This document shows positions 1 through 64,000 of a stretch of DNA of 64,000 bases, piece after piece; within the stretch, counting starts at the first letter, position 1, and the number at the start of each line of letters is the position of its first letter. The stretch comes from Corynebacterium appendicis CIP 107643. GTDB lineage: Bacteria > Actinomycetota > Actinomycetes > Mycobacteriales > Mycobacteriaceae. The notes below the pieces were generated by a model that was not told the DNA's origin, did not search any database, and saw only the letters and a list, made by a program, of their open reading frames with translations. The position numbers and the translations under genes were made by a program. Location: NCBI RefSeq assembly GCF_030408415.1, contig NZ_CP046976.1, positions 2,084,372 to 2,148,371 of the forward strand. Direction: 5' to 3'.

Positions 1-903
1 ACGGAATCAGCCGACGACCTGAAGAAGCGTATCGACGGAGCCTTAGCCCGTCTTGGCGGCAGCCAAGACGTATCCCTCCACGGGTTCTCCACCCGTGACG
101 TGGCCATCGCCGCCCGCCGCGCGCTTCTCGACGCCAAAGATCTCACCGATTACGACTGGACCGTCATCCACTCCCCCGTCCTCCCGACACCGGTGAATGT
201 GGCGCTGGACCAGTACCTCCTCGAGGAAGTCGCAGCCGGCCGCAAGGGCCCGATCGTGCGCTTCTGGGAGTGGCAGGACAAGGCCGTCGTCTTCGGCTCC
301 TACCAGTCTTTCCAGAATGAGCTGGACCCGGAGGGCATCGAGAAGCACGGCATCGTGCCGGTGCGCCGCATCTCCGGCGGCGGGGCGATGTTCATGGAGG
401 GCGGCAACTGCGTCACTTACTCGATGTACCTGCCCGACGACATAGCCGCGGGGCTGAGCTACGTGGACAGTTACCAGTACCTGGACGCCTGGGTACTCGC
501 CGGACTTCAGTCCCTCGGCGTGAACGCCTGGTACGTGCCGATCAACGACATCACCTCCGACGGCGGCAAGATCGGCGGTGCCGCTCAGAAGCGCATTCCG
601 GGCGCAATCCTGCACCACACGACCATGAGCTACGACATCAACGCCGACAAGATGATGGACGTGCTGCGCGTGGGCAAGGTGAAGCTCGCCGACAAGGGCG
701 TGCGTTCCGCTAAGAAGCGCGTCGACCCGCTGCGCCGTCAGACGGGTGTCTCCCGCCAGGAGGTCATTCAGACGCTCATCAACACCTTCGTCTCCCGCTA
801 CCCAACCGAGGTCGGCGAACTCACCGACGCGGACATCGCCGCTGCCGAGAAGCTTGTCGACGAAAAGTTCGGCACCGACGCCTGGACCCACCGCGTGCCG
901 TAA
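1..903 (+). CDS. lplA: Lipoate-protein ligase A family protein (5' end outside window)
   Basis: The reading frame is open from the first base, so the N-terminus lies outside the window; an internal ATG at 100 is only a fallback start. Family knowledge: these enzymes attach lipoate (or octanoate) to E2 subunits and GcvH in the cytoplasm. The sequence shows the LplA/LipB hallmarks: an RRISGGGAMFMEGGN segment (about codons 121-135 of the visible frame) matching the RRxSGGGAVxH...GN loop, and a GGKIGGAAQKR segment carrying the lysine that binds the activated acyl group. The usual His after GGGA is replaced by Met/Glu (MFMEGG). About 50 residues precede the catalytic domain. It converges with the GPP34 gene 16 bp away. 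Ligase versus octanoyltransferase cannot be separated by eye. Confidence 0.8.
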   Translation, partial: TESADDLKKRIDGALARLGGSQDVSLHGFSTRDVAIAARRALLDAKDLTDYDWTVIHSPVLPTPVNVALDQYLLEEVAAGRKGPIVRFWEWQDKAVVFGSYQSFQNELDPEGIEKHGIVPVRRISGGGAMFMEGGNCVTYSMYLPDDIAAGLSYVDSYQYLDAWVLAGLQSLGVNAWYVPINDITSDGGKIGGAAQKRIPGAILHHTTMSYDINADKMMDVLRVGKVKLADKGVRSAKKRVDPLRRQTGVSRQEVIQTLINTFVSRYPTEVGELTDADIAAAEKLVDEKFGTDAWTHRVP

Positions 904-919
904 GCGGCACTCAAAAGCG

Positions 920-1597
920 CTAGCTGGACGCGGCCTCTTCCTCGACGGCCGCGGCCCGCGCAACCGCGTGAAGAACGACGTTGATCTCGCGGGCGTGGTC
1001 GAAGGTCGCACCCTCAAGCACCGCCCGGTCGATGTCGCGCACGCGGACGCGAACATCGTTGAAGGGCACTCCCTGGATCTCGTCGAGGAAGACCCGGCGC
1101 AGTTCGCCGGTGTTCTTCAGCAGCAGGATCACCATGGCTTCTTCGGGGCGCGGCTCCGCAGTGCCGTGGAAGATGTCGCGGTAGCGGTCGCGCATGGCCG
1201 CCTCGATGGTCTCGTCCTTTTCCGGGAAGCGGTGCCAGGTCAGGCCGAGGAAGCTGGCGCGTTCCTGGTCGAGCACACCTTCCTCAATGAGGCGCTGCGC
1301 GAGCGCTTCCTTGTCCGCGAATTTGCGCGAATTCAGCGCCGAGTACACCGTCTGCCCGTCCTTGGCCTCCAGGCGGGACACGCCGTGCGCCAGGGCAGGG
1401 TGGGCGGCCGCCCGCTTCGACGCCCCCGCCGCAGCGACTGCGGTGGGAGACTTGCCGTCCTCGATCGTGGCCAGACCAGTGGCGACGAGATCGCACAACA
1501 GCGCACCATTAAGGGCGACGCGCTGGTGGCTCACCCCGATCTCAAAACGGTCAGACTTGTTCGAGAGCAGGAGAAACAGTGCTTCACTAACGAGCAT
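920..1597 (-). CDS. GPP34 family phosphoprotein
   Basis: A 225-residue cytoplasmic protein that resembles the GPP34/GOLPH3 fold known from eukaryotic Golgi phosphoproteins and widespread in actinobacteria. The start reads MLVSEALFLLLSNKSDRF, the typical opening helix (family: LLAEELLLLLLDD-like), followed by a LNGALLCDLVATG segment matching the family's 'l.gAlLaDLal.G' motif, and a C-terminal RARDIDRAV-like run close to the end. In eukaryotes the family binds phosphatidylinositol-4-phosphate; the bacterial role is unknown and I do not assign one. There is no signal peptide or membrane span. It is transcribed away from the cys operon and separated from it by a strong hairpin. Confidence 0.75.
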   Translation of the reverse strand: MLVSEALFLLLSNKSDRFEIGVSHQRVALNGALLCDLVATGLATIEDGKSPTAVAAAGASKRAAAHPALAHGVSRLEAKDGQTVYSALNSRKFADKEALAQRLIEEGVLDQERASFLGLTWHRFPEKDETIEAAMRDRYRDIFHGTAEPRPEEAMVILLLKNTGELRRVFLDEIQGVPFNDVRVRVRDIDRAVLEGATFDHAREINVVLHAVARAAAVEEEAASS

Positions 1598-1647
1598 GGC
1601 AAGTGTCTTTCAGCTAGCGGATGAGTGTGGCCTAGTTTAACCCCTAT

Positions 1648-1693
1648 CCGCTTGCGCCCGCGCCTTAGCCACGAGGCGCGCGGGCACAAGCGG
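1648..1693 (-). terminator. Hairpin at the end of the cys operon
   Basis: CCGCTTG (1648-1654) pairs with CAAGCGG (1687-1693), and GC-rich inner arms GCCCGCGC / GCGCGGGC extend the stem. It lies just beyond the cysZ stop and before the GPP34 start. No clean T-run follows on the minus strand, so intrinsic termination is inferred from position and stem strength. Confidence 0.45.
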
Positions 1694-1699
1694 GGACAC

Positions 1700-2668
1700 C
1701 TACCGGTTCGCGGATACCGACGGCGACTCGGTCACCGCATCGTCTTTCCCGGATCGCCTGGCGGGACTGGCACCCTCCTTCGCAGCGGCGGCACGGGAAT
1801 TCTCGCGGGCGCGCTTCCAACCGCGGATAGCCAGGGCGACGCCGACAACGACGACTGCGACGCGGACCACCACGAGAACGGAGGCGCCGACGCCGAGGGC
1901 TTTGAGCACGACCGGCAGGTTGAGCGTGACGATCAGGGTGCCCACGACGCCGCCGAGCAAGATCGGGTTGAGGTGGGTGACCAGCCAGGCGGCCAGAGGT
2001 GCGGCGATGACGCCGCCGACGAGCAGGGCGAGAACGGCGGCCAGGTTGGCAACGAGGTCTTCCCACATCCCGATGACGAAGCCGGTGGTCGCGGCGGCGG
2101 TGACGAAGAACTCGGCGGTGTTCACGGTGCCGACAATGCGGCGCGGCTCACTACGGCCGGCGGACAGCAGGGTCGAGGTGGTCACCGGGCCCCAGCCGCC
2201 GCCACCGGTCGCGTCGATGAATCCGCCGAAAAGGCCCAGCACGCCGAGGAACGGCTTCGAGTGCGGCGAATCCGCTGCCTTGCGGCGCACAATTCCGCGG
2301 GAGAAGCGCCACACCAGGTTGATGCCGATCGCGGCGAGAATGAGGGACATGATTGGCTTGGCGGCTTCCGTCGACAGGTTCGACAGGACCGTCGCACCGA
2401 CGAACGCGCCGATTGAGCCGGGTATGCCTATCGCGGCCACCACCCGCCAATCCACGTTGCCGAATCTCCAGTGGCTGAAGCCCGACACCAGCGTCGTGCC
2501 CAACTCGGCGGTGTGCACCACGGCAGATGCCTGCGCGGGGCCGAGGCTGGCGAGCATGATCAGGATGGTGGTGGAGGTGACGCCGAAGCCCATGCCGAGG
2601 CCGCCGTCGACAAGCTGTCCGGCAAGTCCCGCGACAGCGATGAGAATGAGTGTGACCATGCGATTCAT
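1700..2668 (-). CDS. cysZ: Sulfite exporter TauE/SafE family permease, CysZ-type sulfate transporter
   Basis: A 322-residue polytopic membrane protein. The N-terminal half has the TauE/SafE signature (G-QLVDGGLGMGFGVTS, then HTAELGTT) and this is repeated in the second half (GFIDATGGGGWGPVTTS, then NTAEFFVT), giving the pseudo-twofold repeat of the family. About eight hydrophobic segments are visible, ending in a basic cytoplasmic tail of about 45 residues. In C. glutamicum the gene at the end of the same operon is called cysZ and proposed as a sulfate importer; I take the role from that position. Start ATG 2668 follows an AAAGG site and lies 3 bp after the chelatase stop, so translation is probably coupled. 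Confidence 0.85.
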   Translation of the reverse strand: MNRMVTLILIAVAGLAGQLVDGGLGMGFGVTSTTILIMLASLGPAQASAVVHTAELGTTLVSGFSHWRFGNVDWRVVAAIGIPGSIGAFVGATVLSNLSTEAAKPIMSLILAAIGINLVWRFSRGIVRRKAADSPHSKPFLGVLGLFGGFIDATGGGGWGPVTTSTLLSAGRSEPRRIVGTVNTAEFFVTAAATTGFVIGMWEDLVANLAAVLALLVGGVIAAPLAAWLVTHLNPILLGGVVGTLIVTLNLPVVLKALGVGASVLVVVRVAVVVVGVALAIRGWKRARENSRAAAAKEGASPARRSGKDDAVTESPSVSANR

Positions 2669-2671
2669 GTT

Positions 2672-3367
2672 TTAAACCTTTGCGTGTGAGAGGGATAGCG
2701 CCGAGCGGTAGCGCGCGGCGATGATGTGTGCGAGATCCGCGCCTAGCGGTGCGGAGATGGACCCGGGCCACATTCGGTGAACCCGGTCCAGCAGCAACCC
2801 CCTCGTGACAAATAGCGGTAATAAATGCGCGTTCTCGTGGGCGACGGCGGCGATGCCGTCAGCGCCGACGAGCTCGCCGTGACCAGTCGCAGGAACGGTG
2901 GTCACTTCAATGCCAGTGAGCTTTTCGACGTCCCGACCCAGCTCAATCGTCTTCGCCGCCGCCGCCTCATTGGAGGTGCCCACGGGGTAGAGGACGATAT
3001 GAGAGGCACGTGGGCCGTCGATAAGCGCGCGTGCCGCGAGGACAGCCGCGACGTCGCGCCCTTGGCCCAGGCCTTCGGCGGCGATGAGCTCGAGCCCCGT
3101 GTCCTCGGTGGCCTCGGCGATCGCCTCGGGCACGTCGTGGGTGGCGTGAAATGCCTTGGTGAACAGGGTGGGCACGACCACGGCGCGGGTGTGTCCGCGC
3201 TCGGCGAGCTGGCGCGCGGCCGCGGTGAGGTCGGGGGCGTCGAACTCGAGGTGAGCGTCGATTCCCGTCACCCCCAGCTGGCGCGCCGCCGTCTGCGTGA
3301 GCTCGCTGACTCCCGGCTGCGCGCCTGGGTGGCGCGAGCCGTGCGAGAGCGTGATCAGTGCCGTCAT
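2672..3367 (-). CDS. cysY: Sirohydrochlorin ferrochelatase, CbiX/SirB type
   Basis: A 231-residue cytoplasmic protein of the CbiX family. It opens with MTALITLSHGSRHPG, where SHGSR carries the metal-inserting His, and a second module (about residues 120-225) resembles the first, as expected for the long two-domain form. It would insert Fe2+ into sirohydrochlorin to make siroheme for the sulfite reductase CysI in the same operon. C. glutamicum has a gene in the same position (cysY). The gene sits 4 bp after cysN and 3 bp before cysZ, so it is clearly co-transcribed. Co2+ chelation is the family alternative, but the sulfur-operon context argues for iron. Confidence 0.85.
   Translation of the reverse strand: MTALITLSHGSRHPGAQPGVSELTQTAARQLGVTGIDAHLEFDAPDLTAAARQLAERGHTRAVVVPTLFTKAFHATHDVPEAIAEATEDTGLELIAAEGLGQGRDVAAVLAARALIDGPRASHIVLYPVGTSNEAAAAKTIELGRDVEKLTGIEVTTVPATGHGELVGADGIAAVAHENAHLLPLFVTRGLLLDRVHRMWPGSISAPLGADLAHIIAARYRSALSLSHAKV
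3017..3026 (+). repeat. Decamer GTCGATAAGC
   Basis: Antisense within cysY, where the gene reads Leu-Ile-Asp as CTT ATC GAC. Confidence 0.6.
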
Positions 3368-3371
3368 GTTC

Positions 3372-4697
3372 TTACCTCAACCGAGTTCCCACGAGTCCCG
3401 CGGCAAGCGTGTTTCCGCTGGCCTGGTCGATGAGCAGGAAATTGCCCACGGCGCCGCGCGCGGCGTATTCCTCCACCGGCAGCTCTTGTGCAGTCTGGAT
3501 GGTCACGTGCGCGATGTCGTTGAGGCCGAAGGACTCCGGCGCGGTGTCGTCGGAGTTGTTCTCCGGGTTGCCGTCGATGTCCAGGACGCGGTCGACGCTG
3601 GCCACGCGTGCGCGCACGAGCGAGGAACCGTAGCGGAGCTTGACAGCCTTGCCCGCGGTGACGTCCTTGTCGGTGAGCCCCACGACCGTGCCGTGGAATT
3701 CCCGGACGAACTCCGGGTAGCCGTTAGCCCCAAGTTGTGCGGCACCGCACAACAAGTCGCCGCGGGCCAGGTCGATGTCGTCGGCGAGCCTCAGCGCGAT
3801 GGAATCGCCCGCGTTCGCTGTGGTCGCGCCGTCGAGGCCGTCGGCTGTGTCAATGTGCGTGACCGTTGTGGACTTTCCGTTCGGCGCGGTGACGGTGTCG
3901 CCGACGCTGATCGCGCCGGCATTCACCGTGCCGGCATAGGCGCGGTAGTCCGTGGCGTGCTCGCGCAGGACGTACTGGATATTGAAGCGGAACGGAAGGT
4001 CCAGCGCGCGACCGGAGTGCACCGGGATGGTCTCCAGCAGCTCGAGCACGCTCGGGCCCTCATACCACGGGGTCGCCTCGGAGCGCTCCGCGACGTTGTC
4101 GCCCTTCAGCGCCGAGATCGGCACGGCGTGCGGCTCGGCGATGCCGAGTGCCGTGGCGCGCTGCTCGAATTCGGTGCGGATGCCCTCGAAGACTTCTCCG
4201 GAGTAGTCCACCAGGTCGATCTTGTTCACGGCCAGGATGACCGTCTTCACCCCGAGCAGGCTCGCCACAGTGAGGTGGCGGACGGTCTGGGGCTTGATGC
4301 CGTTGCGGGCGTCGACAAGCAAGACGACGACCTGGGAGGTGGACATGCCCGTGACTGTGTTGCGCGTGTACTGCTCGTGGCCAGGGGTGTCGGCGAGGAT
4401 GAACGTGCGCTTGTCGGTGGCGAAGTAGCGGTAGGCGACATCGATGGTGATGCCCTGCTCGCGCTCGGCGCGCAGGCCGTCGACAAGCAGCGACAGGTCG
4501 AGGCCCTCAAAGCCGCGGTCGGCGGACGTGCGCTCGACGCTGGCCATTTGGTCGGCGAGCACCGACTTCGTGTCGTGCAGCAGGCGGCCGACAAAGGTGG
4601 ACTTGCCGTCGTCGACGGAGCCGGCAGTGCACAGGCGCAGCGTGGCGCGGTCCGACAGGACGCCGGTGGCGGTGGCGGTAGTTGTGGGTGCGCTCAT
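3372..4697 (-). CDS. cysN: Sulfate adenylyltransferase large subunit (GTPase)
   Basis: The 441-residue GTPase subunit of ATP sulfurylase, which with CysD makes adenosine 5'-phosphosulfate (APS) from sulfate and ATP. Visible GTPase boxes: P-loop GSVDDGKST (about residues 27-35), DTPGHEQ (G3) and NKIDLVD (G4); two beta-barrel domains follow, as in EF-Tu relatives. There is no fused APS-kinase (CysC) domain, which agrees with the APS-type CysH in this operon. The start codon overlaps the cysD stop by one base (TGATG), a translational-coupling arrangement suited to a 1:1 CysD-CysN complex. Confidence 0.95.
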   Translation of the reverse strand: MSAPTTTATATGVLSDRATLRLCTAGSVDDGKSTFVGRLLHDTKSVLADQMASVERTSADRGFEGLDLSLLVDGLRAEREQGITIDVAYRYFATDKRTFILADTPGHEQYTRNTVTGMSTSQVVVLLVDARNGIKPQTVRHLTVASLLGVKTVILAVNKIDLVDYSGEVFEGIRTEFEQRATALGIAEPHAVPISALKGDNVAERSEATPWYEGPSVLELLETIPVHSGRALDLPFRFNIQYVLREHATDYRAYAGTVNAGAISVGDTVTAPNGKSTTVTHIDTADGLDGATTANAGDSIALRLADDIDLARGDLLCGAAQLGANGYPEFVREFHGTVVGLTDKDVTAGKAVKLRYGSSLVRARVASVDRVLDIDGNPENNSDDTAPESFGLNDIAHVTIQTAQELPVEEYAARGAVGNFLLIDQASGNTLAAGLVGTRLR

Positions 4698-5659
4698 CAG
4701 AAGTAGCCCTCCTTCTTGCGGTCCTCCATGGCGGACTCGGACAGACGGTCGTCGGCGCGGGTGGCGCCGCGCTCGGTCAAGGTGGAGGTGGCAAGCTCAG
4801 CGAGCACCTCGTCGATGGTGGTGGCGTCGGATTCCACGGCGCCGGTGCAGGACATGTCGCCCACGGTGCGGTAGCGCACGCGGCGGGTCTCGATCTCCTC
4901 GCCCTCTCGCGGGCCGCCCCAGTCGCCGGCGGTCAGCCACATGCCGTCGCGGTTGAACACCTCGCGGTCGTGCGCGAAGTAGATGGCGGGCAGCTCGATA
5001 TTGCGGGCGCCGATGTACTCCCACACGTCCGACTCAGTCCAGTTGGAGATGGGGAAGACGCGGATATTCTCGCCCGGCAGCTTCTCACCATTGTAGAGGT
5101 CCCACAGCTCAGGACGCTGACGGCGCGGGTCCCAGCCGCCGAAGGAATCGCGGACGGAGAAGACGCGCTCCTTGGCGCGGGCACGCTCCTCGTCGCGGCG
5201 GGCACCGCCCAGCACTGCGTCGTAGCCGACCTCGGCGATGGTCTCCACCAGCGGGACGGTCTGCAGCGGGTTACGGGTGCCGTCGGGGCGCTCCACCAGG
5301 TCGCCCCGGTCGATCCAGTCCTGGACGTGCGCGATGCGCAGGCGTGCACCGGTCTTTTCCACGAGGTTGTCGCGGAACTCGATCACCTCGGGGAAGTTGT
5401 GGCCGGTGTCCACGTGCAGCAGTTCGATCGGCGGCGCGGCCGGGGCGAAAGCGCGGCGGACCAGCTCGTAGACCACGCACGAGTCCTTGCCGGAGGAGAA
5501 CAGCAGGCCGATTTTGTCGAACTGGCCCGCGACCTCGCGGATGATGTGGATGGACTCGTTCTCCAGCTCCCGCAGGTGCGGAGAGAGTGCCTGTTCCGTA
5601 TTCGTCATGTCTGTCGTTGTCCCTGTTCCTGTCTTGTCCTCTACCTGTGTGCCGCTCAT
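4697..5659 (-). CDS. cysD: Sulfate adenylyltransferase small subunit
   Basis: The catalytic subunit of ATP sulfurylase. Conserved blocks are easy to see: LLFSSGKDSCVV (the PP-motif SGGKDS, with Ser in place of the second position), HVDTGHNFPEV, GGARRDEE, FPISNWTE and the C-terminal RLSESAMEDRKKEGYF. It works with CysN in the cytoplasm. I chose ATG 5659 because it overlaps the cysH stop as ATGA, like other junctions in this operon; ATG 5608 (303 residues) starts closer to the conserved region, at MTNTEQALSPHL, and is an equally serious candidate. Neither has a strong ribosome-binding site. The extra leader would be a Thr/Gly-rich 17 residues. Confidence 0.93.
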   Translation of the reverse strand: MSGTQVEDKTGTGTTTDMTNTEQALSPHLRELENESIHIIREVAGQFDKIGLLFSSGKDSCVVYELVRRAFAPAAPPIELLHVDTGHNFPEVIEFRDNLVEKTGARLRIAHVQDWIDRGDLVERPDGTRNPLQTVPLVETIAEVGYDAVLGGARRDEERARAKERVFSVRDSFGGWDPRRQRPELWDLYNGEKLPGENIRVFPISNWTESDVWEYIGARNIELPAIYFAHDREVFNRDGMWLTAGDWGGPREGEEIETRRVRYRTVGDMSCTGAVESDATTIDEVLAELATSTLTERGATRADDRLSESAMEDRKKEGYF

Positions 5660-6435
5660 CCGTGCAGGCCGCACTCCGTCTTGGAGCTGAACGCCCACCG
5701 CCCGGCGCGGGGGTCCTCACCCTCGGCGACCGGTAGGGTGCAGGTCGCGCAGCCGATTGAGGGGTAGCCCTGCTTGGTCAGCGGGTGGATGATGAGCTCC
5801 TTGCGGTCGATGTAGCTGTCCGTGTCCTCCAACGACCACGTGACCAGCGGGGAGATCTTCAGCCGGCCGGTCGCATCCAGCGACAACGCCGGAGCCTCCA
5901 CGCGCGTCGGGCCGTCCGCGCGGCGCAGTCCGGTCACCCAGCCGGCGTACGGCGACAGGTGTACAGCCAGCGGCTCGACCTTGCGCATCCGGCAGCACGC
6001 CGTCGGGTTCGTGCGGTACAGCGCGCGGCCGTAAACACGGTCCTGCTCCTCGCGCGACAGGATCGCCTTCGCGCGCACGAGCTTCTGGTCCGGGTAGCGC
6101 TTCTCCACCTTGTCGGCCACCTCGAGGGTCTCGTCGAAGTGGTACTCGGTGTCGAGGAAGAGAAAGTCTGCGTTCGGCAGGAAGTCCTTAGCCAGCTCCG
6201 CCAGCACCGTGTTCTCCATGCTCAGCGTCACCGCCAGCTTCCCCGGCGCGTACTCGTGGGCCCACTCGAGAATCTCTTGCGCGGAGGCGTTGTAGAGTTT
6301 GTCGGCCCAGTCGTCGACAAGTTGTGCATTCTGTGCGGCGACGTCCGCGCTCAGCGGTTCCGTCTCCTTCGGCCCCTCCGGACTGATCTCTGGGTCGCGC
6401 ACGTTTGTGCTCGGCCGATTCAAAAAGTCGACCAT
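5656..6435 (-). CDS. cysH: Adenylyl-sulfate (APS) reductase, CysH family
   Basis: A 259-residue thioredoxin-dependent reductase that turns activated sulfate into sulfite. Visible motifs: AVTLSMENTVLAEL (PP-loop region), LDTEYHFDETLE, a Cys-Cys pair in TACCRMRKVEPL, a CATC pair near residue 225, and the catalytic C-terminal ECGLHG. The CC...CxxC set is the known ligand pattern of [4Fe-4S] APS reductases and is absent from PAPS reductases, so the substrate is inferred to be APS. This fits the lack of an APS kinase here. ATG 6435 overlaps the cysX stop (TAATG). Confidence 0.93.
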   Translation of the reverse strand: MVDFLNRPSTNVRDPEISPEGPKETEPLSADVAAQNAQLVDDWADKLYNASAQEILEWAHEYAPGKLAVTLSMENTVLAELAKDFLPNADFLFLDTEYHFDETLEVADKVEKRYPDQKLVRAKAILSREEQDRVYGRALYRTNPTACCRMRKVEPLAVHLSPYAGWVTGLRRADGPTRVEAPALSLDATGRLKISPLVTWSLEDTDSYIDRKELIIHPLTKQGYPSIGCATCTLPVAEGEDPRAGRWAFSSKTECGLHG

Positions 6436-6692
6436 TATTTCTCCTTCCTCAACACCGCGTCGTGCCCGTGGCGCGCGAGCGATTCCTGCATTGCCTGTTC
6501 CGTGGATTTCGCTGGCAGAGGCGCCGTTTCCGGATCGTCCTGCCCGTGGAACTTCACCTCGAAGATACGGAGGCATTCGGTGCATTTCCACGCGAAATCG
6601 GTTGTCTCGTCGGGGAAGAGCCCTTCGCCCGCGCAGTACGGGCAGAAAGTGGGGAAATTGCGGTTCGCGTTCGGTTCGCGCCGAAAGCTCAT
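6435..6692 (-). CDS. cysX: CysX, small Cys-pair electron-transfer/zinc-ribbon protein
   Basis: An 85-residue protein with two knuckles, CPYC (about residues 17-20) and CTEC (about 37-40), spaced like a rubredoxin or zinc ribbon. In C. glutamicum the cysX product is described as ferredoxin-like and thought to serve sulfite reduction; four cysteines in two CxxC pairs would support either one Fe or one Zn, so the redox role is inferred. ATG 6692 has a GGAGG site and overlaps the cysI stop as ATGA. The C-terminal half is charged with no recognisable motif. Confidence 0.85.
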   Translation of the reverse strand: MSFRREPNANRNFPTFCPYCAGEGLFPDETTDFAWKCTECLRIFEVKFHGQDDPETAPLPAKSTEQAMQESLARHGHDAVLRKEK

Positions 6693-8365
6693 CGCAGAGC
6701 CTCCTCGTCCGCGCGCGCGACCCACGTGCGGAAGGTCTCGTCCCCGTCGCGCTGGTCCACGTAGTTTTGAACGACGCGCGTGACATAGTCCGTCAGCTCC
6801 GTCGACAGCACCTTGTGTCCGCGCAGCTTACGGCCGAAATTCGCGCCCTCACCGATCGTGCCGCCGAGGTGCACCTGGAAGCCCTCAACCTTCTCGCCGT
6901 TACCGTTGTCGACCATCTGGCCCTTCAGCCCGATATCGGACACCTGGTGGCGCGCGCACGCATTCGGGCAACCGTTCAACGAGATCGTGATCGGGCTGTC
7001 CAGATCGCCGAAGCGCTCCTCCAGCTCGTCCGCGAGCTCGATCGCGCGCGATTTCGTGGTCACATGCGCGAGCTTGCAGTACTCCAATCCCGTGCACGAC
7101 AACAAGCCGCGGCGGAACTCGCTCGGCTTCGAGTACAAGCCCATTTCTTCGAGGTCGCTTTGCAGCTTATCGACATCCCCCTGCTCCACCCCGAGCAGCA
7201 GCACCTCCTTGAACGGTGTGAAACGCAGATCGGTCACGCCGTACCTCTCCGCTAGGTCCGCCAGAGCGATGAGCTGTTCGCCGGACATGTGGCCCAGGGT
7301 CGGCTTGACGCCGATATAGGCGTTGCCGTCCTTCTGCTCGTGCACGCCGATGTGGTCGCGGTCGACAAGGTTACTCGGCGCGTGCGGGCCGTCCGGGAGC
7401 TTGTAGCCCAGGTACTCGTCCTCGAGCACCTGACGGAACTTCTCCACACCCCACTGGGCCACCAAGAACTTCAGCCGCGCACGGTTGCGCAGGCGGCGGT
7501 AACCGTAGTCGCGGAAAATGCGCACCACATTCGCCCACACCTCCGGCACCTGCTCCAGAGCCACGAAAGCGCCGAGGGACCGCGCCAGCATCGGGTTCGT
7601 GGACAACCCGCCGCCGACGTAGCACTCGAAGCCCGGGCCGAGCTCCGGGTGCTCCACGCCGATGAAGGCCAAGTCGTTGATCTCGTGGACGACGTCCTGG
7701 CGGGCGTTACCCGAAATCGCCGTCTTGAACTTGCGGGGCAAGTTCTGGAACTCGTCGTCGGTGACGATCTTCTGGATTTCCCGAATCGCCGGTGTCGCAT
7801 CCACAATCTCGTCTTTGGCGATGCCCGCCACCGGCGACCCCAGCACCACACGCGGCACGTCGCCGCATGCATCCCAGGTGTTCAAACCGTTGTCCTCGAG
7901 CTTCTCCCAAATCGACGGGACATCCTCGATGCGCACCCAGTGCAGCTGGATATTCTGCCGGTCCGTCAAGTCCACCGTGGACCGCGCGTAGTCGCGGGAG
8001 ATTTCGCCCACGGCGCGGGCTTGGGCGGTGGAGCAGATGCCGCCATCGAAACGAATGCGCATCATGAAGTACTTGTCCTCCAAGACGCTGTTGTCCTCGC
8101 CCGTGAATTCTCCGCCGAGATTCTGCTTGCGCTGGGTGTACAAGCCGAGCCACTTGAAGCGCGGGTACAGGTCCTCGCGGTCAATCGAGTCAAAGCCGCC
8201 CTTGGAGTAGGTGTCGATGACGCGCTGCTTCACGTCCAGCACCCGCGATTCCTGCTTGATCTCCTCGTCATGGTTGAGAGGTGCCGTGCCGTCGATCTTC
8301 CACTGCCCCTCCGGTTTGGGCTTGCGGGACGGGCGCTTGCGCGCCGTTGTCGTGGTAGCTGCCAT
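6689..8365 (-). CDS. cysI: Ferredoxin-dependent assimilatory sulfite reductase
   Basis: A 558-residue siroheme/[4Fe-4S] enzyme reducing sulfite to sulfide in the cytoplasm. Cluster ligands are visible as CTGLEYC (CX5C) and GCPNAC (CX3C) in the second half, with the sulfite/nitrite reductase half-domain DRQNIQLHWVRIED near residue 140. I start at ATG 8365, preceded by GAGGAGG at good spacing; an upstream in-frame ATG (8434) would add 23 residues that look unlike the family. It is the first gene of the overlapping cysIXHDNYZ operon and diverges from the fpr2-like gene. Possible McbR-type operators lie upstream. Confidence 0.95.
   Translation of the reverse strand: MAATTTTARKRPSRKPKPEGQWKIDGTAPLNHDEEIKQESRVLDVKQRVIDTYSKGGFDSIDREDLYPRFKWLGLYTQRKQNLGGEFTGEDNSVLEDKYFMMRIRFDGGICSTAQARAVGEISRDYARSTVDLTDRQNIQLHWVRIEDVPSIWEKLEDNGLNTWDACGDVPRVVLGSPVAGIAKDEIVDATPAIREIQKIVTDDEFQNLPRKFKTAISGNARQDVVHEINDLAFIGVEHPELGPGFECYVGGGLSTNPMLARSLGAFVALEQVPEVWANVVRIFRDYGYRRLRNRARLKFLVAQWGVEKFRQVLEDEYLGYKLPDGPHAPSNLVDRDHIGVHEQKDGNAYIGVKPTLGHMSGEQLIALADLAERYGVTDLRFTPFKEVLLLGVEQGDVDKLQSDLEEMGLYSKPSEFRRGLLSCTGLEYCKLAHVTTKSRAIELADELEERFGDLDSPITISLNGCPNACARHQVSDIGLKGQMVDNGNGEKVEGFQVHLGGTIGEGANFGRKLRGHKVLSTELTDYVTRVVQNYVDQRDGDETFRTWVARADEEALR
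7165..7174 (-). repeat. Decamer GTCGATAAGC
   Basis: Within cysI, read as Val-Asp-Lys with GAT for Asp. The only perfect copy preceded by T instead of C. Confidence 0.6.
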
Positions 8366-8410
8366 GCCGCCTCCTCTGGTCGTTCTTCCGGCCCAGCACG
8401 GGCCTCCATG

Positions 8411-8426
8411 CGAACCGATCGGTCTA
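8411..8426 (-). promoter_or_regulatory. Weak McbR-like box near the cysI promoter
   Basis: CGAAC-N6-GTCTA against the known C. glutamicum McbR consensus TAGAC-N6-GTCTA: the right half is perfect, the left half matches 2 of 5. It lies just downstream of a TACGAT element (8438-8433, minus strand). Confidence 0.35.
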
Positions 8427-8432
8427 CCCGAC

Positions 8433-8438
8433 ATCGTA
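8433..8438 (-). promoter_or_regulatory. Candidate -10 element (TACGAT) for the cys operon
   Basis: TACGAT on the minus strand fits TANNNT and leaves a 5' leader of about 60 bases before cysI. No convincing -35 element was found. Confidence 0.35.
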
Positions 8439-8465
8439 GCCGTTCGAGTTGTGGAGAACGCTACA

Positions 8466-8481
8466 CATACCGCTCGGTCTG
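8466..8481 (-). promoter_or_regulatory. Weak McbR-like box upstream of the cysI promoter
   Basis: CATAC-N6-GTCTG, 7 of 10 consensus positions, located about 30-45 bases upstream of the proposed cysI -10. It shares the inner CCGxTCGG core with the box at 8411. Confidence 0.3.
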
Positions 8482-8550
8482 AACCACCTGGCTACCCCCA
8501 TTTTCTATCTTGCCCTGCAGCTTGATCTGAATGTAATTGGTCCTGAACCC

Positions 8551-8578
8551 TTGTCCAGCGACGGGCGGTGATTAGGGT
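8551..8578 (+). promoter_or_regulatory. Candidate promoter of the fpr2-like gene
   Basis: TTGTCC (8551-8556), a 16-base spacer and TAGGGT (8573-8578). Transcription would start near 8585, inside the adjacent McbR-type box. Confidence 0.45.
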
Positions 8579-8580
8579 TA

Positions 8581-8596
8581 CAGACCAAGCGGTCTA
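8581..8596 (+). promoter_or_regulatory. McbR-type operator
   Basis: CAGAC-CAAGCG-GTCTA, 9 of 10 matches to TAGAC-N6-GTCTA, the operator of the methionine/cysteine repressor McbR known from C. glutamicum. It covers the predicted transcription start of the fpr2-like gene, a position that would block initiation. Confidence 0.65.
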
Positions 8597-8652
8597 TGCA
8601 TCGCGACCGCTTATTACCCCCCAACCCACAAGCTCAAGAGAAGGAGAGCGCA

Positions 8653-9363
8653 ATGAAGCACGAACACGCTGCCGCCGCTGCTTTTGGCCCAGCCCGCCGT
8701 GCCGCCCACCGCGTCGCCGTCATCGGCCACGGACCAGCGGCCATTGAGACCTCGGACCTTCTCATCTGCATGGGCGACCACTTCGTCGACCTCTTCAGCC
8801 CGACGCCTGCGCCGACGTGTCTGATCCGGTTCGGATCGACGCGCCGTGCGGGCGATGCCACCGAGAGCGACAACCTCGTGCCACGCCTGCGCCTGTTCGG
8901 AAATGTCAAGGTCGGATCGGATGCAGGCGCCGTGACCGTCGGCGAACTGACCTGCTACTACGACACAGTTATCGTCGCGTCTGACACATCCGCGGGCAGC
9001 GCCGGTGCCGAAGCGGGCCTCGTCGTCGTGGGCAACAGCCGCGAAGCGGCCGCGACCTACGAGTTCCTGCGGGCGCACACCGCGCTGCCGCTCAGCCGAA
9101 CGCCCGTGGTCACCGAGCCTGCCGCAGCGTCGAACCGTCCCGGCGCGGTCGTCGCACTGTTGGAATCCCGCCGCATCCCCTTCACCACCTGGGCCGGCTG
9201 GCACCGGCCGGCGTGGGCTGGCGCTTCCTCAAACGCAGACGTGCCTCGCAGCAGTCGTGAAGTTCAGAGCGCAGGCCCGGGCTCCGCTTCCGGTTCGGTG
9301 GTGACCGCCGCGGACTGGTTCTCGCTCATCGCCATTGCCCGGGCGGTGCCAGACACGCCTTAA
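8653..9363 (+). CDS. Internally shortened Fpr2-like ferredoxin-NADP reductase homologue
   Basis: Divergent from cysI, where C. glutamicum carries fpr2, a ferredoxin/flavodoxin-NADP reductase of about 450 residues. Here the intact frame is only 236 residues. The N-terminus still looks like the family (VAVIGHGPAAIETSDLL, FAD-binding GxGxxA; then VDLF...PAPTCLIRFG; RLRLFGNVKVG). A second Rossmann-like start (VVVGNSREAAAT, about residues 118-129) stands where the NADP site begins, and ALLESRRIPFTTWAGWH (about 173-189) resembles the family's C-terminus. The central roughly 190 residues are gone. Start ATG 8653 has AAGGAG at good spacing. An active reductase seems unlikely; it may be a decaying gene or a repurposed remnant. 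Confidence 0.7.
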   Translation: MKHEHAAAAAFGPARRAAHRVAVIGHGPAAIETSDLLICMGDHFVDLFSPTPAPTCLIRFGSTRRAGDATESDNLVPRLRLFGNVKVGSDAGAVTVGELTCYYDTVIVASDTSAGSAGAEAGLVVVGNSREAAATYEFLRAHTALPLSRTPVVTEPAAASNRPGAVVALLESRRIPFTTWAGWHRPAWAGASSNADVPRSSREVQSAGPGSASGSVVTAADWFSLIAIARAVPDTP

Positions 9364-9514
9364 CCCCACTGCCTGCCCGTCCGTGGCGTTAAGGCCCCGG
9401 GAAACGGCGAGGCAAACTTTCGCGGCCTATTAAACATGCGTTAACCCACTGGCAACGACCTGTGATTACTCTTCGACAAGCCTATGTTCCCCTGACGTGG
9501 AGAAGAGAGAACCG

Positions 9515-10861
9515 ATGAGCGATAAAAGACTGCCGCGCGACATCGCCGGCGAGCACGATCTGTCTGAAGGCGCAGACGTGCGTGTGGTCGACCGCGAAGT
9601 GGTCGATTCTGAACCTATTGACGTTGACGGCAAGGCCCGCACGAACGACACCGACGCCAACGCCGATGCTGACCCCGACACCGATGCCGAAGACAACGAC
9701 CCGTTGAGCTTCCTCCCCTTGGAGGGCACCGCGAAGCAAGTCGTGAACTGGATCGCCGTCTTCCTCGGCATCTGGCTGCTGCTCAACGGTGTGGGCATGA
9801 TCGGCGACGGCTTCAACATGGCCGCGGGCGACCAAGCCAAGGAACTGTTCTCCTTCGCGGAGAACCCGTTCGTGGGCCTGGCCATCGGTATCGTCACCAC
9901 GTCGATCATCCAGTCCTCGTCCACTACGACGTCGATCGTGGTGGGCATGATCGCCGGCGGCCTGCCGCTGGACATCGCTATCCCGATGCTCTTCGGCGCC
10001 AATATGGGCACCTCGGTCACCTCGACCCTGGTGGCCCTGGGCCTGGCGGGCAACAGGAAGCAGTTCCACAACGGTTTCTCCATGGCGACCGTGCACGACT
10101 TCTTCAACCTGATCGCCATCAGTATCTTCTTCACCCTGGAGATGGTCACCGGCTTCCTGGGCAAGACCGCCACAGCCATTGCGCCGTCCCTGTCGGGCTC
10201 GGGTTCGGGTGTCATCTCGGGCATCTTCGAATCGTTCGGCGACTTCATCGACATGATCACCGAGCCGCTCGTCGAGCTGGCTAGCAGCCTCGTCGAACCG
10301 TTCGGCGACGTCTGGGGCGGCATCGTCCTCGCCGTCGTCGGCGTCGTGCTGGTGCTGCTGTCCATCAACTTCATCGGCAAGATTCTCAACGCGCTGCTGG
10401 TGGGCAAGGCGCAGGATATTCTCTACGCCGCCTTGGGCAAGAACTCGTTCTTCGGCGTTCTTTCCGGTGCGCTGATCACCACCCTGGTCCAGTCGTCGTC
10501 CACCACCACCGCTCTGACGGTTCCGCTTGCGGCATCCGGCAAGTTCAAGGTCCGCACGCTGTTCCCGTTCGTGGTCGGCGCGAATATCGGTACCACCTTC
10601 ACCGGCCTGATCGCGGCGTTTTCCGCATCCGGTGCCGAGGCCGAAGCAGCAATGGCTGGTGCCCTGGTGCACACCCTGTTCAACCTCTTCTCCGCCATCC
10701 TGATTCTGATCATTCCGTTCCTGCGCGACCTGCCGCCGAAGTGCTCCGATTGGCTGGCCACGCTCGCCGAGAAGAACAAGCTCTATGTCTTCCTCTATAT
10801 CGGTGGCGTCTTCTTCGCCATCCCGCTGCTCGCTGTGTTCATTTCCAACTCCCTGATGTAA
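9515..10861 (+). CDS. nptA: Na+/phosphate symporter, NptA/PNaS family
   Basis: A 448-residue membrane transporter. Two inverted repeats each carry the diagnostic QSSSTTT motif (about residues 131-137 and 325-331), the substrate-binding loops of type II Na/Pi cotransporters. The first 60 residues are a hydrophilic, Asp-rich cytoplasmic tail without membrane segments. ATG 9515 is preceded by GAGAG; an in-frame ATG at 9497 is less well placed. A possible -10 TATGTT lies at 9483-9488. Only 10 bp separate it from the next gene and the set ends with a PstS-like lipoprotein, so the three probably act together in phosphate uptake. Confidence 0.92.
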   Translation: MSDKRLPRDIAGEHDLSEGADVRVVDREVVDSEPIDVDGKARTNDTDANADADPDTDAEDNDPLSFLPLEGTAKQVVNWIAVFLGIWLLLNGVGMIGDGFNMAAGDQAKELFSFAENPFVGLAIGIVTTSIIQSSSTTTSIVVGMIAGGLPLDIAIPMLFGANMGTSVTSTLVALGLAGNRKQFHNGFSMATVHDFFNLIAISIFFTLEMVTGFLGKTATAIAPSLSGSGSGVISGIFESFGDFIDMITEPLVELASSLVEPFGDVWGGIVLAVVGVVLVLLSINFIGKILNALLVGKAQDILYAALGKNSFFGVLSGALITTLVQSSSTTTALTVPLAASGKFKVRTLFPFVVGANIGTTFTGLIAAFSASGAEAEAAMAGALVHTLFNLFSAILILIIPFLRDLPPKCSDWLATLAEKNKLYVFLYIGGVFFAIPLLAVFISNSLM

Positions 10862-10871
10862 GGAGCCCTCG

Positions 10872-11303
10872 ATGACGACCCCCGACAATCACGAGACCCC
10901 CGACCTGTCCCCGATGGCCCAGGACCTCATCCAGAACGAGGCTCCGGACGAGGCTCTGGAAGCGCTGCTCGCAGAGCTCGAAGAGACCGCCGAGGAACTG
11001 CGCGTCGAGCTCAACGCCCGCGGCCGCAACAAGGCGAGCTTGACCGCCGACCACGAGGCAGCTGCCAGCGAGGCAGTGGTCGAACCGGCTGAAGGCGGCG
11101 ATACGACCGTCGTCGCGGCAGAAGGCACTAAGCCCGCCCGCAAGCACAAGAAGATCAACCCCAACGTCACACCGGAGCAGCAGGCGGAGCTGGACGAGAA
11201 TTTCGCGAAGTACTGGGCGAATTCGCAGGGGTCATGGAAGAACCTCTTCCGCCTGCTCCGCGAGTTCCGCGCCGAGATGCAGGAGGGCAAGCACAATGAC
11301 TAA
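10872..11303 (+). CDS. Hypothetical acidic protein in the phosphate-uptake cluster
   Basis: A 143-residue protein I do not recognise. Residues 1-60 are strongly acidic and probably helical (repeated Glu/Ala/Leu), the middle is low-complexity Ala/Glu/Val, and a basic KHKKINPN stretch leads to a better-structured C-terminus with several aromatic residues (FAKYWANSQGSWKNLFRLL). No signal peptide or membrane segment is visible, so it is probably cytoplasmic. AAGGAG just upstream overlaps the nptA stop, and the 3' end overlaps the pstS-like start by 8 bp, indicating co-translation with both transport genes. A regulatory or coupling role is only a guess from position. Confidence 0.75.
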   Translation: MTTPDNHETPDLSPMAQDLIQNEAPDEALEALLAELEETAEELRVELNARGRNKASLTADHEAAASEAVVEPAEGGDTTVVAAEGTKPARKHKKINPNVTPEQQAELDENFAKYWANSQGSWKNLFRLLREFRAEMQEGKHND

Positions 11304-12228
11304 ACCGCGTAAGGCACTCGTTGCCTCCGCGCTGGCTGCGGTCACGGTTTTCGCGTCCGCCTGCTCGTCGGATAACACGCCGGGCGCGGACGCCATCCAG
11401 GTGACGGGTTCAGCGACGGTGGAGCCGATCACGTCCTACATGGCGAACCGCTACGATTTCGACGTGAATGTCGAGGCGATCGGTTCGACGGACGGCTTCG
11501 AGAAATTCTGCAATGGCGACGCGGATATCAACGACGCATCGGTGGCGATTCCGGGCGATTACCAGAAGCAGTGCGGCGACAACGACGTCGAGTTCATCGA
11601 GCTGCCGATCGGTTTGGACGCGATCACGATCGTCAAGCACCGCGACAACGATTTCGCGGCGGACCTCACCACGCAGCAGCTGCACGATATCTGGTCGAAG
11701 GATTCCCCGGTGTCCAAGTGGTCGGACATCGACCCGTCATGGCCGGACGAGGAGATCAAGCTGTACGGCCGCCCGGAGGGTTCGGGCACGCTCGACGTGT
11801 TCAAGGACCTTGTCCTGGACGGCGACGAGATCCGCGACGATTACGAAGCCACGGACGATGTCGAGGAGCTCTCAGCGTGGGTCGCCGAGGACCCGAACGC
11901 GCTGTCGTTCATGGGCATCGGCAACTACCTCTCCACCGAGGACGAGCACCAGAAGTTCATCGACAACGTCAACGTCGACGGCGTCGCCCCGAGTTCGGAG
12001 GAGGCGAAGAGCGGCAATTACCCGCTGTCGCGCCCGCTATTCATTTACGTGAACAAGGCGTCGACGGAGCGGGAGGACGTCGACAAGTTCGTCACGACAT
12101 ACCTCGAGCATTCGGAGGCTGTCATGCCGCGCGTGTTCTTCTACCAGCTGCCGGAGGAGGATTACGGCAACGCGCAGAAGCGTTACGCCGACCGCACGAC
12201 CGGCCCGGACGATCGCTGGCAGAGCTAA
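11296..12228 (+). CDS. PstS-like phosphate-binding lipoprotein
   Basis: A 310-residue extracytoplasmic solute-binding protein of the PstS superfamily. It has a signal peptide ending in a lipobox-like FASAC (about Cys23), then the PstS pattern: VTGSATVEP at the ligand-binding first loop, IGSTDGFEKFCNGDADI, and GRPEGSGTLDVF (the phosphate-binding GSGT loop). No Pst ABC permease or ATPase genes follow; the operon partner is the Na/Pi symporter NptA. It may therefore feed a secondary transporter or act as a sensor; this is inference. Start ATG 11296 is preceded by GGAGGG inside the upstream gene. Confidence 0.85.
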   Translation: MTKPRKALVASALAAVTVFASACSSDNTPGADAIQVTGSATVEPITSYMANRYDFDVNVEAIGSTDGFEKFCNGDADINDASVAIPGDYQKQCGDNDVEFIELPIGLDAITIVKHRDNDFAADLTTQQLHDIWSKDSPVSKWSDIDPSWPDEEIKLYGRPEGSGTLDVFKDLVLDGDEIRDDYEATDDVEELSAWVAEDPNALSFMGIGNYLSTEDEHQKFIDNVNVDGVAPSSEEAKSGNYPLSRPLFIYVNKASTEREDVDKFVTTYLEHSEAVMPRVFFYQLPEEDYGNAQKRYADRTTGPDDRWQS

Positions 12229-12230
12229 AC

Positions 12231-12250
12231 GCACGCTTATCGACGTCCCG
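12231..12250 (+). repeat. 20-bp direct repeat, left copy flanking the ABC pair
   Basis: Matches 15934-15953 at 18 of 20 positions and contains the decamer GCTTATCGAC. It begins two bases after the pstS-like stop codon. Confidence 0.5.
12235..12244 (-). repeat. Decamer GTCGATAAGC, intergenic
   Basis: The only perfect copy outside a gene, directly after the pstS-like gene and about 17 bases before a TAGGCT element. Confidence 0.6.
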
Positions 12251-12261
12251 TCCCCCCGCTG

Positions 12262-12267
12262 TAGGCT
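12262..12267 (+). promoter_or_regulatory. Candidate -10 element (TAGGCT) for the ABC exporter genes
   Basis: TAGGCT fits TANNNT; the first exporter start is 36 bases on. The -35 position, with a 17-base spacer, falls on the right end of the intergenic decamer. Confidence 0.35.
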
Positions 12268-12302
12268 GTTACCGCCACCGTTTGCAGCGAGGGGATTTTT
12301 TC

Positions 12303-13975
12303 ATGGAACTAGTGCGCCTGACCGGGAGGTTCAGCAGGCCCTACGCGGGTTTGATCGCCGCGGTGGTCGTGCTGCAACTTCTGTCCACTCTGGCCACGTT
12401 GTATCTGCCGGATTTGAATGCGGACATCATCAATAACGGCGTCGCGCAGGCTGACGTGCCGTATATCCGCCGCACCGGCCTGGTCATGCTGGCTGTGTCG
12501 CTGGTGCAGGTCGCCGCGGCTGTGGCTGCGGTGTGGTTCGCCTCGGCGGCAGCGATGCGCACCGGCCGCGATATCCGTCGGGCCGTCTACGACAATGTCA
12601 GCCGCTTCACTTCCGAGGACATGTCGCACTTCGGCGCGGCGACCCTGACCACACGCGCGACGAACGATGTGCAGCAGGTGCAGATGACCACGCTGCTGTT
12701 CTTCAATTTCATGGTCACCGCCCCGATCATGGCCGTCGGCGGCGTGATCATGGCGCTGCGCCAGGACGCGGGAATGTCGTGGCTGGTCATCGTGGCTGTC
12801 GCGGTGCTCGCTGTCGTCGTGGCGGTCATCGCGGCGCTGCTCATGCCACTGTTCAAGAAGATGCAGCAAAAGCTCGACAACATCAACGGGCTACTCCGAG
12901 AGCAGATCGCCGGCATCCGCGTGGTCCGCGCCTTCGGACGGGAGGACTTCGAAACGGAGCGCTTCACCGACGCCAACACCGCGTTGACGAAGCTGAGCCT
13001 GAATATCGGCCGCGTCTTCGTCACGATGTTCCCCGTCATCATGCTCATCCTGAATCTCGCCACCGCGGCGGTCCTCTGGTTCGGAGGCCACCGCGTCGAC
13101 CAGGGTCTCGTCGAGATCGGTTCGCTCACCGCATTCATGCAGTACCTGATGCAGATCCTCATGGCCGTGATGATGGGCGTGTTCATGCTCATGATGCTGC
13201 CGCGCGCCATTGTGTGCGGCCGCCGCATCTCGGAGGTGCTGCGCTACGAACACACCGCCCCGCCGGCGGAACAGGCGGACACCCCGGCGGCAGAGCCCGG
13301 AGTCGTCGAATTCCGCGGCGTCACCTACCGATACCCCGGTGCCGAGGAGCCCGTGCTCAAAGACATCGACTTCACCGCCCGCCCCGGAACCGTCACGGCG
13401 ATCATTGGCTCCACGGGCTCGGGGAAGTCGACGCTCATGGGTCTCATCCCGCAGCTCTACTACCCCACCTCCGGCCAGGTCAGCGTGGGCGGAAAAGTCG
13501 GCATGGTCCCGCAGAAGCCGTGGCTCTACCGCGGCACCGTCGCTTCCAACCTGCGCGTGGGCAAGCCGGACGCCACCGAAGAGGAAATGTGGGAGGCTCT
13601 GCGCACCGCCCAGGCGCACTTCGTCGACGACCTCGTCATGCCCATTGCCCAGGGCGGCACCAATGTCTCCGGCGGGCAGCGCCAGCGCCTGTGCATCGCG
13701 CGCATGCTCATCGCGAACCCCGACATCTTCCTTTTCGACGACTCCTTCTCCGCCCTCGACGCCGTCACCGAAGCCACACTACAAAAGGCCATGACCAGCT
13801 ACACCGCGGACAAGACGGTGCTGGTGGTGGCGCAGAGGGTGGCGTCGATAAGCGATGCGGACCAGATTCTCGTGATGGAAGCCGGCGAAATCGTCGCACG
13901 AGGAACCCACGACGAGCTGATGCGCACGAGCACGACCTACCGCGAGATCGAAGCGAGCCAGAAGCAGGTGACCCG

Positions 13976-13979
<4 letters not shown>
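12303..13979 (+). CDS. ABC exporter half-transporter, subunit with degenerate catalytic site
   Basis: A 558-residue fused membrane/ATPase half-transporter. About six membrane spans (residues 15-300) precede a nucleotide-binding domain with Walker A GSTGSGKST, a canonical signature (VSGGQRQR) and Walker B FLFDDS, in which Asp replaces the catalytic Glu. Together with the next gene it fits the heterodimeric exporters (TM287/288, BmrCD type) that have one non-hydrolytic site. The substrate cannot be read; multidrug or lipid export are the usual roles. ATG 12303 follows GAGGGG. The stop overlaps the next start as ATGA, so the pair is translationally coupled. Confidence 0.9.
13844..13853 (+). repeat. 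Decamer GTCGATAAGC
   Basis: Inside the first ABC gene, read Ser-Ile-Ser as TCG ATA AGC with the rare Ile codon ATA. Confidence 0.6.
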
Positions 13980-15928
<1,949 letters not shown>

Positions 15929-15933
15929 CACCC

Positions 15934-15953
15934 GCACACTTATCGACGCCCCG
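15934..15953 (+). repeat. 20-bp direct repeat, right copy flanking the ABC pair
   Basis: 18 of 20 identical to 12231-12250; it carries a one-base variant of the decamer (ACTTATCGAC at 15938-15947) and begins 5 bases after the exporter stop. Confidence 0.5.
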
Positions 15954-15975
15954 CGCAACCCTCCCTACTGCTCCC

Positions 15976-16012
15976 CTGTGGATAAGGCTGTTTGTGGGCG
16001 GGTTATCCACAG
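15976..16012. repeat. Inverted DnaA-box-like pair upstream of the HNH gene
   Basis: CTGTGGATAA (15976-15985) and TTATCCACAG (16003-16012) form a perfect 10-bp inverted repeat with a 17-base loop. Each arm contains the consensus DnaA box TTATCCACA. Nothing else here looks like an origin. Confidence 0.7.
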
Positions 16013-16050
16013 ATTTTTAGGGGCTTCTTTTTCGGGGTTGTTGTTCTGTT

Positions 16051-16056
16051 TAGCGT
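16051..16056 (+). promoter_or_regulatory. -10 element of a probable leaderless promoter (HNH gene)
   Basis: TAGCGT ends 7 bases before ATG 16064, the distance expected if transcription starts at the start codon. Confidence 0.5.
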
Positions 16057-16063
16057 GTGGGGC

Positions 16064-17134
16064 ATGAGCGATTTTGACGCGTTTCTTGGATCACTTGGTA
16101 GCCCGATGGATATCCTGGCTGGTTTCGACCGTCAGGCTGCTCGTGCTGCCGGCGTCAAGCCCGCCACGTATGTCGAGTGGGAAAAGGCCCACGAGGTCTA
16201 CTTCGGTGCGACCCGCTTTTCTCGCCAGCAGGCCAATGCCGTTCGTGTTGCTAGGCAGACGGGGAAGTCTCTGGATCAGATTCTGTTCATCGAGCAGCAA
16301 GTGCGTGCTGTGTCCTCCGACCGGGAGACGTGGAAACTCCGCCTGGCGTTGTTGTCGGTGCGCGGCAACTACAAGACGCTGCAGCGCCGCGCCAAAGACA
16401 TCATCCCCGACCCGGATAAACCCGCCCCGGAGTCCACAGTGCGGTTCGGCCGGACCCGGAAAGGCAAACGCACGGTCATCGCCACCGGGGAAGAACGCGA
16501 CATCGCCGACCTGGAACACGCCCTGCGGGCAAAGCTCGACCCCAACCGGCCCGAGGGGCCGCAAATGTACGAAGCGTTCGCCGAGCTGCTGCGGGGCGGT
16601 GCCGGGGTCGCGCAGGCTGTGCCGCGCCCGTTGATCCAGGTCCCGCTTTCCGAGCACATCAGGATCGTTTCCGGTAACGGCGATGAGACGATCCTGGGCC
16701 TGTCGGACGGCACCACCATGACCGGTGCGGAGTATCTGACTCACTATTACTCGAAGGATTTGGAGGTGGCGTTGTTCCACCCGCAGGCGGGTGCGGTGAA
16801 CCTGTACCACGCGAAGCGGTTCGCGAACGCCAAGCAACGCGACCTGGCGCGGGCGACGTTGACGACGTGTCCGGTGCCGGATTGCCGGCATGCGGCGGAT
16901 AATTGCGAGGTCCACCACATCACACCGTGGGCGCGTGGCGGGCCGACGAACATGGACAACCTGTCGGTGTTGTGCAGGTACCACAACCGCACCAACGACG
17001 ACGACCCCCACAGACACCACCGGGGTCGAATACACATGCGCAACGGCACCCCGACATGGGTCTCCCCGCGCGGAACACCAGTACCGAACACCACCCACCA
17101 ATACGGTGCCATGCACCTGTTGTTCGGAAACTAG
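16064..17134 (+). CDS. DUF222 / HNH endonuclease domain protein (13E12-type)
   Basis: A 356-residue protein of the family common in actinobacterial genomes and known in mycobacteria as 13E12 repeat proteins. The first roughly 250 residues are the helical DUF222 region; the C-terminus has a zinc-ligand pair (CPVPDC), then the HNH core CEVHHITPWARGG...NLSVLCRYHN, with the catalytic His-His and the second metal-binding Cys/His. The family is predicted to cut DNA, but its biological role is unsettled. I chose ATG 16064 over an upstream in-frame GTG/ATG because TAGCGT lies 7 bases before it. An inverted DnaA-box pair precedes the promoter. It is a single-gene unit. Confidence 0.88.
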   Translation: MSDFDAFLGSLGSPMDILAGFDRQAARAAGVKPATYVEWEKAHEVYFGATRFSRQQANAVRVARQTGKSLDQILFIEQQVRAVSSDRETWKLRLALLSVRGNYKTLQRRAKDIIPDPDKPAPESTVRFGRTRKGKRTVIATGEERDIADLEHALRAKLDPNRPEGPQMYEAFAELLRGGAGVAQAVPRPLIQVPLSEHIRIVSGNGDETILGLSDGTTMTGAEYLTHYYSKDLEVALFHPQAGAVNLYHAKRFANAKQRDLARATLTTCPVPDCRHAADNCEVHHITPWARGGPTNMDNLSVLCRYHNRTNDDDPHRHHRGRIHMRNGTPTWVSPRGTPVPNTTHQYGAMHLLFGN

Positions 17135-17198
17135 CTCGGAACCTGACCACACCACCAGGCCGAGGGCGAAACAACCCTGCGGCCATATCGGTGTGCCC

Positions 17199-17243
17199 AA
17201 AAAGAAACGACGAAACCGGGCCCCGAAACATCGGAACCCGGTT
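17199..17243 (-). terminator. Probable terminator after the minus-strand membrane-protein gene
   Basis: AACCGGG (17214-17220) pairs with CCCGGTT (17237-17243); on the minus strand the stem is followed by a T-rich run (A-run 17199-17207). It could also stop readthrough from the HNH gene. Confidence 0.5.
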
Positions 17244-17259
17244 CGATCGGCGTGGGCTT

Positions 17260-18288
17260 TTAGTACATGCTCATGTAACCGCCCGGCTGCTCTGGGTGGC
17301 CGTAGGTGTTGCCCGGAGCAGTGCCAGCAGACGGGTTGCTCTGGCTGGTGGAGCCGTGCTCGCTGACCCAGCGGTAGACGAAGACTGTGCCCAAGATCTG
17401 GACCGGCGCCACGATGAACACACCAAAGCCAAGCGTGAAGAAGGCGATAGCCATGCATGCGAGGTTGAGAAGGATGATCGCACCGAAGACCTGCCAGTAC
17501 TGAGCCTTCACGTCCTTCCATGCGGCAGAGAAAGCGCCGACCGGGCTGGTCTTTCCGTCGATGGCGTAGTACGGCACCAGCACCAGGAATGGGTAGGCGA
17601 AGATGATCGCGATAAAGGCCACGAAGAAGAAAATCGCGCCGAGAACCGGTTGCAGCGCACTCAGACCAACTGCGACAGCGACAACTGCGATGTAGGCCAC
17701 AAGGACCAGAGCAAACATCAGAAGGTATGCGAGAATGCCGTTCCCCCACGGCACACCTTGGAATGCATTGTTCCAGGTGGGCTTGACTCCACGGGTGTCC
17801 TGAAGGGCGACCTTGGCGATGACGAGGCCGGTGGCCATCGACAAGAGGATGAGCACGACGTAGAAAATGATCACCGGGGCGGTCAGACCAGTGCTGAGTT
17901 CCTCAGCACCGCTTTCGGCGGCGGCGACCTGCGGGAAGATAACGGCGAAGAAGCCGACCAGGGCGACGACCACGGGAAGGAACAGCAAGCCCAGGTAGAC
18001 GTGCCACTGGCTGGTGAAGAAGCGCTTGAAGCCGAAGGCGACTGCCTCAGCTGGCGGCAGGTTAGTCTGCGGGATGTGAAGCGGGCGGCCGGACTCGGAC
18101 TGGGTCTCAGGGTTCACGTAGCCGGAGGTCGGCGGGTACGTGTTGCCCGGCCCCTGGCCGTAGCCTTGCCCGTAGCCTTGCCCCTGTCCGTACATTGGGT
18201 TGTAGGCGTGGCCGGCATTCTGGTCGGAGGAGGATCCGCCGTAGGACGACGAGCCACCGTAACTGGGGAAATTATTGGGGTTAGACAT
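17260..18288 (-). CDS. Polytopic membrane protein with Gly/Tyr/Ser-rich N-terminal tail
   Basis: A 342-residue protein. The first 75 residues are hydrophilic and low in complexity, with YGGSSS repeats and tandem GQGYGQGYGQG units, then about six membrane segments in residues 100-300 and a short Gly/Pro-rich tail ending GGYMSMY. The membrane part resembles the general class of actinobacterial integral membrane proteins annotated as 'membrane domain of glycerophosphoryl diester phosphodiesterase', but no catalytic residues are present. I do not assign a function. Cytoplasmic Gly/Tyr/Pro-rich tails of this kind often mediate self-association in actinobacteria; that is inference. It diverges from the DUF1707 gene. 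Confidence 0.75.
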   Translation of the reverse strand: MSNPNNFPSYGGSSSYGGSSSDQNAGHAYNPMYGQGQGYGQGYGQGPGNTYPPTSGYVNPETQSESGRPLHIPQTNLPPAEAVAFGFKRFFTSQWHVYLGLLFLPVVVALVGFFAVIFPQVAAAESGAEELSTGLTAPVIIFYVVLILLSMATGLVIAKVALQDTRGVKPTWNNAFQGVPWGNGILAYLLMFALVLVAYIAVVAVAVGLSALQPVLGAIFFFVAFIAIIFAYPFLVLVPYYAIDGKTSPVGAFSAAWKDVKAQYWQVFGAIILLNLACMAIAFFTLGFGVFIVAPVQILGTVFVYRWVSEHGSTSQSNPSAGTAPGNTYGHPEQPGGYMSMY

Positions 18289-18347
18289 GGCCTACATGAT
18301 ATTTGTGGGCGAACAGTTGTCTAGGCGGATTGCCCCACCGGACCGTT

Positions 18348-18353
18348 TAGTAT
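18348..18353 (+). promoter_or_regulatory. -10 element of a probable leaderless promoter (DUF1707 gene)
   Basis: TAGTAT ends 7 bases before GTG 18361, and no ribosome-binding site is present. Confidence 0.5.
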
Positions 18354-18360
18354 TGAAATC

Positions 18361-18990
18361 GTGATGAATCAGCCTCCGCATTCTCCGCGCAACCAGTCTG
18401 GGCCGCAACAAAGCGGCGGCGATCTTGTCCGCTTGTCGGATGTGGATCGTTCGGACGCGGTGGCGCGGCTGAGTTACGCGCTGGGCGAAGGGCGGCTGGA
18501 CAGCGACGAGTTCAACCGCCGCTGCGAGCAAGTTGAAGCGGCGACCACCCGGCGCGACCTAGTGCCGTTGTTCCGGGACTTGCCGGAGCAGCAGCGCCAG
18601 GAGATTGCGGAGCAGACCTTCACGCGTAGCGAGATCGAGCGGGCCCGCGCGAACGGGAAGAACACGCGCCTGGGCATTTTCCTCCTGGGTTCGATGGCGT
18701 CCTTCGCGGGGGCGGTGGGGTTGGCCGCGGCGACGGGCGCCGCCACATGGATCATGCTCCTGCTCATCATTCCGGCGCTGTTCACGATTCTCTACATCAT
18801 GAAGGCGGGCCCGGACAGCTGGTATGCTCCGAGCCCGCGGCAGCTGGAGCGGCAGAGGTTCCGGGAGTTGCAGACGGCGAGGAAGATGGAGGAGGAGCGT
18901 CGTAAAGCGGAGCGCAACGTGCAGCGTGACCGGCTGACCGGCGACGCGATGGACTTCGCGCAGCGTGCGTTGAATCGTTTCAACAAATAG
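18361..18990 (+). CDS. DUF1707 domain membrane protein
   Basis: A 209-residue protein. Residues about 20-70 form the DUF1707 module (LVRLSDVDRSDAVARLSYAL...GRLDSDEFNRRCEQ), a small domain found at the N-terminus of many actinobacterial membrane or regulatory proteins. Two membrane spans follow (about 105-145) and a basic, probably coiled-coil C-terminus (about 155-209). The function is not known for the family. GTG 18361 fits a leaderless transcript; the adjacent ATG 18364 is the alternative. The stop is 27 bp from the alaT start, separated by a hairpin-forming sequence, so it may share a transcript with alaT. Confidence 0.8.
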   Translation: MMNQPPHSPRNQSGPQQSGGDLVRLSDVDRSDAVARLSYALGEGRLDSDEFNRRCEQVEAATTRRDLVPLFRDLPEQQRQEIAEQTFTRSEIERARANGKNTRLGIFLLGSMASFAGAVGLAAATGAATWIMLLLIIPALFTILYIMKAGPDSWYAPSPRQLERQRFRELQTARKMEEERRKAERNVQRDRLTGDAMDFAQRALNRFNK

Positions 18991-19017
18991 GCCGCAGTTT
19001 TTTGGGAGAATTGCGGC
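18991..19017 (+). promoter_or_regulatory. Hairpin presenting the alaT ribosome-binding site
   Basis: GCCGCA (18991-18996) pairs with TGCGGC (19012-19017). The stem fills the whole space between the upstream stop and the alaT ATG, with GGGAG in the loop. A second small hairpin (GTTGAA/TTCAAC) lies at 18970-18985. Confidence 0.4.
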
Positions 19018-20307
19018 ATGAGCAAATCGTCGAAAGAGAAGAAATCCGGCCAGCAAGCAAAGCAGAAGCGGCCGCCGCTGAAGCGTCACCGCCACTTCGA
19101 CCAGGCGGAGAAGATCAAGGGCGTGTCGTACGATCTCCGCGGCCCTGTCGCGACGACGGCGGAGGAGATGGAGCGCGACGGCCACACGATTTTGAAGCTG
19201 AACACGGGCAATCCAGCGGTGTTCGGTTTCGAGGCACCGGATGTGATCATGCGCGACATGATCGCGGCGTTGCCGACCTCGCAGGGGTACACGACGTCGA
19301 AGGGGATTATTCCGGCAAGGCGGGCCGTCGTCACGCGTTATGAAGAGATCGACGGCTTCCCCGAGTTCGATATCGACGATGTTTATTTGGGCAACGGCGT
19401 GTCCGAGCTCATCACGATGACCACGCAAGCTTTGCTTAACGACGGCGACGAGGTTCTCATCCCCTCCCCCGACTATCCCCTCTGGACTGCTGCGACGACG
19501 CTCGCCGGCGGTAAGGCCGTCCACTATCTCTGCGATGAGGAGGACGACTGGAACCCGTCGATCGAGGACATCCGCTCGAAGATCACGGACCGCACGAAAG
19601 CGATCGTGGTGATCAACCCGAATAACCCGACGGGTGCCGTGTACTCGAAGAAGGTGCTGGAGGACATCGCCGATGTCGCGCGCGAGTTCGAGCTCATGGT
19701 GCTCGCCGACGAGATTTACGACCGCGTGCTTTACGACGGCGCCGTCCACCACTCCATGGCCGCCATCGCCCCCGACCTGGTCACCCTGACGTTCAACGGC
19801 CTCTCCAAGGCGTACCGCGTGTGCGGTTACCGCGCCGGCTGGATGGTCGTCACCGGCCCGCGCCGCCGCGCCACCGGCTTCATCGAGGGGCTGGACCTGC
19901 TTGCGGGCACGCGTCTGTGCTCGAATGTCCCGGGCCAGCACGCCATCCAGGTCGCGCTCGGCGGACGCCAGTCCATTTACGGCCTGACCGGTGAAGGCGG
20001 CCGCCTGAAAAAGCAGCGAGACGTCGCGGTGAAGAAACTCCGTGAGATCCCCGGTGTGTCCGTCGTGGAGCCGAAGGGCGCGATGTACGCCTTCCCGAAG
20101 CTCGACATGGACATGTACCAGATCCACGACGACGAGCGTTTCATGCTCGACCTGCTCAAGAGCGAGAAGATCCTCATGGTCGGCGGCTCCGGCTTCAACT
20201 ACCCGACGCCGGACCACTTCCGCGTGGTCACCCTCCCGTGGGCGTCCCAGCTGGAGAACGCCCTCGAGCGCTTGGGCAACTTCCTGTCGGACTACCACCA
20301 GCACTAA
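19018..20307 (+). CDS. alaT: Alanine aminotransferase, pyridoxal-phosphate dependent
   Basis: A 429-residue fold-type I aminotransferase. Visible: N-P-N-N-P-T-G-A (substrate/PLP loop), ADEIYDRVLYDG (PLP-binding Asp/Tyr), NGLSKAYRVCGYRAGW with the PLP lysine K264 and a following Arg, and a C-terminal FRVVTLPW with the carboxylate-binding Arg. The first 25 residues are a Lys-rich extension. In C. glutamicum AlaT makes alanine from pyruvate with glutamate as donor, and its gene lies near udg and dcd, as here. The start ATG 19018 has GGGAG about ten bases upstream, inside a hairpin loop. Confidence 0.92.
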   Translation: MSKSSKEKKSGQQAKQKRPPLKRHRHFDQAEKIKGVSYDLRGPVATTAEEMERDGHTILKLNTGNPAVFGFEAPDVIMRDMIAALPTSQGYTTSKGIIPARRAVVTRYEEIDGFPEFDIDDVYLGNGVSELITMTTQALLNDGDEVLIPSPDYPLWTAATTLAGGKAVHYLCDEEDDWNPSIEDIRSKITDRTKAIVVINPNNPTGAVYSKKVLEDIADVAREFELMVLADEIYDRVLYDGAVHHSMAAIAPDLVTLTFNGLSKAYRVCGYRAGWMVVTGPRRRATGFIEGLDLLAGTRLCSNVPGQHAIQVALGGRQSIYGLTGEGGRLKKQRDVAVKKLREIPGVSVVEPKGAMYAFPKLDMDMYQIHDDERFMLDLLKSEKILMVGGSGFNYPTPDHFRVVTLPWASQLENALERLGNFLSDYHQH

Positions 20308-20362
20308 CTAGCCGCACGCCCAACCACTGCGGCGCGCGAAGCCGTCCCTCCGAAACCAGCCT

Positions 20363-21691
20363 TTACAGGGAACGGCCGAGCGCCTTGAGGTCCCATCCGG
20401 CGGCCTGCCAAACGTCGGTGGGGAGGACGTTGCGGGCGTCGATAAGCGTTTTTTCAGCGACGAGCGTGCCTGCGTGCTCGGGGTCCAGCTGCTTGAATTC
20501 GTCCCATTCTGTGGCAAGGATCACAAGCTCGGCGTCGGTGAGCGCGTCGTCGAGCGAGGCGGCGTAGTCGAGCGTGGGGAAGACCTTGCGCGCGTTGTCC
20601 ATGCCCTGCGGGTCGTAGACGCGCACGGCGGCGCCGGCGAGGTTGAGCTGGCCGGCGACCGCGAGGGCGGGCGAGTCGCGCACGTCGTCGGAGTTCGGCT
20701 TGAAGGCGGCGCCGAGGACGGTGATGCGGCGGCCGATCAGTGAGCCGAGCACTTCGCGGGAGAGGTCGATGACGCGCTCGCGGCGGCGCATGTTGATCGC
20801 GTCGACCTCGCGCAGGAAGGTCAGGGCCTGGTCCGCGCCGACCTCGCCGGCACGGGCCATGAATGCACGGATGTCCTTCGGCAGGCAGCCGCCGCCGAAG
20901 CCGAGGCCTGCGCCCAGGAATTTGCGGCCGATGCGGTCGTCGTGGCCGATGGCGTCGGCGAGCTGGGTGACATCCGCGCCGACGATCTCGCAGACCTCGG
21001 ACACGGCGTTGATAAAGGATATCTTGGTGGCCAGAAACGCGTTGGCGGACACCTTGACCAGCTCCGCGGTCTGCAGGTCGGTGACGATGAAGGGGGTGTC
21101 TTTCGCCAGCGGCGCCGCGTAGACCTCGCGGGCGATCTCCTCGGCGCGCGAATTCTCGCCCCGGGTGCCAAGCACGATACGGTCCGGCTCGATCGTGTCC
21201 TTGACCGCGTAGCCTTCGCGCAGGAATTCCGGGTTCCACGCGACTTCGACGGTCGCGCCCTTACCGGCGGCTTCCGCGGCTGCGTCGGCGCGTTCCTGCA
21301 GCGCGCGCGCCGTGCCGACCGGCACCGTCGACTTGCCCAGAATGACGTGGTCGCCCTCGAGGTGCGGGACGAGCGAGTCGATCGCTGCTTCGACGTAGGT
21401 TGTGTCCGCCGCGTACGAGCCACGCTGCTGCGGGGTGCCCACGCCGATGAAGTGCACGTTCGCAAACGCCGCAGCTTCCTCGTAGTCGGTGGTGAACCCC
21501 AGGCGCCCTTCTTCGATGTTGCGCTTGAGCACCTCGGGCAGCCCCGGCTCGTAGAACGGCACCTCGCCGTTCTTCAACGCGTCGATCTTCGCCTGGTCAA
21601 CGTCTATGCCGAGCACCTCGTGCCCAAGCTCCGCCATGCAGGCGGCGTGCGTTGCTCCGAGGTACCCAGTGCCAATCACAGTCATGCGCAT
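20363..21691 (-). CDS. UDP-glucose 6-dehydrogenase
   Basis: An enzyme of 442 residues oxidising UDP-glucose to UDP-glucuronate with NAD+. Visible: Rossmann start VIGTGYLGATHAACMAELGHEV, the GKSTVPVG loop, and GLGFGGGCLPKD with catalytic Cys269; a C-terminal UDP-binding domain closes the protein. Three in-frame ATGs lie at 21700, 21691 and 21685; I favour 21691 (MRMTVIG) because the first ATG is part of a TAATGT -10-like element. UDP-glucuronate could feed capsule, lipoglycan or glucuronate-containing glycolipid synthesis in Corynebacterium; the pathway is not shown here. Confidence 0.92.
   Translation of the reverse strand: MRMTVIGTGYLGATHAACMAELGHEVLGIDVDQAKIDALKNGEVPFYEPGLPEVLKRNIEEGRLGFTTDYEEAAAFANVHFIGVGTPQQRGSYAADTTYVEAAIDSLVPHLEGDHVILGKSTVPVGTARALQERADAAAEAAGKGATVEVAWNPEFLREGYAVKDTIEPDRIVLGTRGENSRAEEIAREVYAAPLAKDTPFIVTDLQTAELVKVSANAFLATKISFINAVSEVCEIVGADVTQLADAIGHDDRIGRKFLGAGLGFGGGCLPKDIRAFMARAGEVGADQALTFLREVDAINMRRRERVIDLSREVLGSLIGRRITVLGAAFKPNSDDVRDSPALAVAGQLNLAGAAVRVYDPQGMDNARKVFPTLDYAASLDDALTDAELVILATEWDEFKQLDPEHAGTLVAEKTLIDARNVLPTDVWQAAGWDLKALGRSL
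20438..20447 (+). repeat. Decamer GTCGATAAGC
   Basis: Antisense within the UDP-glucose dehydrogenase gene, which reads Leu-Ile-Asp as CTT ATC GAC. Confidence 0.6.
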
Positions 21692-21744
21692 ACGGGACAT
21701 TATGACCCGCCGCGCATGATTTAGCAGGGGAGTAGAAAAAGAGG

Positions 21745-22251
21745 TCAGTTGCCTTCGTTCCAGCGTGCGTTTGCGTTGTAGGTTTCCGGCTTATCGACGG
21801 TCCGCACCGCCGGATTCGTCCCATCCTCATTCACGGTGTCCGGGTCGGTGAAGTCCTTGGCTTCCCGATTGCCGCCGTGACCGTGGCCGCAACCACAACC
21901 GCCTTCGCCGTCCCGCTGCTTCGCCGCTTCACGGGCTGCTTCCTTGTCTGCGTCCTGGCACTGCTTGCACTCGCAGTCACCGTGGTCCGGCACACCGCGG
22001 TGAACTGCAGCGGCCTGGTCGTGCTCGTGACCGTGCTCGTGCTTGCACTCGCACTCGTTCGACGCACAATCGCAGGTCGTGTGGTCGTTGCGGTGGCCGC
22101 ACTCGCACTGGCCCGGTTCGCAACTGCACTGCGCGTCGGCGGCGTGGACGTCCTTCAGGCCGAGGTCGCGCTGCTCGATCGAGGCATCTTCGCCGTGGTG
22201 GCCGTGGCCGCCGCAGCAGCTGTGGTTGGTGTTCTCGTTGGCGGTGGTCAT
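21745..22251 (-). CDS. Cys/His-rich putative metal-binding protein
   Basis: A 168-residue protein I cannot place in a named family. It contains 15 Cys and 15 His (about 18% of residues), mostly as six CxC pairs (CSC, CEC, CDC, CEC, CEC, CGC), a CC pair, and His runs such as GHGHHG, HEHGHEH and GHGHGG. The rest is acidic and hydrophilic, without signal peptide or membrane segment. The last 40 residues are free of Cys and His and could be a tail or partner-binding segment. The composition suggests a metallothionein-like sink or a metallochaperone for Zn, Cu or Ni; which metal is unknown. ATG 22251 follows AAGGAG at 7 bases. An unusual inverted repeat lies in the leader. Confidence 0.8.
   Translation of the reverse strand: MTTANENTNHSCCGGHGHHGEDASIEQRDLGLKDVHAADAQCSCEPGQCECGHRNDHTTCDCASNECECKHEHGHEHDQAAAVHRGVPDHGDCECKQCQDADKEAAREAAKQRDGEGGCGCGHGHGGNREAKDFTDPDTVNEDGTNPAVRTVDKPETYNANARWNEGN
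21789..21798 (-). repeat. Decamer GTCGATAAGC
   Basis: In the Cys/His-rich gene, read Val-Asp-Lys. Confidence 0.6.
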
Positions 22252-22262
22252 GGTGTGGCTCC

Positions 22263-22292
22263 TTTTCACGTAGACGAAAACGTTGGTGAAAA
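22263..22292 (-). promoter_or_regulatory. Inverted repeat in the leader of the Cys/His-rich gene
   Basis: TTTTCAC (22263-22269) and GTGAAAA (22286-22292) are perfect complements with a 16-base loop; one arm abuts the ribosome-binding site. GAAAAC also recurs at 22275, 22288 and (as GAAAAAC) 22299. It may be an operator or an RNA hairpin occluding the ribosome site. Confidence 0.45.
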
Positions 22293-22305
22293 CCTGTTGA
22301 AAAAC

Positions 22306-22311
22306 AGCCTA
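22306..22311 (-). promoter_or_regulatory. Candidate -10 element (TAGGCT) of the Cys/His-rich gene
   Basis: TAGGCT on the minus strand would start transcription near 22299, just before the repeat-rich leader. Confidence 0.35.
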
Positions 22312-22356
22312 GTCACTCGCCAGCAAGCACGCCTGAGCCCGCAGAGCGTGGGGGTG

Positions 22357-22920
22357 TCACCGGAAGTTCAGATACGCCTTCGACGGCGTCGGGCCGCGCT
22401 GACCCTGGTACTTGGAGCCGACGGCAGACGAGCCGTAGGGGTTCTCGGCGGGCGAGGACATCTGGAACAGTGCGAGCTGCCCCACCTTCATTTCGGGCCA
22501 GAGCGTGATGGGCAGGTTGGCAACGTTGGACAGCTCCAAGGTGATGTGGCCGGTGAAGCCAGGGTCGATGAAGCCGGCGGTGGAGTGCGTGACCAGGCCG
22601 AGGCGGCCGAGCGAGCTCTTGCCCTCGAGGCGACCGGCGAGGTCCGCAGGCAGCGCGAATTTCTCGAGGGTCGCGGCCAGCACGAATTCGCCGGGATGCA
22701 GCACGAAGGGCTCACCTTCGGGGACCTCGACTTCGGTGGTCAGCTCAGGCATCTCTTTTTTCGGGTCGATGTGCGTGTACTTGGAGTTGTTGAACACGCG
22801 GAAGAAGCGGTCGATGCGCACGTCCACGCTGGACGGCTGGACGAGGTCCGGGCTGAACGGGTCGATGCTCAGACGGCCGGAGTCGATGGCGGAGCGAATA
22901 TCACGGTCAGAAAGAAGCAC
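22357..22920 (-). CDS. dcd: dCTP deaminase
   Basis: An enzyme of 187 residues converting dCTP to dUTP (and in some actinobacteria on to dUMP), the supply route for thymidylate. Visible: [14 protein letters not shown]-terminus, [10 protein letters not shown] (phosphate-binding), [19 protein letters not shown] with the catalytic Glu, and the C-terminal [16 protein letters not shown] lid. The length matches the family. The mycobacterial enzyme is bifunctional (DCD:DUT); this one could be too, but I cannot decide. GTG 22920 lies 6 bases after TAAGAT with no ribosome-binding site, which suggests a leaderless mRNA. Confidence 0.93.
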
Positions 22921-22926
22921 GGCTTC

Positions 22927-22932
22927 ATCTTA
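22927..22932 (-). promoter_or_regulatory. -10 element of a probable leaderless promoter (dcd)
   Basis: TAAGAT on the minus strand ends 6 bases before the GTG start at 22920. Confidence 0.5.
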
Positions 22933-22956
22933 CGGCCGCGGGGATAGTGAGGGCTT

Positions 22957-22986
22957 TTCAACCTGCGACGCGGACGGTGCTACGAT
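22957..22986 (+). promoter_or_regulatory. Candidate tRNA-Gly promoter
   Basis: TTCAAC (22957-22962), 18-base spacer, TACGAT (22981-22986), 27 bases before the tRNA. Confidence 0.45.
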
Positions 22987-23012
22987 GATCTGCGCTGCGT
23001 TCAAGCAGCAAG

Positions 23013-23083
23013 GCCGGCGTAGTTTAGTGGTAGAACATCAGCTTCCCAAGCTGAGAGTGCGAGTTCGATTCTCGTCGCCGGCT
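23013..23083 (+). tRNA. tRNA-Gly (anticodon CCC)
   Basis: A 71-base cloverleaf: acceptor stem GCCGGCG / CGCCGGC, T-loop GTTCGATTC, and anticodon stem TCAGC / GCTGA enclosing the 7-base loop TTCCCAA, so the anticodon is CCC (reads GGG). Discriminator base T; the CCA end is not encoded. Confidence 0.95.
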
Positions 23084-23105
23084 CAAATTTTCACTTCGCG
23101 ATCCC

Positions 23106-23333
23106 CGCGTGGTGTACACGTCGCTCTACTCTGCCAGCGACGGTGTGGCCACCCCGTTCACGAGCTCCATGCTCGAGTCGGTCGACGGGGCGGACGTTGC
23201 AAATGTGGAGGTCCAGGCTGTGTGCGGCGGGAGGGTCAACCACATTTTCATGCCTCAGAACCCGAAGATCACCGCGCTGGTCGCCTGGGGTCTTGAGCGC
23301 GATCGGGGCGACCACACTCCCACGCGCTGTTAG
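23106..23333 (+). pseudogene. 5'-truncated copy of the adjacent lipase/esterase gene
   Basis: The frame from 23106 encodes about 75 residues that align with the last third of the intact esterase downstream: VVYTSLYSASDGVATPF versus VVYTALYSTRDTLVTPY, SVDGADVANVEV versus AVDGADVVNKEV, and a final WGLER in both. The nucleophile Ser region and everything before it are missing, and no start signal is present. It begins about 20 bases after the tRNA-Gly gene. Its stop (23331-23333) is embedded in the TAGCGT element of the intact gene. It is best read as the remnant of a tandem duplication whose 5' part was lost at the tRNA. Confidence 0.75.
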
Positions 23334-23336
23334 CGT
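23331..23336 (+). promoter_or_regulatory. -10 element of a probable leaderless promoter (esterase)
   Basis: TAGCGT ends 7 bases before GTG 23344; the same hexamer precedes the HNH gene at the same distance. Confidence 0.45.
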
Positions 23337-23343
23337 AGCGGGT

Positions 23344-24078
23344 GTGAACCTGTTCAAACCTGTTCTCAACGACCCCGACTTCACGCCCTCACATCCGACG
23401 CCGGTGCTGTACGTGCACGGGATCCACAGCCGGGCGAGCGGGTTTCGTCGTAACGCGCGCTTTTTGCGGGACCACGGCTATTGGGTGTGGGGCTTCAACT
23501 ACGGGAAGATGCTCCTGCCTGGCCTGTACGGGACGGGGAGGCTGGAGGATTCGCTGGGGGAGCTGGAGGCGAGCGTCGATAAGGTGCTCGCGGAGACGGG
23601 GGCGAAGCAGGTCGATATTGTCGCGCACTCGCAGGGTGGGCTGCTGACGAAGCTGTTCATTGCGCGCGGCGGTGCACCGAAGGTGCGGCGCGTGGTCGCA
23701 ATGGGCGCGAATTTCCACGGCACGGACTTGAAAGGCAAGGCACCGCGCGTGCTGGAACGCCTCGAGCGCTTTCCGACGTTGACCCGGCTCCTGCTCAGCC
23801 CCAGCGTGACGCAGCAGCTAGCGGGCTCCGAATGGATGCGAGAGAACGCCGATCCCCTGCCGGACACGGACCCGTCAGTGGTGTACACGGCGCTGTACTC
23901 GACGCGCGACACCCTGGTCACCCCGTACTACGCCTCGACGCTGAACGCGGTGGACGGCGCAGACGTGGTGAATAAAGAGGTCCCCGGCGCGCCGATCCAC
24001 CAGCTGATGATGCGCGACGGGGAGATTCGCGAGCTGACCCTGTGGGGTCTGGAGCGCCCGACGACAACCTCTGACTAG
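23344..24078 (+). CDS. Alpha/beta-hydrolase, lipase-class esterase
   Basis: A 244-residue hydrolase of the class-2 (EstA/LipA-like) lipase type. Visible: YVHGIHS with the oxyanion HG near residue 22, the nucleophile elbow AHSQGG with Ser96, a HGTDLKG segment after it, an Asp in YSTRDTLVTP and a His in PIHQLMM completing a plausible triad. There is no signal peptide with the start chosen (GTG 23344), so it would be cytoplasmic; the substrate is unknown. The start is set by TAGCGT 7 bases upstream. It follows a truncated paralogue and converges with the VanW-family gene, their stops overlapping. Confidence 0.82.
   Translation: MNLFKPVLNDPDFTPSHPTPVLYVHGIHSRASGFRRNARFLRDHGYWVWGFNYGKMLLPGLYGTGRLEDSLGELEASVDKVLAETGAKQVDIVAHSQGGLLTKLFIARGGAPKVRRVVAMGANFHGTDLKGKAPRVLERLERFPTLTRLLLSPSVTQQLAGSEWMRENADPLPDTDPSVVYTALYSTRDTLVTPYYASTLNAVDGADVVNKEVPGAPIHQLMMRDGEIRELTLWGLERPTTTSD
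23575..23584 (+). repeat. Decamer variant GTCGATAAGG
   Basis: One mismatch to GTCGATAAGC; read Val-Asp-Lys in the esterase gene. Confidence 0.35.
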
Positions 24079-25793
24079 CCGCACTGCACGATCGGCTGCG
24101 GGTTGTACACCGTGGTCTGGGTTTCGCGGGAGATCTCGTTGCCGGACAGGTCGCGGACGATGCGGGTGTCGGAGGTGGTGAAGCCCTGGGCACCCCCGGA
24201 CGGGATGCACTCGCCGCCGGAGACGCTCTTCGGCGACGGAGAGGTGTAGGCCCAGCGGCCGCCGTTGACGGATTCGACCTCGCGGTCCTTGACGCCCTTG
24301 AAGCGGACGGTGACCTCGCCCCCGCCGAAGCTGGTCTCGATCTTCACCGGGTGCGGGGTGTCGTTCTTGAAGGCTAAGTCGATGGCGCCTTCGTAAACGG
24401 TGGCTTCGCGGCCGGCCGGGTAGCGGGAGATGTAGTAGGAGTGCGGGGTGTGGTCGACGTCGGTCATGCCCGCGAAGTAGGAGGCGTTGTACAAGGTGGT
24501 GGCGAACTGGGAGATGCCGCCGCCGACGGCGTTTCCGGCACGTCCGTCGATGATGATGCCGGAAGACACGTAGCCCTGCGCGGTGCCGCGGGGGCCGGTG
24601 TAGCCGTTGAGTGAGAAGGTCTCGCCGGGACTGACCACAGCACCGTCGACGGTGTTGGCGACGATCGAGATATTGGTGCCGGAAGCAGAGCTGTACCCGC
24701 CGGTGGTGAATTCGCCGACGACGTCGTTGAAGGTCGCGCTCTCAGCCTGCTCGGTGGTGAAGGTGGCGGGGGTGTCGCGGTAGTCGGCGTCCCAGGTGCG
24801 TGACTCGTCGCCGAGCACGCGGTCGCCGAAGCTCTTCATGGTCTCGTCCCAGCGGATCTCGATGCCGTCGACGGACGGAGTGACCTCGCCGGACGCTGAG
24901 ATGGTCGCGTTCTTGCCTTCCTTGACGGTGTCTTTGAGCTGCTCGGCGAGGATGCCCTGGGCAGCCTCGGAGTCAACCTCGGGAACGATGCGGCGCTGGC
25001 CGGGGTCGTTGCGGAATGTCACCACCTCGCCGATGCGGTCGGAGTCGATGACGGCGTCGGTGTCGTCGCGGCCCTTCAGGGTCAGCGGGCCGTCGAGGGC
25101 GCGCGCGACGGGGCCGTCGACGGTGTCTTTGACCAGCTTCTCGTCGATCGCCGGGTCGGTGATGTCCGGCTCGACTTCGACGCCGTCGGGGTTGAGCCAG
25201 TTGGAGGTCATGGCGCGCTTGAGCTCGTCGGCGGGAATGTTCTGGCCGGGCTGCGGGTCTTTGACGTCGGCTTTGCCGTCCTTGATGGCCACCGTGCCGT
25301 CGACAGGTTCGACGGTAAGGTCTTTCGCGACGCGCTCGACAGTGGGCGCCAGCGCGGCCTCGTCGGCGGTGGAGACAATGTCCACCTCTGTGGTGCGGAA
25401 CAGACCCATAAGCCGCGTGACGGGGTTGAGCGATTCGGTGCCGGCGGCGTCGATCGTGGCCTGCCAGTCGGGACCCAGCCCGGCGCTCGCAGGGACGAAT
25501 TCGGTGGTCTTCTCACCGGCGGCGACAGTCACAGGGTCGTCGTTGACGCCGCCGAGCTCAGCGCTGAGCTTATCGACGGCCTCCGCAGGTGCCATCCCCC
25601 CGACCTCGACCCCGCCGACGGCGGTGCCGCGCGGAACGTTTCCGCGGTTGAACGCGACATCGGCCAGGTAGAGCCCCAGCAGGAGCACAATGAGGCCGAC
25701 GAGGAAGCCGGCGGCGATCTTCAGGCCGCGGGATCCACTGCGGGACTCTCCGGGGCCGCCGCTGGTCCCGCGTTGGGCTTGCACACTACTCAC
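24075..25793 (-). CDS. VanW family protein with N-terminal peptidoglycan-binding-like repeats
   Basis: A 572-residue envelope protein. After a basic cytoplasmic start there is one membrane span (about residues 25-48); the long outer part has repeated regions typical of YoaR/PG_binding_4 modules (about 60-340), then the VanW core (about 380-510: SIVANTVDGAVVSPGETFSLN, GGGISQFATTLYNASYFAG, SRYPAGREATV). VanW was named from a vancomycin-resistance cluster but its biochemical role is unknown, and nothing here points to resistance. Related proteins are peptidoglycan-associated. Start ATG 25793 is 45 bp from the glycoside hydrolase stop, so the two envelope genes probably form an operon. Confidence 0.85.
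   Translation of the reverse strand: MSSVQAQRGTSGGPGESRSGSRGLKIAAGFLVGLIVLLLGLYLADVAFNRGNVPRGTAVGGVEVGGMAPAEAVDKLSAELGGVNDDPVTVAAGEKTTEFVPASAGLGPDWQATIDAAGTESLNPVTRLMGLFRTTEVDIVSTADEAALAPTVERVAKDLTVEPVDGTVAIKDGKADVKDPQPGQNIPADELKRAMTSNWLNPDGVEVEPDITDPAIDEKLVKDTVDGPVARALDGPLTLKGRDDTDAVIDSDRIGEVVTFRNDPGQRRIVPEVDSEAAQGILAEQLKDTVKEGKNATISASGEVTPSVDGIEIRWDETMKSFGDRVLGDESRTWDADYRDTPATFTTEQAESATFNDVVGEFTTGGYSSASGTNISIVANTVDGAVVSPGETFSLNGYTGPRGTAQGYVSSGIIIDGRAGNAVGGGISQFATTLYNASYFAGMTDVDHTPHSYYISRYPAGREATVYEGAIDLAFKNDTPHPVKIETSFGGGEVTVRFKGVKDREVESVNGGRWAYTSPSPKSVSGGECIPSGGAQGFTTSDTRIVRDLSGNEISRETQTTVYNPQPIVQCG
25568..25577 (-). repeat. Decamer GTCGATAAGC
   Basis: In the VanW-family gene, read Val-Asp-Lys. 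Confidence 0.6.
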
Positions 25794-25838
25794 GGGACTT
25801 AAGGGTAACGGACGACTGGGAAAAGGGAGGAAAAACGG

Positions 25839-26966
25839 CTAACGGGAGCCGTCGATAAGCTGCTGCTGGACGCGCCGCGCGGCGGCGTCGATGCGCTCCG
25901 GCGGAATCTCCCCCTTCTCGACGGCAGCGACTGTGCTGTCGATCGCTTCGCCCAAGCCCTCGCCGGACGACCACAAGGCCTGGTCCGCGCCCGCCGCGAT
26001 GGCGTTGCGCACGGCTTCGGGGGTTGGCATGAGGTCGGTGATGGCGCGCATGCCGGACAGGTCGTCGGTGACCGCGACGCCGTCGAAGGGCTGGCCGCCG
26101 GGGTAATTGCCCTCGCGCAGCATGCGGTACGCGTTGGGGTTCAGCGAAGACGGAGAGCGCCCGTCGCCGACGCCGGGGACGACCATGTGCCCGACCATGA
26201 CCGACGCGTGCGGGAATTTCGGCAGGACGGCGGCATACGGCGCGAGGTCGAACGCGTTCAAGTCCTGGATCGGCGGCGTGTGCGCGAGGGTCTCGTGGGT
26301 GTCGCCGCTGGCACGGCCGTGACCGGGGAAATGCTTGAAGGTGGGGGTGACGCCGGCGTCGACAAGCCCCTGGGCGAATAGCACAGCGACTTCCGCGACA
26401 CGCTCCGGGGACGAGCCGAACGCCCGGTCGCCGACGATGTCGAGGCCAGCCGCGTCGACGTCGAGCAGCGGGGCGTAGTCGACGTTGATGCCGTATTCCG
26501 CGAGGGTGCGGCCGACGTCGTAGCCTTTGCCGCGGATGATCTCCGGCGGTTCCTGCGCGAGGTCGCGCGGCGTCGGAAACGAGCCGAGCACGTCGGAATG
26601 CCGTTGCACGCGGCCGCCTTCGAAGTCGATGCCGACGGAGAACGGGCGGTCGAATTCCTCCCGCAGCGCGTTGATGTTGCGGCCTTCTTCCGTAAGCAGC
26701 CCGGGGTCGGACCAGCTCGGCAGGAACAGCCCGCCGGCGCCGTGCTCAAGCGCGGCGCGCGCCTCGTCGTAGTTTTTCACGCCGACGACCATCAGCGAAG
26801 CGACGCGTTCGCGCAGGTCCGCGGGCAGGGCGGGCGGCGGGGTCTCGGTCACTGTGCGCGTTTCCGTCACCTCAACGGTCACCGGCTCCCGCGCTTCTTC
26901 GGGCCCCGCGCATGCGACGCAGACAACGCACGTCAGCGCGCCGACGGCCACGGCAACAGCACGCAT
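25839..26966 (-). CDS. Glycoside hydrolase family 3 N-terminal domain protein, NagZ-like beta-N-acetylglucosaminidase
   Basis: A 375-residue exported hydrolase. A hydrophobic signal (residues 5-20) ends at CVAC, an imperfect lipobox, so lipoprotein anchoring is likely. The family-3 barrel shows VGIDFEGGRVQR, the NagZ hallmark KHFPGHGRASGDTHETL with the catalytic His of the Asp/His dyad, and DDLSGMRAI with the nucleophile Asp (VTDDLSGM). It would cut N-acetylglucosamine from peptidoglycan fragments outside the membrane. ATG 26966 follows a GGGGG run; the frame continues far upstream but that extension is antisense to other genes. The VanW gene follows in the same direction. Confidence 0.87.
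   Translation of the reverse strand: MRAVAVAVGALTCVVCVACAGPEEAREPVTVEVTETRTVTETPPPALPADLRERVASLMVVGVKNYDEARAALEHGAGGLFLPSWSDPGLLTEEGRNINALREEFDRPFSVGIDFEGGRVQRHSDVLGSFPTPRDLAQEPPEIIRGKGYDVGRTLAEYGINVDYAPLLDVDAAGLDIVGDRAFGSSPERVAEVAVLFAQGLVDAGVTPTFKHFPGHGRASGDTHETLAHTPPIQDLNAFDLAPYAAVLPKFPHASVMVGHMVVPGVGDGRSPSSLNPNAYRMLREGNYPGGQPFDGVAVTDDLSGMRAITDLMPTPEAVRNAIAAGADQALWSSGEGLGEAIDSTVAAVEKGEIPPERIDAAARRVQQQLIDGSR
25851..25860 (+). repeat. Decamer GTCGATAAGC
   Basis: Antisense at the 3' end of the glycoside hydrolase gene, which reads Leu-Ile-Asp. Confidence 0.6.
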
Positions 26967-27025
26967 CGCGGGCACCCCCTCGTCTCTCGCTTCTCGACGT
27001 CTCCTTCCAGATCCTATCCCCCTGG

Positions 27026-27031
27026 TAACCT
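27026..27031 (+). promoter_or_regulatory. -10 element of a probable leaderless promoter (DUF2613 gene)
   Basis: TAACCT ends 8 bases before ATG 27040. Confidence 0.4.
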
Positions 27032-27039
27032 CAAGTCCC

Positions 27040-27255
27040 ATGACCTCCGTTATTCGCAGTGCCCGCTCGAGCCAGTCCTGGTCCCGCCGCACCTTAGGCC
27101 CCGTGCTGGCCAGCTCGGTGACCGGCATCGTGCTCGGCGTCATCGGCGTGGTGGGCATCGCGTCGTTCTCCGGACAGAACCAGGTGCCGTCCGGCAACGC
27201 CGTCCCCGCCGATGAGGCTGTGCTCGGCGGACCGGAGTACGGCTCCCGGCAGTAG
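27040..27255 (+). CDS. DUF2613 small membrane protein
   Basis: A 71-residue protein with a basic, Ser/Arg-rich N-terminus, one hydrophobic segment (about residues 24-45, LASSVTGIVLGVIGVVGIASF) and a short polar outer tail. This matches the DUF2613 family of corynebacteria and mycobacteria, often annotated as a secreted or membrane protein of unknown role. It directly precedes aftD: its TAG stop touches the aftD ATG with no gap, so the two are co-translated, as in C. glutamicum. A role in the AftD arabinosylation step is possible but unproven. ATG 27040 sits 8 bases from TAACCT, suggesting a leaderless transcript that begins here and includes aftD. Confidence 0.78.
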   Translation: MTSVIRSARSSQSWSRRTLGPVLASSVTGIVLGVIGVVGIASFSGQNQVPSGNAVPADEAVLGGPEYGSRQ

Positions 27256-30200
27256 ATGGCCGAGCCCGCGCCCGCGCCTGCACTGCGCCGCTTTTTCGGC
27301 GGTTTTTTCAGCCGCGTTTCCGGCCGCACGCACCTTGTCGGCTGGGTCGCGCTGACCCTTCTGGCCTTTCTGCAGGCCCCCGGGCGCACAGCCGCAGACA
27401 CCAAATTCGACCTCACTGCCGACCCCGGCGCATTCTTGGCCGCGGCGACCCACGCCTACACCGACCGGTTCACCCTCGGACAGATCCAGAACCAGGCCTA
27501 CGGCTACCTCTTCCCCCACGGCGCATTCTTCTGGCTGACGGAACCACTGCCGGACTGGGTGGCGCAGCGGATCTGGTGGGCCATCGTCATGGGGACCGCG
27601 TTCTCCGGGACGGTGGTGGTTGGAAGGCGGATGGGATTGAAGGGGGCGTCGTTAAGCATTGCTGCTTTTCTGTATGCGCTGAGCCCGCGCGTGCTGACGA
27701 CGCTCACCGCGATCTCGTCCGAGGCATGGCCCGTGGTGCTGGTGCCGTGGACGCTCGCTCCCCTGCTCGCGCCACGGCTGCGGCGGGGCGATGTCGCGGC
27801 GGCGGTGATTCCTGTGGCGCTGATGGGCGCGGTGAACGCGACCGCCACGATGATGGCGTGCCTGCCCGCATTCGTGCTGCTCATCTACCGCTGCGCGTGG
27901 AAGCCGCTCGCCGGCTGGCTGCTCGGCGTGGCACTTGTGTCTGCGTGGTGGATCGGGCCGCTGCTGGTGCTGGGGCGGTACTCGCCGCCGTTCACGGACT
28001 TCATCGAGTCGTCGTATGTGACCACGCGCTGGCTGAATCTGGCGGAGGTGCTGCGCGGCACCACCTCGTGGGCGCCGTTCGTGGACACGGAGCGCACCGC
28101 CGGGCACTTGCTCGTCGCGGAACCCGTGTTCGTGCTGGCCACGCTCGCTGTCGCCGCGTTCGGGGTGGCGGGGCTCGCACTGCGCAGCATGCCGTGGCGC
28201 GGTTACCTCGCTGTGCTGCTGTGCCTCGGCGTCGGGCTGCTCGCCGCCGCGCACGGGCCGTTCGGCGATGCGTGGCTTTCGCTTCTCGACGGCCCCGCCG
28301 CCCCCTTCCGCAACCTCCACAAGCTCGACCCGCTGGTGCGCCTGCCACTGGCTTTGGGTGCCGGGTACGCGCTGAGTCGCGCGCGCACGCCAGTGGTGGT
28401 GGCGGGCGTACTGGTCACGGTGCTCGCCACCTCGCCCGCGTGGACGCTGCGTCTGGCGCCGGAGGGGACGTGGACGGCGGTGTCATCTGATTGGCAGGAC
28501 GCCGCCGAGTTCATCGACGCGAACGCCGCCGGCACCCGCACCCTCGTCGTCCCGGAGGCGCAGTTCGCACGGCAGACCTGGGGCTGGACGCGCGACGAAC
28601 CGATTCAGAGCCTGACCTCGACCCGCTTCGCCGCGCGCGACGCTGTGCCGCTCGTCGACCCAGAAGCTGTCCGCGGCCTCGACGGCCAGGTGGCGGCCCT
28701 CGACCCCGAGGCCCTGCGCGCCATCGGCGTCGGTGCGGTGGCGGTGCGCGACGACTTGGCCTCAGGCCCTGAAGCGCCCTCGCTGGACGACTCCTTCGGC
28801 GAGCCCGAGCGCTTCGGGGACGTGACCGTCTACCTGCTCGAACCGCAGCGTGACATGATGATCTCGTCTGCCGACCTGCCCACCGTCGCCGGCGGCGGGG
28901 AGGTGCTGCCGCTGCTCGACCGCGCCTTCGGCTACTCGCCGCGCGCGATCGTGGGCTCTTCCGACGCCGATATCGTCACCGACACCCCGGCGCTGGCGAA
29001 GCGCAATTACGGCACTCTCACCGGCCCCAGCTCGTCCCACCTGCACGATCTTTCGGAGGGCGGCGAGATCCGCAACCGCGTCCCCGACTACCCGTCCAAT
29101 GCCCAGCGCGTGACCGTCACGGCTGAGGGCGGGAGCGTGCGGGCGTCGTCGTCCGCCTCCGACGCCACGTCCTTCGGCGGCGCAAGACCGGCGGAATCGT
29201 TGACGGCCGCCGTCGACGGTCTCGACGACACCGCCTGGCACCCCACCCCCGGCGACCGCTCCCCCTGGTTCGAGATCTCGCCCGACGACCCCGTGCGCGA
29301 GGTCACCGTGGCCGCCACCGACGACGTCGAGGCGACCGTCAGCTGGCCCGGCGGCTCCCGCGAGATCACGCTGGAGGCGGACGAGCCGCTCGCAGTCGGC
29401 GTCGGCACCGAGGACGCGCGGGTTGCCGGCCCGATCCGCGTCGCCCTGGACGAACCAGCCGGCATCAGCGAATTCGACGCCGGCGTGACGCGCACCGTCA
29501 CCGTGCCCGGGACCGGCGACACGTACTTCTTCCAGCGCCTTCTGCCCGCCGACGACGTCATCCGCCGCGCCTTCACCACCGACCGCCCCGCGACATGGGA
29601 GCTCACCCACGCAGCCGAAATCGACGGCGAACACCACGACGAAGGCCCCGTCGAGCTGCCCGCCGGCGAGCACACCATCGTCACCGACGCTGAAACAGTC
29701 GCGCTCACCCGCGCCGGGCACCCCAGTGCTGCCGCGTGGTCGCCTTTCGACGGCACCGTCTCGCCCTCCCCTTCCGACCGCCTCATCCTGACCACCCGGG
29801 CCTTCAACGACGGCCTGCGCGGAACGGTCAGCGGCCCGGACGGCAGCACCGTCCTCGAACCCGTGCGCGTCGACTCCGGCATGCAAGCCTTCCGCCTGCC
29901 CGCCGGCACCCAGGGCACCTTCACGATGAGCTTCGCCGGCGAGGGCTTCTTCCGCGCCAGCCTCATCTTCGGCGGCGCGCTCAGTCTGCTGGTCTTGGGA
30001 CTGTGCGTGCTGTGGAGCTCATGGACCCCGCCGGCGGCGCGGCCCGGCACACGGCACCACGGTTCTCACAACCAATCCGCGCTGGCCGTCTCGGCTGCGG
30101 CGGCCGTCGCTGCGGTCACAGCCGGCGGGCTGGCGGGCGCGGCGGCGTATGCGGCGACGTTCGCGATCCGCCGCTTCACGCTGATCCCGCCGTGGGCGCT

Positions 30201-30363
30201 CGGCGCTGGCGCGGCGGGGGTCATGGGCCTGTGGCTGGCGCGGGCACCGTGGCCGGCTGAGAATTACGCGGGGGATTCTGCGGCGGTGACGGTCGCGGGC
30301 TGCGTCGCGGTGAGTTGTGTCGCAGCCAGTGCATGGCGGGGGCCTCGACAAGCTCGTAGCTGA
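27256..30363 (+). CDS. aftD: Alpha-(1->3)-arabinofuranosyltransferase AftD
   Basis: A giant 1035-residue membrane glycosyltransferase of the GT-C class. The N-terminal half has many membrane spans with a first outer loop rich in acidic residues (DTKFDLTADPGAFL, the region expected to hold the catalytic Asp); residues about 490-910 are a large outer region with carbohydrate-binding-like beta domains; two more spans follow near residues 915 and 970. In mycobacteria and corynebacteria AftD uses decaprenyl-phosphoryl-arabinose to branch arabinan. It is shorter than the mycobacterial protein. The 3' end overlaps the convergent TmaT-like gene by 143 bp, unusual for two long genes. It starts immediately after DUF2613. 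Confidence 0.9.
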   Translation: MAEPAPAPALRRFFGGFFSRVSGRTHLVGWVALTLLAFLQAPGRTAADTKFDLTADPGAFLAAATHAYTDRFTLGQIQNQAYGYLFPHGAFFWLTEPLPDWVAQRIWWAIVMGTAFSGTVVVGRRMGLKGASLSIAAFLYALSPRVLTTLTAISSEAWPVVLVPWTLAPLLAPRLRRGDVAAAVIPVALMGAVNATATMMACLPAFVLLIYRCAWKPLAGWLLGVALVSAWWIGPLLVLGRYSPPFTDFIESSYVTTRWLNLAEVLRGTTSWAPFVDTERTAGHLLVAEPVFVLATLAVAAFGVAGLALRSMPWRGYLAVLLCLGVGLLAAAHGPFGDAWLSLLDGPAAPFRNLHKLDPLVRLPLALGAGYALSRARTPVVVAGVLVTVLATSPAWTLRLAPEGTWTAVSSDWQDAAEFIDANAAGTRTLVVPEAQFARQTWGWTRDEPIQSLTSTRFAARDAVPLVDPEAVRGLDGQVAALDPEALRAIGVGAVAVRDDLASGPEAPSLDDSFGEPERFGDVTVYLLEPQRDMMISSADLPTVAGGGEVLPLLDRAFGYSPRAIVGSSDADIVTDTPALAKRNYGTLTGPSSSHLHDLSEGGEIRNRVPDYPSNAQRVTVTAEGGSVRASSSASDATSFGGARPAESLTAAVDGLDDTAWHPTPGDRSPWFEISPDDPVREVTVAATDDVEATVSWPGGSREITLEADEPLAVGVGTEDARVAGPIRVALDEPAGISEFDAGVTRTVTVPGTGDTYFFQRLLPADDVIRRAFTTDRPATWELTHAAEIDGEHHDEGPVELPAGEHTIVTDAETVALTRAGHPSAAAWSPFDGTVSPSPSDRLILTTRAFNDGLRGTVSGPDGSTVLEPVRVDSGMQAFRLPAGTQGTFTMSFAGEGFFRASLIFGGALSLLVLGLCVLWSSWTPPAARPGTRHHGSHNQSALAVSAAAAVAAVTAGGLAGAAAYAATFAIRRFTLIPPWALGAGAAGVMGLWLARAPWPAENYAGDSAAVTVAGCVAVSCVAASAWRGPRQARS

Positions 30364-31378
30364 TGTAGCTCACGGCCACCGACACCACGACGGTGAAGGC
30401 GAGCACGAGAGCGAAGTCGATCACGCGTCCGGTGAACAGCTCGCGGCCGAGAACCGGGAACGCGAGTTCCAGCACCGCGACATGCCACAGGAAGATCGAG
30501 TAGGACCAGCGCCCCAGCGCGCGCATCACGGGGCTGGCCAGAACGCCGCCGTAGCGCCGCGGCGCCAGCGCGAACGGCGCGAGCCACAGCGCGGCGAAGA
30601 CGGTGCCCAGGATGATCCGGGCGTTGAACTCTGACGGGCTCGGGTGGGTCAGCCCTTGCGGGCCGACCCACTCCTGTCCGGCGAGCCACGCGACGCCCAG
30701 CGCGAGCATGGGAAACGCCCACCGCGCACGGCCGGACACGCGCAGACGCACCCCGGCGCGCTCCAGCTCCGCGCAGCCCAGCCCGACGGCGAACCACGGG
30801 GCGTACGACGGCGGGAAGATCTGGAGGTTGAGGGGGGCGTCGAGGCCGTCGATGAGCCACGGCCAGGCCAGCCCGAATAACACAGCGCCGGCAAGCAGGA
30901 CCGCGCGCACCCGCTGCCCCGCGACGAGATAGAGCGGAAGCACAAAGTAGAACGCCACCTCGATGCACAGCGACCACATTTGCGTCAGCCCGGGCACGAG
31001 CCCGTCTGGGACGTAGACCTGCACCAAAAAGAGGTTGGCCAGCGCCTGCTGCCAGCTCAAACCAGACAGGCTGGGCAGCGCGGCCATCACCACCACGGCG
31101 CACACGAGGTACGCCGGCAGGATGCGGGTGAGGCGGTGGGAGGGGTACGTCGCTAAGCGTGCTTGTCCGCGCGCCAACAGGAAAGCCGACAGGGCGAAGA
31201 ACACGGCGACGAAGAAATCGAAGCGTTCGAACAGCGCGCTGCCCAGGCCGGTCTGGAAGGAGACGTGCGTGACCACGATCCCCAGGGCGGCGACCGCGCG
31301 CAGGCCCTCGAGTTCGGGGAGGATCGGGTAAAGGCGCTTGCTAGTGTTCGAGATACTGCAAGTGTAAAGGAGGGCCAT
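30221..31378 (-). CDS. Acyltransferase 3 family membrane protein, TmaT-like
   Basis: A 385-residue protein with about ten membrane spans and the acyltransferase-3 signature at its start: LEGLRAVAALGIVVTHV (with the conserved Arg and His), FFAVFFALSAFLLA (the family's FFxxSGFL-type motif with Ala for Gly) and RRILPAYLV-type SHRLTRILPAYL. The last 45 residues are a Pro/Arg-rich tail encoded opposite the end of aftD. In C. glutamicum TmaT, beside aftD, acetylates trehalose corynomycolate so that CmpL1 can export it; position and family support the same role here. The ATG at 31378 interlocks with the divergent gene's ATG (shared CATG). Confidence 0.8.
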   Translation of the reverse strand: MALLYTCSISNTSKRLYPILPELEGLRAVAALGIVVTHVSFQTGLGSALFERFDFFVAVFFALSAFLLARGQARLATYPSHRLTRILPAYLVCAVVVMAALPSLSGLSWQQALANLFLVQVYVPDGLVPGLTQMWSLCIEVAFYFVLPLYLVAGQRVRAVLLAGAVLFGLAWPWLIDGLDAPLNLQIFPPSYAPWFAVGLGCAELERAGVRLRVSGRARWAFPMLALGVAWLAGQEWVGPQGLTHPSPSEFNARIILGTVFAALWLAPFALAPRRYGGVLASPVMRALGRWSYSIFLWHVAVLELAFPVLGRELFTGRVIDFALVLAFTVVVSVAVSYISYELVEAPAMHWLRHNSPRRSPRPSPPQNPPRNSQPATVPAPATGP

Positions 31379-32012
31379 GAAGCGGCTGTACTGGTGCGTC
31401 GCCGTGTTCGTCGTCGGCATGGTCCTGGGGACAATGGTGGCGCCACCGATCGTCACGGCGATGAAACCGCTGAAAAACGGTGTCACGACGTTGACGTGGA
31501 CCGGAGGGGTCACCGAGGAAATCGAGGTTGCCGGCGCGAAGAAGGACGCCACCGTGACCGTGCGCGGGCCGGGCGGCGAATACAGCGACGAGATTTCCCG
31601 CTACACCGCCGAAACTTCGCGCGGCCTGGTCTTTCTCTTCCCCTTCAAGCCGGACCGCCGCAGCTTCCGCTTCTACGACCCGGCGGGCGACGCGCAGGGC
31701 ACCGTCGACTACGTGGGCCCCGGGCGCGTCGACGGGCTGGGCACGTACGAATTCCACGGCACCTTCGACGGCGACGACTACCACGCCGAGCGCACCTTCG
31801 AGGTTGAGCGCCGCACGGGCACGCTGATAGATGCGACGTGGGAGACAGCCGACGGCACGCGCACGCTTGACGACGCCACACGTGCCGCCCAACTCTCCCT
31901 CGCCCACGACCGGGTGCGCGTGCTGAAGATCCTGCAATTCCTCGCGTGGCTGGGCGGGTTCATGGCTGTCGTCGCCGCGGCTGCGGGAGTGGTGATCTTT
32001 GTCCGGCGGTAG
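31377..32012 (+). CDS. DUF3068-like membrane-anchored protein
   Basis: A 211-residue protein with a membrane span at each end (about residues 4-25 and 185-208) and a soluble beta-rich domain between. Segments such as HAERTFEVERRTGTLIDATWE resemble the actinobacterial DUF3068 family (sometimes called PorA family), which has the same two-span layout but is longer; I call it DUF3068-like with moderate certainty. The domain would face outside. AAAGGAGGG gives a strong ribosome site for ATG 31377, with TAGTGT about 30 bases further up. The next membrane-protein gene overlaps it by 14 bp, so they form an operon within the AftD/TmaT/MtrP envelope block. Confidence 0.65.
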   Translation: MKRLYWCVAVFVVGMVLGTMVAPPIVTAMKPLKNGVTTLTWTGGVTEEIEVAGAKKDATVTVRGPGGEYSDEISRYTAETSRGLVFLFPFKPDRRSFRFYDPAGDAQGTVDYVGPGRVDGLGTYEFHGTFDGDDYHAERTFEVERRTGTLIDATWETADGTRTLDDATRAAQLSLAHDRVRVLKILQFLAWLGGFMAVVAAAAGVVIFVRR

Positions 32013-33537
32013 CTGGTGGCCCCGCACTGCGCTCACCGCGTGGGGCGTCCTCCTCGTCGGCGCGCTGACCTGGCCGTTTTTGATGTCTTTCGCGTCGCCG
32101 TCGGCGGCTTTCGCACTGCGCGACATGATGGTGCTGCCCCACCCGGCGCTCACTCACGCGGCGGTGGGGTTCGGCGATTTAGCGGCGAGGAATGCGCCGC
32201 AGGATGGGGTGCTGGCGGCCGTCGGCACGCTTGTTCCTGCGACGTGGTTCGTGGCGGCGCTCATGGTCGCGGGCGCTGGCGCGGCTGCATGGGTCGGCGC
32301 GCAGGTGGGGTCCCGGCCGTGGACGCGCGCGGCCGCGATGACGGTGGCGGTGTGGAATCCGTTCGTCGTCGAGCGCCTCCTACAGGGCCAGTGGTCGCTG
32401 GCGCTCGCCGCGTGGCTGCTGCCCGCCGTGGCCCTGTGCCGCGGTCCGGGTCAGCTGCTGGCTATCTGCGGCGCGTCGCTCACGCCGACGGGAGGCATAT
32501 TCGCACTACTCACAAGCTTGACGACGACCCGCCCCACCACCTTCTTCTCCCTTGCGGCCTGCCTGCCGTGGATGGTGCCCGCGCTTCTCGGCGGCGTCGG
32601 CGCCGGCGCTGGTTCGGGGACTGCATCCGCCGACTCCGCCGCCGCCTTCGCTCCGCGAGCGGAGACTTTCACCGGCACCCTCGGCGCGCTGCTCGGGCTG
32701 GGCGGGATCTGGAATGCCGGCGTCGTTCCACCGTCGCGCTCTGCCGGATTCGCCTTGGCCGGCGTCGTCTTGTTCGCGGTGCTGTGTTTGGCGTGGCGGC
32801 ATGTGCCCCGGCCTCTTTTAGCCCTCGCCGCCTGCGGTTTCGCTGTTCCGCTCGTCTCGTGGCTGCTGCCCGGCGCGATGGCGTGGTTCGTGTCGACCAT
32901 CCCCGGCGGGGGTTTGCTGCGCGATGCCCAGAAATTCGTCGCCCTGGCTTTGCCCGCGTTCGTCGTCGCCGCCGCGCGCCTCGACCGCGTGGATCTGCGC
33001 TTGCCCGCCGTTGCTCTGCTGCTCGCCGTGGTCCAGGTCCCGGACGCCCCGCGCGCTGTCGCCGCGCTCGCCCCTGTGCACGTCACCGTGCCCGACGTCG
33101 ACCACCGCGGCCGCGACATCTTCTTCGACGGCCGCCCCCACCTGCTCACCCGCCCGGACGGCATCCCCATCGTCGACCCGGCCACCAAGGCCATGAACGT
33201 CGTCGAATCCGGCGAACTCATCGTCGACGGCACCGTCGTCGACCATCCTTCCCCGCGTTGGCGCGCCACGGCCGATATTTTCGGCACAGTGCCGCGGCCT
33301 GAGTCGCTTTCGGACTCTGCTTCAGGGGGAGACCCCGCCGTCCAGCGCTACTACTCCGACCCGCAGGTCGCACTCGTCGTCTACCCCGACGGCTCGGTTG
33401 AGGATACGGGCTACCCCGCCCGCGCGCTGCCCCGCGCCGGCATCGCGCTGCTGTTGCTGTGGTTCCTGCTGCCGCTACTGGCGGCCGTGCTGTTTTTCGT
33501 CCGGTTACGCCGCCCGATTCCACGCGAACGCGCATGA
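31999..33537 (+). CDS. Large polytopic membrane protein of the AftD-MtrP envelope block
   Basis: A 512-residue protein with ten or more hydrophobic segments concentrated in residues 12-350 and a final span near 475-500; between them an outer soluble part (about 355-470) is rich in Asp, Pro and Val. The layout (GT-C-like membrane bundle with an early acidic loop, PATWF and later RDAQKFVALALPAF) recalls polyprenyl-dependent glycosyltransferases, but I see no definitive catalytic motif and do not assign a function. A gene in this position is conserved in C. glutamicum as a membrane protein. The start is TTG 31999 (overlapping the upstream gene by 14 bp); no better start is in frame. Confidence 0.75.
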   Translation: MSGGSWWPRTALTAWGVLLVGALTWPFLMSFASPSAAFALRDMMVLPHPALTHAAVGFGDLAARNAPQDGVLAAVGTLVPATWFVAALMVAGAGAAAWVGAQVGSRPWTRAAAMTVAVWNPFVVERLLQGQWSLALAAWLLPAVALCRGPGQLLAICGASLTPTGGIFALLTSLTTTRPTTFFSLAACLPWMVPALLGGVGAGAGSGTASADSAAAFAPRAETFTGTLGALLGLGGIWNAGVVPPSRSAGFALAGVVLFAVLCLAWRHVPRPLLALAACGFAVPLVSWLLPGAMAWFVSTIPGGGLLRDAQKFVALALPAFVVAAARLDRVDLRLPAVALLLAVVQVPDAPRAVAALAPVHVTVPDVDHRGRDIFFDGRPHLLTRPDGIPIVDPATKAMNVVESGELIVDGTVVDHPSPRWRATADIFGTVPRPESLSDSASGGDPAVQRYYSDPQVALVVYPDGSVEDTGYPARALPRAGIALLLLWFLLPLLAAVLFFVRLRRPIPRERA

Positions 33538-33549
33538 ACTGTTCCCCAG

Positions 33550-33634
33550 GAATTGCTGCTCATCAATCGGGAAAGAGCATTGGCCGGGCCGAGCTTCACT
33601 CGGTTCATGCCCGGTAATTCATGCGCAGCAGTTC
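33550..33634. repeat. Long nested palindrome between convergent genes
   Basis: GAATTGCTGCTCATCAAT (33550-33567) matches the reverse complement of 33617-33634 at 15 of 18 positions; inside lies CCGGGC (33584-33589) / GCCCGG (33609-33614) and CGAG/CTCG at the tip. It lies between two converging genes and may act as a bidirectional terminator, though T-runs are absent. Confidence 0.5.
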
Positions 33635-33696
33635 ATGAGCCCCTCCCCCCAACACCATGCGTCGAGCAATCCCCGCGGTGTCACGCGGAGGCGGCG

Positions 33697-34776
33697 TTAC
33701 GTGAACGAGCCGACAACCCGGCTGAGCAGCGCGGCGAATTTCCGGCCGGTTTCCTGCCACGAGTACTGGGAGGCGCGGTGACGGGCGGCGGCACCGAGCG
33801 CGGTACGGCGGTCGGGGTCGGAGACAAGCTCGCGGACGGCGGCACGGAATTCGGCCTCAGTGTCGACGAGGACGCCGGTCTCGCCGTCGGCAATGGAGTC
33901 GCGCAGGCCACCAGCCTCGCGGTAGCCGACGGTGGGAACGCCGTGCTGGCCGGCCTCGATGACCGCGATGCCCCACCCCTCCTTCGCGGACGGCATGAGG
34001 TGCAGGTCGGACCGGGCGAGCAGGGCGTGCTTCAAGTCGTCGCCGACGTGGCCGTGGAAAATGACGCGGTCGCCGAGATCGGCGGCGTAGGCGCGCAGCT
34101 GGTCCTCCCACCAGCCGGAGCCGACAATGTCGAGAACCACGCCGGGCAGGTCGCGGACAGTGTCGATGGCCTGCTCGATCCGCTTGTGCGGCACCAACCG
34201 CGACAGCACCACGAGGTGGGTCTTCCCGTCGGGCTTCAGCGACGGCAAGTCGGCGGGAACGGGGTCGACACCGTTTTCGATGATGGCGATGTCCCCGCGG
34301 TTCACGCCGAGTGCGACCAGGTCCGCGCGCGACGCCTCCGACACGGTCACGTACTGCGCGCCCCGGTACACCAGCGGCGCCAGCTCCGACTCCAAGAACC
34401 ACCCCAACCGCCCGATCACGGGACCGGCGACAGGCCACTGCTCCTGGTGGCAATGGTGCGTCAGCAGCACCACAGGTTTGCGCGTGAACAGCCGCGCGAA
34501 GAACGGAATGCCATTTTGCGTATCGACGACCACGTCCGCCCCACTCCCCCACACCGCGAAAGGAGCGCGCAGATAGACGGTGTACTTGCCGCCGTAGCGG
34601 CGGAAACGGATGCCGTCGCGGAGCGAGCGATGCGGTGCGTCTGTGTGGCTGGCGCTGCGGTAGATGACCTCGTGTCCTTGGCTGGCCAGGTACGCCCCGA
34701 CGCGTTCCAGGTAGCGTTCGCTGCCGCCGCCTTGGGGGTGGGTGGTGTCGCGCCAACACAGCAAGAGGATCTTCAT
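33697..34776 (-). CDS. GT4 family glycosyltransferase
   Basis: A 359-residue GT-B enzyme. The N-terminus reads MKILLLCWRDTTHPQGGGSERYL with the Gly-rich acceptor loop; the C-terminal half carries the family-4 donor site: VVLSRLVPHKRIEQAID and MPSAKEGWGIAVIEAGQHGVPTVGY (the EX7E motif EGWGIAVIE). No membrane span, so it is cytoplasmic or peripheral, and it would use a nucleotide-sugar. The acceptor is unknown; its place between AftD/TmaT and MtrP suggests an envelope glycolipid. It converges with the membrane-protein operon and diverges from mtrP. Confidence 0.87.
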   Translation of the reverse strand: MKILLLCWRDTTHPQGGGSERYLERVGAYLASQGHEVIYRSASHTDAPHRSLRDGIRFRRYGGKYTVYLRAPFAVWGSGADVVVDTQNGIPFFARLFTRKPVVLLTHHCHQEQWPVAGPVIGRLGWFLESELAPLVYRGAQYVTVSEASRADLVALGVNRGDIAIIENGVDPVPADLPSLKPDGKTHLVVLSRLVPHKRIEQAIDTVRDLPGVVLDIVGSGWWEDQLRAYAADLGDRVIFHGHVGDDLKHALLARSDLHLMPSAKEGWGIAVIEAGQHGVPTVGYREAGGLRDSIADGETGVLVDTEAEFRAAVRELVSDPDRRTALGAAARHRASQYSWQETGRKFAALLSRVVGSFT

Positions 34777-34829
34777 CCCGGCTGATCTTACGCGGGTGCG
34801 AGATTCGCAGCGTGAGTGATTGCGGGTGT

Positions 34830-34835
34830 TAGTGT
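34830..34835 (+). promoter_or_regulatory. -10 element of a probable leaderless promoter (mtrP-like gene)
   Basis: TAGTGT ends 7 bases before ATG 34843, and no ribosome-binding site is visible. Confidence 0.5.
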
Positions 34836-34842
34836 CACTGAA

Positions 34843-35604
34843 ATGGACATTCGCACAGAACGCACGCGCAGCTTTGCGACGTTGAAGCGCTCAGTCAGGC
34901 TGCTGCGGGCGTTCCGGCACGAGCAGACCCGGCCGGAGAAGTTCTACGGGGCGTTGGCGCAGGACACGGCGGAGCTGCTCGAGGCGCTCAGCGGGGATGT
35001 GCTGGGCCGGGGGCTGGACGGTCAGCGCGTCCTGGACGTCGGCGGGGGTCCGGGGTATTTCTCGGAGGCGTTCGGGGAAAGGGGGGCGTGGTATGTGGGG
35101 CTGGAGCCGTCGATAAGCGAAATGTCGGCGGCTGGCTTGAGCGGCTACGGCGCGGTGCGCGGGGATGGCGTAGCGCTGCCGTTCAAGGACGGTTGCTTTG
35201 ATGTGACGTACTCGTCGAATGTGGTCGAGCACGTCCCGGATCCTGCGGCGATGTGCGCGGAGATGCTGCGCGTGACGCGGCCGGGCGGGCTAGTCGTCGT
35301 GAGCTACACGGTGTGGCTGGGGCCGTTCGGCGGGCACGAGACGGGCCTGTGGCCGCATTATGTGGGCGGCGAGTTCGCGCGGCGGCGCTACGAGCGCATC
35401 CACGGGCGGCCGCCGAAGAATGTGTGGGGAAAATCGTTGTTCGCCGTCTCCGCGAAATGGGGTCTGGCCTGGGCGGACAGCAGCGGGGCAGAAAAAATCA
35501 CCGCGTTCCCCCGCTACCACCCGGGGTGCGCCTGGTGGCTCACCTCGGTGCCAGTGGTGCGGGAGTTCGCGGTGTCGAACCTCGTGCTGGCCCTGCGGGC
35601 TTAG
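34843..35604 (+). CDS. SAM-dependent methyltransferase, MtrP-like
   Basis: A 253-residue class I methyltransferase. Motif I is [16 protein letters not shown] (about residues 60-75), followed by an acidic position in GLEPS, and motif post-[28 protein letters not shown], typical of Methyltransf_11. In C. glutamicum MtrP, in this same locus, is required for efficient transport of trehalose mycolates; gene order supports orthology, sequence alone shows only the fold. ATG 34843 is preferred over upstream starts because TAGTGT lies 7 bases before it. It converges with pckG, the stops overlapping by 4 bp. Confidence 0.82.
35109..35118 (+). repeat. Decamer GTCGATAAGC
   Basis: In the mtrP-like gene, read Ser-Ile-Ser with the rare codon ATA. 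Confidence 0.6.
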
Positions 35605-37415
35605 ATCATCGAGCGGGACTTCTCCAGTTCGTCGAAGATCTCCTGCGGGACGCGGTCGCCAAGGGTGCCCAGGTACTCCTTGCCCTCCTCGAAGTCGGCG
35701 GCGAATTCCTCCGGGTTGACGGCGAGGGCTTCGCGCACATCCTCGATCGGGGTGTCCAGGCCGGAAAGGTCGAGATCCTCGGCACGGGCGACATTGCCGG
35801 CCACGGTCTCGTCAGCCTCGACGCGGCCCTCAATGCGATCGACGATCCACTTCAGCACGCGGGAATTCTCGCCGAAGCCCGGCCACAGGAATCGGCCGTC
35901 GTCGCCGCGGCGGAACCAGTTGACCAGGAAGATCGACGGCATGCGGTCGCCGCCCTCTTCGCCGCGGTCGATCCAGTTCTGGATGTAGTCGCCGACGTTG
36001 TAGCCGATGAACGGCAGCATCGCCATCGGGTCGTGGCGCAGGGAGCCGACCTTGGCCTCCAGGGAGGCGGCGGTCTGACCGGAGGCGAGCAGGGAACCGA
36101 TCATGGTGCCGTGGTTCCAGTCGCGGGCCTCGGTGACCAGCGGGATGGTGCTCGGACGGCGGCCGCCGAACAGGATCGCGTCGACCTTCACGCCGCGCCA
36201 GTCGTCGAACTCTTCCGCTGCGGACGGGCACTGGGTGATCGGCACGCAGTAGCGGGAGTTCGGGTGGGCGGCCGGGGTGGTGGATTCCGGTGTCCAGTCG
36301 TTGCCCTGCCAGTCGATGAGGTGCTCCGGGGTCTCGCCGTCCATGCCCTCCCACCAGACATCGCCGTCGTCGGTGAGTGCGACGTTGGTGAACAGGGTGT
36401 TGCCCGGCTCCATGGAACGCATCGCGTTCGGATTGGAGGCGTAGTTGGTGCCCGGGGCGACGCCGAAGAAGCCGTTCTCGGGGTTGACGGCGTACAGACC
36501 GTCGTCGCCAAGCTTGAGCCATGCGATGTCATCGCCGACGACCTCAGCCTTCCAGCCCGGGATGGTCGGGGTGATCATCGCCAGGTTGGTCTTGCCGCAG
36601 GCGGACGGGAATGCGCCGGTGACGTGGTAGGCCTTGCCCTCCGGGTCGATGAGCTTCAGGATGAGCATGTGCTCGGCCATCCAGCCCTCTTCCCTCGCCA
36701 TGACGGAAGCAATGCGCAGCGCGTAGCACTTCTTCGCCAGGATGGCGTTGCCGCCGTAGCCGGAGCCGTAGGACCAGATCTCCTTGGTCTCCGGGAACTG
36801 GGAGATGTACTTGGTGTCGTTGCACGGCCACGCGACGTCTTCCTGGCCTTCCTCGAGCGGGGCGCCGACGGAGTGGAGGCAGCGCACGAAGTCGCCGTCC
36901 TTGCCGATCTTGTCCAGGGCTTCCTGGCCCATGCGCGTCATGATGCGCATGGACATGACCACGTATGCGGAGTCGGTGAGCTGCACGCCCAGCTTGGGAT
37001 CCGGGTCGGAGATCGGGCCCATGCAAAATGGCACGACGTACATGGTGCGACCCTTCATGGAGCCGCGGAAGTGCTCGGTCATCTCGGCTTTGAGCTCGTC
37101 CGGGGCGACCCAGTTATTGGTGGGGCCGGCACCTTCGGGGATCTCGGAGGCGATGAAGGTGCGGGACTCCACACGCGCCACGTCGGACGGGTGGGAACGG
37201 GCAAGGAAGCTGTTCGGGCGCTTTTCCTCGTTGAGCTTGGTCAGCGTGCCCTTCTCCACCAGGTCGGCGGCGAGACGGTCCCATTCCTCCTGGGAACCGT
37301 CAGCGAAAACCACCTGATCCGGCTGGAACAATTCGACTGCGTCGTTGATCCACTCGATCAACTGCTCGTTCTCGGTGGGCGCCTGGCCCTGAAGCCCCTT
37401 CACTGCAGCGGTCAT
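35601..37415 (-). CDS. pckG: Phosphoenolpyruvate carboxykinase (GTP)
   Basis: A 604-residue cytosolic enzyme converting oxaloacetate and GTP to PEP, CO2 and GDP. The nucleotide loop with its hyper-reactive cysteine is [12 protein letters not shown] (Cys273), which distinguishes the GTP class; other blocks include YVVPFCMGP and [10 protein letters not shown] plus [11 protein letters not shown]. The length is normal. Start ATG 37415 follows GAGGAG. The upstream gap of about 290 bp holds a TACGCT -10-like element (37457-37452) and a GAGTG/CACTC inverted repeat that could be a carbon-source operator. In gluconeogenic or lipid-using corynebacteria it supplies PEP. Confidence 0.96.
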
Positions 37416-37538
37416 TGCTTCTCCTCTATTTCTTCGGCGGTTCCTTTATTCAGCGTATCGAAGTGCGCGTGTGTCGTGCCCCAACTTGTCAACCGCCCAT
37501 TTAAGCGCCTTGAAACTACATCGGAGATACCCCCAAAA

Positions 37539-37552
37539 GAGTGTGGTCACTC
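37539..37552. promoter_or_regulatory. Inverted repeat GAGTG-TGGT-CACTC upstream of pckG
   Basis: A perfect 5-bp inverted repeat with a 4-base centre, in the 290-bp pckG/trmB gap, about 125 bases upstream of pckG. No regulator was identified. Confidence 0.3.
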
Positions 37553-37706
37553 CCCCACTATTCGCCGCCATTCCCGCGATTAAGCTGCCCGTACTTGCCG
37601 CGGCATGAGCCCGAGCGGGGGTTGTGTGAACATCCCCCCGCAGACGGAGCCAGAAGTCCTTTTGGTTCCCCTATGCGGGGGGCATCGCGCGAAGGAATGT
37701 GACCTG

Positions 37707-38513
37707 TTGGACAATATCATCGTGAACGAAAACGACCGCAGTACCGAAGGCAGAGTGGAAAGGGACGGCCTCGGCGAGCTTCCGTCCGGCCGCCCGCCGC
37801 AGACCGAATTCGACACCGGCCTGGATTACCCGCGCTTAGGGTCGGTCACGTTCCGCCGCGGCACGTTGACGGACAACCAGCAGACGCTTTTCGACGAGCA
37901 CTGGCCCCGCCTCGGCCGCGTCCTTGCCCATTCCGACGAGGAACAGTGGATCGACTACGACGAGTGGTTCGGCCGCGCCGGCCACCCGACGATCGTGGAG
38001 ATCGGCTCGGGCACGGGCACTTCCACGGCCGCTATGGCGCCGCTGGAGGCGGACACGAATGTGATCGCGGTGGAGCTGTACAAGCCGGGGCTGGCGAAGC
38101 TTTTGGGCTCGGTGGTTCGCGGGGGCATCGAGAACGTCCGCATGGTGCGCGGCGACGGCGTTGAGGTTCTGGCACGGATGATCGAGCCGGAATCGCTCGA
38201 TGCCGTCCGCATCTTCTTCCCCGACCCGTGGCCGAAGGCGCGGCACCACAAACGCCGCATCATCCAGTCGGGCACGCTGAACCTCATCGCGACGCGCCTG
38301 AAGAAAGGCGGAGTGCTGCACGTGGCCACCGACCACGCCGGCTACGCCGAGTGGATCGACGAGCTCGTCGAGGTCGAGCCAGCCCTGGAGTACAAGGGCT
38401 GGCCGTGGGACGAGGCGCCGATTTTGACCGACCGACAAGTGATCACGAAATTCGAGGGCAAAGGACTCGACAAAGAGCACGTGATTCGCGAGTACCTGTG
38501 GGTGAAAAAATGA
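37707..38513 (+). CDS. trmB: tRNA (guanine-N7-)-methyltransferase
   Basis: Makes m7G46 in tRNA with S-adenosylmethionine. The conserved core is clear: [28 protein letters not shown] (motif I), [12 protein letters not shown], and the diagnostic [19 protein letters not shown], then [12 protein letters not shown]. The start is uncertain: TTG 37707 has AAGGA at a fair distance; GTG 37722 and ATG 37605 are alternatives, and residues before about [12 protein letters not shown] are not conserved. The next gene overlaps as ATGA. The order trmB / NYN gene / MmpL transporter mirrors the mycobacterial trmB-Rv0207c-mmpL3 neighbourhood. Confidence 0.92.
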
Positions 38514-39181
38514 CAGATCTGCACACGTCCACGCACCCCTACACCGCCGGGGCGCAGGCCGGACCGGACAATCTCCTGCTCGTGTGGGACGCGCCGAACC
38601 TGGACATGGGCCTCGGCGCGATTCTCGGCGGGCGCCCGACGGCGGCGTACCGCCCGCGCTTCGACGCGATCGGACGCTGGCTGGCCATGCGCGCCGTCGA
38701 GCTCGGCTCCGACACGGGCACGACGGTCGAGCCGGAGGCGACGGTGTTCACCAATGTCGCTCCCGGAGGCGCGGATGTCGTTAGGCCGTGGGTGGAAGCG
38801 CTGCGGAATGTGGGTTTCGCGGTCTTCGCCAAGCCGAAGGCGGACGAGGATTCGGACGTGGACGAGGACATGGTGGAGCACATTCGCCGTCGTCAAGCGG
38901 AAGGCGTGCTGCGCGGCGTCGTCGTCGCGTCCGCGGACGGGCAGAATTTCCAGGAGCTTCTCGACGAGCTCGCTGACGACGGCCTGCCCGTCACCGTTCT
39001 CGGATTCCACGAACACGCCAGCTGGGCAGTGACCTCGCAAACCATTTCATTCGTAGACTTGGAGGACATTCCCGGGGTGTTCCGCGAGCCGCTGCCGCGC
39101 GTCAACCTGGACCAGCTGCCGGAGGAGGGCGCATGGCTGCAGCCCTTCCGCCCGCTGTCTGTGCTGCTGAATAAGGGCTAG
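38510..39181 (+). CDS. NYN-domain (PIN-like) protein
   Basis: A 223-residue cytoplasmic protein. The visible pattern, [14 protein letters not shown] near residue 25, a [10 protein letters not shown] helix near 120 and [11 protein letters not shown] near 138, matches the NYN subclass of PIN-like nucleases with conserved acidic residues for metal binding. The family is thought to process RNA, but no substrate is known for this member. It sits between trmB (ATGA overlap) and the mycolate transporter gene in both corynebacteria and mycobacteria, so the order is conserved for reasons not understood. Confidence 0.78.
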
Positions 39182-39210
39182 CAGAACAGCCGAGAAGACA
39201 AGGAGGGCCC

Positions 39211-41505
39211 GTGTTCTATAAGTGGGGCCAGTTTGCTTACCGCCACCGCCGGATCATCCCGGTGGTGGTCATCGCCGTCATTTTGCTGATGCAGGTGCTG
39301 TGGGGCTCCAAACTGGGCGACCGGCTCTCCCAGGAGGGCTGGGAGGACCCGGGCGCGGACTCCACCACGGCCGCCGCGATCGAGGAGGAGGTCTTTGGCC
39401 GCGACAATAACGGCGACGTGATCGTGCTGGTCAGCGGCAATATCAACGACGAGACAGTCATGGCGGAGGCGAACCGCCAGATCAGCGCGCTCGGGGAGCA
39501 GTTCCCGGAGCAGATCGACCACATCAACAGCTACTTCGCCACCCCGAACGCCCAGCTGATGTCCCAGGACGGGACGAAGGCGTTCGCGGCGATCGGGCTC
39601 GCCGGCGACGGCGAGCAGACGCTGAAGGACTACCGCGCCATCGAGGACGCGCTGAACGACATCACATTGCCGGAGGGCGCGGACGTGCAGATCGCCGGCG
39701 CCACCGCCATTGCGGACGCGCTGGACCAGGGCATGGCCGACGACATCGCCCGGGCGGAGAAAATCGGCCTGATCTTCGTGGCCGTCATCCTGCTCTTTGT
39801 CTTCGGCGGCGTGGTCGCCGCGGCGATGCCGCTGGTGGTGGGCATCCTGTCCATCCTCGGCTCCCTGTCCGCGCTGTCGCTGCTGGCGCAGGTGCAGCAG
39901 GTCAACGTGTTCTCCCAGTCGGTGATCACGCTGCTGGGCCTGGGACTGGCCATCGACTACGGCTTGTTCATGGTCTCGCGCTTCCGCGAGGAGCTAGACC
40001 AGCGCGGGGATTCGCCGGAGGAGATCCGGGACGCGGTAGCGGAGACCACCACGACAGCCGGCAAGACGGTCTTCTTCTCCGCGCTCATGATCGGCGTGGC
40101 CCTGTCCGGCCTGCTGATGTTCCCGCAGGCCTTCCTCAAATCCGTCGCCTACGGCGCGATCACCGCGGTCGTGCTCGCCGCGATCATCTCGGTGGCGGTG
40201 CTGCCGGCGCTATTCAGCATGCTGGGGCGCAACATCGACAAATTCTCGGTGCGCCGCACCAGCCGCAGGGCCCGCCGGATCGAGGACACCGTCTGGTACA
40301 AGATCCCGTCCTGGGCGATGCGCCACTCGAAGCCGGTCATCGTCGGTGTCGCCGGTGCGCTAATGCTGCTCACCCTGCCCATCGTGGGCATCACCTTCGG
40401 CGGCATCAACGAGTCCTACCTCCCGCCGTCCAACCAGGTCCGCCAGGCGCAGGACGAGTTCAACGAGACCTTCCCCGCCTACCGCACCGACCCAGTCAAG
40501 CTCGTGGTGGAGGGCGCCGATAACGACCAGTTCGTCGACATCGTCTGGCAGACCCGCGGCATCACCGGCCTGGCCTCCCCGATGGAGAAGACCAAGTCCA
40601 CGCCGGACGGAACATTCGTCCTGGCGGGAACGCTGGCGGATAGGAACGGCGGGGAGGACGTCGTCAAGCAATTGCGCGCGATTGAGGCGCCGGACGGTGT
40701 GGAACTGCATGTCGGCGGCACCCCGGCAATGGAGGTCGAATCCATTGAAGCTCTGCTGGAGCGCCTGCCGTGGATGGCTGTGTACATGGTGCTGGCCACA
40801 TTCTTGCTGATGGCGGTGCTGTTCGGCTCGATGATTCTGCCGGTGAAGGCCGTGATCATGAATATTCTCGGCATCGGCGCGACGCTCGGCTTCCTCACCC
40901 TCGTCTTCGTCGACGGGCTGGGCGCGGACGTGCTCGGTTTCACCCCGGGCCCGCTCATGAGCCCCGTACTCGTGCTGATCATCGCGATTCTGTACGGCCT
41001 GTCCACGGACTACGAGGTCTTCCTCGTCTCCCGCATGGTGGAAGCGCGCAACAAGGGCGCGACGACGGACCAAGCGATCAAGTACGGCACGGCGCACACC
41101 GGCTCGATCATCACGGCCGCGGCTCTCATCATGATCGTCGTCGCCGCCGCCTTCGCACTGAGCGAGATCGTGATGATGAAGTACATCTCCTACGGCCTCA
41201 TCATTTCGCTCGCGCTCGACGCGACGCTGATCCGCCTGCTGCTTGTCCCCGCCGTCATGCACGAGCTGCGCGAGGACAACTGGTGGGCGCCGCGCTGGCT
41301 CAAGCGCACCGCGGAATCGTTCGGCGAGGGCGGCGACAAGAAGAAGCAGGAGCTTATCAACGACGCCCCTCCCCACCCCCGCACCGGCGAGATCCCCGTC
41401 TCGGGAACCGTTCCGTCGAACCAGCACGCCCGCTCGGGTGTGAGCGTGGACCAGGACACGCAGCTCATCCCGTTCGACGAGCTGATGCGCCGGCTGAACA
41501 GTTAG
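39211..41505 (+). CDS. cmpL1: MmpL-family transporter CmpL1, trehalose monomycolate exporter
   Basis: A 764-residue RND transporter of the MmpL class. Two halves each begin with a span, a large outer loop (about residues 40-180 and 400-520) and five spans. The proton-relay Asp-Tyr pairs are present: IDYGLFMVSRFREE (about residue 249) and STDYEVFLVSRMVEA (about residue 595). The C-terminal cytoplasmic tail is short (about 70 residues), unlike long MmpL3 tails. Its location after trmB and the NYN gene matches MmpL3 of mycobacteria, which flips mycolates as trehalose monomycolate. The start is GTG 39211, preceded by AGGAGGG. Confidence 0.9.
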   Translation: MFYKWGQFAYRHRRIIPVVVIAVILLMQVLWGSKLGDRLSQEGWEDPGADSTTAAAIEEEVFGRDNNGDVIVLVSGNINDETVMAEANRQISALGEQFPEQIDHINSYFATPNAQLMSQDGTKAFAAIGLAGDGEQTLKDYRAIEDALNDITLPEGADVQIAGATAIADALDQGMADDIARAEKIGLIFVAVILLFVFGGVVAAAMPLVVGILSILGSLSALSLLAQVQQVNVFSQSVITLLGLGLAIDYGLFMVSRFREELDQRGDSPEEIRDAVAETTTTAGKTVFFSALMIGVALSGLLMFPQAFLKSVAYGAITAVVLAAIISVAVLPALFSMLGRNIDKFSVRRTSRRARRIEDTVWYKIPSWAMRHSKPVIVGVAGALMLLTLPIVGITFGGINESYLPPSNQVRQAQDEFNETFPAYRTDPVKLVVEGADNDQFVDIVWQTRGITGLASPMEKTKSTPDGTFVLAGTLADRNGGEDVVKQLRAIEAPDGVELHVGGTPAMEVESIEALLERLPWMAVYMVLATFLLMAVLFGSMILPVKAVIMNILGIGATLGFLTLVFVDGLGADVLGFTPGPLMSPVLVLIIAILYGLSTDYEVFLVSRMVEARNKGATTDQAIKYGTAHTGSIITAAALIMIVVAAAFALSEIVMMKYISYGLIISLALDATLIRLLLVPAVMHELREDNWWAPRWLKRTAESFGEGGDKKKQELINDAPPHPRTGEIPVSGTVPSNQHARSGVSVDQDTQLIPFDELMRRLNS

Positions 41506-41516
41506 GCACCCCAGAC

Positions 41517-42536
41517 ATGACCAACGCCCGCGCGTGGATCCGTTGGCTGGCACCCGTGGTGGTGCTGGCCATTATCGGCGTGGTCTTCCGCGACCAGCTG
41601 CCGTTTTTGGGTGAGGCGTTCACCGCGCTGCGCCACTCCTCACCTGCCCCCGTCGCTGCGGCGGTGGTCTGCGCCGTGCTGGCGATCCTGGCGATGGCCG
41701 CCGTCATGCGCATCGTGCTGACCAAGGACGGCGTGCGCGTGAACATGGCCAACACCACCGCCATCACCCTGGCGAGCAACGCCTGGTCCACCACCATTCC
41801 GGGCGGGCCGGCGATCTCCGCGTGGCTGACCTTCAAAGTGCACCGCTCGTGGGGCGCGTCGGTCGGGCTGTGCGGCTGGTTCTTCGTCATTTCCAGCGCG
41901 CTGTCGACGGTGTGGATGGTGGTCATCGGCATCGCCGCGGTGATCTTTTTCGGCGCGCGCCTGTCCGTGTGGGCGCTCGCCGGTTCCCTCGCCGTTGCCA
42001 TCGCCGCGATTGCGGGTGTGTTCTGGGCGATCCACAACCCGGATGTGCTTCGTCGTTGGGTCCGCTTCCTACCCGAAAAAGTCCGCGGCAAGGTCGAAGA
42101 GGTCATCGACCAGCTCAGCTCGATCCGCATGACGCCGGGCGCGTTCCTCGCGGCGGCTGTGTTCTCGTTGCTCAACCAGCTGATCGATGTGGCCACCCTC
42201 TACTTCTCCGTCACCGCCGTCACCGGCGCCCTGCCCGGACTATCGGCCGGCCTGAACGAGACGACCATCCAGGGTGTCGCCCTCGCCTTCATCATGACCA
42301 AGCTCGCCGGCGCCGCCCAAGTCACTCCCGGCGGCATCGGCACCGTTGAACCAGTAGCCACCGCTTCCCTGGTCGCTTCCGGGCTCACGCTTGTCGACGC
42401 CACCGCCGCCACCCTCATCTACCGCATCATTTCCTTCGCCCTCATCACCGCTATCGGCTGGGTCATCTACCTCGTGGCCTACGCCGGAAAAGGGTTCATG
42501 CTCGGGCATCCTGGGGATGGACACCTGCAAAACTGA
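41517..42536 (+). CDS. Lysylphosphatidylglycerol synthetase TM-region / flippase-like membrane protein
   Basis: A 339-residue protein with about eight membrane spans, of the UPF0104/YbhN class known from the membrane half of MprF. Characteristic segments: SNAWSTTIPGGPAISAW and a later QVTPGGIGTVEPVATASL, the repeated Pro-Gly-Gly motif. No catalytic (synthase) domain is attached, so lipid flipping rather than aminoacylation is the likely role. The gene follows the CmpL1 stop closely (11 bp) and faces the tms cluster; a link to lipid handling at the envelope is inferred from this context. Confidence 0.8.
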   Translation: MTNARAWIRWLAPVVVLAIIGVVFRDQLPFLGEAFTALRHSSPAPVAAAVVCAVLAILAMAAVMRIVLTKDGVRVNMANTTAITLASNAWSTTIPGGPAISAWLTFKVHRSWGASVGLCGWFFVISSALSTVWMVVIGIAAVIFFGARLSVWALAGSLAVAIAAIAGVFWAIHNPDVLRRWVRFLPEKVRGKVEEVIDQLSSIRMTPGAFLAAAVFSLLNQLIDVATLYFSVTAVTGALPGLSAGLNETTIQGVALAFIMTKLAGAAQVTPGGIGTVEPVATASLVASGLTLVDATAATLIYRIISFALITAIGWVIYLVAYAGKGFMLGHPGDGHLQN

Positions 42537-42547
42537 TTGAACAGGTC

Positions 42548-42553
42548 TATAGT
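42548..42553 (+). promoter_or_regulatory. -10 element of a probable leaderless promoter (tmsA)
   Basis: TATAGT ends 8 bases before ATG 42562. Confidence 0.55.
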
Positions 42554-42561
42554 GGCCTTAT

Positions 42562-44019
42562 ATGAACGCTTGGGGTCGCAGTGTTGACTGGCAACGGGTC
42601 ACTCCGGTGGCATGGCATGGGCATGAGCGGGGTGTCGACACGCTTGTACGCTCCTTCGACGCTGTTCCGGACGGGCAGCGCGTGAGGTTGGCGAAAAAGA
42701 CGTCGAATTTGTTCCGCTCCCGCGAAGCCGCCGGTGTCGGACTCGATGTGAGTGGCCTTACCGGCATCATCGAGGTGGACCCGGTGGCAAAGACTGCGGA
42801 TGTGCAGGGCATGTGCACCTACGAGGACCTCGTCGACGCGACCCTGCCCTATGGCCTGGCGCCACTGGTGGTGCCACAGCTGAAAACGATCACGCTCGGC
42901 GGCGCAGTGTCCGGCATGGGCGTGGAGTCCACGAGTTTCCGCAACGGCTTGCCCCACGAATCCGTTGTGGAGATGGATGTGCTGGTGGGCACCGGCGAGA
43001 TCATCACCTGCTCCCGCGAGGACAATGTGGAACTTTTCCGTGCGTTCCCGAATTCCTACGGCTCCCTCGGTTACGTTGTCCGGCTGAAGATCGAGCTGGA
43101 AGATGTCGCTCCGTTCGTGGAGCTCGCGCACGTGCGCTACAGCGACCTGGCGCAATTCCAGGACGCATTGGCTTCCGCGGCCGCGAGCGGCACGTGGGAA
43201 GGCCGGGAGATTCACGGCCTTGACGCCGTCGCGTTCTCCCCGGACGAACAGTACCTCGTGCTCGCCTTCCAGACGGACAATGCGCCAGGAACCTCCGACT
43301 ACACGCACGACGCGATCTTCTACCGCTCCATCCAGCACCCGGCAGGCACAAAGCACGACTATCTGACTATCCGCGACTACATCTGGCGCTGGGACACCGA
43401 TTGGTTTTGGTGCTCCCGCGCATTCGGCGCGCAGAACCCCCAGGTGCGCAAGATATGGCCGCGGCAGCTGCGCCGCAGTTCCTTCTATTGGAAGCTCGTG
43501 GGCTTGGACAAGAAATACGACCTCGAATACCGCTTCCTGAAAAAGCCGAAGAACCTGCCGCGCACCGAGCGTGTCGTGCAGGACATCGAGGTAACCGATA
43601 CGCACCTTGCGGCATTCCTGGAGTGGTTCTTTGCCGCCAGCGATATCGAACCCGTGTGGCTCTGCCCAATCCGCCTGCGCCCCGGTGTGGAAGAGCTCTC
43701 GGGCGTGGGGCTGCCCGAATCCGCGCCGTGGCCGCTCTACCCGCTGGATCCGGGCACTACCTGGATCAACGTCGGCTTCTGGTCTGGTGTGCCAGCCGAC
43801 CATGTCTCTGCGGCGCAGGAGCCGGGGGCCTTCAACAGACTCATCGAGCAGAAAGTCTCGGAGCTCGGCGGGCATAAGTCGCTGTACTCCGAGGCGTTCT
43901 ACAGCCGCGAACAATTCGGGCAGCTATACGGCGGGGAACTGCCGGAGCAGATGAAGCAGAAATACGACCCGGACAGAAGATTCCCGGGCCTATACGACAA
44001 AACAGTGAATAACGCGTAG
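42562..44019 (+). CDS. tmsA: FAD-dependent oxidoreductase, TmsA/BfaA-like (10-methylene fatty acid reductase)
   Basis: A 485-residue flavoenzyme. The PCMH FAD-binding domain spans about residues 30-200, with the loop ITLGGAVSGMGVESTSFRNGLPHESV that would contact the cofactor. With TmsB it resembles the mycobacterial pair Rv0449c/Rv0447c, where the methyltransferase adds a 10-methylene group to oleoyl lipids and this enzyme reduces it with NADPH, giving tuberculostearic acid (10-methylstearate). The assignment rests on the pairing with a CFA-type methyltransferase and a DUF3054 gene. ATG 42562 follows TATAGT by 8 bases, so the operon probably starts leaderless here. Confidence 0.82.
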   Translation: MNAWGRSVDWQRVTPVAWHGHERGVDTLVRSFDAVPDGQRVRLAKKTSNLFRSREAAGVGLDVSGLTGIIEVDPVAKTADVQGMCTYEDLVDATLPYGLAPLVVPQLKTITLGGAVSGMGVESTSFRNGLPHESVVEMDVLVGTGEIITCSREDNVELFRAFPNSYGSLGYVVRLKIELEDVAPFVELAHVRYSDLAQFQDALASAAASGTWEGREIHGLDAVAFSPDEQYLVLAFQTDNAPGTSDYTHDAIFYRSIQHPAGTKHDYLTIRDYIWRWDTDWFWCSRAFGAQNPQVRKIWPRQLRRSSFYWKLVGLDKKYDLEYRFLKKPKNLPRTERVVQDIEVTDTHLAAFLEWFFAASDIEPVWLCPIRLRPGVEELSGVGLPESAPWPLYPLDPGTTWINVGFWSGVPADHVSAAQEPGAFNRLIEQKVSELGGHKSLYSEAFYSREQFGQLYGGELPEQMKQKYDPDRRFPGLYDKTVNNA

Positions 44020-44029
44020 GAGATAAAAC

Positions 44030-45352
44030 ATGATCATCGGTGGCCGCAGCACACACTTCACCCCCATGACCGTCGCAGAGATTGTGGACACGCTCTTTCC
44101 CGCCGGCAACCCGTTCCGTTGGGAAGCGTTCGACGGGTCCACCACCGGCCCCAAGGATGCCGAGCACACCGTGCGTGTGACCAGCCCTGAAGGCTTGTCC
44201 TACATCGCTACCGCCCCGGGCGATTTGGGTCTCGCCCGCGCGTGGGTCACCGACGGGCTCGTCGTGGAGGGCGAGCATCTGGCCCACCCGTACGGCATTT
44301 TCGACCACCTGCGGACGCTGTACGAGAAATTCTCCCGCCCGGACGCGGTCACCGGTTTAAGGATCGCCCGCTCCCTGCGCTCCATGGGCGCCATTCAAAT
44401 CCAGCCGATCCCAGAGGCGGAGCAGGCGTCATGGCTGGAGCGCCGCGTACGTCAGGGCTTGTCCCGCCACTCTAAGCAGCGCGACGCGGACGTCATTTCC
44501 TCCCACTACGACGTGGGCAACGAGTTCTACGAGCTCTTCCTCGGCGAATCCATGGCCTACACCTGCGCCTACTACCCCACCCCGGACGCGACCCTCGACG
44601 AGGCGCAGGAGAATAAATTCCGACTCGTCTTCGAGAAGCTGAATCTGAAACCCGGCGACCGCCACTTGGACATCGGCTGCGGCTGGGGCTCCATGGTCCG
44701 TTACGCAGCGCGGCGCGGTGTGAAGTCTCTCGGTGTCACCCTGTCTAAGGAGCAGGCCGAATGGGCGCAGGCCAAGATCGAGGAGGAGGGCCTCGCTGAT
44801 CTCGCCGAAGTGCGCTTCCTCGACTACCGCGATGTCGAAGAGGGCGATTTCGACGCCATCTCCTCCATCGGCCTGCTCGAGCACATCGGTGTCAGCAACT
44901 ACCCGGCCTACTTCGAGTTCCTCTCCGAGAAGCTTCGCGACGGCGGCGTGATGGTCAACCACTGCATCACCTACCCCGACAACCACAAGACCCGCAGAGG
45001 TGGATTCATGGACCGGTACATCTTTCCCGACGGGGAGCTCACCGGGTCAGGCACCATCATCAAGAATATGCAGAACCACGGTTTCGAGGTCTTCCACGAG
45101 GAAAATATCCGCTTCGACTACATGCGCACTCTCCACGACTGGTGCGAGAACCTCAAGGCCAACTGGGACAAGGCTGTCGAGCTGGTCGGCCAGAACACCG
45201 CCAAACTCTGGGGCATGTACATGGCCGGTTCCGAGTGGGGTTTCGAGCACGACGTGGTGGAGCTGCACCAGGTCGTAGGCATCAAGCTTGACGAGAACGG
45301 TTCTCGCGCCGGTACCCCCGAGCGGCGCTGGTGGAACGACTCGGTGTTCTAA
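44030..45352 (+). CDS. tmsB: Cyclopropane-fatty-acid-synthase family methyltransferase, TmsB/BfaB-like
   Basis: A 440-residue SAM-dependent lipid methyltransferase. An N-terminal domain (about residues 1-150) precedes the CFA core: HYDVGNEFYELFLGESMAYTCAYY, then motif I LDIGCGWGSMVRYAA (about residues 207-221), LSKEQAEWA, and the C-terminal SEWGFEHDVVELHQV. The length suits the 10-methyl (TmsB) branch better than the shorter mycolate cyclopropanases. It would methylate C10 of oleate bound to phospholipid at the membrane. ATG 44030 has AGGAG 6 bases upstream and is 10 bp from tmsA. Confidence 0.85.
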   Translation: MIIGGRSTHFTPMTVAEIVDTLFPAGNPFRWEAFDGSTTGPKDAEHTVRVTSPEGLSYIATAPGDLGLARAWVTDGLVVEGEHLAHPYGIFDHLRTLYEKFSRPDAVTGLRIARSLRSMGAIQIQPIPEAEQASWLERRVRQGLSRHSKQRDADVISSHYDVGNEFYELFLGESMAYTCAYYPTPDATLDEAQENKFRLVFEKLNLKPGDRHLDIGCGWGSMVRYAARRGVKSLGVTLSKEQAEWAQAKIEEEGLADLAEVRFLDYRDVEEGDFDAISSIGLLEHIGVSNYPAYFEFLSEKLRDGGVMVNHCITYPDNHKTRRGGFMDRYIFPDGELTGSGTIIKNMQNHGFEVFHEENIRFDYMRTLHDWCENLKANWDKAVELVGQNTAKLWGMYMAGSEWGFEHDVVELHQVVGIKLDENGSRAGTPERRWWNDSVF

Positions 45353-45365
45353 ACCGCCGGTTCAC

Positions 45366-45371
45366 TAGAAT
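45366..45371 (+). promoter_or_regulatory. -10 element of a probable leaderless promoter (DUF3054 gene)
   Basis: TAGAAT ends 7 bases before ATG 45379; the upstream tmsB stop is only about 15 bases further back. Confidence 0.5.
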
Positions 45372-45378
45372 TCACTCT

Positions 45379-45741
45379 ATGAAGATTTCCTCGCCAGTCG
45401 CTATCGCACTCGATACCCTCGCCATCGCCGTCTTCGCACTGCTGGCACGCATCGCGCACCAGACCGACGAGATGCCGCTGAATTTCACCGGCTGGCTGTC
45501 CACCCTGTGGCCATTCCTGGTCGGCGTGGCGCTCGCATGGGTCATCGTCACTCTCGCACGCAAAGGTGAGGGCAAGGGCAACGGAGTCTCCATCTGGCTG
45601 ATCACCGTTGCCACCGGCCTGATCATTTGGGGTATAAGAAATCAGCAGCTGCCGCACTGGTCCTTCATTGTCGTGGCCAGCGTGATGTCGGCGCTGCTGA
45701 TGTTGGGGTGGCGCGGGATCGCGCGCCTGATCAAGCGTTAG
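45379..45741 (+). CDS. tmsC: DUF3054 membrane protein, TmsC-like
   Basis: A 120-residue protein with four hydrophobic segments (about residues 8-25, 40-60, 72-88 and 92-112) and the DUF3054 pattern: ALDTLAIAVFALLARIAH at the start and WLSTLWPFLVGVALAW (family motif with conserved Trp and Pro). In mycobacteria and other actinobacteria a DUF3054 gene accompanies the 10-methyl fatty acid genes (tmsC), with unknown biochemical role. Here it has its own apparent -10 element 7 bases before ATG 45379, so it may be expressed both with tmsAB and alone. Confidence 0.82.
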   Translation: MKISSPVAIALDTLAIAVFALLARIAHQTDEMPLNFTGWLSTLWPFLVGVALAWVIVTLARKGEGKGNGVSIWLITVATGLIIWGIRNQQLPHWSFIVVASVMSALLMLGWRGIARLIKR

Positions 45742-45744
45742 CTC

Positions 45745-45837
45745 TTAGAACGGCAGCTGGCCGCTGGAGATGGAGCGGGCAATCCACACAATGTAGTTGA
45801 TGAGCTCGGTACCGAGGTCGAGTACGCTGCTGAGCAT
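45745..45837 (-). CDS. 30-residue hydrophobic small protein beside the mycolate operon
   Basis: The 30-codon frame reads MLSSVLDLGTELINYIVWIA followed by RSISSGQLPF and TAA. It is preceded by AGGAGG five bases before the ATG, the strongest ribosome site in the region, which argues for real translation. The centre is hydrophobic with a helical periodicity and two acidic residues near the N-terminus; it is too short for a signal peptide. Corynebacteria are known to have very small outer-membrane porin peptides (PorA, PorH, of roughly 45-57 residues); length and character recall them, but I see no clear sequence match. It lies 96 bp downstream of accD3 and converges with tmsC. Confidence 0.65.
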   Translation of the reverse strand: MLSSVLDLGTELINYIVWIARSISSGQLPF

Positions 45838-45884
45838 GTTTCCTCCTGCAATAAGGTATCGGGAATTTCAGAACTGTCTGTTTC

Positions 45885-45897
45885 ACGTATCGTGACT
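45885..45897. promoter_or_regulatory. Palindrome TCACGTATCGTGA upstream of the small ORF
   Basis: A perfect 5-bp inverted repeat (TCACG-TAT-CGTGA) about 50 bases upstream of the small ORF, in the 96-bp gap after accD3. GTAACG is repeated nearby on the minus strand. Possible operator. Confidence 0.35.
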
Positions 45898-45933
45898 GGC
45901 CCCCGGTACGTTACACAACCGTTACAAACGGGA

Positions 45934-47481
45934 TTACAGCGGGTGAATATTGTGCTTCTTCGGCAGGTCAGCCTCGTATTTGGTGGACAGCTGCCGTAGC
46001 GCTCGGCGCAAGGTGAGGCGGGTTTCCGAGGGCTGGATCATGCCGTCCAGGTAGCCGCGCTCGGTGGCCACGTACGGGGAGGTCATATTCTCCTCGTAGA
46101 AGTCCATGAACATCTTCTTCATGGCGTTGCGCTGAGCCTCGTCCTCGATGGCGGCGAGCTGCTTGCCCTGGATCATCACTGCGGCGGCAGCGGAGCCCAT
46201 CACGGCGATCTGCGCGGTGGGCCACGCGAAGTTCAGGTCGCCGGAGAGGTTCTTCGAACCCATCACGGCGTACGCGCCACCGTAAGCTTTGCGGACGATC
46301 AGGGAGATCTTCGGCACTGTGGACTGCACCACGGAGAACGCCAGCTTGGCGCCGCGGTGGATCAGACCGACCTTCTCTTGGTCCACGCCGGGCAGGTAGC
46401 CCGGGGTGTCCACGACGAAGATGAGCGGCAGGTTGTAGGCATCGCAGATCTGGATGAAGCGGGCACCCTTGTCAGCGGCGTCGGCGTCGATGCAGCCGGC
46501 GAAGTGCATAGGGTTGTTCGCCACGAAGCCGACGGGACGGCCGTCGATACGCCCAATGGCGCAAATGAGATTCGGCGCGTAATTCTCCTGGATCTCGAGG
46601 ATCTCCTCGTCGTCGCCGAGCTGGACCAGCAAATCCATCATGTCGTAGCCGGCATTGGTGTCGTCCGGCATGAACTCGTCGAGCGCGGAGTCGTCGAGCT
46701 CCTCGTCGGCGGGCGCCCACGCCACCGGCGCCTCGTCGAACGAGCTGGTGGGCAGGTGGCCGAGCAGGTCGCGTACGAAGTCGAAGGCCTCTTCCTCGCT
46801 CGGCACGGTGACCGAGACGTTGCCGTTCTGCTCTTGCTGCATCGCGCCGCCGAGCTCAGCCGACGAGACGTCCTCGCCGGTGACCTCGCGGATGACGGCC
46901 GGGCCGGTGACGTACATTTCGGCCTGGCCTTCCACCGCGACGATGAAATCTGTGGTCACCGGGGCGTAAACGGCTCCGCCGGCGGACTTGCCCAGCATGA
47001 TCGAAATCTGCGGGGAGCGGCCCGACAGGGGCAGCTGGCGGCGGGCGATCTCCGAGTACATCGCCAGCGAGGTGACCGCGTCCTGGATGCGGGCGCCGCC
47101 GGAGTCCTGGATGCCGATGACGGGGCAGCCGACCTTGATGGCCAGCTCCATCACGTCGACGACCTTGCGGCCGAAGGTCACACCAACGGAACCGCCGTAC
47201 ACGGTCTTGTCGTGGGCGTAGATGGCCACCGGCCGGCCGTCGATACGCCCGTAGCCCGTCACCACACCGTCGGAGTAGACCGCGTCATCGTCGCCGGGGG
47301 TGCGGGCGAGCGCCCCGGTCTCGACGAACGACCCTTCGTCGAGAAGCGCATTGATGCGCTGACGCGGCGTGGTCTGCCCGGCGTCGTCGCGGCGCTTGCG
47401 TGCGCGCTCGGAGCCCGGATCCTGCGCCCGCTCCACGCGGTCGCGCAGGTCGGCGAGTTTCTCTGCGGTCGTCATGGTCAT
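45934..47481 (-). CDS. accD3: Acyl-CoA carboxylase beta subunit AccD3 (mycolate pathway)
   Basis: A 515-residue carboxyltransferase of the biotin-dependent acyl-CoA carboxylases. The two crotonase-like halves are visible, with GGSVGVTFGRKVVDVMELA and GGARIQDAVTSL in the first (acyl-CoA binding) and GYLPGVDQEKVGLIHRGAKLAFS plus KAYGGAYAVMGSKNL in the second (biotin binding). With the shared alpha subunit and AccD2 it makes the alpha-carboxyacyl-CoA extender for Pks13; AccD4 is the mycobacterial counterpart. ATG 47481 lies two bases after the pks13 TAG stop; the operon order fadD32-pks13-accD3 is the conserved one. Confidence 0.93.
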   Translation of the reverse strand: MTMTTAEKLADLRDRVERAQDPGSERARKRRDDAGQTTPRQRINALLDEGSFVETGALARTPGDDDAVYSDGVVTGYGRIDGRPVAIYAHDKTVYGGSVGVTFGRKVVDVMELAIKVGCPVIGIQDSGGARIQDAVTSLAMYSEIARRQLPLSGRSPQISIMLGKSAGGAVYAPVTTDFIVAVEGQAEMYVTGPAVIREVTGEDVSSAELGGAMQQEQNGNVSVTVPSEEEAFDFVRDLLGHLPTSSFDEAPVAWAPADEELDDSALDEFMPDDTNAGYDMMDLLVQLGDDEEILEIQENYAPNLICAIGRIDGRPVGFVANNPMHFAGCIDADAADKGARFIQICDAYNLPLIFVVDTPGYLPGVDQEKVGLIHRGAKLAFSVVQSTVPKISLIVRKAYGGAYAVMGSKNLSGDLNFAWPTAQIAVMGSAAAAVMIQGKQLAAIEDEAQRNAMKKMFMDFYEENMTSPYVATERGYLDGMIQPSETRLTLRRALRQLSTKYEADLPKKHNIHPL

Positions 47482-47485
47482 TGTT

Positions 47486-50400
47486 CTAGTTCACCTCGGC
47501 GATCCATTCGGCGATGTGCTTACCCACGATCCCCACCGCGGGTTCATCCACAACCGCCAGGTGATCGCCTGGCAGCTGCACGATAGTCAGGTCCTCCACG
47601 ATAGCGCCCCAGCCTCCGTCCGGGTCGATCTCCGCGTAGGCGGGCTCGAGCATGATCGCGCCGTCGTGCATGCGCTCCGCGCGGAACAGCAGGACCGGCA
47701 CGTTCACCTCAGCCCAGCGCTGCATGTCCACATTGGCCAGGATCTGGTTGTCCACGAACGAGGCGCGCTGGTGCTCCAGCACGCCCGCGGCGAGGCCGTG
47801 CTCGGCGGCGTCAGTGGTGGCGAGGAAATCGGCGAGCATCTGCAGCATCGCGTCCTCGCCCGCGGTTTCGAGCAGCTCGTACGGCACCTCGAAGTCGAGG
47901 CCGTAGGTCTTTTTCGCGAATGCGGCGTAGCGCTCCCAACGCTTCTTCGTTTCCTCCGGGGTATCCGGAGTCGGGTTCGACGGCTGGGTGGTGTCCAGCA
48001 AAGCGATGAACTTCACTGGGATCTGAATGTCCGAGCGATTCTCCAGCTGGTGCGCGACCTCGTAGGCCAGCGCACCGCCGAAGGACCAGCCGGCGAGCAC
48101 GATCGGCTGACCGGCGGAAAGGCGCTCGATATCCGCGATGTAGGCAGCGGCGCGCTCTTCGAGGCTGCCCTCGAGGCGCTCAATGCCGTAGACCGGCACA
48201 TTGGCCGGCAGGCGACGGGTCAGCGGCTGGTACACAGAGCTCGACCCACCAGCCGGGTGGAAGAGGAATACCGACGGCGTGGTCTCGTCGGTGCGCTCGC
48301 GCAGGACGCGGACATTGCCGTCCACCGGGGTCTCCAGTCCTTCGCGCACGGTGTTGGCCAGCGGCTCGAGCGTCTCGGCTGCGAGCACGTCGTCGGCGCT
48401 GACCTCGATGCCGGAGCGCTCAGAGAGATGCGCGGCGATCTTGTCGGCCTGCTCGCGGGTGATGTCCGGCAGCGGGGACGTCACGCCAGCCGCGGCAGCA
48501 CCGGCGTGCTTCGCCCAGGCGCCGAAGACCATGCGCTCGGACGCGTCGCGTGGCGCAACGCCCACACCCGCTGCCGGAGTACCCGCTCCCTTCGCTTGCT
48601 CGACCGCCTGCGCAGGATCGCGGTTCGGGTCGTTCTCCGCCATCGGCTGCGGCGCGTCGGACTGGCCGGCGACGGCCTCTTCGACCATCGTGATCACGTC
48701 GGCGACAGAAGCGTCGCGCAGCGCCTGGACCTGCAGCGGCGGGATCTGGAAGTCGTTCTCCACGCGGTTCTTGATGCGCATGCCCATCAAGGAATCCAAG
48801 CCCAGATCGATCAGTGGCAGCTCATCGGGCAGGTCGTCGACGTCGTAGCCCATCGACTCGGAGACAATGGAGCGCAGGCGTTCCTCGACGGTCTCCTTCT
48901 CCGGGTCCCAGCGGACCACGTCGACATCGTCGGTCGCACCGCGGATCATCTGCTCGCGGGCGGCCTTCACCTCCGGCGCCGGCTGCGGGGCATCGGTCAC
49001 GCCCGGAAGCGACACCTGGCCCAGATCCAGCGTGGACGCGAAACCCTCGGCGACGAGGACCGCGCCGTTGTACACACTGATGGTGAGTCCGCCCAGCCCG
49101 CGTCGGATCATGGTGGTCAGCTCGCCCGCGGCCGGCAGCGGCGCGCGTTCCTCGGCCGCCACGACGGTGGCATTCGCGTCGACTTCAGCGGCGGCAAGTT
49201 CCACGACCTGCATCGCGGAGAAGATTTGGTCGGCCGGTGCCGCGTAGACGACCGTGCCGTCTGGCAACGTCACCTTCGGGCCCAGCGGGCCGGCGCCAGA
49301 CGAACTCGGGCGCGCCGAGGTCCACAGTTCGTTGCGGTGCAGCGGGGTGTGCGGCACGTCGGCGCGCACACCGTCGCCAGCCAGCGCGGCGAAGTCGACG
49401 GGCATGCCGGAAACGTACAGCTTGGAGGCGAGATCCAGCAGGGTGGCCACCTCGTTCTCCTTGCGCTTCAGGGAGAACAGCAGCTGCGCGTCGGGCTTGC
49501 CCACGGTGAACGCGGTGTTCATCATGCCCATGGTCGCGACCGGGTTCGGGGAGATCTCCACCAGCGTCGTGTGGCCGGCGGCGAGCGCGGCCTCCGTCGC
49601 GTCTTGGAAGAGCACCGGCTGGCGCGTCATGCGGATCCAGTAATCCACATCGTGGATCGTCTCGCCCGCCTGGCGTGTGCCGTCGACGGAACCGAAGTGC
49701 GGAATGCGCAGCGGTTTCGCCTCAATTCCGGCAATGTCGCCGGCGAGCTCGCCGAGAATCGGGTCGAGCATGCTCGTGTGCCCCGCGCCGCGCACATTCA
49801 GCTTGCGCGCGAATTTGCTCTCTTCCTCGAGCGCCGCGACGAGGTAGTCCACGGCCTTTCCGGGGCCGCCCACCGTGGTCATGCCGGGGCCCGCGTACAC
49901 AGCAGGTTCGACACCGGCGGCCTCAGGATGCTTATCGACGAAGCCTTCCAGCTCCTCCCTCGACAGCTCCACCACGGCCATCGCGCCTTCTTGGTCGGTG
50001 CCTTCGACGGTCTTCTCGCCCTCGCCCATCAGGCGTGCGCGGGTGCAGGCGATGAGCATCGCGTCCTCGGCGCTGATGCCGCCGGCCGCGTAGGCCGCGG
50101 CGATCTCGCCCATGGACATGCCCATCGTGGCGGCCGGTGTGATTCCGTAGCTGGCCAGCAGGTCGGTCAGCGCGATCTGGATCGCGGTGACGGTGACCTG
50201 GCCGGTCTCGGTGTCGTAAGTCTGCTCATCGTCGAGAATGATGTCCAGCATGGACCAGCCGGACTCGAAGTCGACGACTTGGTCCAGCTCCTGCATCCTC
50301 GTGCGGAATGCCGGGGACAGCTCCACCAGGGGTTTGACCATCTTGCGGTGCTGCGAACCGAAGCCGGAGTACACGAACACGGGGCCGGCCGACGACGGCG

Positions 50401-52261
50401 AATCCGCCGACGCCACTCCCTGCGTCACCTTTCCTTCCGCGACGTAATTCAAGCGCTTGCGCGCCTCGTCGACGGTGGAGGCCGCGACGACGGCGCGCGA
50501 ACGGCCGTGGTTGCGCCCAGCCAGAGTGCGGGCGACTGCGCGCAGGTCCGATTTGTCGTTGAGCGACTCCGCGACAGCGCTAGCGAGCTCGCGGCGGCGC
50601 GACGGCAGCAGGCCGGAGACCGGCAGCAGGACCAGGTCCGGGTTGGATGGGTCGATGAGGCCAGCATTCGGTTCACGCTCCGGCACCTCGTAGTCGGAGG
50701 CGTTGAAATCGCTGACGACGATGTGCGCGTTCGTGCCGCCGAAGCCGAAGCCGGACACACCCGCGATACGGCGCCCGGAGTATTCGGGCCACTCGCGAGG
50801 ATCCTCGACGACCTCGATCTTGGTGGCGTCGAAGTCGATGAACTTGTTGCCCTCGGTGAAGTTGGCCGTCGGCGGGAGGGTGCCGCGGGTGAATGCTTCG
50901 AGCACCTTGATCATGGCCACCACACCTGCGGCGGACTCGGAGTGGCCGATATTGGACTTGGCCGAACCGAGCAGCAGCGGGTTCGCGTCGGCGCGGTCCA
51001 CGCCGAGGACCTGGCCGAGGGCGGTGGCCTCGATCGGGTCGCCGAGAGCGGTGCCCGTGCCGTGGGCCTCCACGAGGTCCACATCCGCCGGGTCGATGCC
51101 CGCGTCGGCGTACGCACGGCGCAGCACGTCCACCTGCGCTTCCGGGTTCGGGGCGGTCAGGCCATTGGAGTGGCCGTCGGAATTCGTGGCAGTGCCCTTG
51201 ATCACCGCGAGCACTTCGTCACCGTCGGCGATGGCGTCCTCGACGCGCTTGAGCACGATGAAGCCGGCTGCCTCCGCGCGGACGAAGCCGTCGGCGTCAT
51301 CGGAAAACGCGCTGATCTTGCCCGTGGGGCTAATCACGCCGAGCTCAGCGAATGCCGTGGAGATGAACGGGGAGGCGAAGATATTCACGCCGCCCGCCAA
51401 CGCCACATCGGCTTCGCCGCCGCGCAGGGCACGCACCGCTTGGTGCACAGACACCAGCGAGGACGAGCATGCCGTATCCACATTCATCGACGGGCCGCGG
51501 AAATCGAAGGCGTACGAAATGCGGTTCGGAATCACTGCGCTGGAGGTGCCCGTCAACGCGTACGGGTGCGCCGACGCCGGGTCGGAGGTGATGAGCATGC
51601 CGTAATCGTTCGACGACGAGCCGACGAAGACGCCGACGGATTCGCCGCGCAGCCCGCTTGCGGGAATGTGCGCGTCCTCGAGCGCCTCCCACGCCAGCTC
51701 CAGCATGATGCGCTGCTGTGGGTCCATATTCTCCGCCTCGAGCGGAGACAGGCCGAAGAATTCATTGTCGAAGCTGCGGATATCGTCCAGGTAACCGCCC
51801 TGGACATTCTGCTCGCGCATCTTCGCGGACATCACCGGATCCTGCGAGTACTCGCTCCAGCGGCCTTCCGGCAGCGGGCCGGTGACGGACTGGCCGGACA
51901 CCAGCAGGTCCCAAAACTCGTCCACATTGCCTGCACCGGGGAAGCGTCCGGCGCGGCCGACGATGGCGATATCGCCGGATCCGATGGCGCTGCCGCGGTT
52001 GGCAGGGACGGCAGCCGTCGATAAGCGTGCGCCTGTGGGCGCGAGGAGACCGTGCGCGAGCGCTTCGACCGTCGGGTACTGGTACGCGACCGTCGGGTCG
52101 AGCTTGATGTTCAGCAGGCGCTCGAGCTCGCCGGAGAGAACGACGACATCGCGCGAGGAAAGGCCGAGGTTGTCGAGCGGGACGGACGGATCGACCGTGT
52201 CAGCCCCCGTGGCATCCGCGATCCACGACTGCAACCAGGTGGTGAGCTCGCTTTCGGTCAT
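47486..52261 (-). CDS. pks13: Polyketide synthase Pks13, mycolic acid condensing enzyme
   Basis: A 1591-residue modular type I synthase that condenses the meromycolyl-like chain (from FadD32) with a carboxylated chain (from AccD3) and hands the product to trehalose. Domains read in order: N-terminal ACP (phosphopantetheine Ser36 in NLGLSS), ketosynthase with catalytic Cys265 (VDTACSSS) and His in HGTGT, acyltransferase with Ser716 in GMSMGE, second ACP with Ser1157 (LGLDSL), and a thioesterase-like domain with Ser1393 in GWSFGG. This full layout matches Pks13 of the Corynebacteriales. ATG 52261 follows an AAGG-containing site. Two decamer repeats lie inside. Confidence 0.97.
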   Translation of the reverse strand: MTESELTTWLQSWIADATGADTVDPSVPLDNLGLSSRDVVVLSGELERLLNIKLDPTVAYQYPTVEALAHGLLAPTGARLSTAAVPANRGSAIGSGDIAIVGRAGRFPGAGNVDEFWDLLVSGQSVTGPLPEGRWSEYSQDPVMSAKMREQNVQGGYLDDIRSFDNEFFGLSPLEAENMDPQQRIMLELAWEALEDAHIPASGLRGESVGVFVGSSSNDYGMLITSDPASAHPYALTGTSSAVIPNRISYAFDFRGPSMNVDTACSSSLVSVHQAVRALRGGEADVALAGGVNIFASPFISTAFAELGVISPTGKISAFSDDADGFVRAEAAGFIVLKRVEDAIADGDEVLAVIKGTATNSDGHSNGLTAPNPEAQVDVLRRAYADAGIDPADVDLVEAHGTGTALGDPIEATALGQVLGVDRADANPLLLGSAKSNIGHSESAAGVVAMIKVLEAFTRGTLPPTANFTEGNKFIDFDATKIEVVEDPREWPEYSGRRIAGVSGFGFGGTNAHIVVSDFNASDYEVPEREPNAGLIDPSNPDLVLLPVSGLLPSRRRELASAVAESLNDKSDLRAVARTLAGRNHGRSRAVVAASTVDEARKRLNYVAEGKVTQGVASADSPSSAGPVFVYSGFGSQHRKMVKPLVELSPAFRTRMQELDQVVDFESGWSMLDIILDDEQTYDTETGQVTVTAIQIALTDLLASYGITPAATMGMSMGEIAAAYAAGGISAEDAMLIACTRARLMGEGEKTVEGTDQEGAMAVVELSREELEGFVDKHPEAAGVEPAVYAGPGMTTVGGPGKAVDYLVAALEEESKFARKLNVRGAGHTSMLDPILGELAGDIAGIEAKPLRIPHFGSVDGTRQAGETIHDVDYWIRMTRQPVLFQDATEAALAAGHTTLVEISPNPVATMGMMNTAFTVGKPDAQLLFSLKRKENEVATLLDLASKLYVSGMPVDFAALAGDGVRADVPHTPLHRNELWTSARPSSSGAGPLGPKVTLPDGTVVYAAPADQIFSAMQVVELAAAEVDANATVVAAEERAPLPAAGELTTMIRRGLGGLTISVYNGAVLVAEGFASTLDLGQVSLPGVTDAPQPAPEVKAAREQMIRGATDDVDVVRWDPEKETVEERLRSIVSESMGYDVDDLPDELPLIDLGLDSLMGMRIKNRVENDFQIPPLQVQALRDASVADVITMVEEAVAGQSDAPQPMAENDPNRDPAQAVEQAKGAGTPAAGVGVAPRDASERMVFGAWAKHAGAAAAGVTSPLPDITREQADKIAAHLSERSGIEVSADDVLAAETLEPLANTVREGLETPVDGNVRVLRERTDETTPSVFLFHPAGGSSSVYQPLTRRLPANVPVYGIERLEGSLEERAAAYIADIERLSAGQPIVLAGWSFGGALAYEVAHQLENRSDIQIPVKFIALLDTTQPSNPTPDTPEETKKRWERYAAFAKKTYGLDFEVPYELLETAGEDAMLQMLADFLATTDAAEHGLAAGVLEHQRASFVDNQILANVDMQRWAEVNVPVLLFRAERMHDGAIMLEPAYAEIDPDGGWGAIVEDLTIVQLPGDHLAVVDEPAVGIVGKHIAEWIAEVN
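49930..49939 (-). repeat. Decamer GTCGATAAGC
   Basis: In pks13 (acyltransferase region), read Val-Asp-Lys. Confidence 0.6.
52017..52026 (+). repeat. Decamer GTCGATAAGC
   Basis: Antisense in pks13 between the first ACP and the ketosynthase; the gene reads Leu-Ser-Thr with the rare codon TTA. Confidence 0.6.
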
Positions 52262-52341
52262 GCTTTAGCCCTACGTCCTTTTCTCGATTGATTGATTCTT
52301 ACGGCCTATCTATCGGGCTCGGCGCCCGGCGCGTTAACGTC

Positions 52342-54123
52342 CTAGTTTTCTTGCAGGAACTTTGCGCGGTTGACTACGCGCGCGATCTTGCCAGAGCTGG
52401 AGCGCGCGATCTCATTCGGCGCGTAGAAGCGGACGACTTCCGGGCTGATGCCGTGCTTGTTGGACACCGCGCCGCGGATCGCGTCCTCGGCGAGCGCATC
52501 GGAGGCCTCGTCCGCGCCCTCGACGCGCTCGACGAGCAGCACGAGCTTTTCGACGTCCTCTCCCGGCACCGCGAACGCCGCCACCGAATCGGGGCGCACG
52601 TGGTCGGATGCCTCCATGACCGTCGCCTCGATATCCTGCGGGTAGTGGTTGCGGCCCGCGATGACCACCAGATCCTTCAAGCGGCCAGTGATGTAGAGGT
52701 GGCCCTGGTAGAAGGCGACGAGGTCGCCCGTAGCCAGCCAGCCGTCCTGGCCGCGCAGTGTGTTGCCGAAGGTCTGCTTGGTGTCGTCTTCACGCCCCTC
52801 GTAGCCTGCCGCTACGTTATCGCCGTGCAGCCAGAGCTCGCCGATCGCTCCCTCCTCGACCTCGTCGTGGGTCTCCGGGTCGACGATGGCGTAGCGCATG
52901 TCCGGCACGGGCTGACCGTTGGACGCGAACGGGATGCCGTCTTCCGCCTCGACGATGCGGCCGCGGCCGACCTCTTCGCGGTCGAAGTTCTTGAACAGCG
53001 GGCGCTCGTCCGTCTGCGGGGTCGACACAATGAGCGTCGCCTCCGCCAGGCCGTACGACGGGCGGATGACCTGCGGGTCCAGCTTGGAGGGGCCGAAAGC
53101 GTCCACGAAGGTCTCCACCGCTGCCTTAGTCACCGGCTCGGAGCCGACGATGATGCCGTCGAGCGCGGAGAAGTCGTAGTCTTCGGGGTTCTCCGGCGCG
53201 GCGTATCGGGCGGCGAGGTCGAGCGCGAAATTCGGCACGACGGTGTAGACGAAGGTCTCGTCCTTTTCGTCTTGCTCGCGTTTGGTGATCTGGTCGACCC
53301 AGCGCTTCGGCTGCTGGATGAAATCGCGCGGGCCCATCAGTTCGAATTCAATGCCCATGATGGTGACGAACACGGTGAGAATGATGCCCATGTCGTGGTG
53401 CAGCGGCAGCCACGTGGACAGGCGCAGCGGCATCTTCAGCTCGACTGCGTCGTAGATCTGCAGCACGTTCGTCAAAATCGCGCGGTGGGTCAGCACCACG
53501 CCCGCCGGGAGACGGGTGGAGCCGGAGGTGTACTGCAGGAACGCGACCTCGTCGACGGCATCGCCGTCAGCCGGCTCATCCGGCGCGGTCCAGGACTCGG
53601 CCAACGAATCCGGCAGCGCGTCGACGACGAGGATGCGGGGGCGCTCCGCGCGCGGGACCTCCGCGAAGAAGGCGCGCACGGCCTTCGCGCCGGCGTTGTT
53701 GGTCAGCACCGCCGCGGCCTTGGAATCCTCGAGCACGGCGGTGAGCTGCTCGCCGTGGCCCGGCTCATTCGGGTCATAGAGCGGCACCGGCACCTGGCCG
53801 GCGTAGATCGCGCCCATGAAGGAGAAGATGTATTCCGGCGAATTCGCCGCCATGATGGCCACGCGGTCGCCTGGGGTGCCGGTCTGCTGCAGGCGCGCCG
53901 CGACAGCCTTGATGCGGGTGATCACCTCGTCGCGCGTGAAATCCACGGCGACACCATCGCGGTCGTCAGAGAAATCCCAGTAGCGCATCTGGTGCACCTC
54001 GCCGGTGCCCATCTCGGCGCTGCCCTTATAGAGCATCTCGCACAGCTGGAACAGGGACAGTTCCGGCGGCAGATCGATCTTGTCGTCGTCGTAGAACTGG
54101 TAGAGCAACTGCTCGAGGTCCAT
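52342..54123 (-). CDS. fadD32: Fatty-acyl-AMP ligase FadD32
   Basis: A 593-residue adenylate-forming enzyme that activates the long chain as acyl-AMP and loads it onto the N-terminal ACP of Pks13. The phosphate loop YTSGSTRLPAGVVLTH (about residues 190-205), a GSEPVT segment, YGLAEAT and the later WLATGDLVAFYQGHLYITGRLKD hinge motif are all visible; the FAAL class makes acyl-AMP rather than acyl-CoA. ATG 54123 follows AAGGAG, and the frame before it is antisense to the cutinase gene end. The gap to pks13 is 80 bp. Confidence 0.94.
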   Translation of the reverse strand: MDLEQLLYQFYDDDKIDLPPELSLFQLCEMLYKGSAEMGTGEVHQMRYWDFSDDRDGVAVDFTRDEVITRIKAVAARLQQTGTPGDRVAIMAANSPEYIFSFMGAIYAGQVPVPLYDPNEPGHGEQLTAVLEDSKAAAVLTNNAGAKAVRAFFAEVPRAERPRILVVDALPDSLAESWTAPDEPADGDAVDEVAFLQYTSGSTRLPAGVVLTHRAILTNVLQIYDAVELKMPLRLSTWLPLHHDMGIILTVFVTIMGIEFELMGPRDFIQQPKRWVDQITKREQDEKDETFVYTVVPNFALDLAARYAAPENPEDYDFSALDGIIVGSEPVTKAAVETFVDAFGPSKLDPQVIRPSYGLAEATLIVSTPQTDERPLFKNFDREEVGRGRIVEAEDGIPFASNGQPVPDMRYAIVDPETHDEVEEGAIGELWLHGDNVAAGYEGREDDTKQTFGNTLRGQDGWLATGDLVAFYQGHLYITGRLKDLVVIAGRNHYPQDIEATVMEASDHVRPDSVAAFAVPGEDVEKLVLLVERVEGADEASDALAEDAIRGAVSNKHGISPEVVRFYAPNEIARSSSGKIARVVNRAKFLQEN

Positions 54124-54146
54124 GGTGTGCGCTCCTTGGCAACTAG

Positions 54147-55079
54147 TTAGTTTTTGCTGTCGATACTTTCGCGAATCCACTCTACGGACCATTGGCTTGC
54201 TGTGGAGCCAGGAATCACGTTGGGGTTCGATGCGTACATCGCGTGCACACCGTTGGCCGCTACGAGTTCCCGCGCACGGCCGAGAGCGTTGCCCACGTCC
54301 TGCGGGGCGTCGCACACAGTGTCCGCGGGCGAGCAGATCTCGATCGCCCGGTCGTTGAGTGCCCCGAAACCGCCGTCGCGCGGGCCGCGCATCGTCGCGC
54401 CCGGCACGACTGCCTGCACCACGCGGTTGAGCGGCTCCAGCGCGATCTCCGCGCCGATGCCCCCCAGCGGGTTGCCGGGGTTGATGCCCACGCCGTTCTC
54501 GCGGCGCCCGTCGGCGATCATGATCGCTCCGCGGATCTTCTCCGGGGCGACCACGCCGCGGTGATTGCCGATGTCGCTGGCGATATCACCCACGATCACT
54601 GCGCCCTGGGAGAACCCCGCGAGAATGAATTCCGTCGACGGGCACGTCTCGTCGATGAAGCGCAGCTCCGCGTTCATCCGGTCCGTGCCCTCGTTGCGCG
54701 AATCGTCGTAGCTCATCTCTTTGCGGCCGTGCGAGGTCTGGATGTTCTTGAACTGCGCGGTGTACGGCAGCGTCCACACCCGGACGTGGTTGATGTCGTA
54801 CTGCTCCTGCAACGGCTGCGTGATGGAGAGCATGAAGCTCTTCGGGTTCGCCTGCGGCACAAACGGGTCGTCGTTCTTCGACGACTCCCACGTGCCCGGC
54901 GCGGAGATGACTTCCACGGCCGGGCACCAGTCCGGTTCCTGTGCCTTGGTCTCCCGCGGTCCGGGGGACAGCGGCGGTTCCGGGCTCTCACCCGGGCCGA
55001 GCCACTGAGCCGCGCCGAATGCGATGACGCCGAGGACGGCGAGCGCGGCAATAATGGTGAGAATTCTGCGGGTGCGCAC
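54147..55079 (-). CDS. Cutinase-family esterase, Culp6-like
   Basis: A 310-residue secreted or membrane-anchored serine esterase. One hydrophobic segment (residues 6-27) serves as signal/anchor. The cutinase core shows a first Cys in DWCPAVEVISAPGTWESS, the nucleophile elbow GFSQG with Ser157, two cysteines around ETCPS and ICSPADTVCD, and the late Asp/His (GVHAMY). In mycobacteria the gene beside fadD32/pks13 (Rv3802c, Culp6) is an essential envelope phospholipase/thioesterase; conserved position supports the same role. GTG 55079 lies 11 bases after AAGGAGG. It is 23 bp from the fadD32 start. Confidence 0.87.
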   Translation of the reverse strand: MRTRRILTIIAALAVLGVIAFGAAQWLGPGESPEPPLSPGPRETKAQEPDWCPAVEVISAPGTWESSKNDDPFVPQANPKSFMLSITQPLQEQYDINHVRVWTLPYTAQFKNIQTSHGRKEMSYDDSRNEGTDRMNAELRFIDETCPSTEFILAGFSQGAVIVGDIASDIGNHRGVVAPEKIRGAIMIADGRRENGVGINPGNPLGGIGAEIALEPLNRVVQAVVPGATMRGPRDGGFGALNDRAIEICSPADTVCDAPQDVGNALGRARELVAANGVHAMYASNPNVIPGSTASQWSVEWIRESIDSKN

Positions 55080-55105
55080 GAGCGTGCGGCCCTCCTTCTA
55101 GCTGC

Positions 55106-55591
55106 TTAGCAGAGGTTATCGCGTGCCGCGGACTCGATGAGCTGGGACAGCTCCTCGACATCCATGTCCGTGGCCTGCTGCTCGACGAGCTGTCCGGCGA
55201 CGGCGTCACGCGTGACGGTACTTCCGTCGCAGATGGTACGGGCGGTACCTACCAGTTGCTCCTCATTTCCCTCGACGTTCACTCCGCCTTGGCGTAGAGC
55301 TTCCAGGAACGCCTCGTCTTCTTCCGCCCGCATCGGTGCGGCGTCCGGGGTGTTCTCCACTTCGCTGGCCGCGCCCTCGCCTGCCCCCGGGTCGTCCGCC
55401 GGTGCGGCGGGTGCTTCCGAGCTGGACTCAGTAGCAGACTCGGTGCTGGTCGTCTCCGTCGTCGTCTCTGCTGCAGAGCTGGACGGGGCCGGCGTCTCCG
55501 GCACGTCGTCGCTGTCCACGGTGGCACCGCCGCACGCGGTGAGGGTAAGTCCCGCCGCGGCGATGAGAGCCACTATCGCTTGTTTACGCAT
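55106..55591 (-). CDS. DUF732-type lipoprotein
   Basis: A 161-residue lipoprotein: signal peptide, then lipobox LTAC with Cys20. Residues 22-80 are a Ser/Thr/Glu-rich spacer of low complexity, likely extended across the wall. The C-terminal domain (about 85-161) carries two cysteines, ICDG and a terminal LC, that could form a disulfide, and the helical pattern FLEALRQGGVNVEG of the DUF732 family (short secreted domains common in mycobacteria, of unknown function). It lies between the cutinase-like gene (26 bp) and the mycolyltransferase (5 bp), so it belongs to the mycolate operon. Confidence 0.8.
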   Translation of the reverse strand: MRKQAIVALIAAAGLTLTACGGATVDSDDVPETPAPSSSAAETTTETTSTESATESSSEAPAAPADDPGAGEGAASEVENTPDAAPMRAEEDEAFLEALRQGGVNVEGNEEQLVGTARTICDGSTVTRDAVAGQLVEQQATDMDVEELSQLIESAARDNLC

Positions 55592-55596
55592 ACCGT

Positions 55597-57570
55597 CTAG
55601 TTCTTCCGCTCACGAACCTGGCCGGAGATCTCGTCCAGGGTGCCGTTCTCGAAGGAGATGGTCAGGCCGCCGGTGGGGATCTCCTTCATGTCGGAGGTGG
55701 GCCAGCCGAATTTGCCCTGTTCCCAGCCGTCTTTGCCCCAGTGGTCGAAGATCGCGCCGTAGTAGATCACGTGCGCTCCGGTCTTCGGCGACCAGTAGAT
55801 ATTGCCCTTCTCGAATTCCTGGAAGAAGCCGCCCTTGATCTTCTTCTCGTTGTCCCTCGGGAAGCCCAAGTCGGAACGGGCGCCGCCCATCTCGCCGTAC
55901 TTGGCGCCGATGGCGCCGTAGACGAAGAAGTGCTCGGTATTGCCGTCCTTCTCCGGGTTGCGGGTCAGGTAGCCCTTCTCGAATTTCTGGACGTAGCCGC
56001 CCTCAGCCGGCTGCGCCTCCTCGACCGGGTAGCCCAAGGTGCCCATCTCGTAGCCGGACTTGCCCCACGCGGCGAACATGTCGCCCGGGATAGCCTGCGC
56101 ACCGGTCTGCGGGGTCCAGTAGACAGAGCCGTGCTGGAAGTGGACGAAGCGCCCCTTGCCGTCCGGAGTCTTGAGCTCGCCGGTTTTGGGGAAACCGAGC
56201 CAACCGGCCGGGCCGCCGAGAGCATTGTACTTGGCCAGGATCGCGCCAAACAGGACCTGCGCGCCGGTTTCCGGGGACCAGTACGCGGTACCGCCGCGGA
56301 ATTCCTCAGCCTTGCCCTTGCCGCCGGCGACGTCGTACTCGTTGGTGACGCAGCTACCGATGATTCCGCTCTTGGTGGCCTCAGCGATCGCACCGACCGG
56401 GGTGCACTCTGCACCACGGTCTGCCTCGCTGACCTCAAGGGAGTCGGCGATGTGCGGCCATGCCTGGGTCATCTCGAACTGCCAGTACTCCCACGCGTGG
56501 ACACCGGATGGACGGTAACGAGTGATGATCGGCACGCCCGCCTTCTTGGCATAGCGCTCGAACGTCTGAGAGGACATCCGGGAGATGACCTCCAGACCCA
56601 CGCCAGCCGGCACTGCCGGGCCGGAGGCGACGGAATCCGGCTGGCCGTAATCGTCCTGGCCGGAGCCGGCGGAGACGTAGACGGTCTTGCCCTTGAGATT
56701 CTCGATGCCCAGCTTCGGGTCGTGGTCGATCCAATCCTGGGAGCCCAGCGGACCCCACATTGCCTCGGAGTCGTAGCCGCCCGCGTCCTTCTGCGCGGCC
56801 TTGATGGCCAGCGGCATGCCGGAGGTGGTGGTGTCCAAGTAGCCGGAGAAGGAACCCACGAAGTCGAACAGGTGCGGGTTGCGCTCCGCCAGGTTGACTG
56901 CGGCGGTGCCGCCCATGGACAGGCCGACCACGGCGCGCTTGCCGTTAGAGCGGTACTGGTTGTCCAGCAGCGGGACGAGCTCCTTGGTCAGAAAGGTCTC
57001 CCACATGTAGTGCTTGCCGTTGTTCGGCTTCTGCCAGTCGGAGTAGAAGGAGGACTCGCCGCCCACCGGCATGATGACGTTGACGTTCTTGTCAGCGTAG
57101 AACTGCTCGATATTGGTCTCGATGGTCCAGCCGCTCTCGTCCTCACGAGCACGCAGGCCGTCGAGTGCCCAGACCTCAGGGAACTTCGCCTCGGGGTTGG
57201 AGTGCCAGTCGCGGGCCAGCAGGATCTGCACCTGGATCGGCTTCTCCGGCATCGACGGCGAGTTGATGAACACGGCGACACGGCGCTGCGTCAGCCACTC
57301 GATGCGCTCAACGGTCACACCTTCGGGAAGACCCTCGATCTGCGGGTGCTCGTCGACCTCGATCGGGGTGCGCGGCGGCGGATCGGACGGACGCAGCCCC
57401 TCGGAAATGCCGCGGCCGGACGACAGGGAGCTGGACAGATCGGAGGATCCGTTCTGCGCGACGGCAGGCACGACGGCTACCCCGACAGCGAGCGCTGTGG
57501 GAACTGCGGCGACTGCGAGCAATTGGCCTTTGGTGACCTTGCGGGGAGAACGTCGGGGTGTAAAGCGCAT
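55597..57570 (-). CDS. Mycolyltransferase with C-terminal LGFP repeats (CmytA/Csp1-like)
   Basis: A 657-residue secreted protein. After the signal peptide (to about residue 38) comes the antigen-85-type esterase domain (about 75-390), with MPVGGESSFYSDW, the nucleophile GLSMGG (Ser218) and GVHAWEYW (catalytic His). Residues about 430-640 carry at least four LGFP-type repeats (GWLGFP, GTLGYP, SDLGFP, GKFGWP, each followed by an aromatic/Gly pattern), a module thought to anchor corynebacterial proteins at the wall. It transfers mycolates to trehalose or arabinan in the outer layer. The 5' leader holds a strong hairpin. It is the upstream member of the operon that runs to accD3. Confidence 0.93.
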   Translation of the reverse strand: MRFTPRRSPRKVTKGQLLAVAAVPTALAVGVAVVPAVAQNGSSDLSSSLSSGRGISEGLRPSDPPPRTPIEVDEHPQIEGLPEGVTVERIEWLTQRRVAVFINSPSMPEKPIQVQILLARDWHSNPEAKFPEVWALDGLRAREDESGWTIETNIEQFYADKNVNVIMPVGGESSFYSDWQKPNNGKHYMWETFLTKELVPLLDNQYRSNGKRAVVGLSMGGTAAVNLAERNPHLFDFVGSFSGYLDTTTSGMPLAIKAAQKDAGGYDSEAMWGPLGSQDWIDHDPKLGIENLKGKTVYVSAGSGQDDYGQPDSVASGPAVPAGVGLEVISRMSSQTFERYAKKAGVPIITRYRPSGVHAWEYWQFEMTQAWPHIADSLEVSEADRGAECTPVGAIAEATKSGIIGSCVTNEYDVAGGKGKAEEFRGGTAYWSPETGAQVLFGAILAKYNALGGPAGWLGFPKTGELKTPDGKGRFVHFQHGSVYWTPQTGAQAIPGDMFAAWGKSGYEMGTLGYPVEEAQPAEGGYVQKFEKGYLTRNPEKDGNTEHFFVYGAIGAKYGEMGGARSDLGFPRDNEKKIKGGFFQEFEKGNIYWSPKTGAHVIYYGAIFDHWGKDGWEQGKFGWPTSDMKEIPTGGLTISFENGTLDEISGQVRERKN

Positions 57571-57622
57571 GTTAGAGAGCCCTTTGCTGGTTGACGGAAT
57601 GGCGGACTAACGGGCGCCCCGC

Positions 57623-57645
57623 CCTGGGGGTTCCCCTCCCCCAGG
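57623..57645 (-). promoter_or_regulatory. Strong hairpin in the leader of the LGFP mycolyltransferase gene
   Basis: CCTGGGGG (57623-57630) and CCCCCAGG (57638-57645) form a perfect 8-bp stem with a 7-base loop about 55-75 bases before the start codon. TAAACT and TAAAGT -10-like elements lie upstream (57673-57668, 57692-57687), so it would be transcribed. Confidence 0.5.
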
Positions 57646-57716
57646 CCGGGCCCGGTCTTCGTGATGAAGTTTAAGTTTCACTTGAGACTTTACAGGGTGA
57701 CACGCCGCGAACACAG

Positions 57717-57771
57717 AAAAACCCTGGGAAACAATGACCACAGCTGTATCTACAGTCACCGTCGCCCAGGG
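57717..57771 (-). terminator. Rho-independent terminator after the second mycolyltransferase
   Basis: CCCTGGG (minus strand 57771-57765) pairs with CCCAGGG (57728-57722), followed on the minus strand by TTTTT (57721-57717). An inner CTGTA/TACAG hairpin stacks inside the long loop. Confidence 0.65.
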
Positions 57772-57784
57772 CTAGCGTAGGTTC

Positions 57785-58798
57785 TTACCACGCGTTCATG
57801 TGATTGAGCACGCGACTCTTCGTCTTATTCAGCTGGTAACCGAACTGGTCCCAGTTGTGCAGACCCACGGCAGGGTAGTCGGCGGTGACGCGCAGCCCCT
57901 GAGCACGCGCCTTCGCCTCCCACACGCGGGTGGTGATCATGGCCCCGGACTCCAGAGCAGCGCCGGCAGCCTGGTGCTGCGGCAGGTACTTCGCATCAGC
58001 TGGGCCCGGGATACCGGATGCAGCAGAAATGTAGACATCGCTGTTGCGGAGACCGCCCATGTTCAGGAACGGATCATTCTCAAAACGCGCTGGGCTGACG
58101 ATCGAACCGTGCATTGCGTTCAGGTTGTATCCACCAGCGTCGAGCATGGCCAAACGCAGTAGGGTCTGCATGCCCGGCAGCGTCGTGGTCAGGTAACCCG
58201 AGAAGGACAGGACCTGACGGAACTGGTTCGGGTGCTTCGCCGCCAGGTTCATCGCGCCGGTGCCGCCCATGGACAGACCGAGCACCGAGTTGTTGGTTGG
58301 GGAGACGCCGAATTGGCGCTGCAAGTAGCCCGGCAGCTCACGGGTCAGAAAGGTCTCCCACTTGTACGGCTTGCCGTTGCCGTACTGCGGGTCGTGCGCC
58401 CAGTCGGCGTAGAAGGAAGCCTCGCCGCCGACCGGCATGACCAGGGTGATATTCGAGTGCGCGTACACCGCGGCCGCGTTGACGTCGTTGACCCATGCGC
58501 TGGTGCGCTCCGTTGCACGGAGGCCGTCGAGCAGGTACAGGCCAGCGTTGCCGCCGCGCGCCGCCGGCACGATCTGCACCGTGATATTGCGCTTCATCGC
58601 CGGGGAATACACGTCGCAGCGCTGAACCCAGTACCTCACCGGATCCCAGGTGCAGTGGCCCGTCGCGTCGGGGCGCAGCCAGTCGCGGTTGCCTGCGGCC
58701 TTGGCATAGTTCGGGGTCGCCACCATGAGCGTCATCGCCGTGGCCAGCGCCAGGAGCAGCGCGAGCAGCGAGCGACGCAAAGACGTAGTCGCGTTCAT
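57785..58798 (-). CDS. Mycolyltransferase, single-domain (Cmt-type)
   Basis: A 337-residue secreted antigen-85-type enzyme without C-terminal repeats. Signal peptide with cleavage near NYAKA-AG (about residue 34); core motifs YLLDGLRA, LVMPVGGEASFYADW, GLSMGG (Ser176) and GLHNWDQFGYQL with the catalytic His. It resembles C. glutamicum Cmt2, whose gene sits between the LGFP-bearing enzyme and aftB as here. Paired paralogues usually share work in trehalose dimycolate formation and arabinan mycolylation. ATG 58798 is preceded by GGTGG. It has its own terminator, and a gap of 97 bp separates it from aftB. Confidence 0.92.
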   Translation of the reverse strand: MNATTSLRRSLLALLLALATAMTLMVATPNYAKAAGNRDWLRPDATGHCTWDPVRYWVQRCDVYSPAMKRNITVQIVPAARGGNAGLYLLDGLRATERTSAWVNDVNAAAVYAHSNITLVMPVGGEASFYADWAHDPQYGNGKPYKWETFLTRELPGYLQRQFGVSPTNNSVLGLSMGGTGAMNLAAKHPNQFRQVLSFSGYLTTTLPGMQTLLRLAMLDAGGYNLNAMHGSIVSPARFENDPFLNMGGLRNSDVYISAASGIPGPADAKYLPQHQAAGAALESGAMITTRVWEAKARAQGLRVTADYPAVGLHNWDQFGYQLNKTKSRVLNHMNAW

Positions 58799-58895
58799 GT
58801 GTCCACCAATCAGATAGTCAGAAAAATTCCGGATTACACACAGGTGTATCGCAAAGCGTTACCGTGATGTTATCAATGGCTGAATTCTTAATCCA

Positions 58896-60701
58896 CTAGT
58901 CCGCTGACCAGGCGATGCGCTGGCCGGACAGCCCGACATCCTCGCCGCGCCCAACGCGGTTCAGTGTCTCCTCGTCGAGATACACCGCCGGGTCCGACGC
59001 GACTTCCAGGGTGCGCCCCGCTGTCAGCGCGAATTTCATGTTCTTCAAAAACCGTTCCGCGCTCATCGGCTCACGCGAGGTGGCCAGTAGTTCCGCGATC
59101 TCGTCCGTGCGCAGCGCCGCGCGCGCTTCACGCACTTTCTGCTTATCGACGTGCCCGGGCAACCCCTCCACGTCCACCGCCGTGTCCGCGAATTTCCAGT
59201 GCCCGGGGAGTTGCTTGTCGTGGCCGATGCGGCCGCCCTCGATGCGCGGCTGCCGCGCCGCTAACGGAGTGGCCAGGCCGACATCGTCGAGCACGCGCAT
59301 CTCCAAGTCCGAGTTCGCGCTCACCATGCCCAGGTTGATCAGGTATGCCGTGGGCGCCAGATTCTGCAGGTCCGAATCTTTGCTCACGCGGTCCAGCGGC
59401 AGCCAGTCGTAGACAAACGGGTCCTTCTGCTTCAGGATGATCGCGAGCGCGCCAGAGTTCTCCTCCTCCGCTTTAGCGACACCTTCTGTCCACCCGTTCA
59501 TTAGGTCGCTGGCCAAGAAGTCCTCGGCGTACCGCGGCGGGTTGCCCGATTCGCGCAGCAAGACCGCCGTCCAGAATTCGCGCTCGTCGACGATAGTGAG
59601 GTTCTCCGGGCCGTCCTCGAAAGGCTCGAAGCCCAAGTCGTGGCCACGCGCGACAACGATGCCCGCCCACACTGCCACCGCTGCGGCGCAGATGCCTCCG
59701 ACTAGCGTCAGCGGCACCGCCGCCACCGGCAGCAGCATGGCGAACAGTGGCAGGAGCACCATGCGTCCGTGCATGAAGTCGCCGCCCACGCGCACCACGT
59801 AGAGCAGGTGCAGCAGCCCGCAGCCGACAGCGACCGCCGCGACGAGCTTCTCCCGCGACGACAGGCGCAGCGCCCAGTAGATTCCGAGCGCCGCCGCGAC
59901 GAGCACCGGCGCCCACAGCGCGTACGGGCTCACCGTGTCCCACACGTAGCGCGCACCTGTCCCCCAGTACGCGCCCGACGCCGACTTCGCCACCGCGGTG
60001 TGCGGCGTCAGCAGGCCGTAGTAGCCCATGCGGAAGATCTCGTAGCCCGCCGACACCGGCAGGGCCGCCGCCAGGATCAGCCCGATCTGCTTCCAGTCGC
60101 GCCAGTTGACCGCCAGCAGGACAATCCCGGTGATGCCGCCGTAGAGCGCCAGCTCGGGCCGGACCAGCCACGACAGTCCAGCCCAAAACGCCAGCCACAG
60201 TTGGGCCCGCCCGCCTGCCGACCACCTGACGAGCAGCGCCCACCACACTCCGATCCAGGCCAGGGACAGTCCCCACTCCAGGCCGGAGGTGGCGAAATCC
60301 CGCGCCGGCGGCAGGGCCAGGTAGATGAGCGAACCAAACGGTGCGACGAGACCTGGGTGCACCCGCTGCCACAGCTTTCCCGACCCCAGCGTCGCCGCGA
60401 CCACGCCGATCACGGTCAGAATGAGCGCCAGCCACATGGCCACGTCTTCCAGCCGCATGCCGGGCACCCAACTGAACGCCGCGATGAGGTACTGCCATAG
60501 CGTCGAGGTGTTCGTCTCCACACGCTCGCCGATATTGAAGACCGGCCCGTTCCCGGCCAGGATGTTGCGCACGGTGCGCAGAACGATCAGTCCGTCGTCG
60601 CTGATCCAGCGGCGGGCCCACCCGCCCGAAAAAGCGAGAACGCCCGCTAGCGCTGCCGAAAAGAGCAGCGATATGCGGGCGCGTTTTTCCATGCGCGACA
60701 T
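58896..60701 (-). CDS. aftB: Terminal beta-(1->2)-arabinofuranosyltransferase AftB
   Basis: A 601-residue GT-C membrane transferase that caps arabinan with beta-(1->2)-arabinose, the site later esterified with mycolates. About ten spans in residues 10-400 precede an outer C-terminal domain. The first outer loop reads WISDDGLIVLRTVRNILAGNGPVFNIGERVE, with the Asp-Asp pair expected for a GT-C enzyme, and matches the AftB family. The start ATG 60701 overlaps the ubiA stop region (TAATATG); an ATG at 60692 is the alternative. It belongs to the glfT2-pap2-ubiA-aftB run conserved in mycobacteria. Confidence 0.92.
   Translation of the reverse strand: MSRMEKRARISLLFSAALAGVLAFSGGWARRWISDDGLIVLRTVRNILAGNGPVFNIGERVETNTSTLWQYLIAAFSWVPGMRLEDVAMWLALILTVIGVVAATLGSGKLWQRVHPGLVAPFGSLIYLALPPARDFATSGLEWGLSLAWIGVWWALLVRWSAGGRAQLWLAFWAGLSWLVRPELALYGGITGIVLLAVNWRDWKQIGLILAAALPVSAGYEIFRMGYYGLLTPHTAVAKSASGAYWGTGARYVWDTVSPYALWAPVLVAAALGIYWALRLSSREKLVAAVAVGCGLLHLLYVVRVGGDFMHGRMVLLPLFAMLLPVAAVPLTLVGGICAAAVAVWAGIVVARGHDLGFEPFEDGPENLTIVDEREFWTAVLLRESGNPPRYAEDFLASDLMNGWTEGVAKAEEENSGALAIILKQKDPFVYDWLPLDRVSKDSDLQNLAPTAYLINLGMVSANSDLEMRVLDDVGLATPLAARQPRIEGGRIGHDKQLPGHWKFADTAVDVEGLPGHVDKQKVREARAALRTDEIAELLATSREPMSAERFLKNMKFALTAGRTLEVASDPAVYLDEETLNRVGRGEDVGLSGQRIAWSAD
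59141..59150 (-). repeat. Decamer GTCGATAAGC
   Basis: In aftB (outer C-terminal domain), read Val-Asp-Lys. Confidence 0.6.
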
Positions 60702-60702
60702 A

Positions 60703-61686
60703 TTAGCCCATGGCGGGCGCAACATAGACAGCCATGACGATTGCGAGGATCCACAGCAGCGCCAACGCCTGCAGGACTCGGTCCTCGAGCGCGATCTCGT
60801 CCGGCGCGCCGCCGTTGCCGCTGTCCACTTCCGCAGCGTAGCGGAGGATGGCGATGATGAACGGCACCATCGAAATCTGGTACCACAGGCCCTGGCCTTC
60901 CTCGACGCCGTCGCTAAGCGTGAACCCCCACAGCGCGTACGACATGACCACGGCTGTGGCGGACAGCGTCCACACGAAACGCAGGTAGGTCTGCGTGTAG
61001 CCCTGCAGCGACTTGCGGATTTTCGCGCCCGTGCGCTCGGCGAGCAGCAGCTCCGCGTAGCGCTTTCCGGAGGCCATGAACAGCGAACCGAACGCGGCGA
61101 CCAGCAGGAACCACTGCGACAAGTCGATGCCCGCCGCGACGCCGCCGGCCATAGCGCGCAGCATGAAGCCCGAGGACACGAGCGCGATGTCGATCACCGG
61201 GATGTGCTTCCAACCGAAACAGTAACCCAGCTGCAGCGCGATGTAGACGCCGACGACCGTCGCCAGCGCCGGGCCGTCCGTCGCCAGGAACGACAGGCCG
61301 ATCGCGAGCGCGATGAGCACGACCGACATGACGTACGCCAGGTTGATCGGCAGCATCCCCGAAGCGATCGGGCGGAACCGCTTCGTGGGGTGCTCGCGGT
61401 CCGCTTCCACGTCGCGCGCGTCGTTGACCAGGTAGATCGAGGACGCGCCGAAGCAGAACACGATGAACGCCAGCGCGATATCGACGAAGGTGCGCGACGT
61501 GAACGAGTCCGCGCCCGCTGCCAGCGGCGCGGCGAGCACCAGGACGTTTTTGACCCACTGCTTCGGACGCAGACCTTTGATCATCGCGTCCGGCAAGTTC
61601 TTCGGAGCCGTCTTCGTCCGGTTGTAATCTACGCCCTCGGTGTGGGGCTCAGACTTCAGAAACGGCTCGTCTACTGGCTGTGTCAC
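60703..61686 (-). CDS. ubiA: Decaprenyl-phosphate phosphoribosyltransferase, UbiA family
   Basis: A 327-residue membrane prenyl-transferase family protein with about nine spans. The first Asp-rich site is YLVNDARDVEADREHPTKRFRP, the NDxxDxxxD motif that binds Mg-diphosphate, and a second acidic site follows near the middle (VIDIALVSSG). In mycobacteria the counterpart (Rv3806c) makes decaprenyl-phosphoryl-5-phosphoribose, the first committed step towards the arabinose donor used by AftB, AftD and other arabinosyltransferases. The start ATG 61686 overlaps the PAP2 gene by 4 bp, so the two consecutive steps are coupled. Confidence 0.93.
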   Translation of the reverse strand: MTQPVDEPFLKSEPHTEGVDYNRTKTAPKNLPDAMIKGLRPKQWVKNVLVLAAPLAAGADSFTSRTFVDIALAFIVFCFGASSIYLVNDARDVEADREHPTKRFRPIASGMLPINLAYVMSVVLIALAIGLSFLATDGPALATVVGVYIALQLGYCFGWKHIPVIDIALVSSGFMLRAMAGGVAAGIDLSQWFLLVAAFGSLFMASGKRYAELLLAERTGAKIRKSLQGYTQTYLRFVWTLSATAVVMSYALWGFTLSDGVEEGQGLWYQISMVPFIIAILRYAAEVDSGNGGAPDEIALEDRVLQALALLWILAIVMAVYVAPAMG

Positions 61687-62207
61687 GCTTGTTGCCTCTC
61701 AATATTGATCGCGGCTCGTGCCACCCCGATGCCAAGCAGTGCGCCGGCCAGGGTGTCCGTGGGGTAATGCACCCCCAGGACCATGCGGGAGGTCATCATA
61801 ATTGGGATTCCGGCGTACGGGAGTTTCGACCCGGTGATGTCGGCAAGGTGCACCATCGCGGCGCTTGTCGACGTCGCGTGCGAGCTCGGGAAACTCAACC
61901 TCGACGGGGTTCCCACGCCGATTTTCACCCGCGGATCATGCGGACGTCGCCGCCGGACAATACGCTTGAGCACCACCGACGCCGCATGCGCCGTGAACGC
62001 ACCCGCGCCCATGGCCAGCCACTTGCGCCGCCGTTGCTTATCGACGGCCGCGCCCGCCCCCGCGATACCCAGCCACCCCAGGGCATGCTCGCCGAAATGG
62101 CTCATCCCGCGGGCGGCGGGGAGGACGCATGGGGCGTCGAAAAGCGCGCCCTGAATGCGCTCGAGGACTTGCGCTTCCTTCTTATCCCACGAGTTCTTAC
62201 TGCTCAT
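61683..62207 (-). CDS. PAP2-family phosphatase (decaprenylphosphoryl-5-phosphoribose phosphatase candidate)
   Basis: A 174-residue small membrane phosphatase. The three PAP2 motifs are seen in order: KRIVRRRRPHD, SFPSSHATSTSA and SRMVLGVHYPTD, with the catalytic His residues in the second and third. The gene lies between ubiA and glfT2, as Rv3807c does in mycobacteria, where it is proposed to remove the 5-phosphate from the UbiA product. The overlap with ubiA (4 bp) and glfT2 (11 bp) supports this operon role, though the enzyme is not strictly required in mycobacteria. One decamer repeat lies within. Confidence 0.9.
   Translation of the reverse strand: MSSKNSWDKKEAQVLERIQGALFDAPCVLPAARGMSHFGEHALGWLGIAGAGAAVDKQRRRKWLAMGAGAFTAHAASVVLKRIVRRRRPHDPRVKIGVGTPSRLSFPSSHATSTSAAMVHLADITGSKLPYAGIPIMMTSRMVLGVHYPTDTLAGALLGIGVARAAINIERQQA
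62036..62045 (-). repeat. Decamer GTCGATAAGC
   Basis: In the PAP2 gene, read Val-Asp-Lys. Confidence 0.6.
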
Positions 62208-64000
62208 TGAAGATCTTCTCCCAGTTCTCGTGGCTGGTGAGCTTCGGCTTCGCCTCGCGGTAAGCGTGGGTGAGCTCCGGCCAGCGCTCCTTGATCTTTG
62301 CGCGCAGCTCTTTTTGCTCTTGGGCGAGGTCGGTGGCTAGTTCCTTATTCCGCTTGCGGAAAGCCACCCCCGTGCCGCCCGCCGTGGACACCGTCGCGGA
62401 ATCGACGCGCGAGAGCGTGTACCAGCGGGCTTCCTCAGCGGTGAGGTTGAGTTGCGGTGCCTCCCAGTGCGCGCGGTCCTCCGGCTTGCGCAGGTGCAAC
62501 GCGCCTTTGATCGCCCACGGGATCTTCTTCACCCTGGCCAGGCGGCCGCCGATCTTGTTGGTGGGCACGCCCGGTGCGCCCGTCGGTGCCGGCAAGTCCG
62601 CCGCCGACTCGATGATCTGCGCGTCCGAATAATCCTTGCGCACCCCCTGAATGCGCGGCAGGGCCGATTCAAGAATGTCGAAGAGCTGGTCGGGTCCCTT
62701 GAGGAAGTCCTTCATGGCCTCGTTCTGGATGGCGATCGTGGAGTACTCCATGCACAGGTAGTGCTTCGCCGTCGACTTGGCGATGGACTTGAGCAGCCCC
62801 TTCGGTTCCCCATCGAGGTACATTGACGCCACGATCAGGCGGTTTCGCAGGTGGAAATACGCCTGCCAGTCGATGGCGTCATCCTTGTCCGCCCAGGCCA
62901 TGTGCCAGATCGCGGCACCGGGCCAGGTGACCGTCGGAAAGCCTGCTTGTGCCGCGCGCAGCGAATACTCCGTGTCGTCCCACTTGATGAACAGCGGCAG
63001 CGGCAGACCCATCTTTTCGGCGACCACGCGCGGGAAAAGGCACATCCACCAGCCGTTGAACTCCACGTCGATGCGGCGGTGCAGCGGGCGCGATGTGGTT
63101 TTTCGCGGGTCGAGGTCCTCTTCCTCCGTGCCCACGTAACCGAGGGGGTACTTGGCGAAGTCGTGGTCGTACACCGCGTGCGGCGCCGCTCCCCACATGA
63201 AGTCCGCGCGGTTGACCTGCTCGCCCGAGGTGCGCAGCTGGCTGCGGTCCTGCAAGTTGAGCATCTGCCCGCCGACCAGGATCGGGCCCTTTGCATAGCG
63301 CGCCGCCTGCACGGCGCGCAGGATCGAATCCGGCTCGATGGCGATGTCGTCGTCCATGTACAGGATGAACGGCGCATCCGTCTGGTGCAGCGCCTCGTAC
63401 ATGATGCGGGAGTAGCCGCCCGAGCCGCCGAGGTTGCCCTGGCTGAAGATCTTCAGACGGCCCTGCAGCTTCTCTTCCGCTTGCGCGAAGTCCGGCTCGT
63501 CCGCCGGGTGCTGGTTGCCCTGGTCGGGCATGAGCACATCCGTGATCGCGCCGAGCACCAGCGGGTCCTCTGCAAGTGCGTGCAGCGCATTGACTGCATC
63601 TCGCGGACGGTTGAACGTCGGGATGCCGACCGCGACCTTCTTCTCCGACGGCTCGATCGTCGTCCCGTCCGGCAGGACCTGCTTCTCCGGCTCCTGCGGG
63701 GAGCACCAGCCAGCATTCGCGATCGTCGCGTCCGACTCAGCGTTGATGTCGAACCACAGCCACCCGCCGTCCTCGAAATTGGCCAGCTTCAGCGGGATCT
63801 CCACCCGCTCGTCCTGCGCCTCCACGTTGGTCACCGCGATGCGCACACCGTCGTGCTTGGAGCGGTACACCGAGATCGTCGCCGCACCCTCGACATCCAT
63901 GGCCAGCACCACCGTGTCCAGCTGCGACCAACGGCGCCAGTAGCTCGCCGGGAACGCGTTGAAGTACGTCTGGAACGAGACCTCCGCCCCCTCCGGGGCG
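62197..64000 (-). CDS. glfT2: Bifunctional galactofuranosyltransferase GlfT2 (5' end outside window)
   Basis: About 600 codons are visible and the frame stays open to the window edge (the last codons read APEGAEVSFQTYFNAFPASY...), so the N-terminus is cut. The internal ATG at 63912 is not the true start. A beta-rich N-terminal domain precedes the GT2 catalytic domain, which shows KKVAVGIPTFNRP, YMDDDIAIEPDS (the metal-binding Asp motif) and a catalytic KWDDTEYSLRA. GlfT2 polymerises the galactan of arabinogalactan from UDP-galactofuranose at the inner membrane face. The C-terminal roughly 150 residues are helical and basic. The 3' end overlaps the PAP2 start by 11 bp. Confidence 0.94.
   Translation of the reverse strand, partial: APEGAEVSFQTYFNAFPASYWRRWSQLDTVVLAMDVEGAATISVYRSKHDGVRIAVTNVEAQDERVEIPLKLANFEDGGWLWFDINAESDATIANAGWCSPQEPEKQVLPDGTTIEPSEKKVAVGIPTFNRPRDAVNALHALAEDPLVLGAITDVLMPDQGNQHPADEPDFAQAEEKLQGRLKIFSQGNLGGSGGYSRIMYEALHQTDAPFILYMDDDIAIEPDSILRAVQAARYAKGPILVGGQMLNLQDRSQLRTSGEQVNRADFMWGAAPHAVYDHDFAKYPLGYVGTEEEDLDPRKTTSRPLHRRIDVEFNGWWMCLFPRVVAEKMGLPLPLFIKWDDTEYSLRAAQAGFPTVTWPGAAIWHMAWADKDDAIDWQAYFHLRNRLIVASMYLDGEPKGLLKSIAKSTAKHYLCMEYSTIAIQNEAMKDFLKGPDQLFDILESALPRIQGVRKDYSDAQIIESAADLPAPTGAPGVPTNKIGGRLARVKKIPWAIKGALHLRKPEDRAHWEAPQLNLTAEEARWYTLSRVDSATVSTAGGTGVAFRKRNKELATDLAQEQKELRAKIKERWPELTHAYREAKPKLTSHENWEKIFNEQ

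Follow-up and report, generated by a model that had tools for sequence, protein, structure and literature searches.

Dispersed sites in a window of the Corynebacterium appendicis chromosome

The window, that is, the whole stretch of DNA analyzed, comprises 64,000 nt of the 2.28-Mb chromosome of Corynebacterium appendicis CIP 107643 (NZ_CP046976.1, positions 2,084,372 to 2,148,371). An initial annotation had listed 15 exact copies of the decamer GTCGATAAGC, seven on the plus and eight on the minus strand, 14 of which were said to be preceded by C. All of these were recovered, and the exception lacking the C is the minus-strand copy at 7165..7174. The G+C content, put at about 63%, was measured as 65.7%. 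Two one-base variants had been named, at 15938 and 23575; both exist, but the window contains 31 such variants (e.g., GTCGACAAGC), whose spread indicates only loose constraint on the middle two positions. The proposed likeness to a DnaA box was not supported, as the differing base is C at 259 sites and the DnaA-like G at 21.

The decamer is real but is not the unit. It is part of a longer, one-sided signal whose core is C-R-TCG-NN-AAGC and whose flank covers about 34 nt on the 5' side, read along the motif strand, starting near position -35, with G replacing C. The whole signal, core plus flank, spans about 46 bp, and is oriented and non-palindromic. The flank is of the same kind at sense and intergenic copies and one-sided in both dialects described below, whereas the same word in other genera lacks it. 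No helical phasing of the flank was seen by eye.

The core word CGTCGNNAAGC occurs 46 times in the window. Sites spelled CGTCGATAAGC, which include the decamer, lie on the plus strand at 3016..3026 (exact decamer at 3017), 13843..13853, 15174..15184, 20437..20447, 25850..25860, 35108..35118, and 52016..52026, and on the minus strand at 12235..12245, 15786..15796, 21789..21799, and 25568..25578, as well as at three places given below. Other spellings are CGTCGAGAAGC (123..133, 26989..26999, 28281..28291, and 38956..38966, all minus), CGTCGACAAGC (852..862, minus; 2605..2615, 4310..4320, 4478..4488, and 26357..26367, plus), CGTCGAAAAGC (2920..2930 and 37886..37896, minus), CGTCGGTAAGC (13987..13997, minus), CGTCGTAAAGC (18898..18908, plus; 19728..19738, minus), CGTCGTTAAGC (19434..19444, minus; 27647..27657, plus), CGTCGGAAAGC (23768..23778, minus), CGTCGCTAAGC (31148..31158, plus), CGTCGTCAAGC (31865..31875 and 32516..32526, minus; 38888..38898 and 40659..40669, plus), CGTCGCAAAGC (34871..34881, minus), CGTCGCCAAGC (36503..36513, plus), and CGTCGCGAAGC (44932..44942, minus). 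One decamer had been described as intergenic; by our gene calls, made with a home-made gene caller, two decamers (12235 and 62036) fall outside genes, and the second of them also lies inside an uncalled ORF of 174 amino acids.

Conservation at orthologous positions is partial. Ten window sites could be aligned with the two nearest named species, L076 and L077 (C. meitnerae); four are retained in the former and six in the latter. A motif core occupies the aligned place in both species at 49930..49940 (CGTCGATAAGC, minus), 61863..61873 (CGTCGACAAGC, minus), and 62135..62145 (CGTCGAAAAGC, plus). Sites kept in C. meitnerae and absent in the other species are 47337..47347 (CGTCGAGAAGC, plus), 59141..59151 (CGTCGATAAGC, minus), and 62932..62942 (CGTCGGAAAGC, plus), and the reverse holds for 60909..60919 (CGTCGCTAAGC, plus). 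Both species lack the sites at 42389..42399 (CGTCGACAAGC, minus), 52545..52555 (CGTCGAAAAGC, minus), and 62036..62046 (CGTCGATAAGC, minus).

Abundance, placement, and dialects

Genome-wide, GTCGATAAGC occurs 589 times (284 forward and 305 reverse) and its reversed-word control 3 times; the corresponding numbers for CGTCGNNAAGC are 1,324 (663 forward and 661 reverse) and 92. The window would be expected to hold 0.16 copies of the decamer under an order-2 Markov model, so the annotation was right that the word is not due to chance. It had also argued that coding frame does not explain the copies, and synonymous shuffling agrees. When synonymous codons were permuted within predicted genes of the window, preserving the proteins, the codons of each gene, and the extragenic copies, 200 permutations gave a mean of 2.69 decamers and a maximum of 5. 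For the signal, 217 coding copies were found against 27 expected with synonymous codons at genome-wide usage, and a 464-kb sample contained 260 copies against a mean of 69.8 and a maximum of 82 in 60 runs in which the codons of each gene were permuted. Thus, codon choice is not the cause of the excess. The signal even reshapes protein sequence: LID was found 92 times, compared with 39.5 expected. High copy number on both strands, far above expectation, is what is seen for the uptake signals DUS and USS.

GC skew is positive in 9 of the 11 stretches up to 1.14 Mb and negative in 9 of the 10 beyond it, consistent with replication beginning close to the contig start and ending close to its middle. 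Comparison of the two chromosome halves in the 464-kb sample revealed no replication-strand bias (50 plus and 47 minus sites in one, 82 and 81 in the other), again as for DUS and USS. KOPS show strong replichore-dependent orientation, and the annotation had correctly set them aside. Sites are spaced almost at random or a little more evenly than that (mean 1,496 bp, CV 0.88), and coding and intergenic copies are alike. Coding copies are antisense to the gene in 154 cases and sense in 63. Neighboring sites tend to alternate in orientation in the C. appendicis genome (147 vs. 92, P = 0.0005); this alternation is weak in G004 (P = 0.04) and absent in four other genomes.

Two of the sampled 20-kb stretches are nearly devoid of sites, L045 with one and L048 with two, compared with 8 to 17 in the other 18. 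L045 contains a transposase and a merA that shares 98% identity with plasmid-borne genes. A single site was counted in 70.8 kb of sequence from two Corynebacterium plasmids, the hosts of which may be of any dialect. The signal thus appears to be scarce in acquired DNA, judging from these few cases.

Counts in related genomes, which the annotation had proposed, showed that the word is spread across the genus. Among 151 Corynebacterium genomes, 104 have the G-dialect (CGTCG..), nine the A-dialect (CATCG..), in which CATCGNNAAGC replaces CGTCGNNAAGC, and 38 neither; among named species, the signal is absent from the clades of C. jeikeium and C. glyciniphilum. Nothing comparable was detected in 120 genomes of other genera. 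In a fadD32 tree, which includes only four A-dialect rows, these rows form a single clade, to which C. macginleyi belongs, that branches from within the G-dialect species. The spelling switches in place: between G006 and G004, one A- and one G-dialect, 24 of 27 kept sites have exchanged the dialect base, against a background of 144 of 679, and named species show the same: of seven G-sites in C. curieae that could be aligned with C. sp. ACRPS, three have A in the latter. Phylogenetically consistent dialects only a few bases apart are likewise found for DUS and USS.

Other possible readers of the signal

Several explanations other than DNA uptake were considered. It is unlikely, though not far-fetched, that the signal is Chi-like, with an AddAB/AdnAB-type helicase-nuclease reading one strand and switching to RecA loading, and with dialects following the enzyme. 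Like Chi, it is an overrepresented, strand-specific, asymmetric, G-rich word present in hundreds to thousands of copies, and the spelling of Chi can be species-specific. However, Chi orientation is biased with replication in E. coli, whereas the chromosome halves here are balanced, and known Chi sequences are much shorter than the footprint of about 46 nt. RecC (PF04257) was found in none of the 151 genomes, so no E. coli-type Chi reader was seen.

A binding site for an abundant chromosome-organizing, segregation, or replication protein, needed every 1 to 2 kb, is rather improbable. The spacing and the likeness of coding and intergenic copies would suit such a site. But no clear signal is seen in many genomes of the genus, including the two clades above, or in other genera, which argues against an essential housekeeping site; moreover, KOPS-like bias is lacking, and there is no obvious reason for such a site to have dialects.

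We regard as very doubtful a signal in RNA, in which an unstructured, C-rich complementary transcript would be the target of Rho or some other RNA-binding protein. Given the antisense excess, GCUU-NN-CGACG and then a stretch rich in C will often be found in the mRNA, but sense and intergenic copies carry the same flank, Rho sites are not known to have nine fixed bases, and the antisense bias may only mean that the flank suits codons ending in C. The annotation's comparison with HIP1, the palindrome GCGATCGC that lacks a flank and is amplified genome-wide in part of the cyanobacterial clade, finds some support in the genus-limited amplification, which varies strongly between species. A word amplified by mutational, methylation, or repair bias with no cell-surface role is nevertheless hardly credible, as the signal is oriented and non-palindromic, and its 34-nt flank and the concerted change of one dialect base suggest that a protein reads the sequence rather than that mutation is biased.

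A candidate self-DNA uptake signal

The reading we favor, and consider probable, is that the signal is a DUS-type self-DNA recognition tag that arose independently in Corynebacterium, an uptake-associated word having been among the annotation's suggestions. It behaves like DUS and USS in its copy number, dialects, and absence of replication-strand bias, and perhaps also in the near-empty acquired stretch. A putative sequence-specific DNA-binding reader, itself part of the uptake machinery, would recognize the core and one-sided flank and would bias which extracellular DNA enters via a Tad-type pilus, ComEA, and ComEC, to be recombined with DprA and RecA. As signal-bearing DNA would be preferred and its uptake raised, recombination with self DNA would maintain and spread copies on both strands, and a change of reader would split related species in spelling (G or A at base 2).

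The host has comEA, comEC, dprA, and Tad-type pilus genes, a set which, at the level of gene content, agrees with that of DUS and USS bearers. Across the 151 genomes, ComEC and DprA occur in all and T2SSE in 148 (145 over the curated cut-off). Motif-negative genomes retain comEC and dprA and usually the T2SSE gene; the machinery therefore does not predict the motif. No residue of ComEA or ComEC separates the dialects (9 A vs. 42 or 43 G rows), and a candidate difference in the ComEA hairpin did not hold up once more genomes were compared. Tad proteins have one to four dialect-separating columns each, and a helicase control has five, in a comparison limited to 4 A-dialect and 8 G-dialect rows. 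Tad genes are reported to be required for transformation in the actinobacterium Micrococcus luteus (PMC4322843). Among the literature matches listed (titles and abstract openings), no report of Corynebacterium uptake or transformation was recognizable.

DUS and USS are reported only from the Gram-negative families Neisseriaceae and Pasteurellaceae (PMC12616744). Meningococcal and gonococcal genomes have about 1,900 DUS 10-mers (Frye et al., PMC3630211); by the same account, dialects a few bases apart follow phylogeny, and five Neisseriaceae have no obvious DUS. DUS distribution is atypical in mobile elements (PMC7371117). The Corynebacterium signal resembles DUS, which is read by the minor pilin ComP, in these respects, tentatively so for mobile elements, with hundreds to thousands of copies. 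It differs in its unrelated sequence, loose NN in the core, and 34-nt one-sided G-rich flank, and also in its bearer, a Gram-positive genus that has mycolic acids and whose pilus is of the Tad type. In contrast to Neisseria, where no genome was without a DUS (PMC3630211), 38 of the 151 genomes lack a clear signal. The USS of Pasteurellaceae, of two types, likewise combines a nine-base core with a long, less conserved one-sided flank, reaching about 32 nt in total (PMC12616744). That flank is AT-rich, whereas ours lies 5' of the core as written, has G for C, and shows no helical phasing by eye; the core letters are also unrelated.

Several observations count against uptake: the antisense excess of coding copies, for which it offers no explanation; the partial site conservation in the nearest named species; the Corynebacterium genomes without clear signal; and the orientation alternation, inconsistent across genomes.

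There is a slightly better than even chance that this is a third, independently evolved uptake signal and, as far as we searched, the first outside Proteobacteria: a 46-bp tag recognized at the Tad pilus or close to it, with spelling changes setting sexual isolation between Corynebacterium species. If so, the genus-wide, dialect-bearing signal would add a third case to the two known ones, unrelated to either, natural DNA uptake would be implied for the genus, offering a handle on genetic transfer, and the signal would mark acquired islands. Sister-species pairs would make reader-driven species barriers testable, and mycolate-bearing Gram-positives, with their own outer membrane, would filter incoming DNA by tag. 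Whatever its function, a 46-bp signal with about a thousand copies per genome that alters proteins calls for explanation.

Abundance and spelling of the motif in Corynebacterium

The 15 exact copies of the decamer that the initial annotation read in the window are real and not due to chance, since base composition predicts 0.16, and its contention that coding does not account for them also held: permutation of synonymous codons gave a mean of 2.69 copies and, over 200 permutations, a maximum of 5. The genome of Corynebacterium appendicis CIP 107643 is one contig of 2,284,440 bases, in which the window lies at positions 2,084,372-2,148,371, and contains 284 + 305 copies of the decamer and 3 of the reversed word. 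In a 464-kb sample of this genome (the window plus 20 spaced stretches), 119 copies were found, 60 on the plus and 59 on the minus strand, and C precedes the decamer in 118 of them. Matches were detected in 148 of 151 genomes of the genus, this one included, with a range from 0 to 689 per genome. No enrichment was observed in 120 genomes of other genera of the same order, the top count being 11.

The core, C-R-TCG-NN-AAGC, occurs in two dialects, CGTCG.. (G dialect, G-type word CGTCGNNAAGC) and CATCG.. (A dialect, A-type word CATCGNNAAGC). A search with both words classified 104 of the 151 genomes as G, 9 as A, and 38 as neither, under thresholds of our choice (at least 250 G-type or at least 200 A-type words, the larger of the two deciding). 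Absolute thresholds were used because the reversed-word control understates the background of CATCGNNAAGC (~5 to 35 in the control vs. ~30 to 90 in motif-free genomes). The median G-dialect genome contains 1,090.5 G-type and 52 A-type words, and one genome (G143) carries both spellings (1,337 A, 352 G). A weak signal may be present in 7 of the 38 "neither" genomes, namely G041, G062, G120, G129, G132, and G133 (101 to 134 G-type words) and G084 (159 A-type words). The preference for the two middle bases varies by genome; G001, for example, has 1,618 copies of CGTCGNNAAGC and just 64 of GTCGATAAGC. In the 120 genomes of other genera, CRTCGNNAAGC was near the control, at most ~2-fold, vs. ~12-fold in C. 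appendicis.

In a fadD32 tree of 41 rows (22 G, 4 A, and 15 neither, including 3 outgroup rows, by our thresholds), the A rows group in a single supported clade, which adjoins C. curieae and C. yonathiae and is nested in G-dialect species. Rows without the motif include C. jeikeium, C. glyciniphilum, and C. phocae. Other repeats were also observed in the genus. G099 (stretches L072-L075) contains abundant overlapping words such as ATCCCCGCTCAC, with 13 copies in 80 kb vs. 0.02 expected and no relation to the motif, and in the motif-negative G039 (L193-L196) the word CGGAAGGCAA is enriched (8 copies in 80 kb vs. 0.06 expected).

Core, flank, and placement of the sites

A one-base change at any of the nine core positions lowers the count from 259 to at most 31, except A to G at base 8, which gives 72. 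The two middle bases are free, AT being favored in C. appendicis (120 of 272 CRTCGNNAAGC sites), and G directly follows the core in 60 of the 119 decamer copies. Analysis of 230 CGTCGNNAAGC sites against a frame-corrected null revealed an excess of G from -35 to -2, mirrored by a deficit of C, with little change in A and T and little or no base bias before -36 or 3' of the core. On the motif strand, G makes up 49-51% of positions -35 to -4 in three coding classes (31-34% expected by codon position) and 44% in intergenic or partial copies (32% expected), the classes being those of our own simple gene caller. The same flank accompanies the A-dialect sites of G006, G111, and G143 as well as the G-dialect sites of G004, C. 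appendicis, and 19 named loci. G099 and G048 show it weakly; it is small at 11 chance copies in motif-negative genomes and absent from the 59 chance copies of loci outside Corynebacterium. A G-quadruplex was rejected as an explanation of this flank, which has no run-based quadruplex signal: across the 259 flanks, runs of GGG are depleted relative to shuffles (626 vs. 838), a three-G pattern is equal (12 vs. 12.7), and a loose two-G pattern is more frequent (147 vs. 119).

Motif sites in the 464-kb sample are spaced ~1.5 kb apart, near random, and show no replication-strand bias, with chromosome halves set by the GC skew of the sampled stretches. Identification of the motif as a Chi sequence is disfavored because its orientation is free of replication bias and the RecC profile (PF04257) matched 0 of 151 genomes. 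The DnaA box, from which the decamer had been noted to differ at one base, was rejected, as 259 sites have C at that base and 21 the DnaA-like G; so were a HIP1-like word, the signal being oriented and non-palindromic, and a KOPS guide, the orientation having no replichore bias. Adjacent sites alternate in orientation above chance in the C. appendicis sample (147 vs. 92, P = 0.0005), weakly in G004, and not in four other genomes.

Non-coding copies number 40 of 260 (plus 3 partial), the non-coding share of bases being 14%. The 217 coding copies compare with 27 under genome-wide synonymous resampling, and the 260 copies of the whole sample with 70 under a milder within-gene codon permutation. 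Coding copies are antisense to the gene in 154 cases and sense in 63. The tripeptides LID (92 vs. 39.5 expected from shuffled residues) and VDK (63 vs. 22) are in excess, and their reversals are at expectation (35 vs. 37.5 and 24 vs. 23.2, respectively). Protein sequences have been reshaped by the motif.

Conservation, acquired DNA, and switching between dialects

A mycolic acid cluster at 45934-54123 of the window, whose genes we take from their protein starts to be accD-like, Pks13-like, and FadD32-like, is useful for anchoring orthologous comparisons throughout the genus. Among named fadD32 loci, those of Corynebacterium sp. MSK041 and C. meitnerae (L076 and L077) lie closest. Of ten alignable window sites around fadD32, four are motif cores in L076 and six in L077, vs. 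11-13% expected if nine bases vary independently at mean identity; 5 of 12 L077 sites are kept in L076 (30% expected). C. minutissimum shares 14 of 15 sites of C. aurimucosum (51% expected), and HMSC078H07 shares 11 of 12 (26%). Across the 20 of 380 ordered species pairs within our limits, 150 of 222 sites are kept vs. 63.6 under uniform identity. Control words also exceed this null in sum (12 of 26 vs. 7.6, for the four words with occurrences among five tried), so the null is too lax, as is that of the counts around fadD32, and the excess carries little weight.

The L045 stretch (G000:C1:800001-820000) has a single motif site in 20 kb. It is an acquired island that carries an integrase-core transposase (presumably IS3-type), a metal-sensing repressor alongside a heavy-metal P-type ATPase, and a merA that shares 98.3% identity with copies on plasmids of C. 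maris, C. marinum, and M. luteus. Two sites were found in L048 (G000:C1:1100001-1120000), a metabolic cluster encoding S-adenosylmethionine synthetase and an anthranilate-synthase-like fusion, with one ABC transporter reading frame repeated at each end. This cluster was probably acquired.

The A-dialect G006 and G-dialect G004 were compared over 83.9 kb aligned at 80% identity, on guessed syntenic offsets. Among the 84 A-sites of G006, 45 were aligned, and in G004 these are 24 G-sites, 3 A-sites, 4 words one base off, and 14 others; 29 had no comparison (stretches L060-L063 are partnerless), and a further 10 fell outside the alignment or in gaps. Conversely, 40 of 107 G004 G-sites were aligned, corresponding in G006 to 24 A-sites, 3 G-sites, 3 words one base off, and 10 others. 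As background, we took G006 words reading CATC whose other three bases were conserved; their A lies opposite A 535 times, G 144 times, and C or T 46 times. Aligned G-sites of the G-dialect C. curieae correspond to A-sites in its A-dialect relatives C. sp. ACRPS (3 of 7) and C. macginleyi (2 of 7) and in an uncultured A-dialect one (3 of 6). Unless a sequence reader has shifted its preference, it is difficult to see how one base could switch together at many sites with the remainder of each site kept.

Uptake machinery and a possible uptake signal

The C. appendicis genome has a Tad-type locus with one T2SSE, two T2SSF, a DUF4244 Flp-like pilin, and an ORF called TadE-like by position, as well as comEA-comEC-holA, the third gene of which is presumably holA. 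ComEC and DprA were detected in all 151 genomes and T2SSE in 148, although T2SSE by itself is no proof of a Tad pilus. TadE was found by Pfam in 0 of 151 genomes, which makes a correlation with the motif impossible; the TadE-like ORF, 3' of the pilin, matches nothing in Pfam and is weakly related to sequences of further genomes. In Micrococcus luteus, tad genes are needed for transformation, according to PMC4322843. As comEC, dprA, and T2SSE genes also occur in motif-negative genomes, they are compatible with the uptake reading but do not establish it.

The search for a reader in ComEA and ComEC yielded none, as no residue in either protein separates the dialects (9 A vs. 42 or 43 G rows, excluding G084, which is "neither" under the final thresholds). 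A K-to-S covariation in the ComEA hairpin, with Ser in all five A rows of the first alignment, was ruled out in a larger check of 61 rows (four, G042, G043, G089, and G138, not found): Ser also occurs in G-dialect G004, G008, G012, G036, G037, G065, G085, G093, G109, and G142, and the then A-classed G053 and G084 have Gln and Lys. ComEC frames appear longer in motif-negative genomes; this correlate was dropped because stop-to-stop lengths inflate the gene and motif-positive G013 and G099 are also long.

Among the matches listed (titles and abstract starts in open-licence literature), no report of an uptake-type signal in Corynebacterium was found, though one elsewhere is possible, and the eight papers containing the decamer string were all unrelated by title. 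We consider an uptake signal somewhat probable. Taken together, the many copies on either strand, dialects one base apart, switching of that base in place, an asymmetric motif with its extended flank, and, in the few acquired stretches sampled, a paucity of sites resemble the picture known from the DNA uptake sequences of Neisseriaceae and the uptake signal sequences of Pasteurellaceae (PMC3630211, PMC12616744, and PMC7371117).
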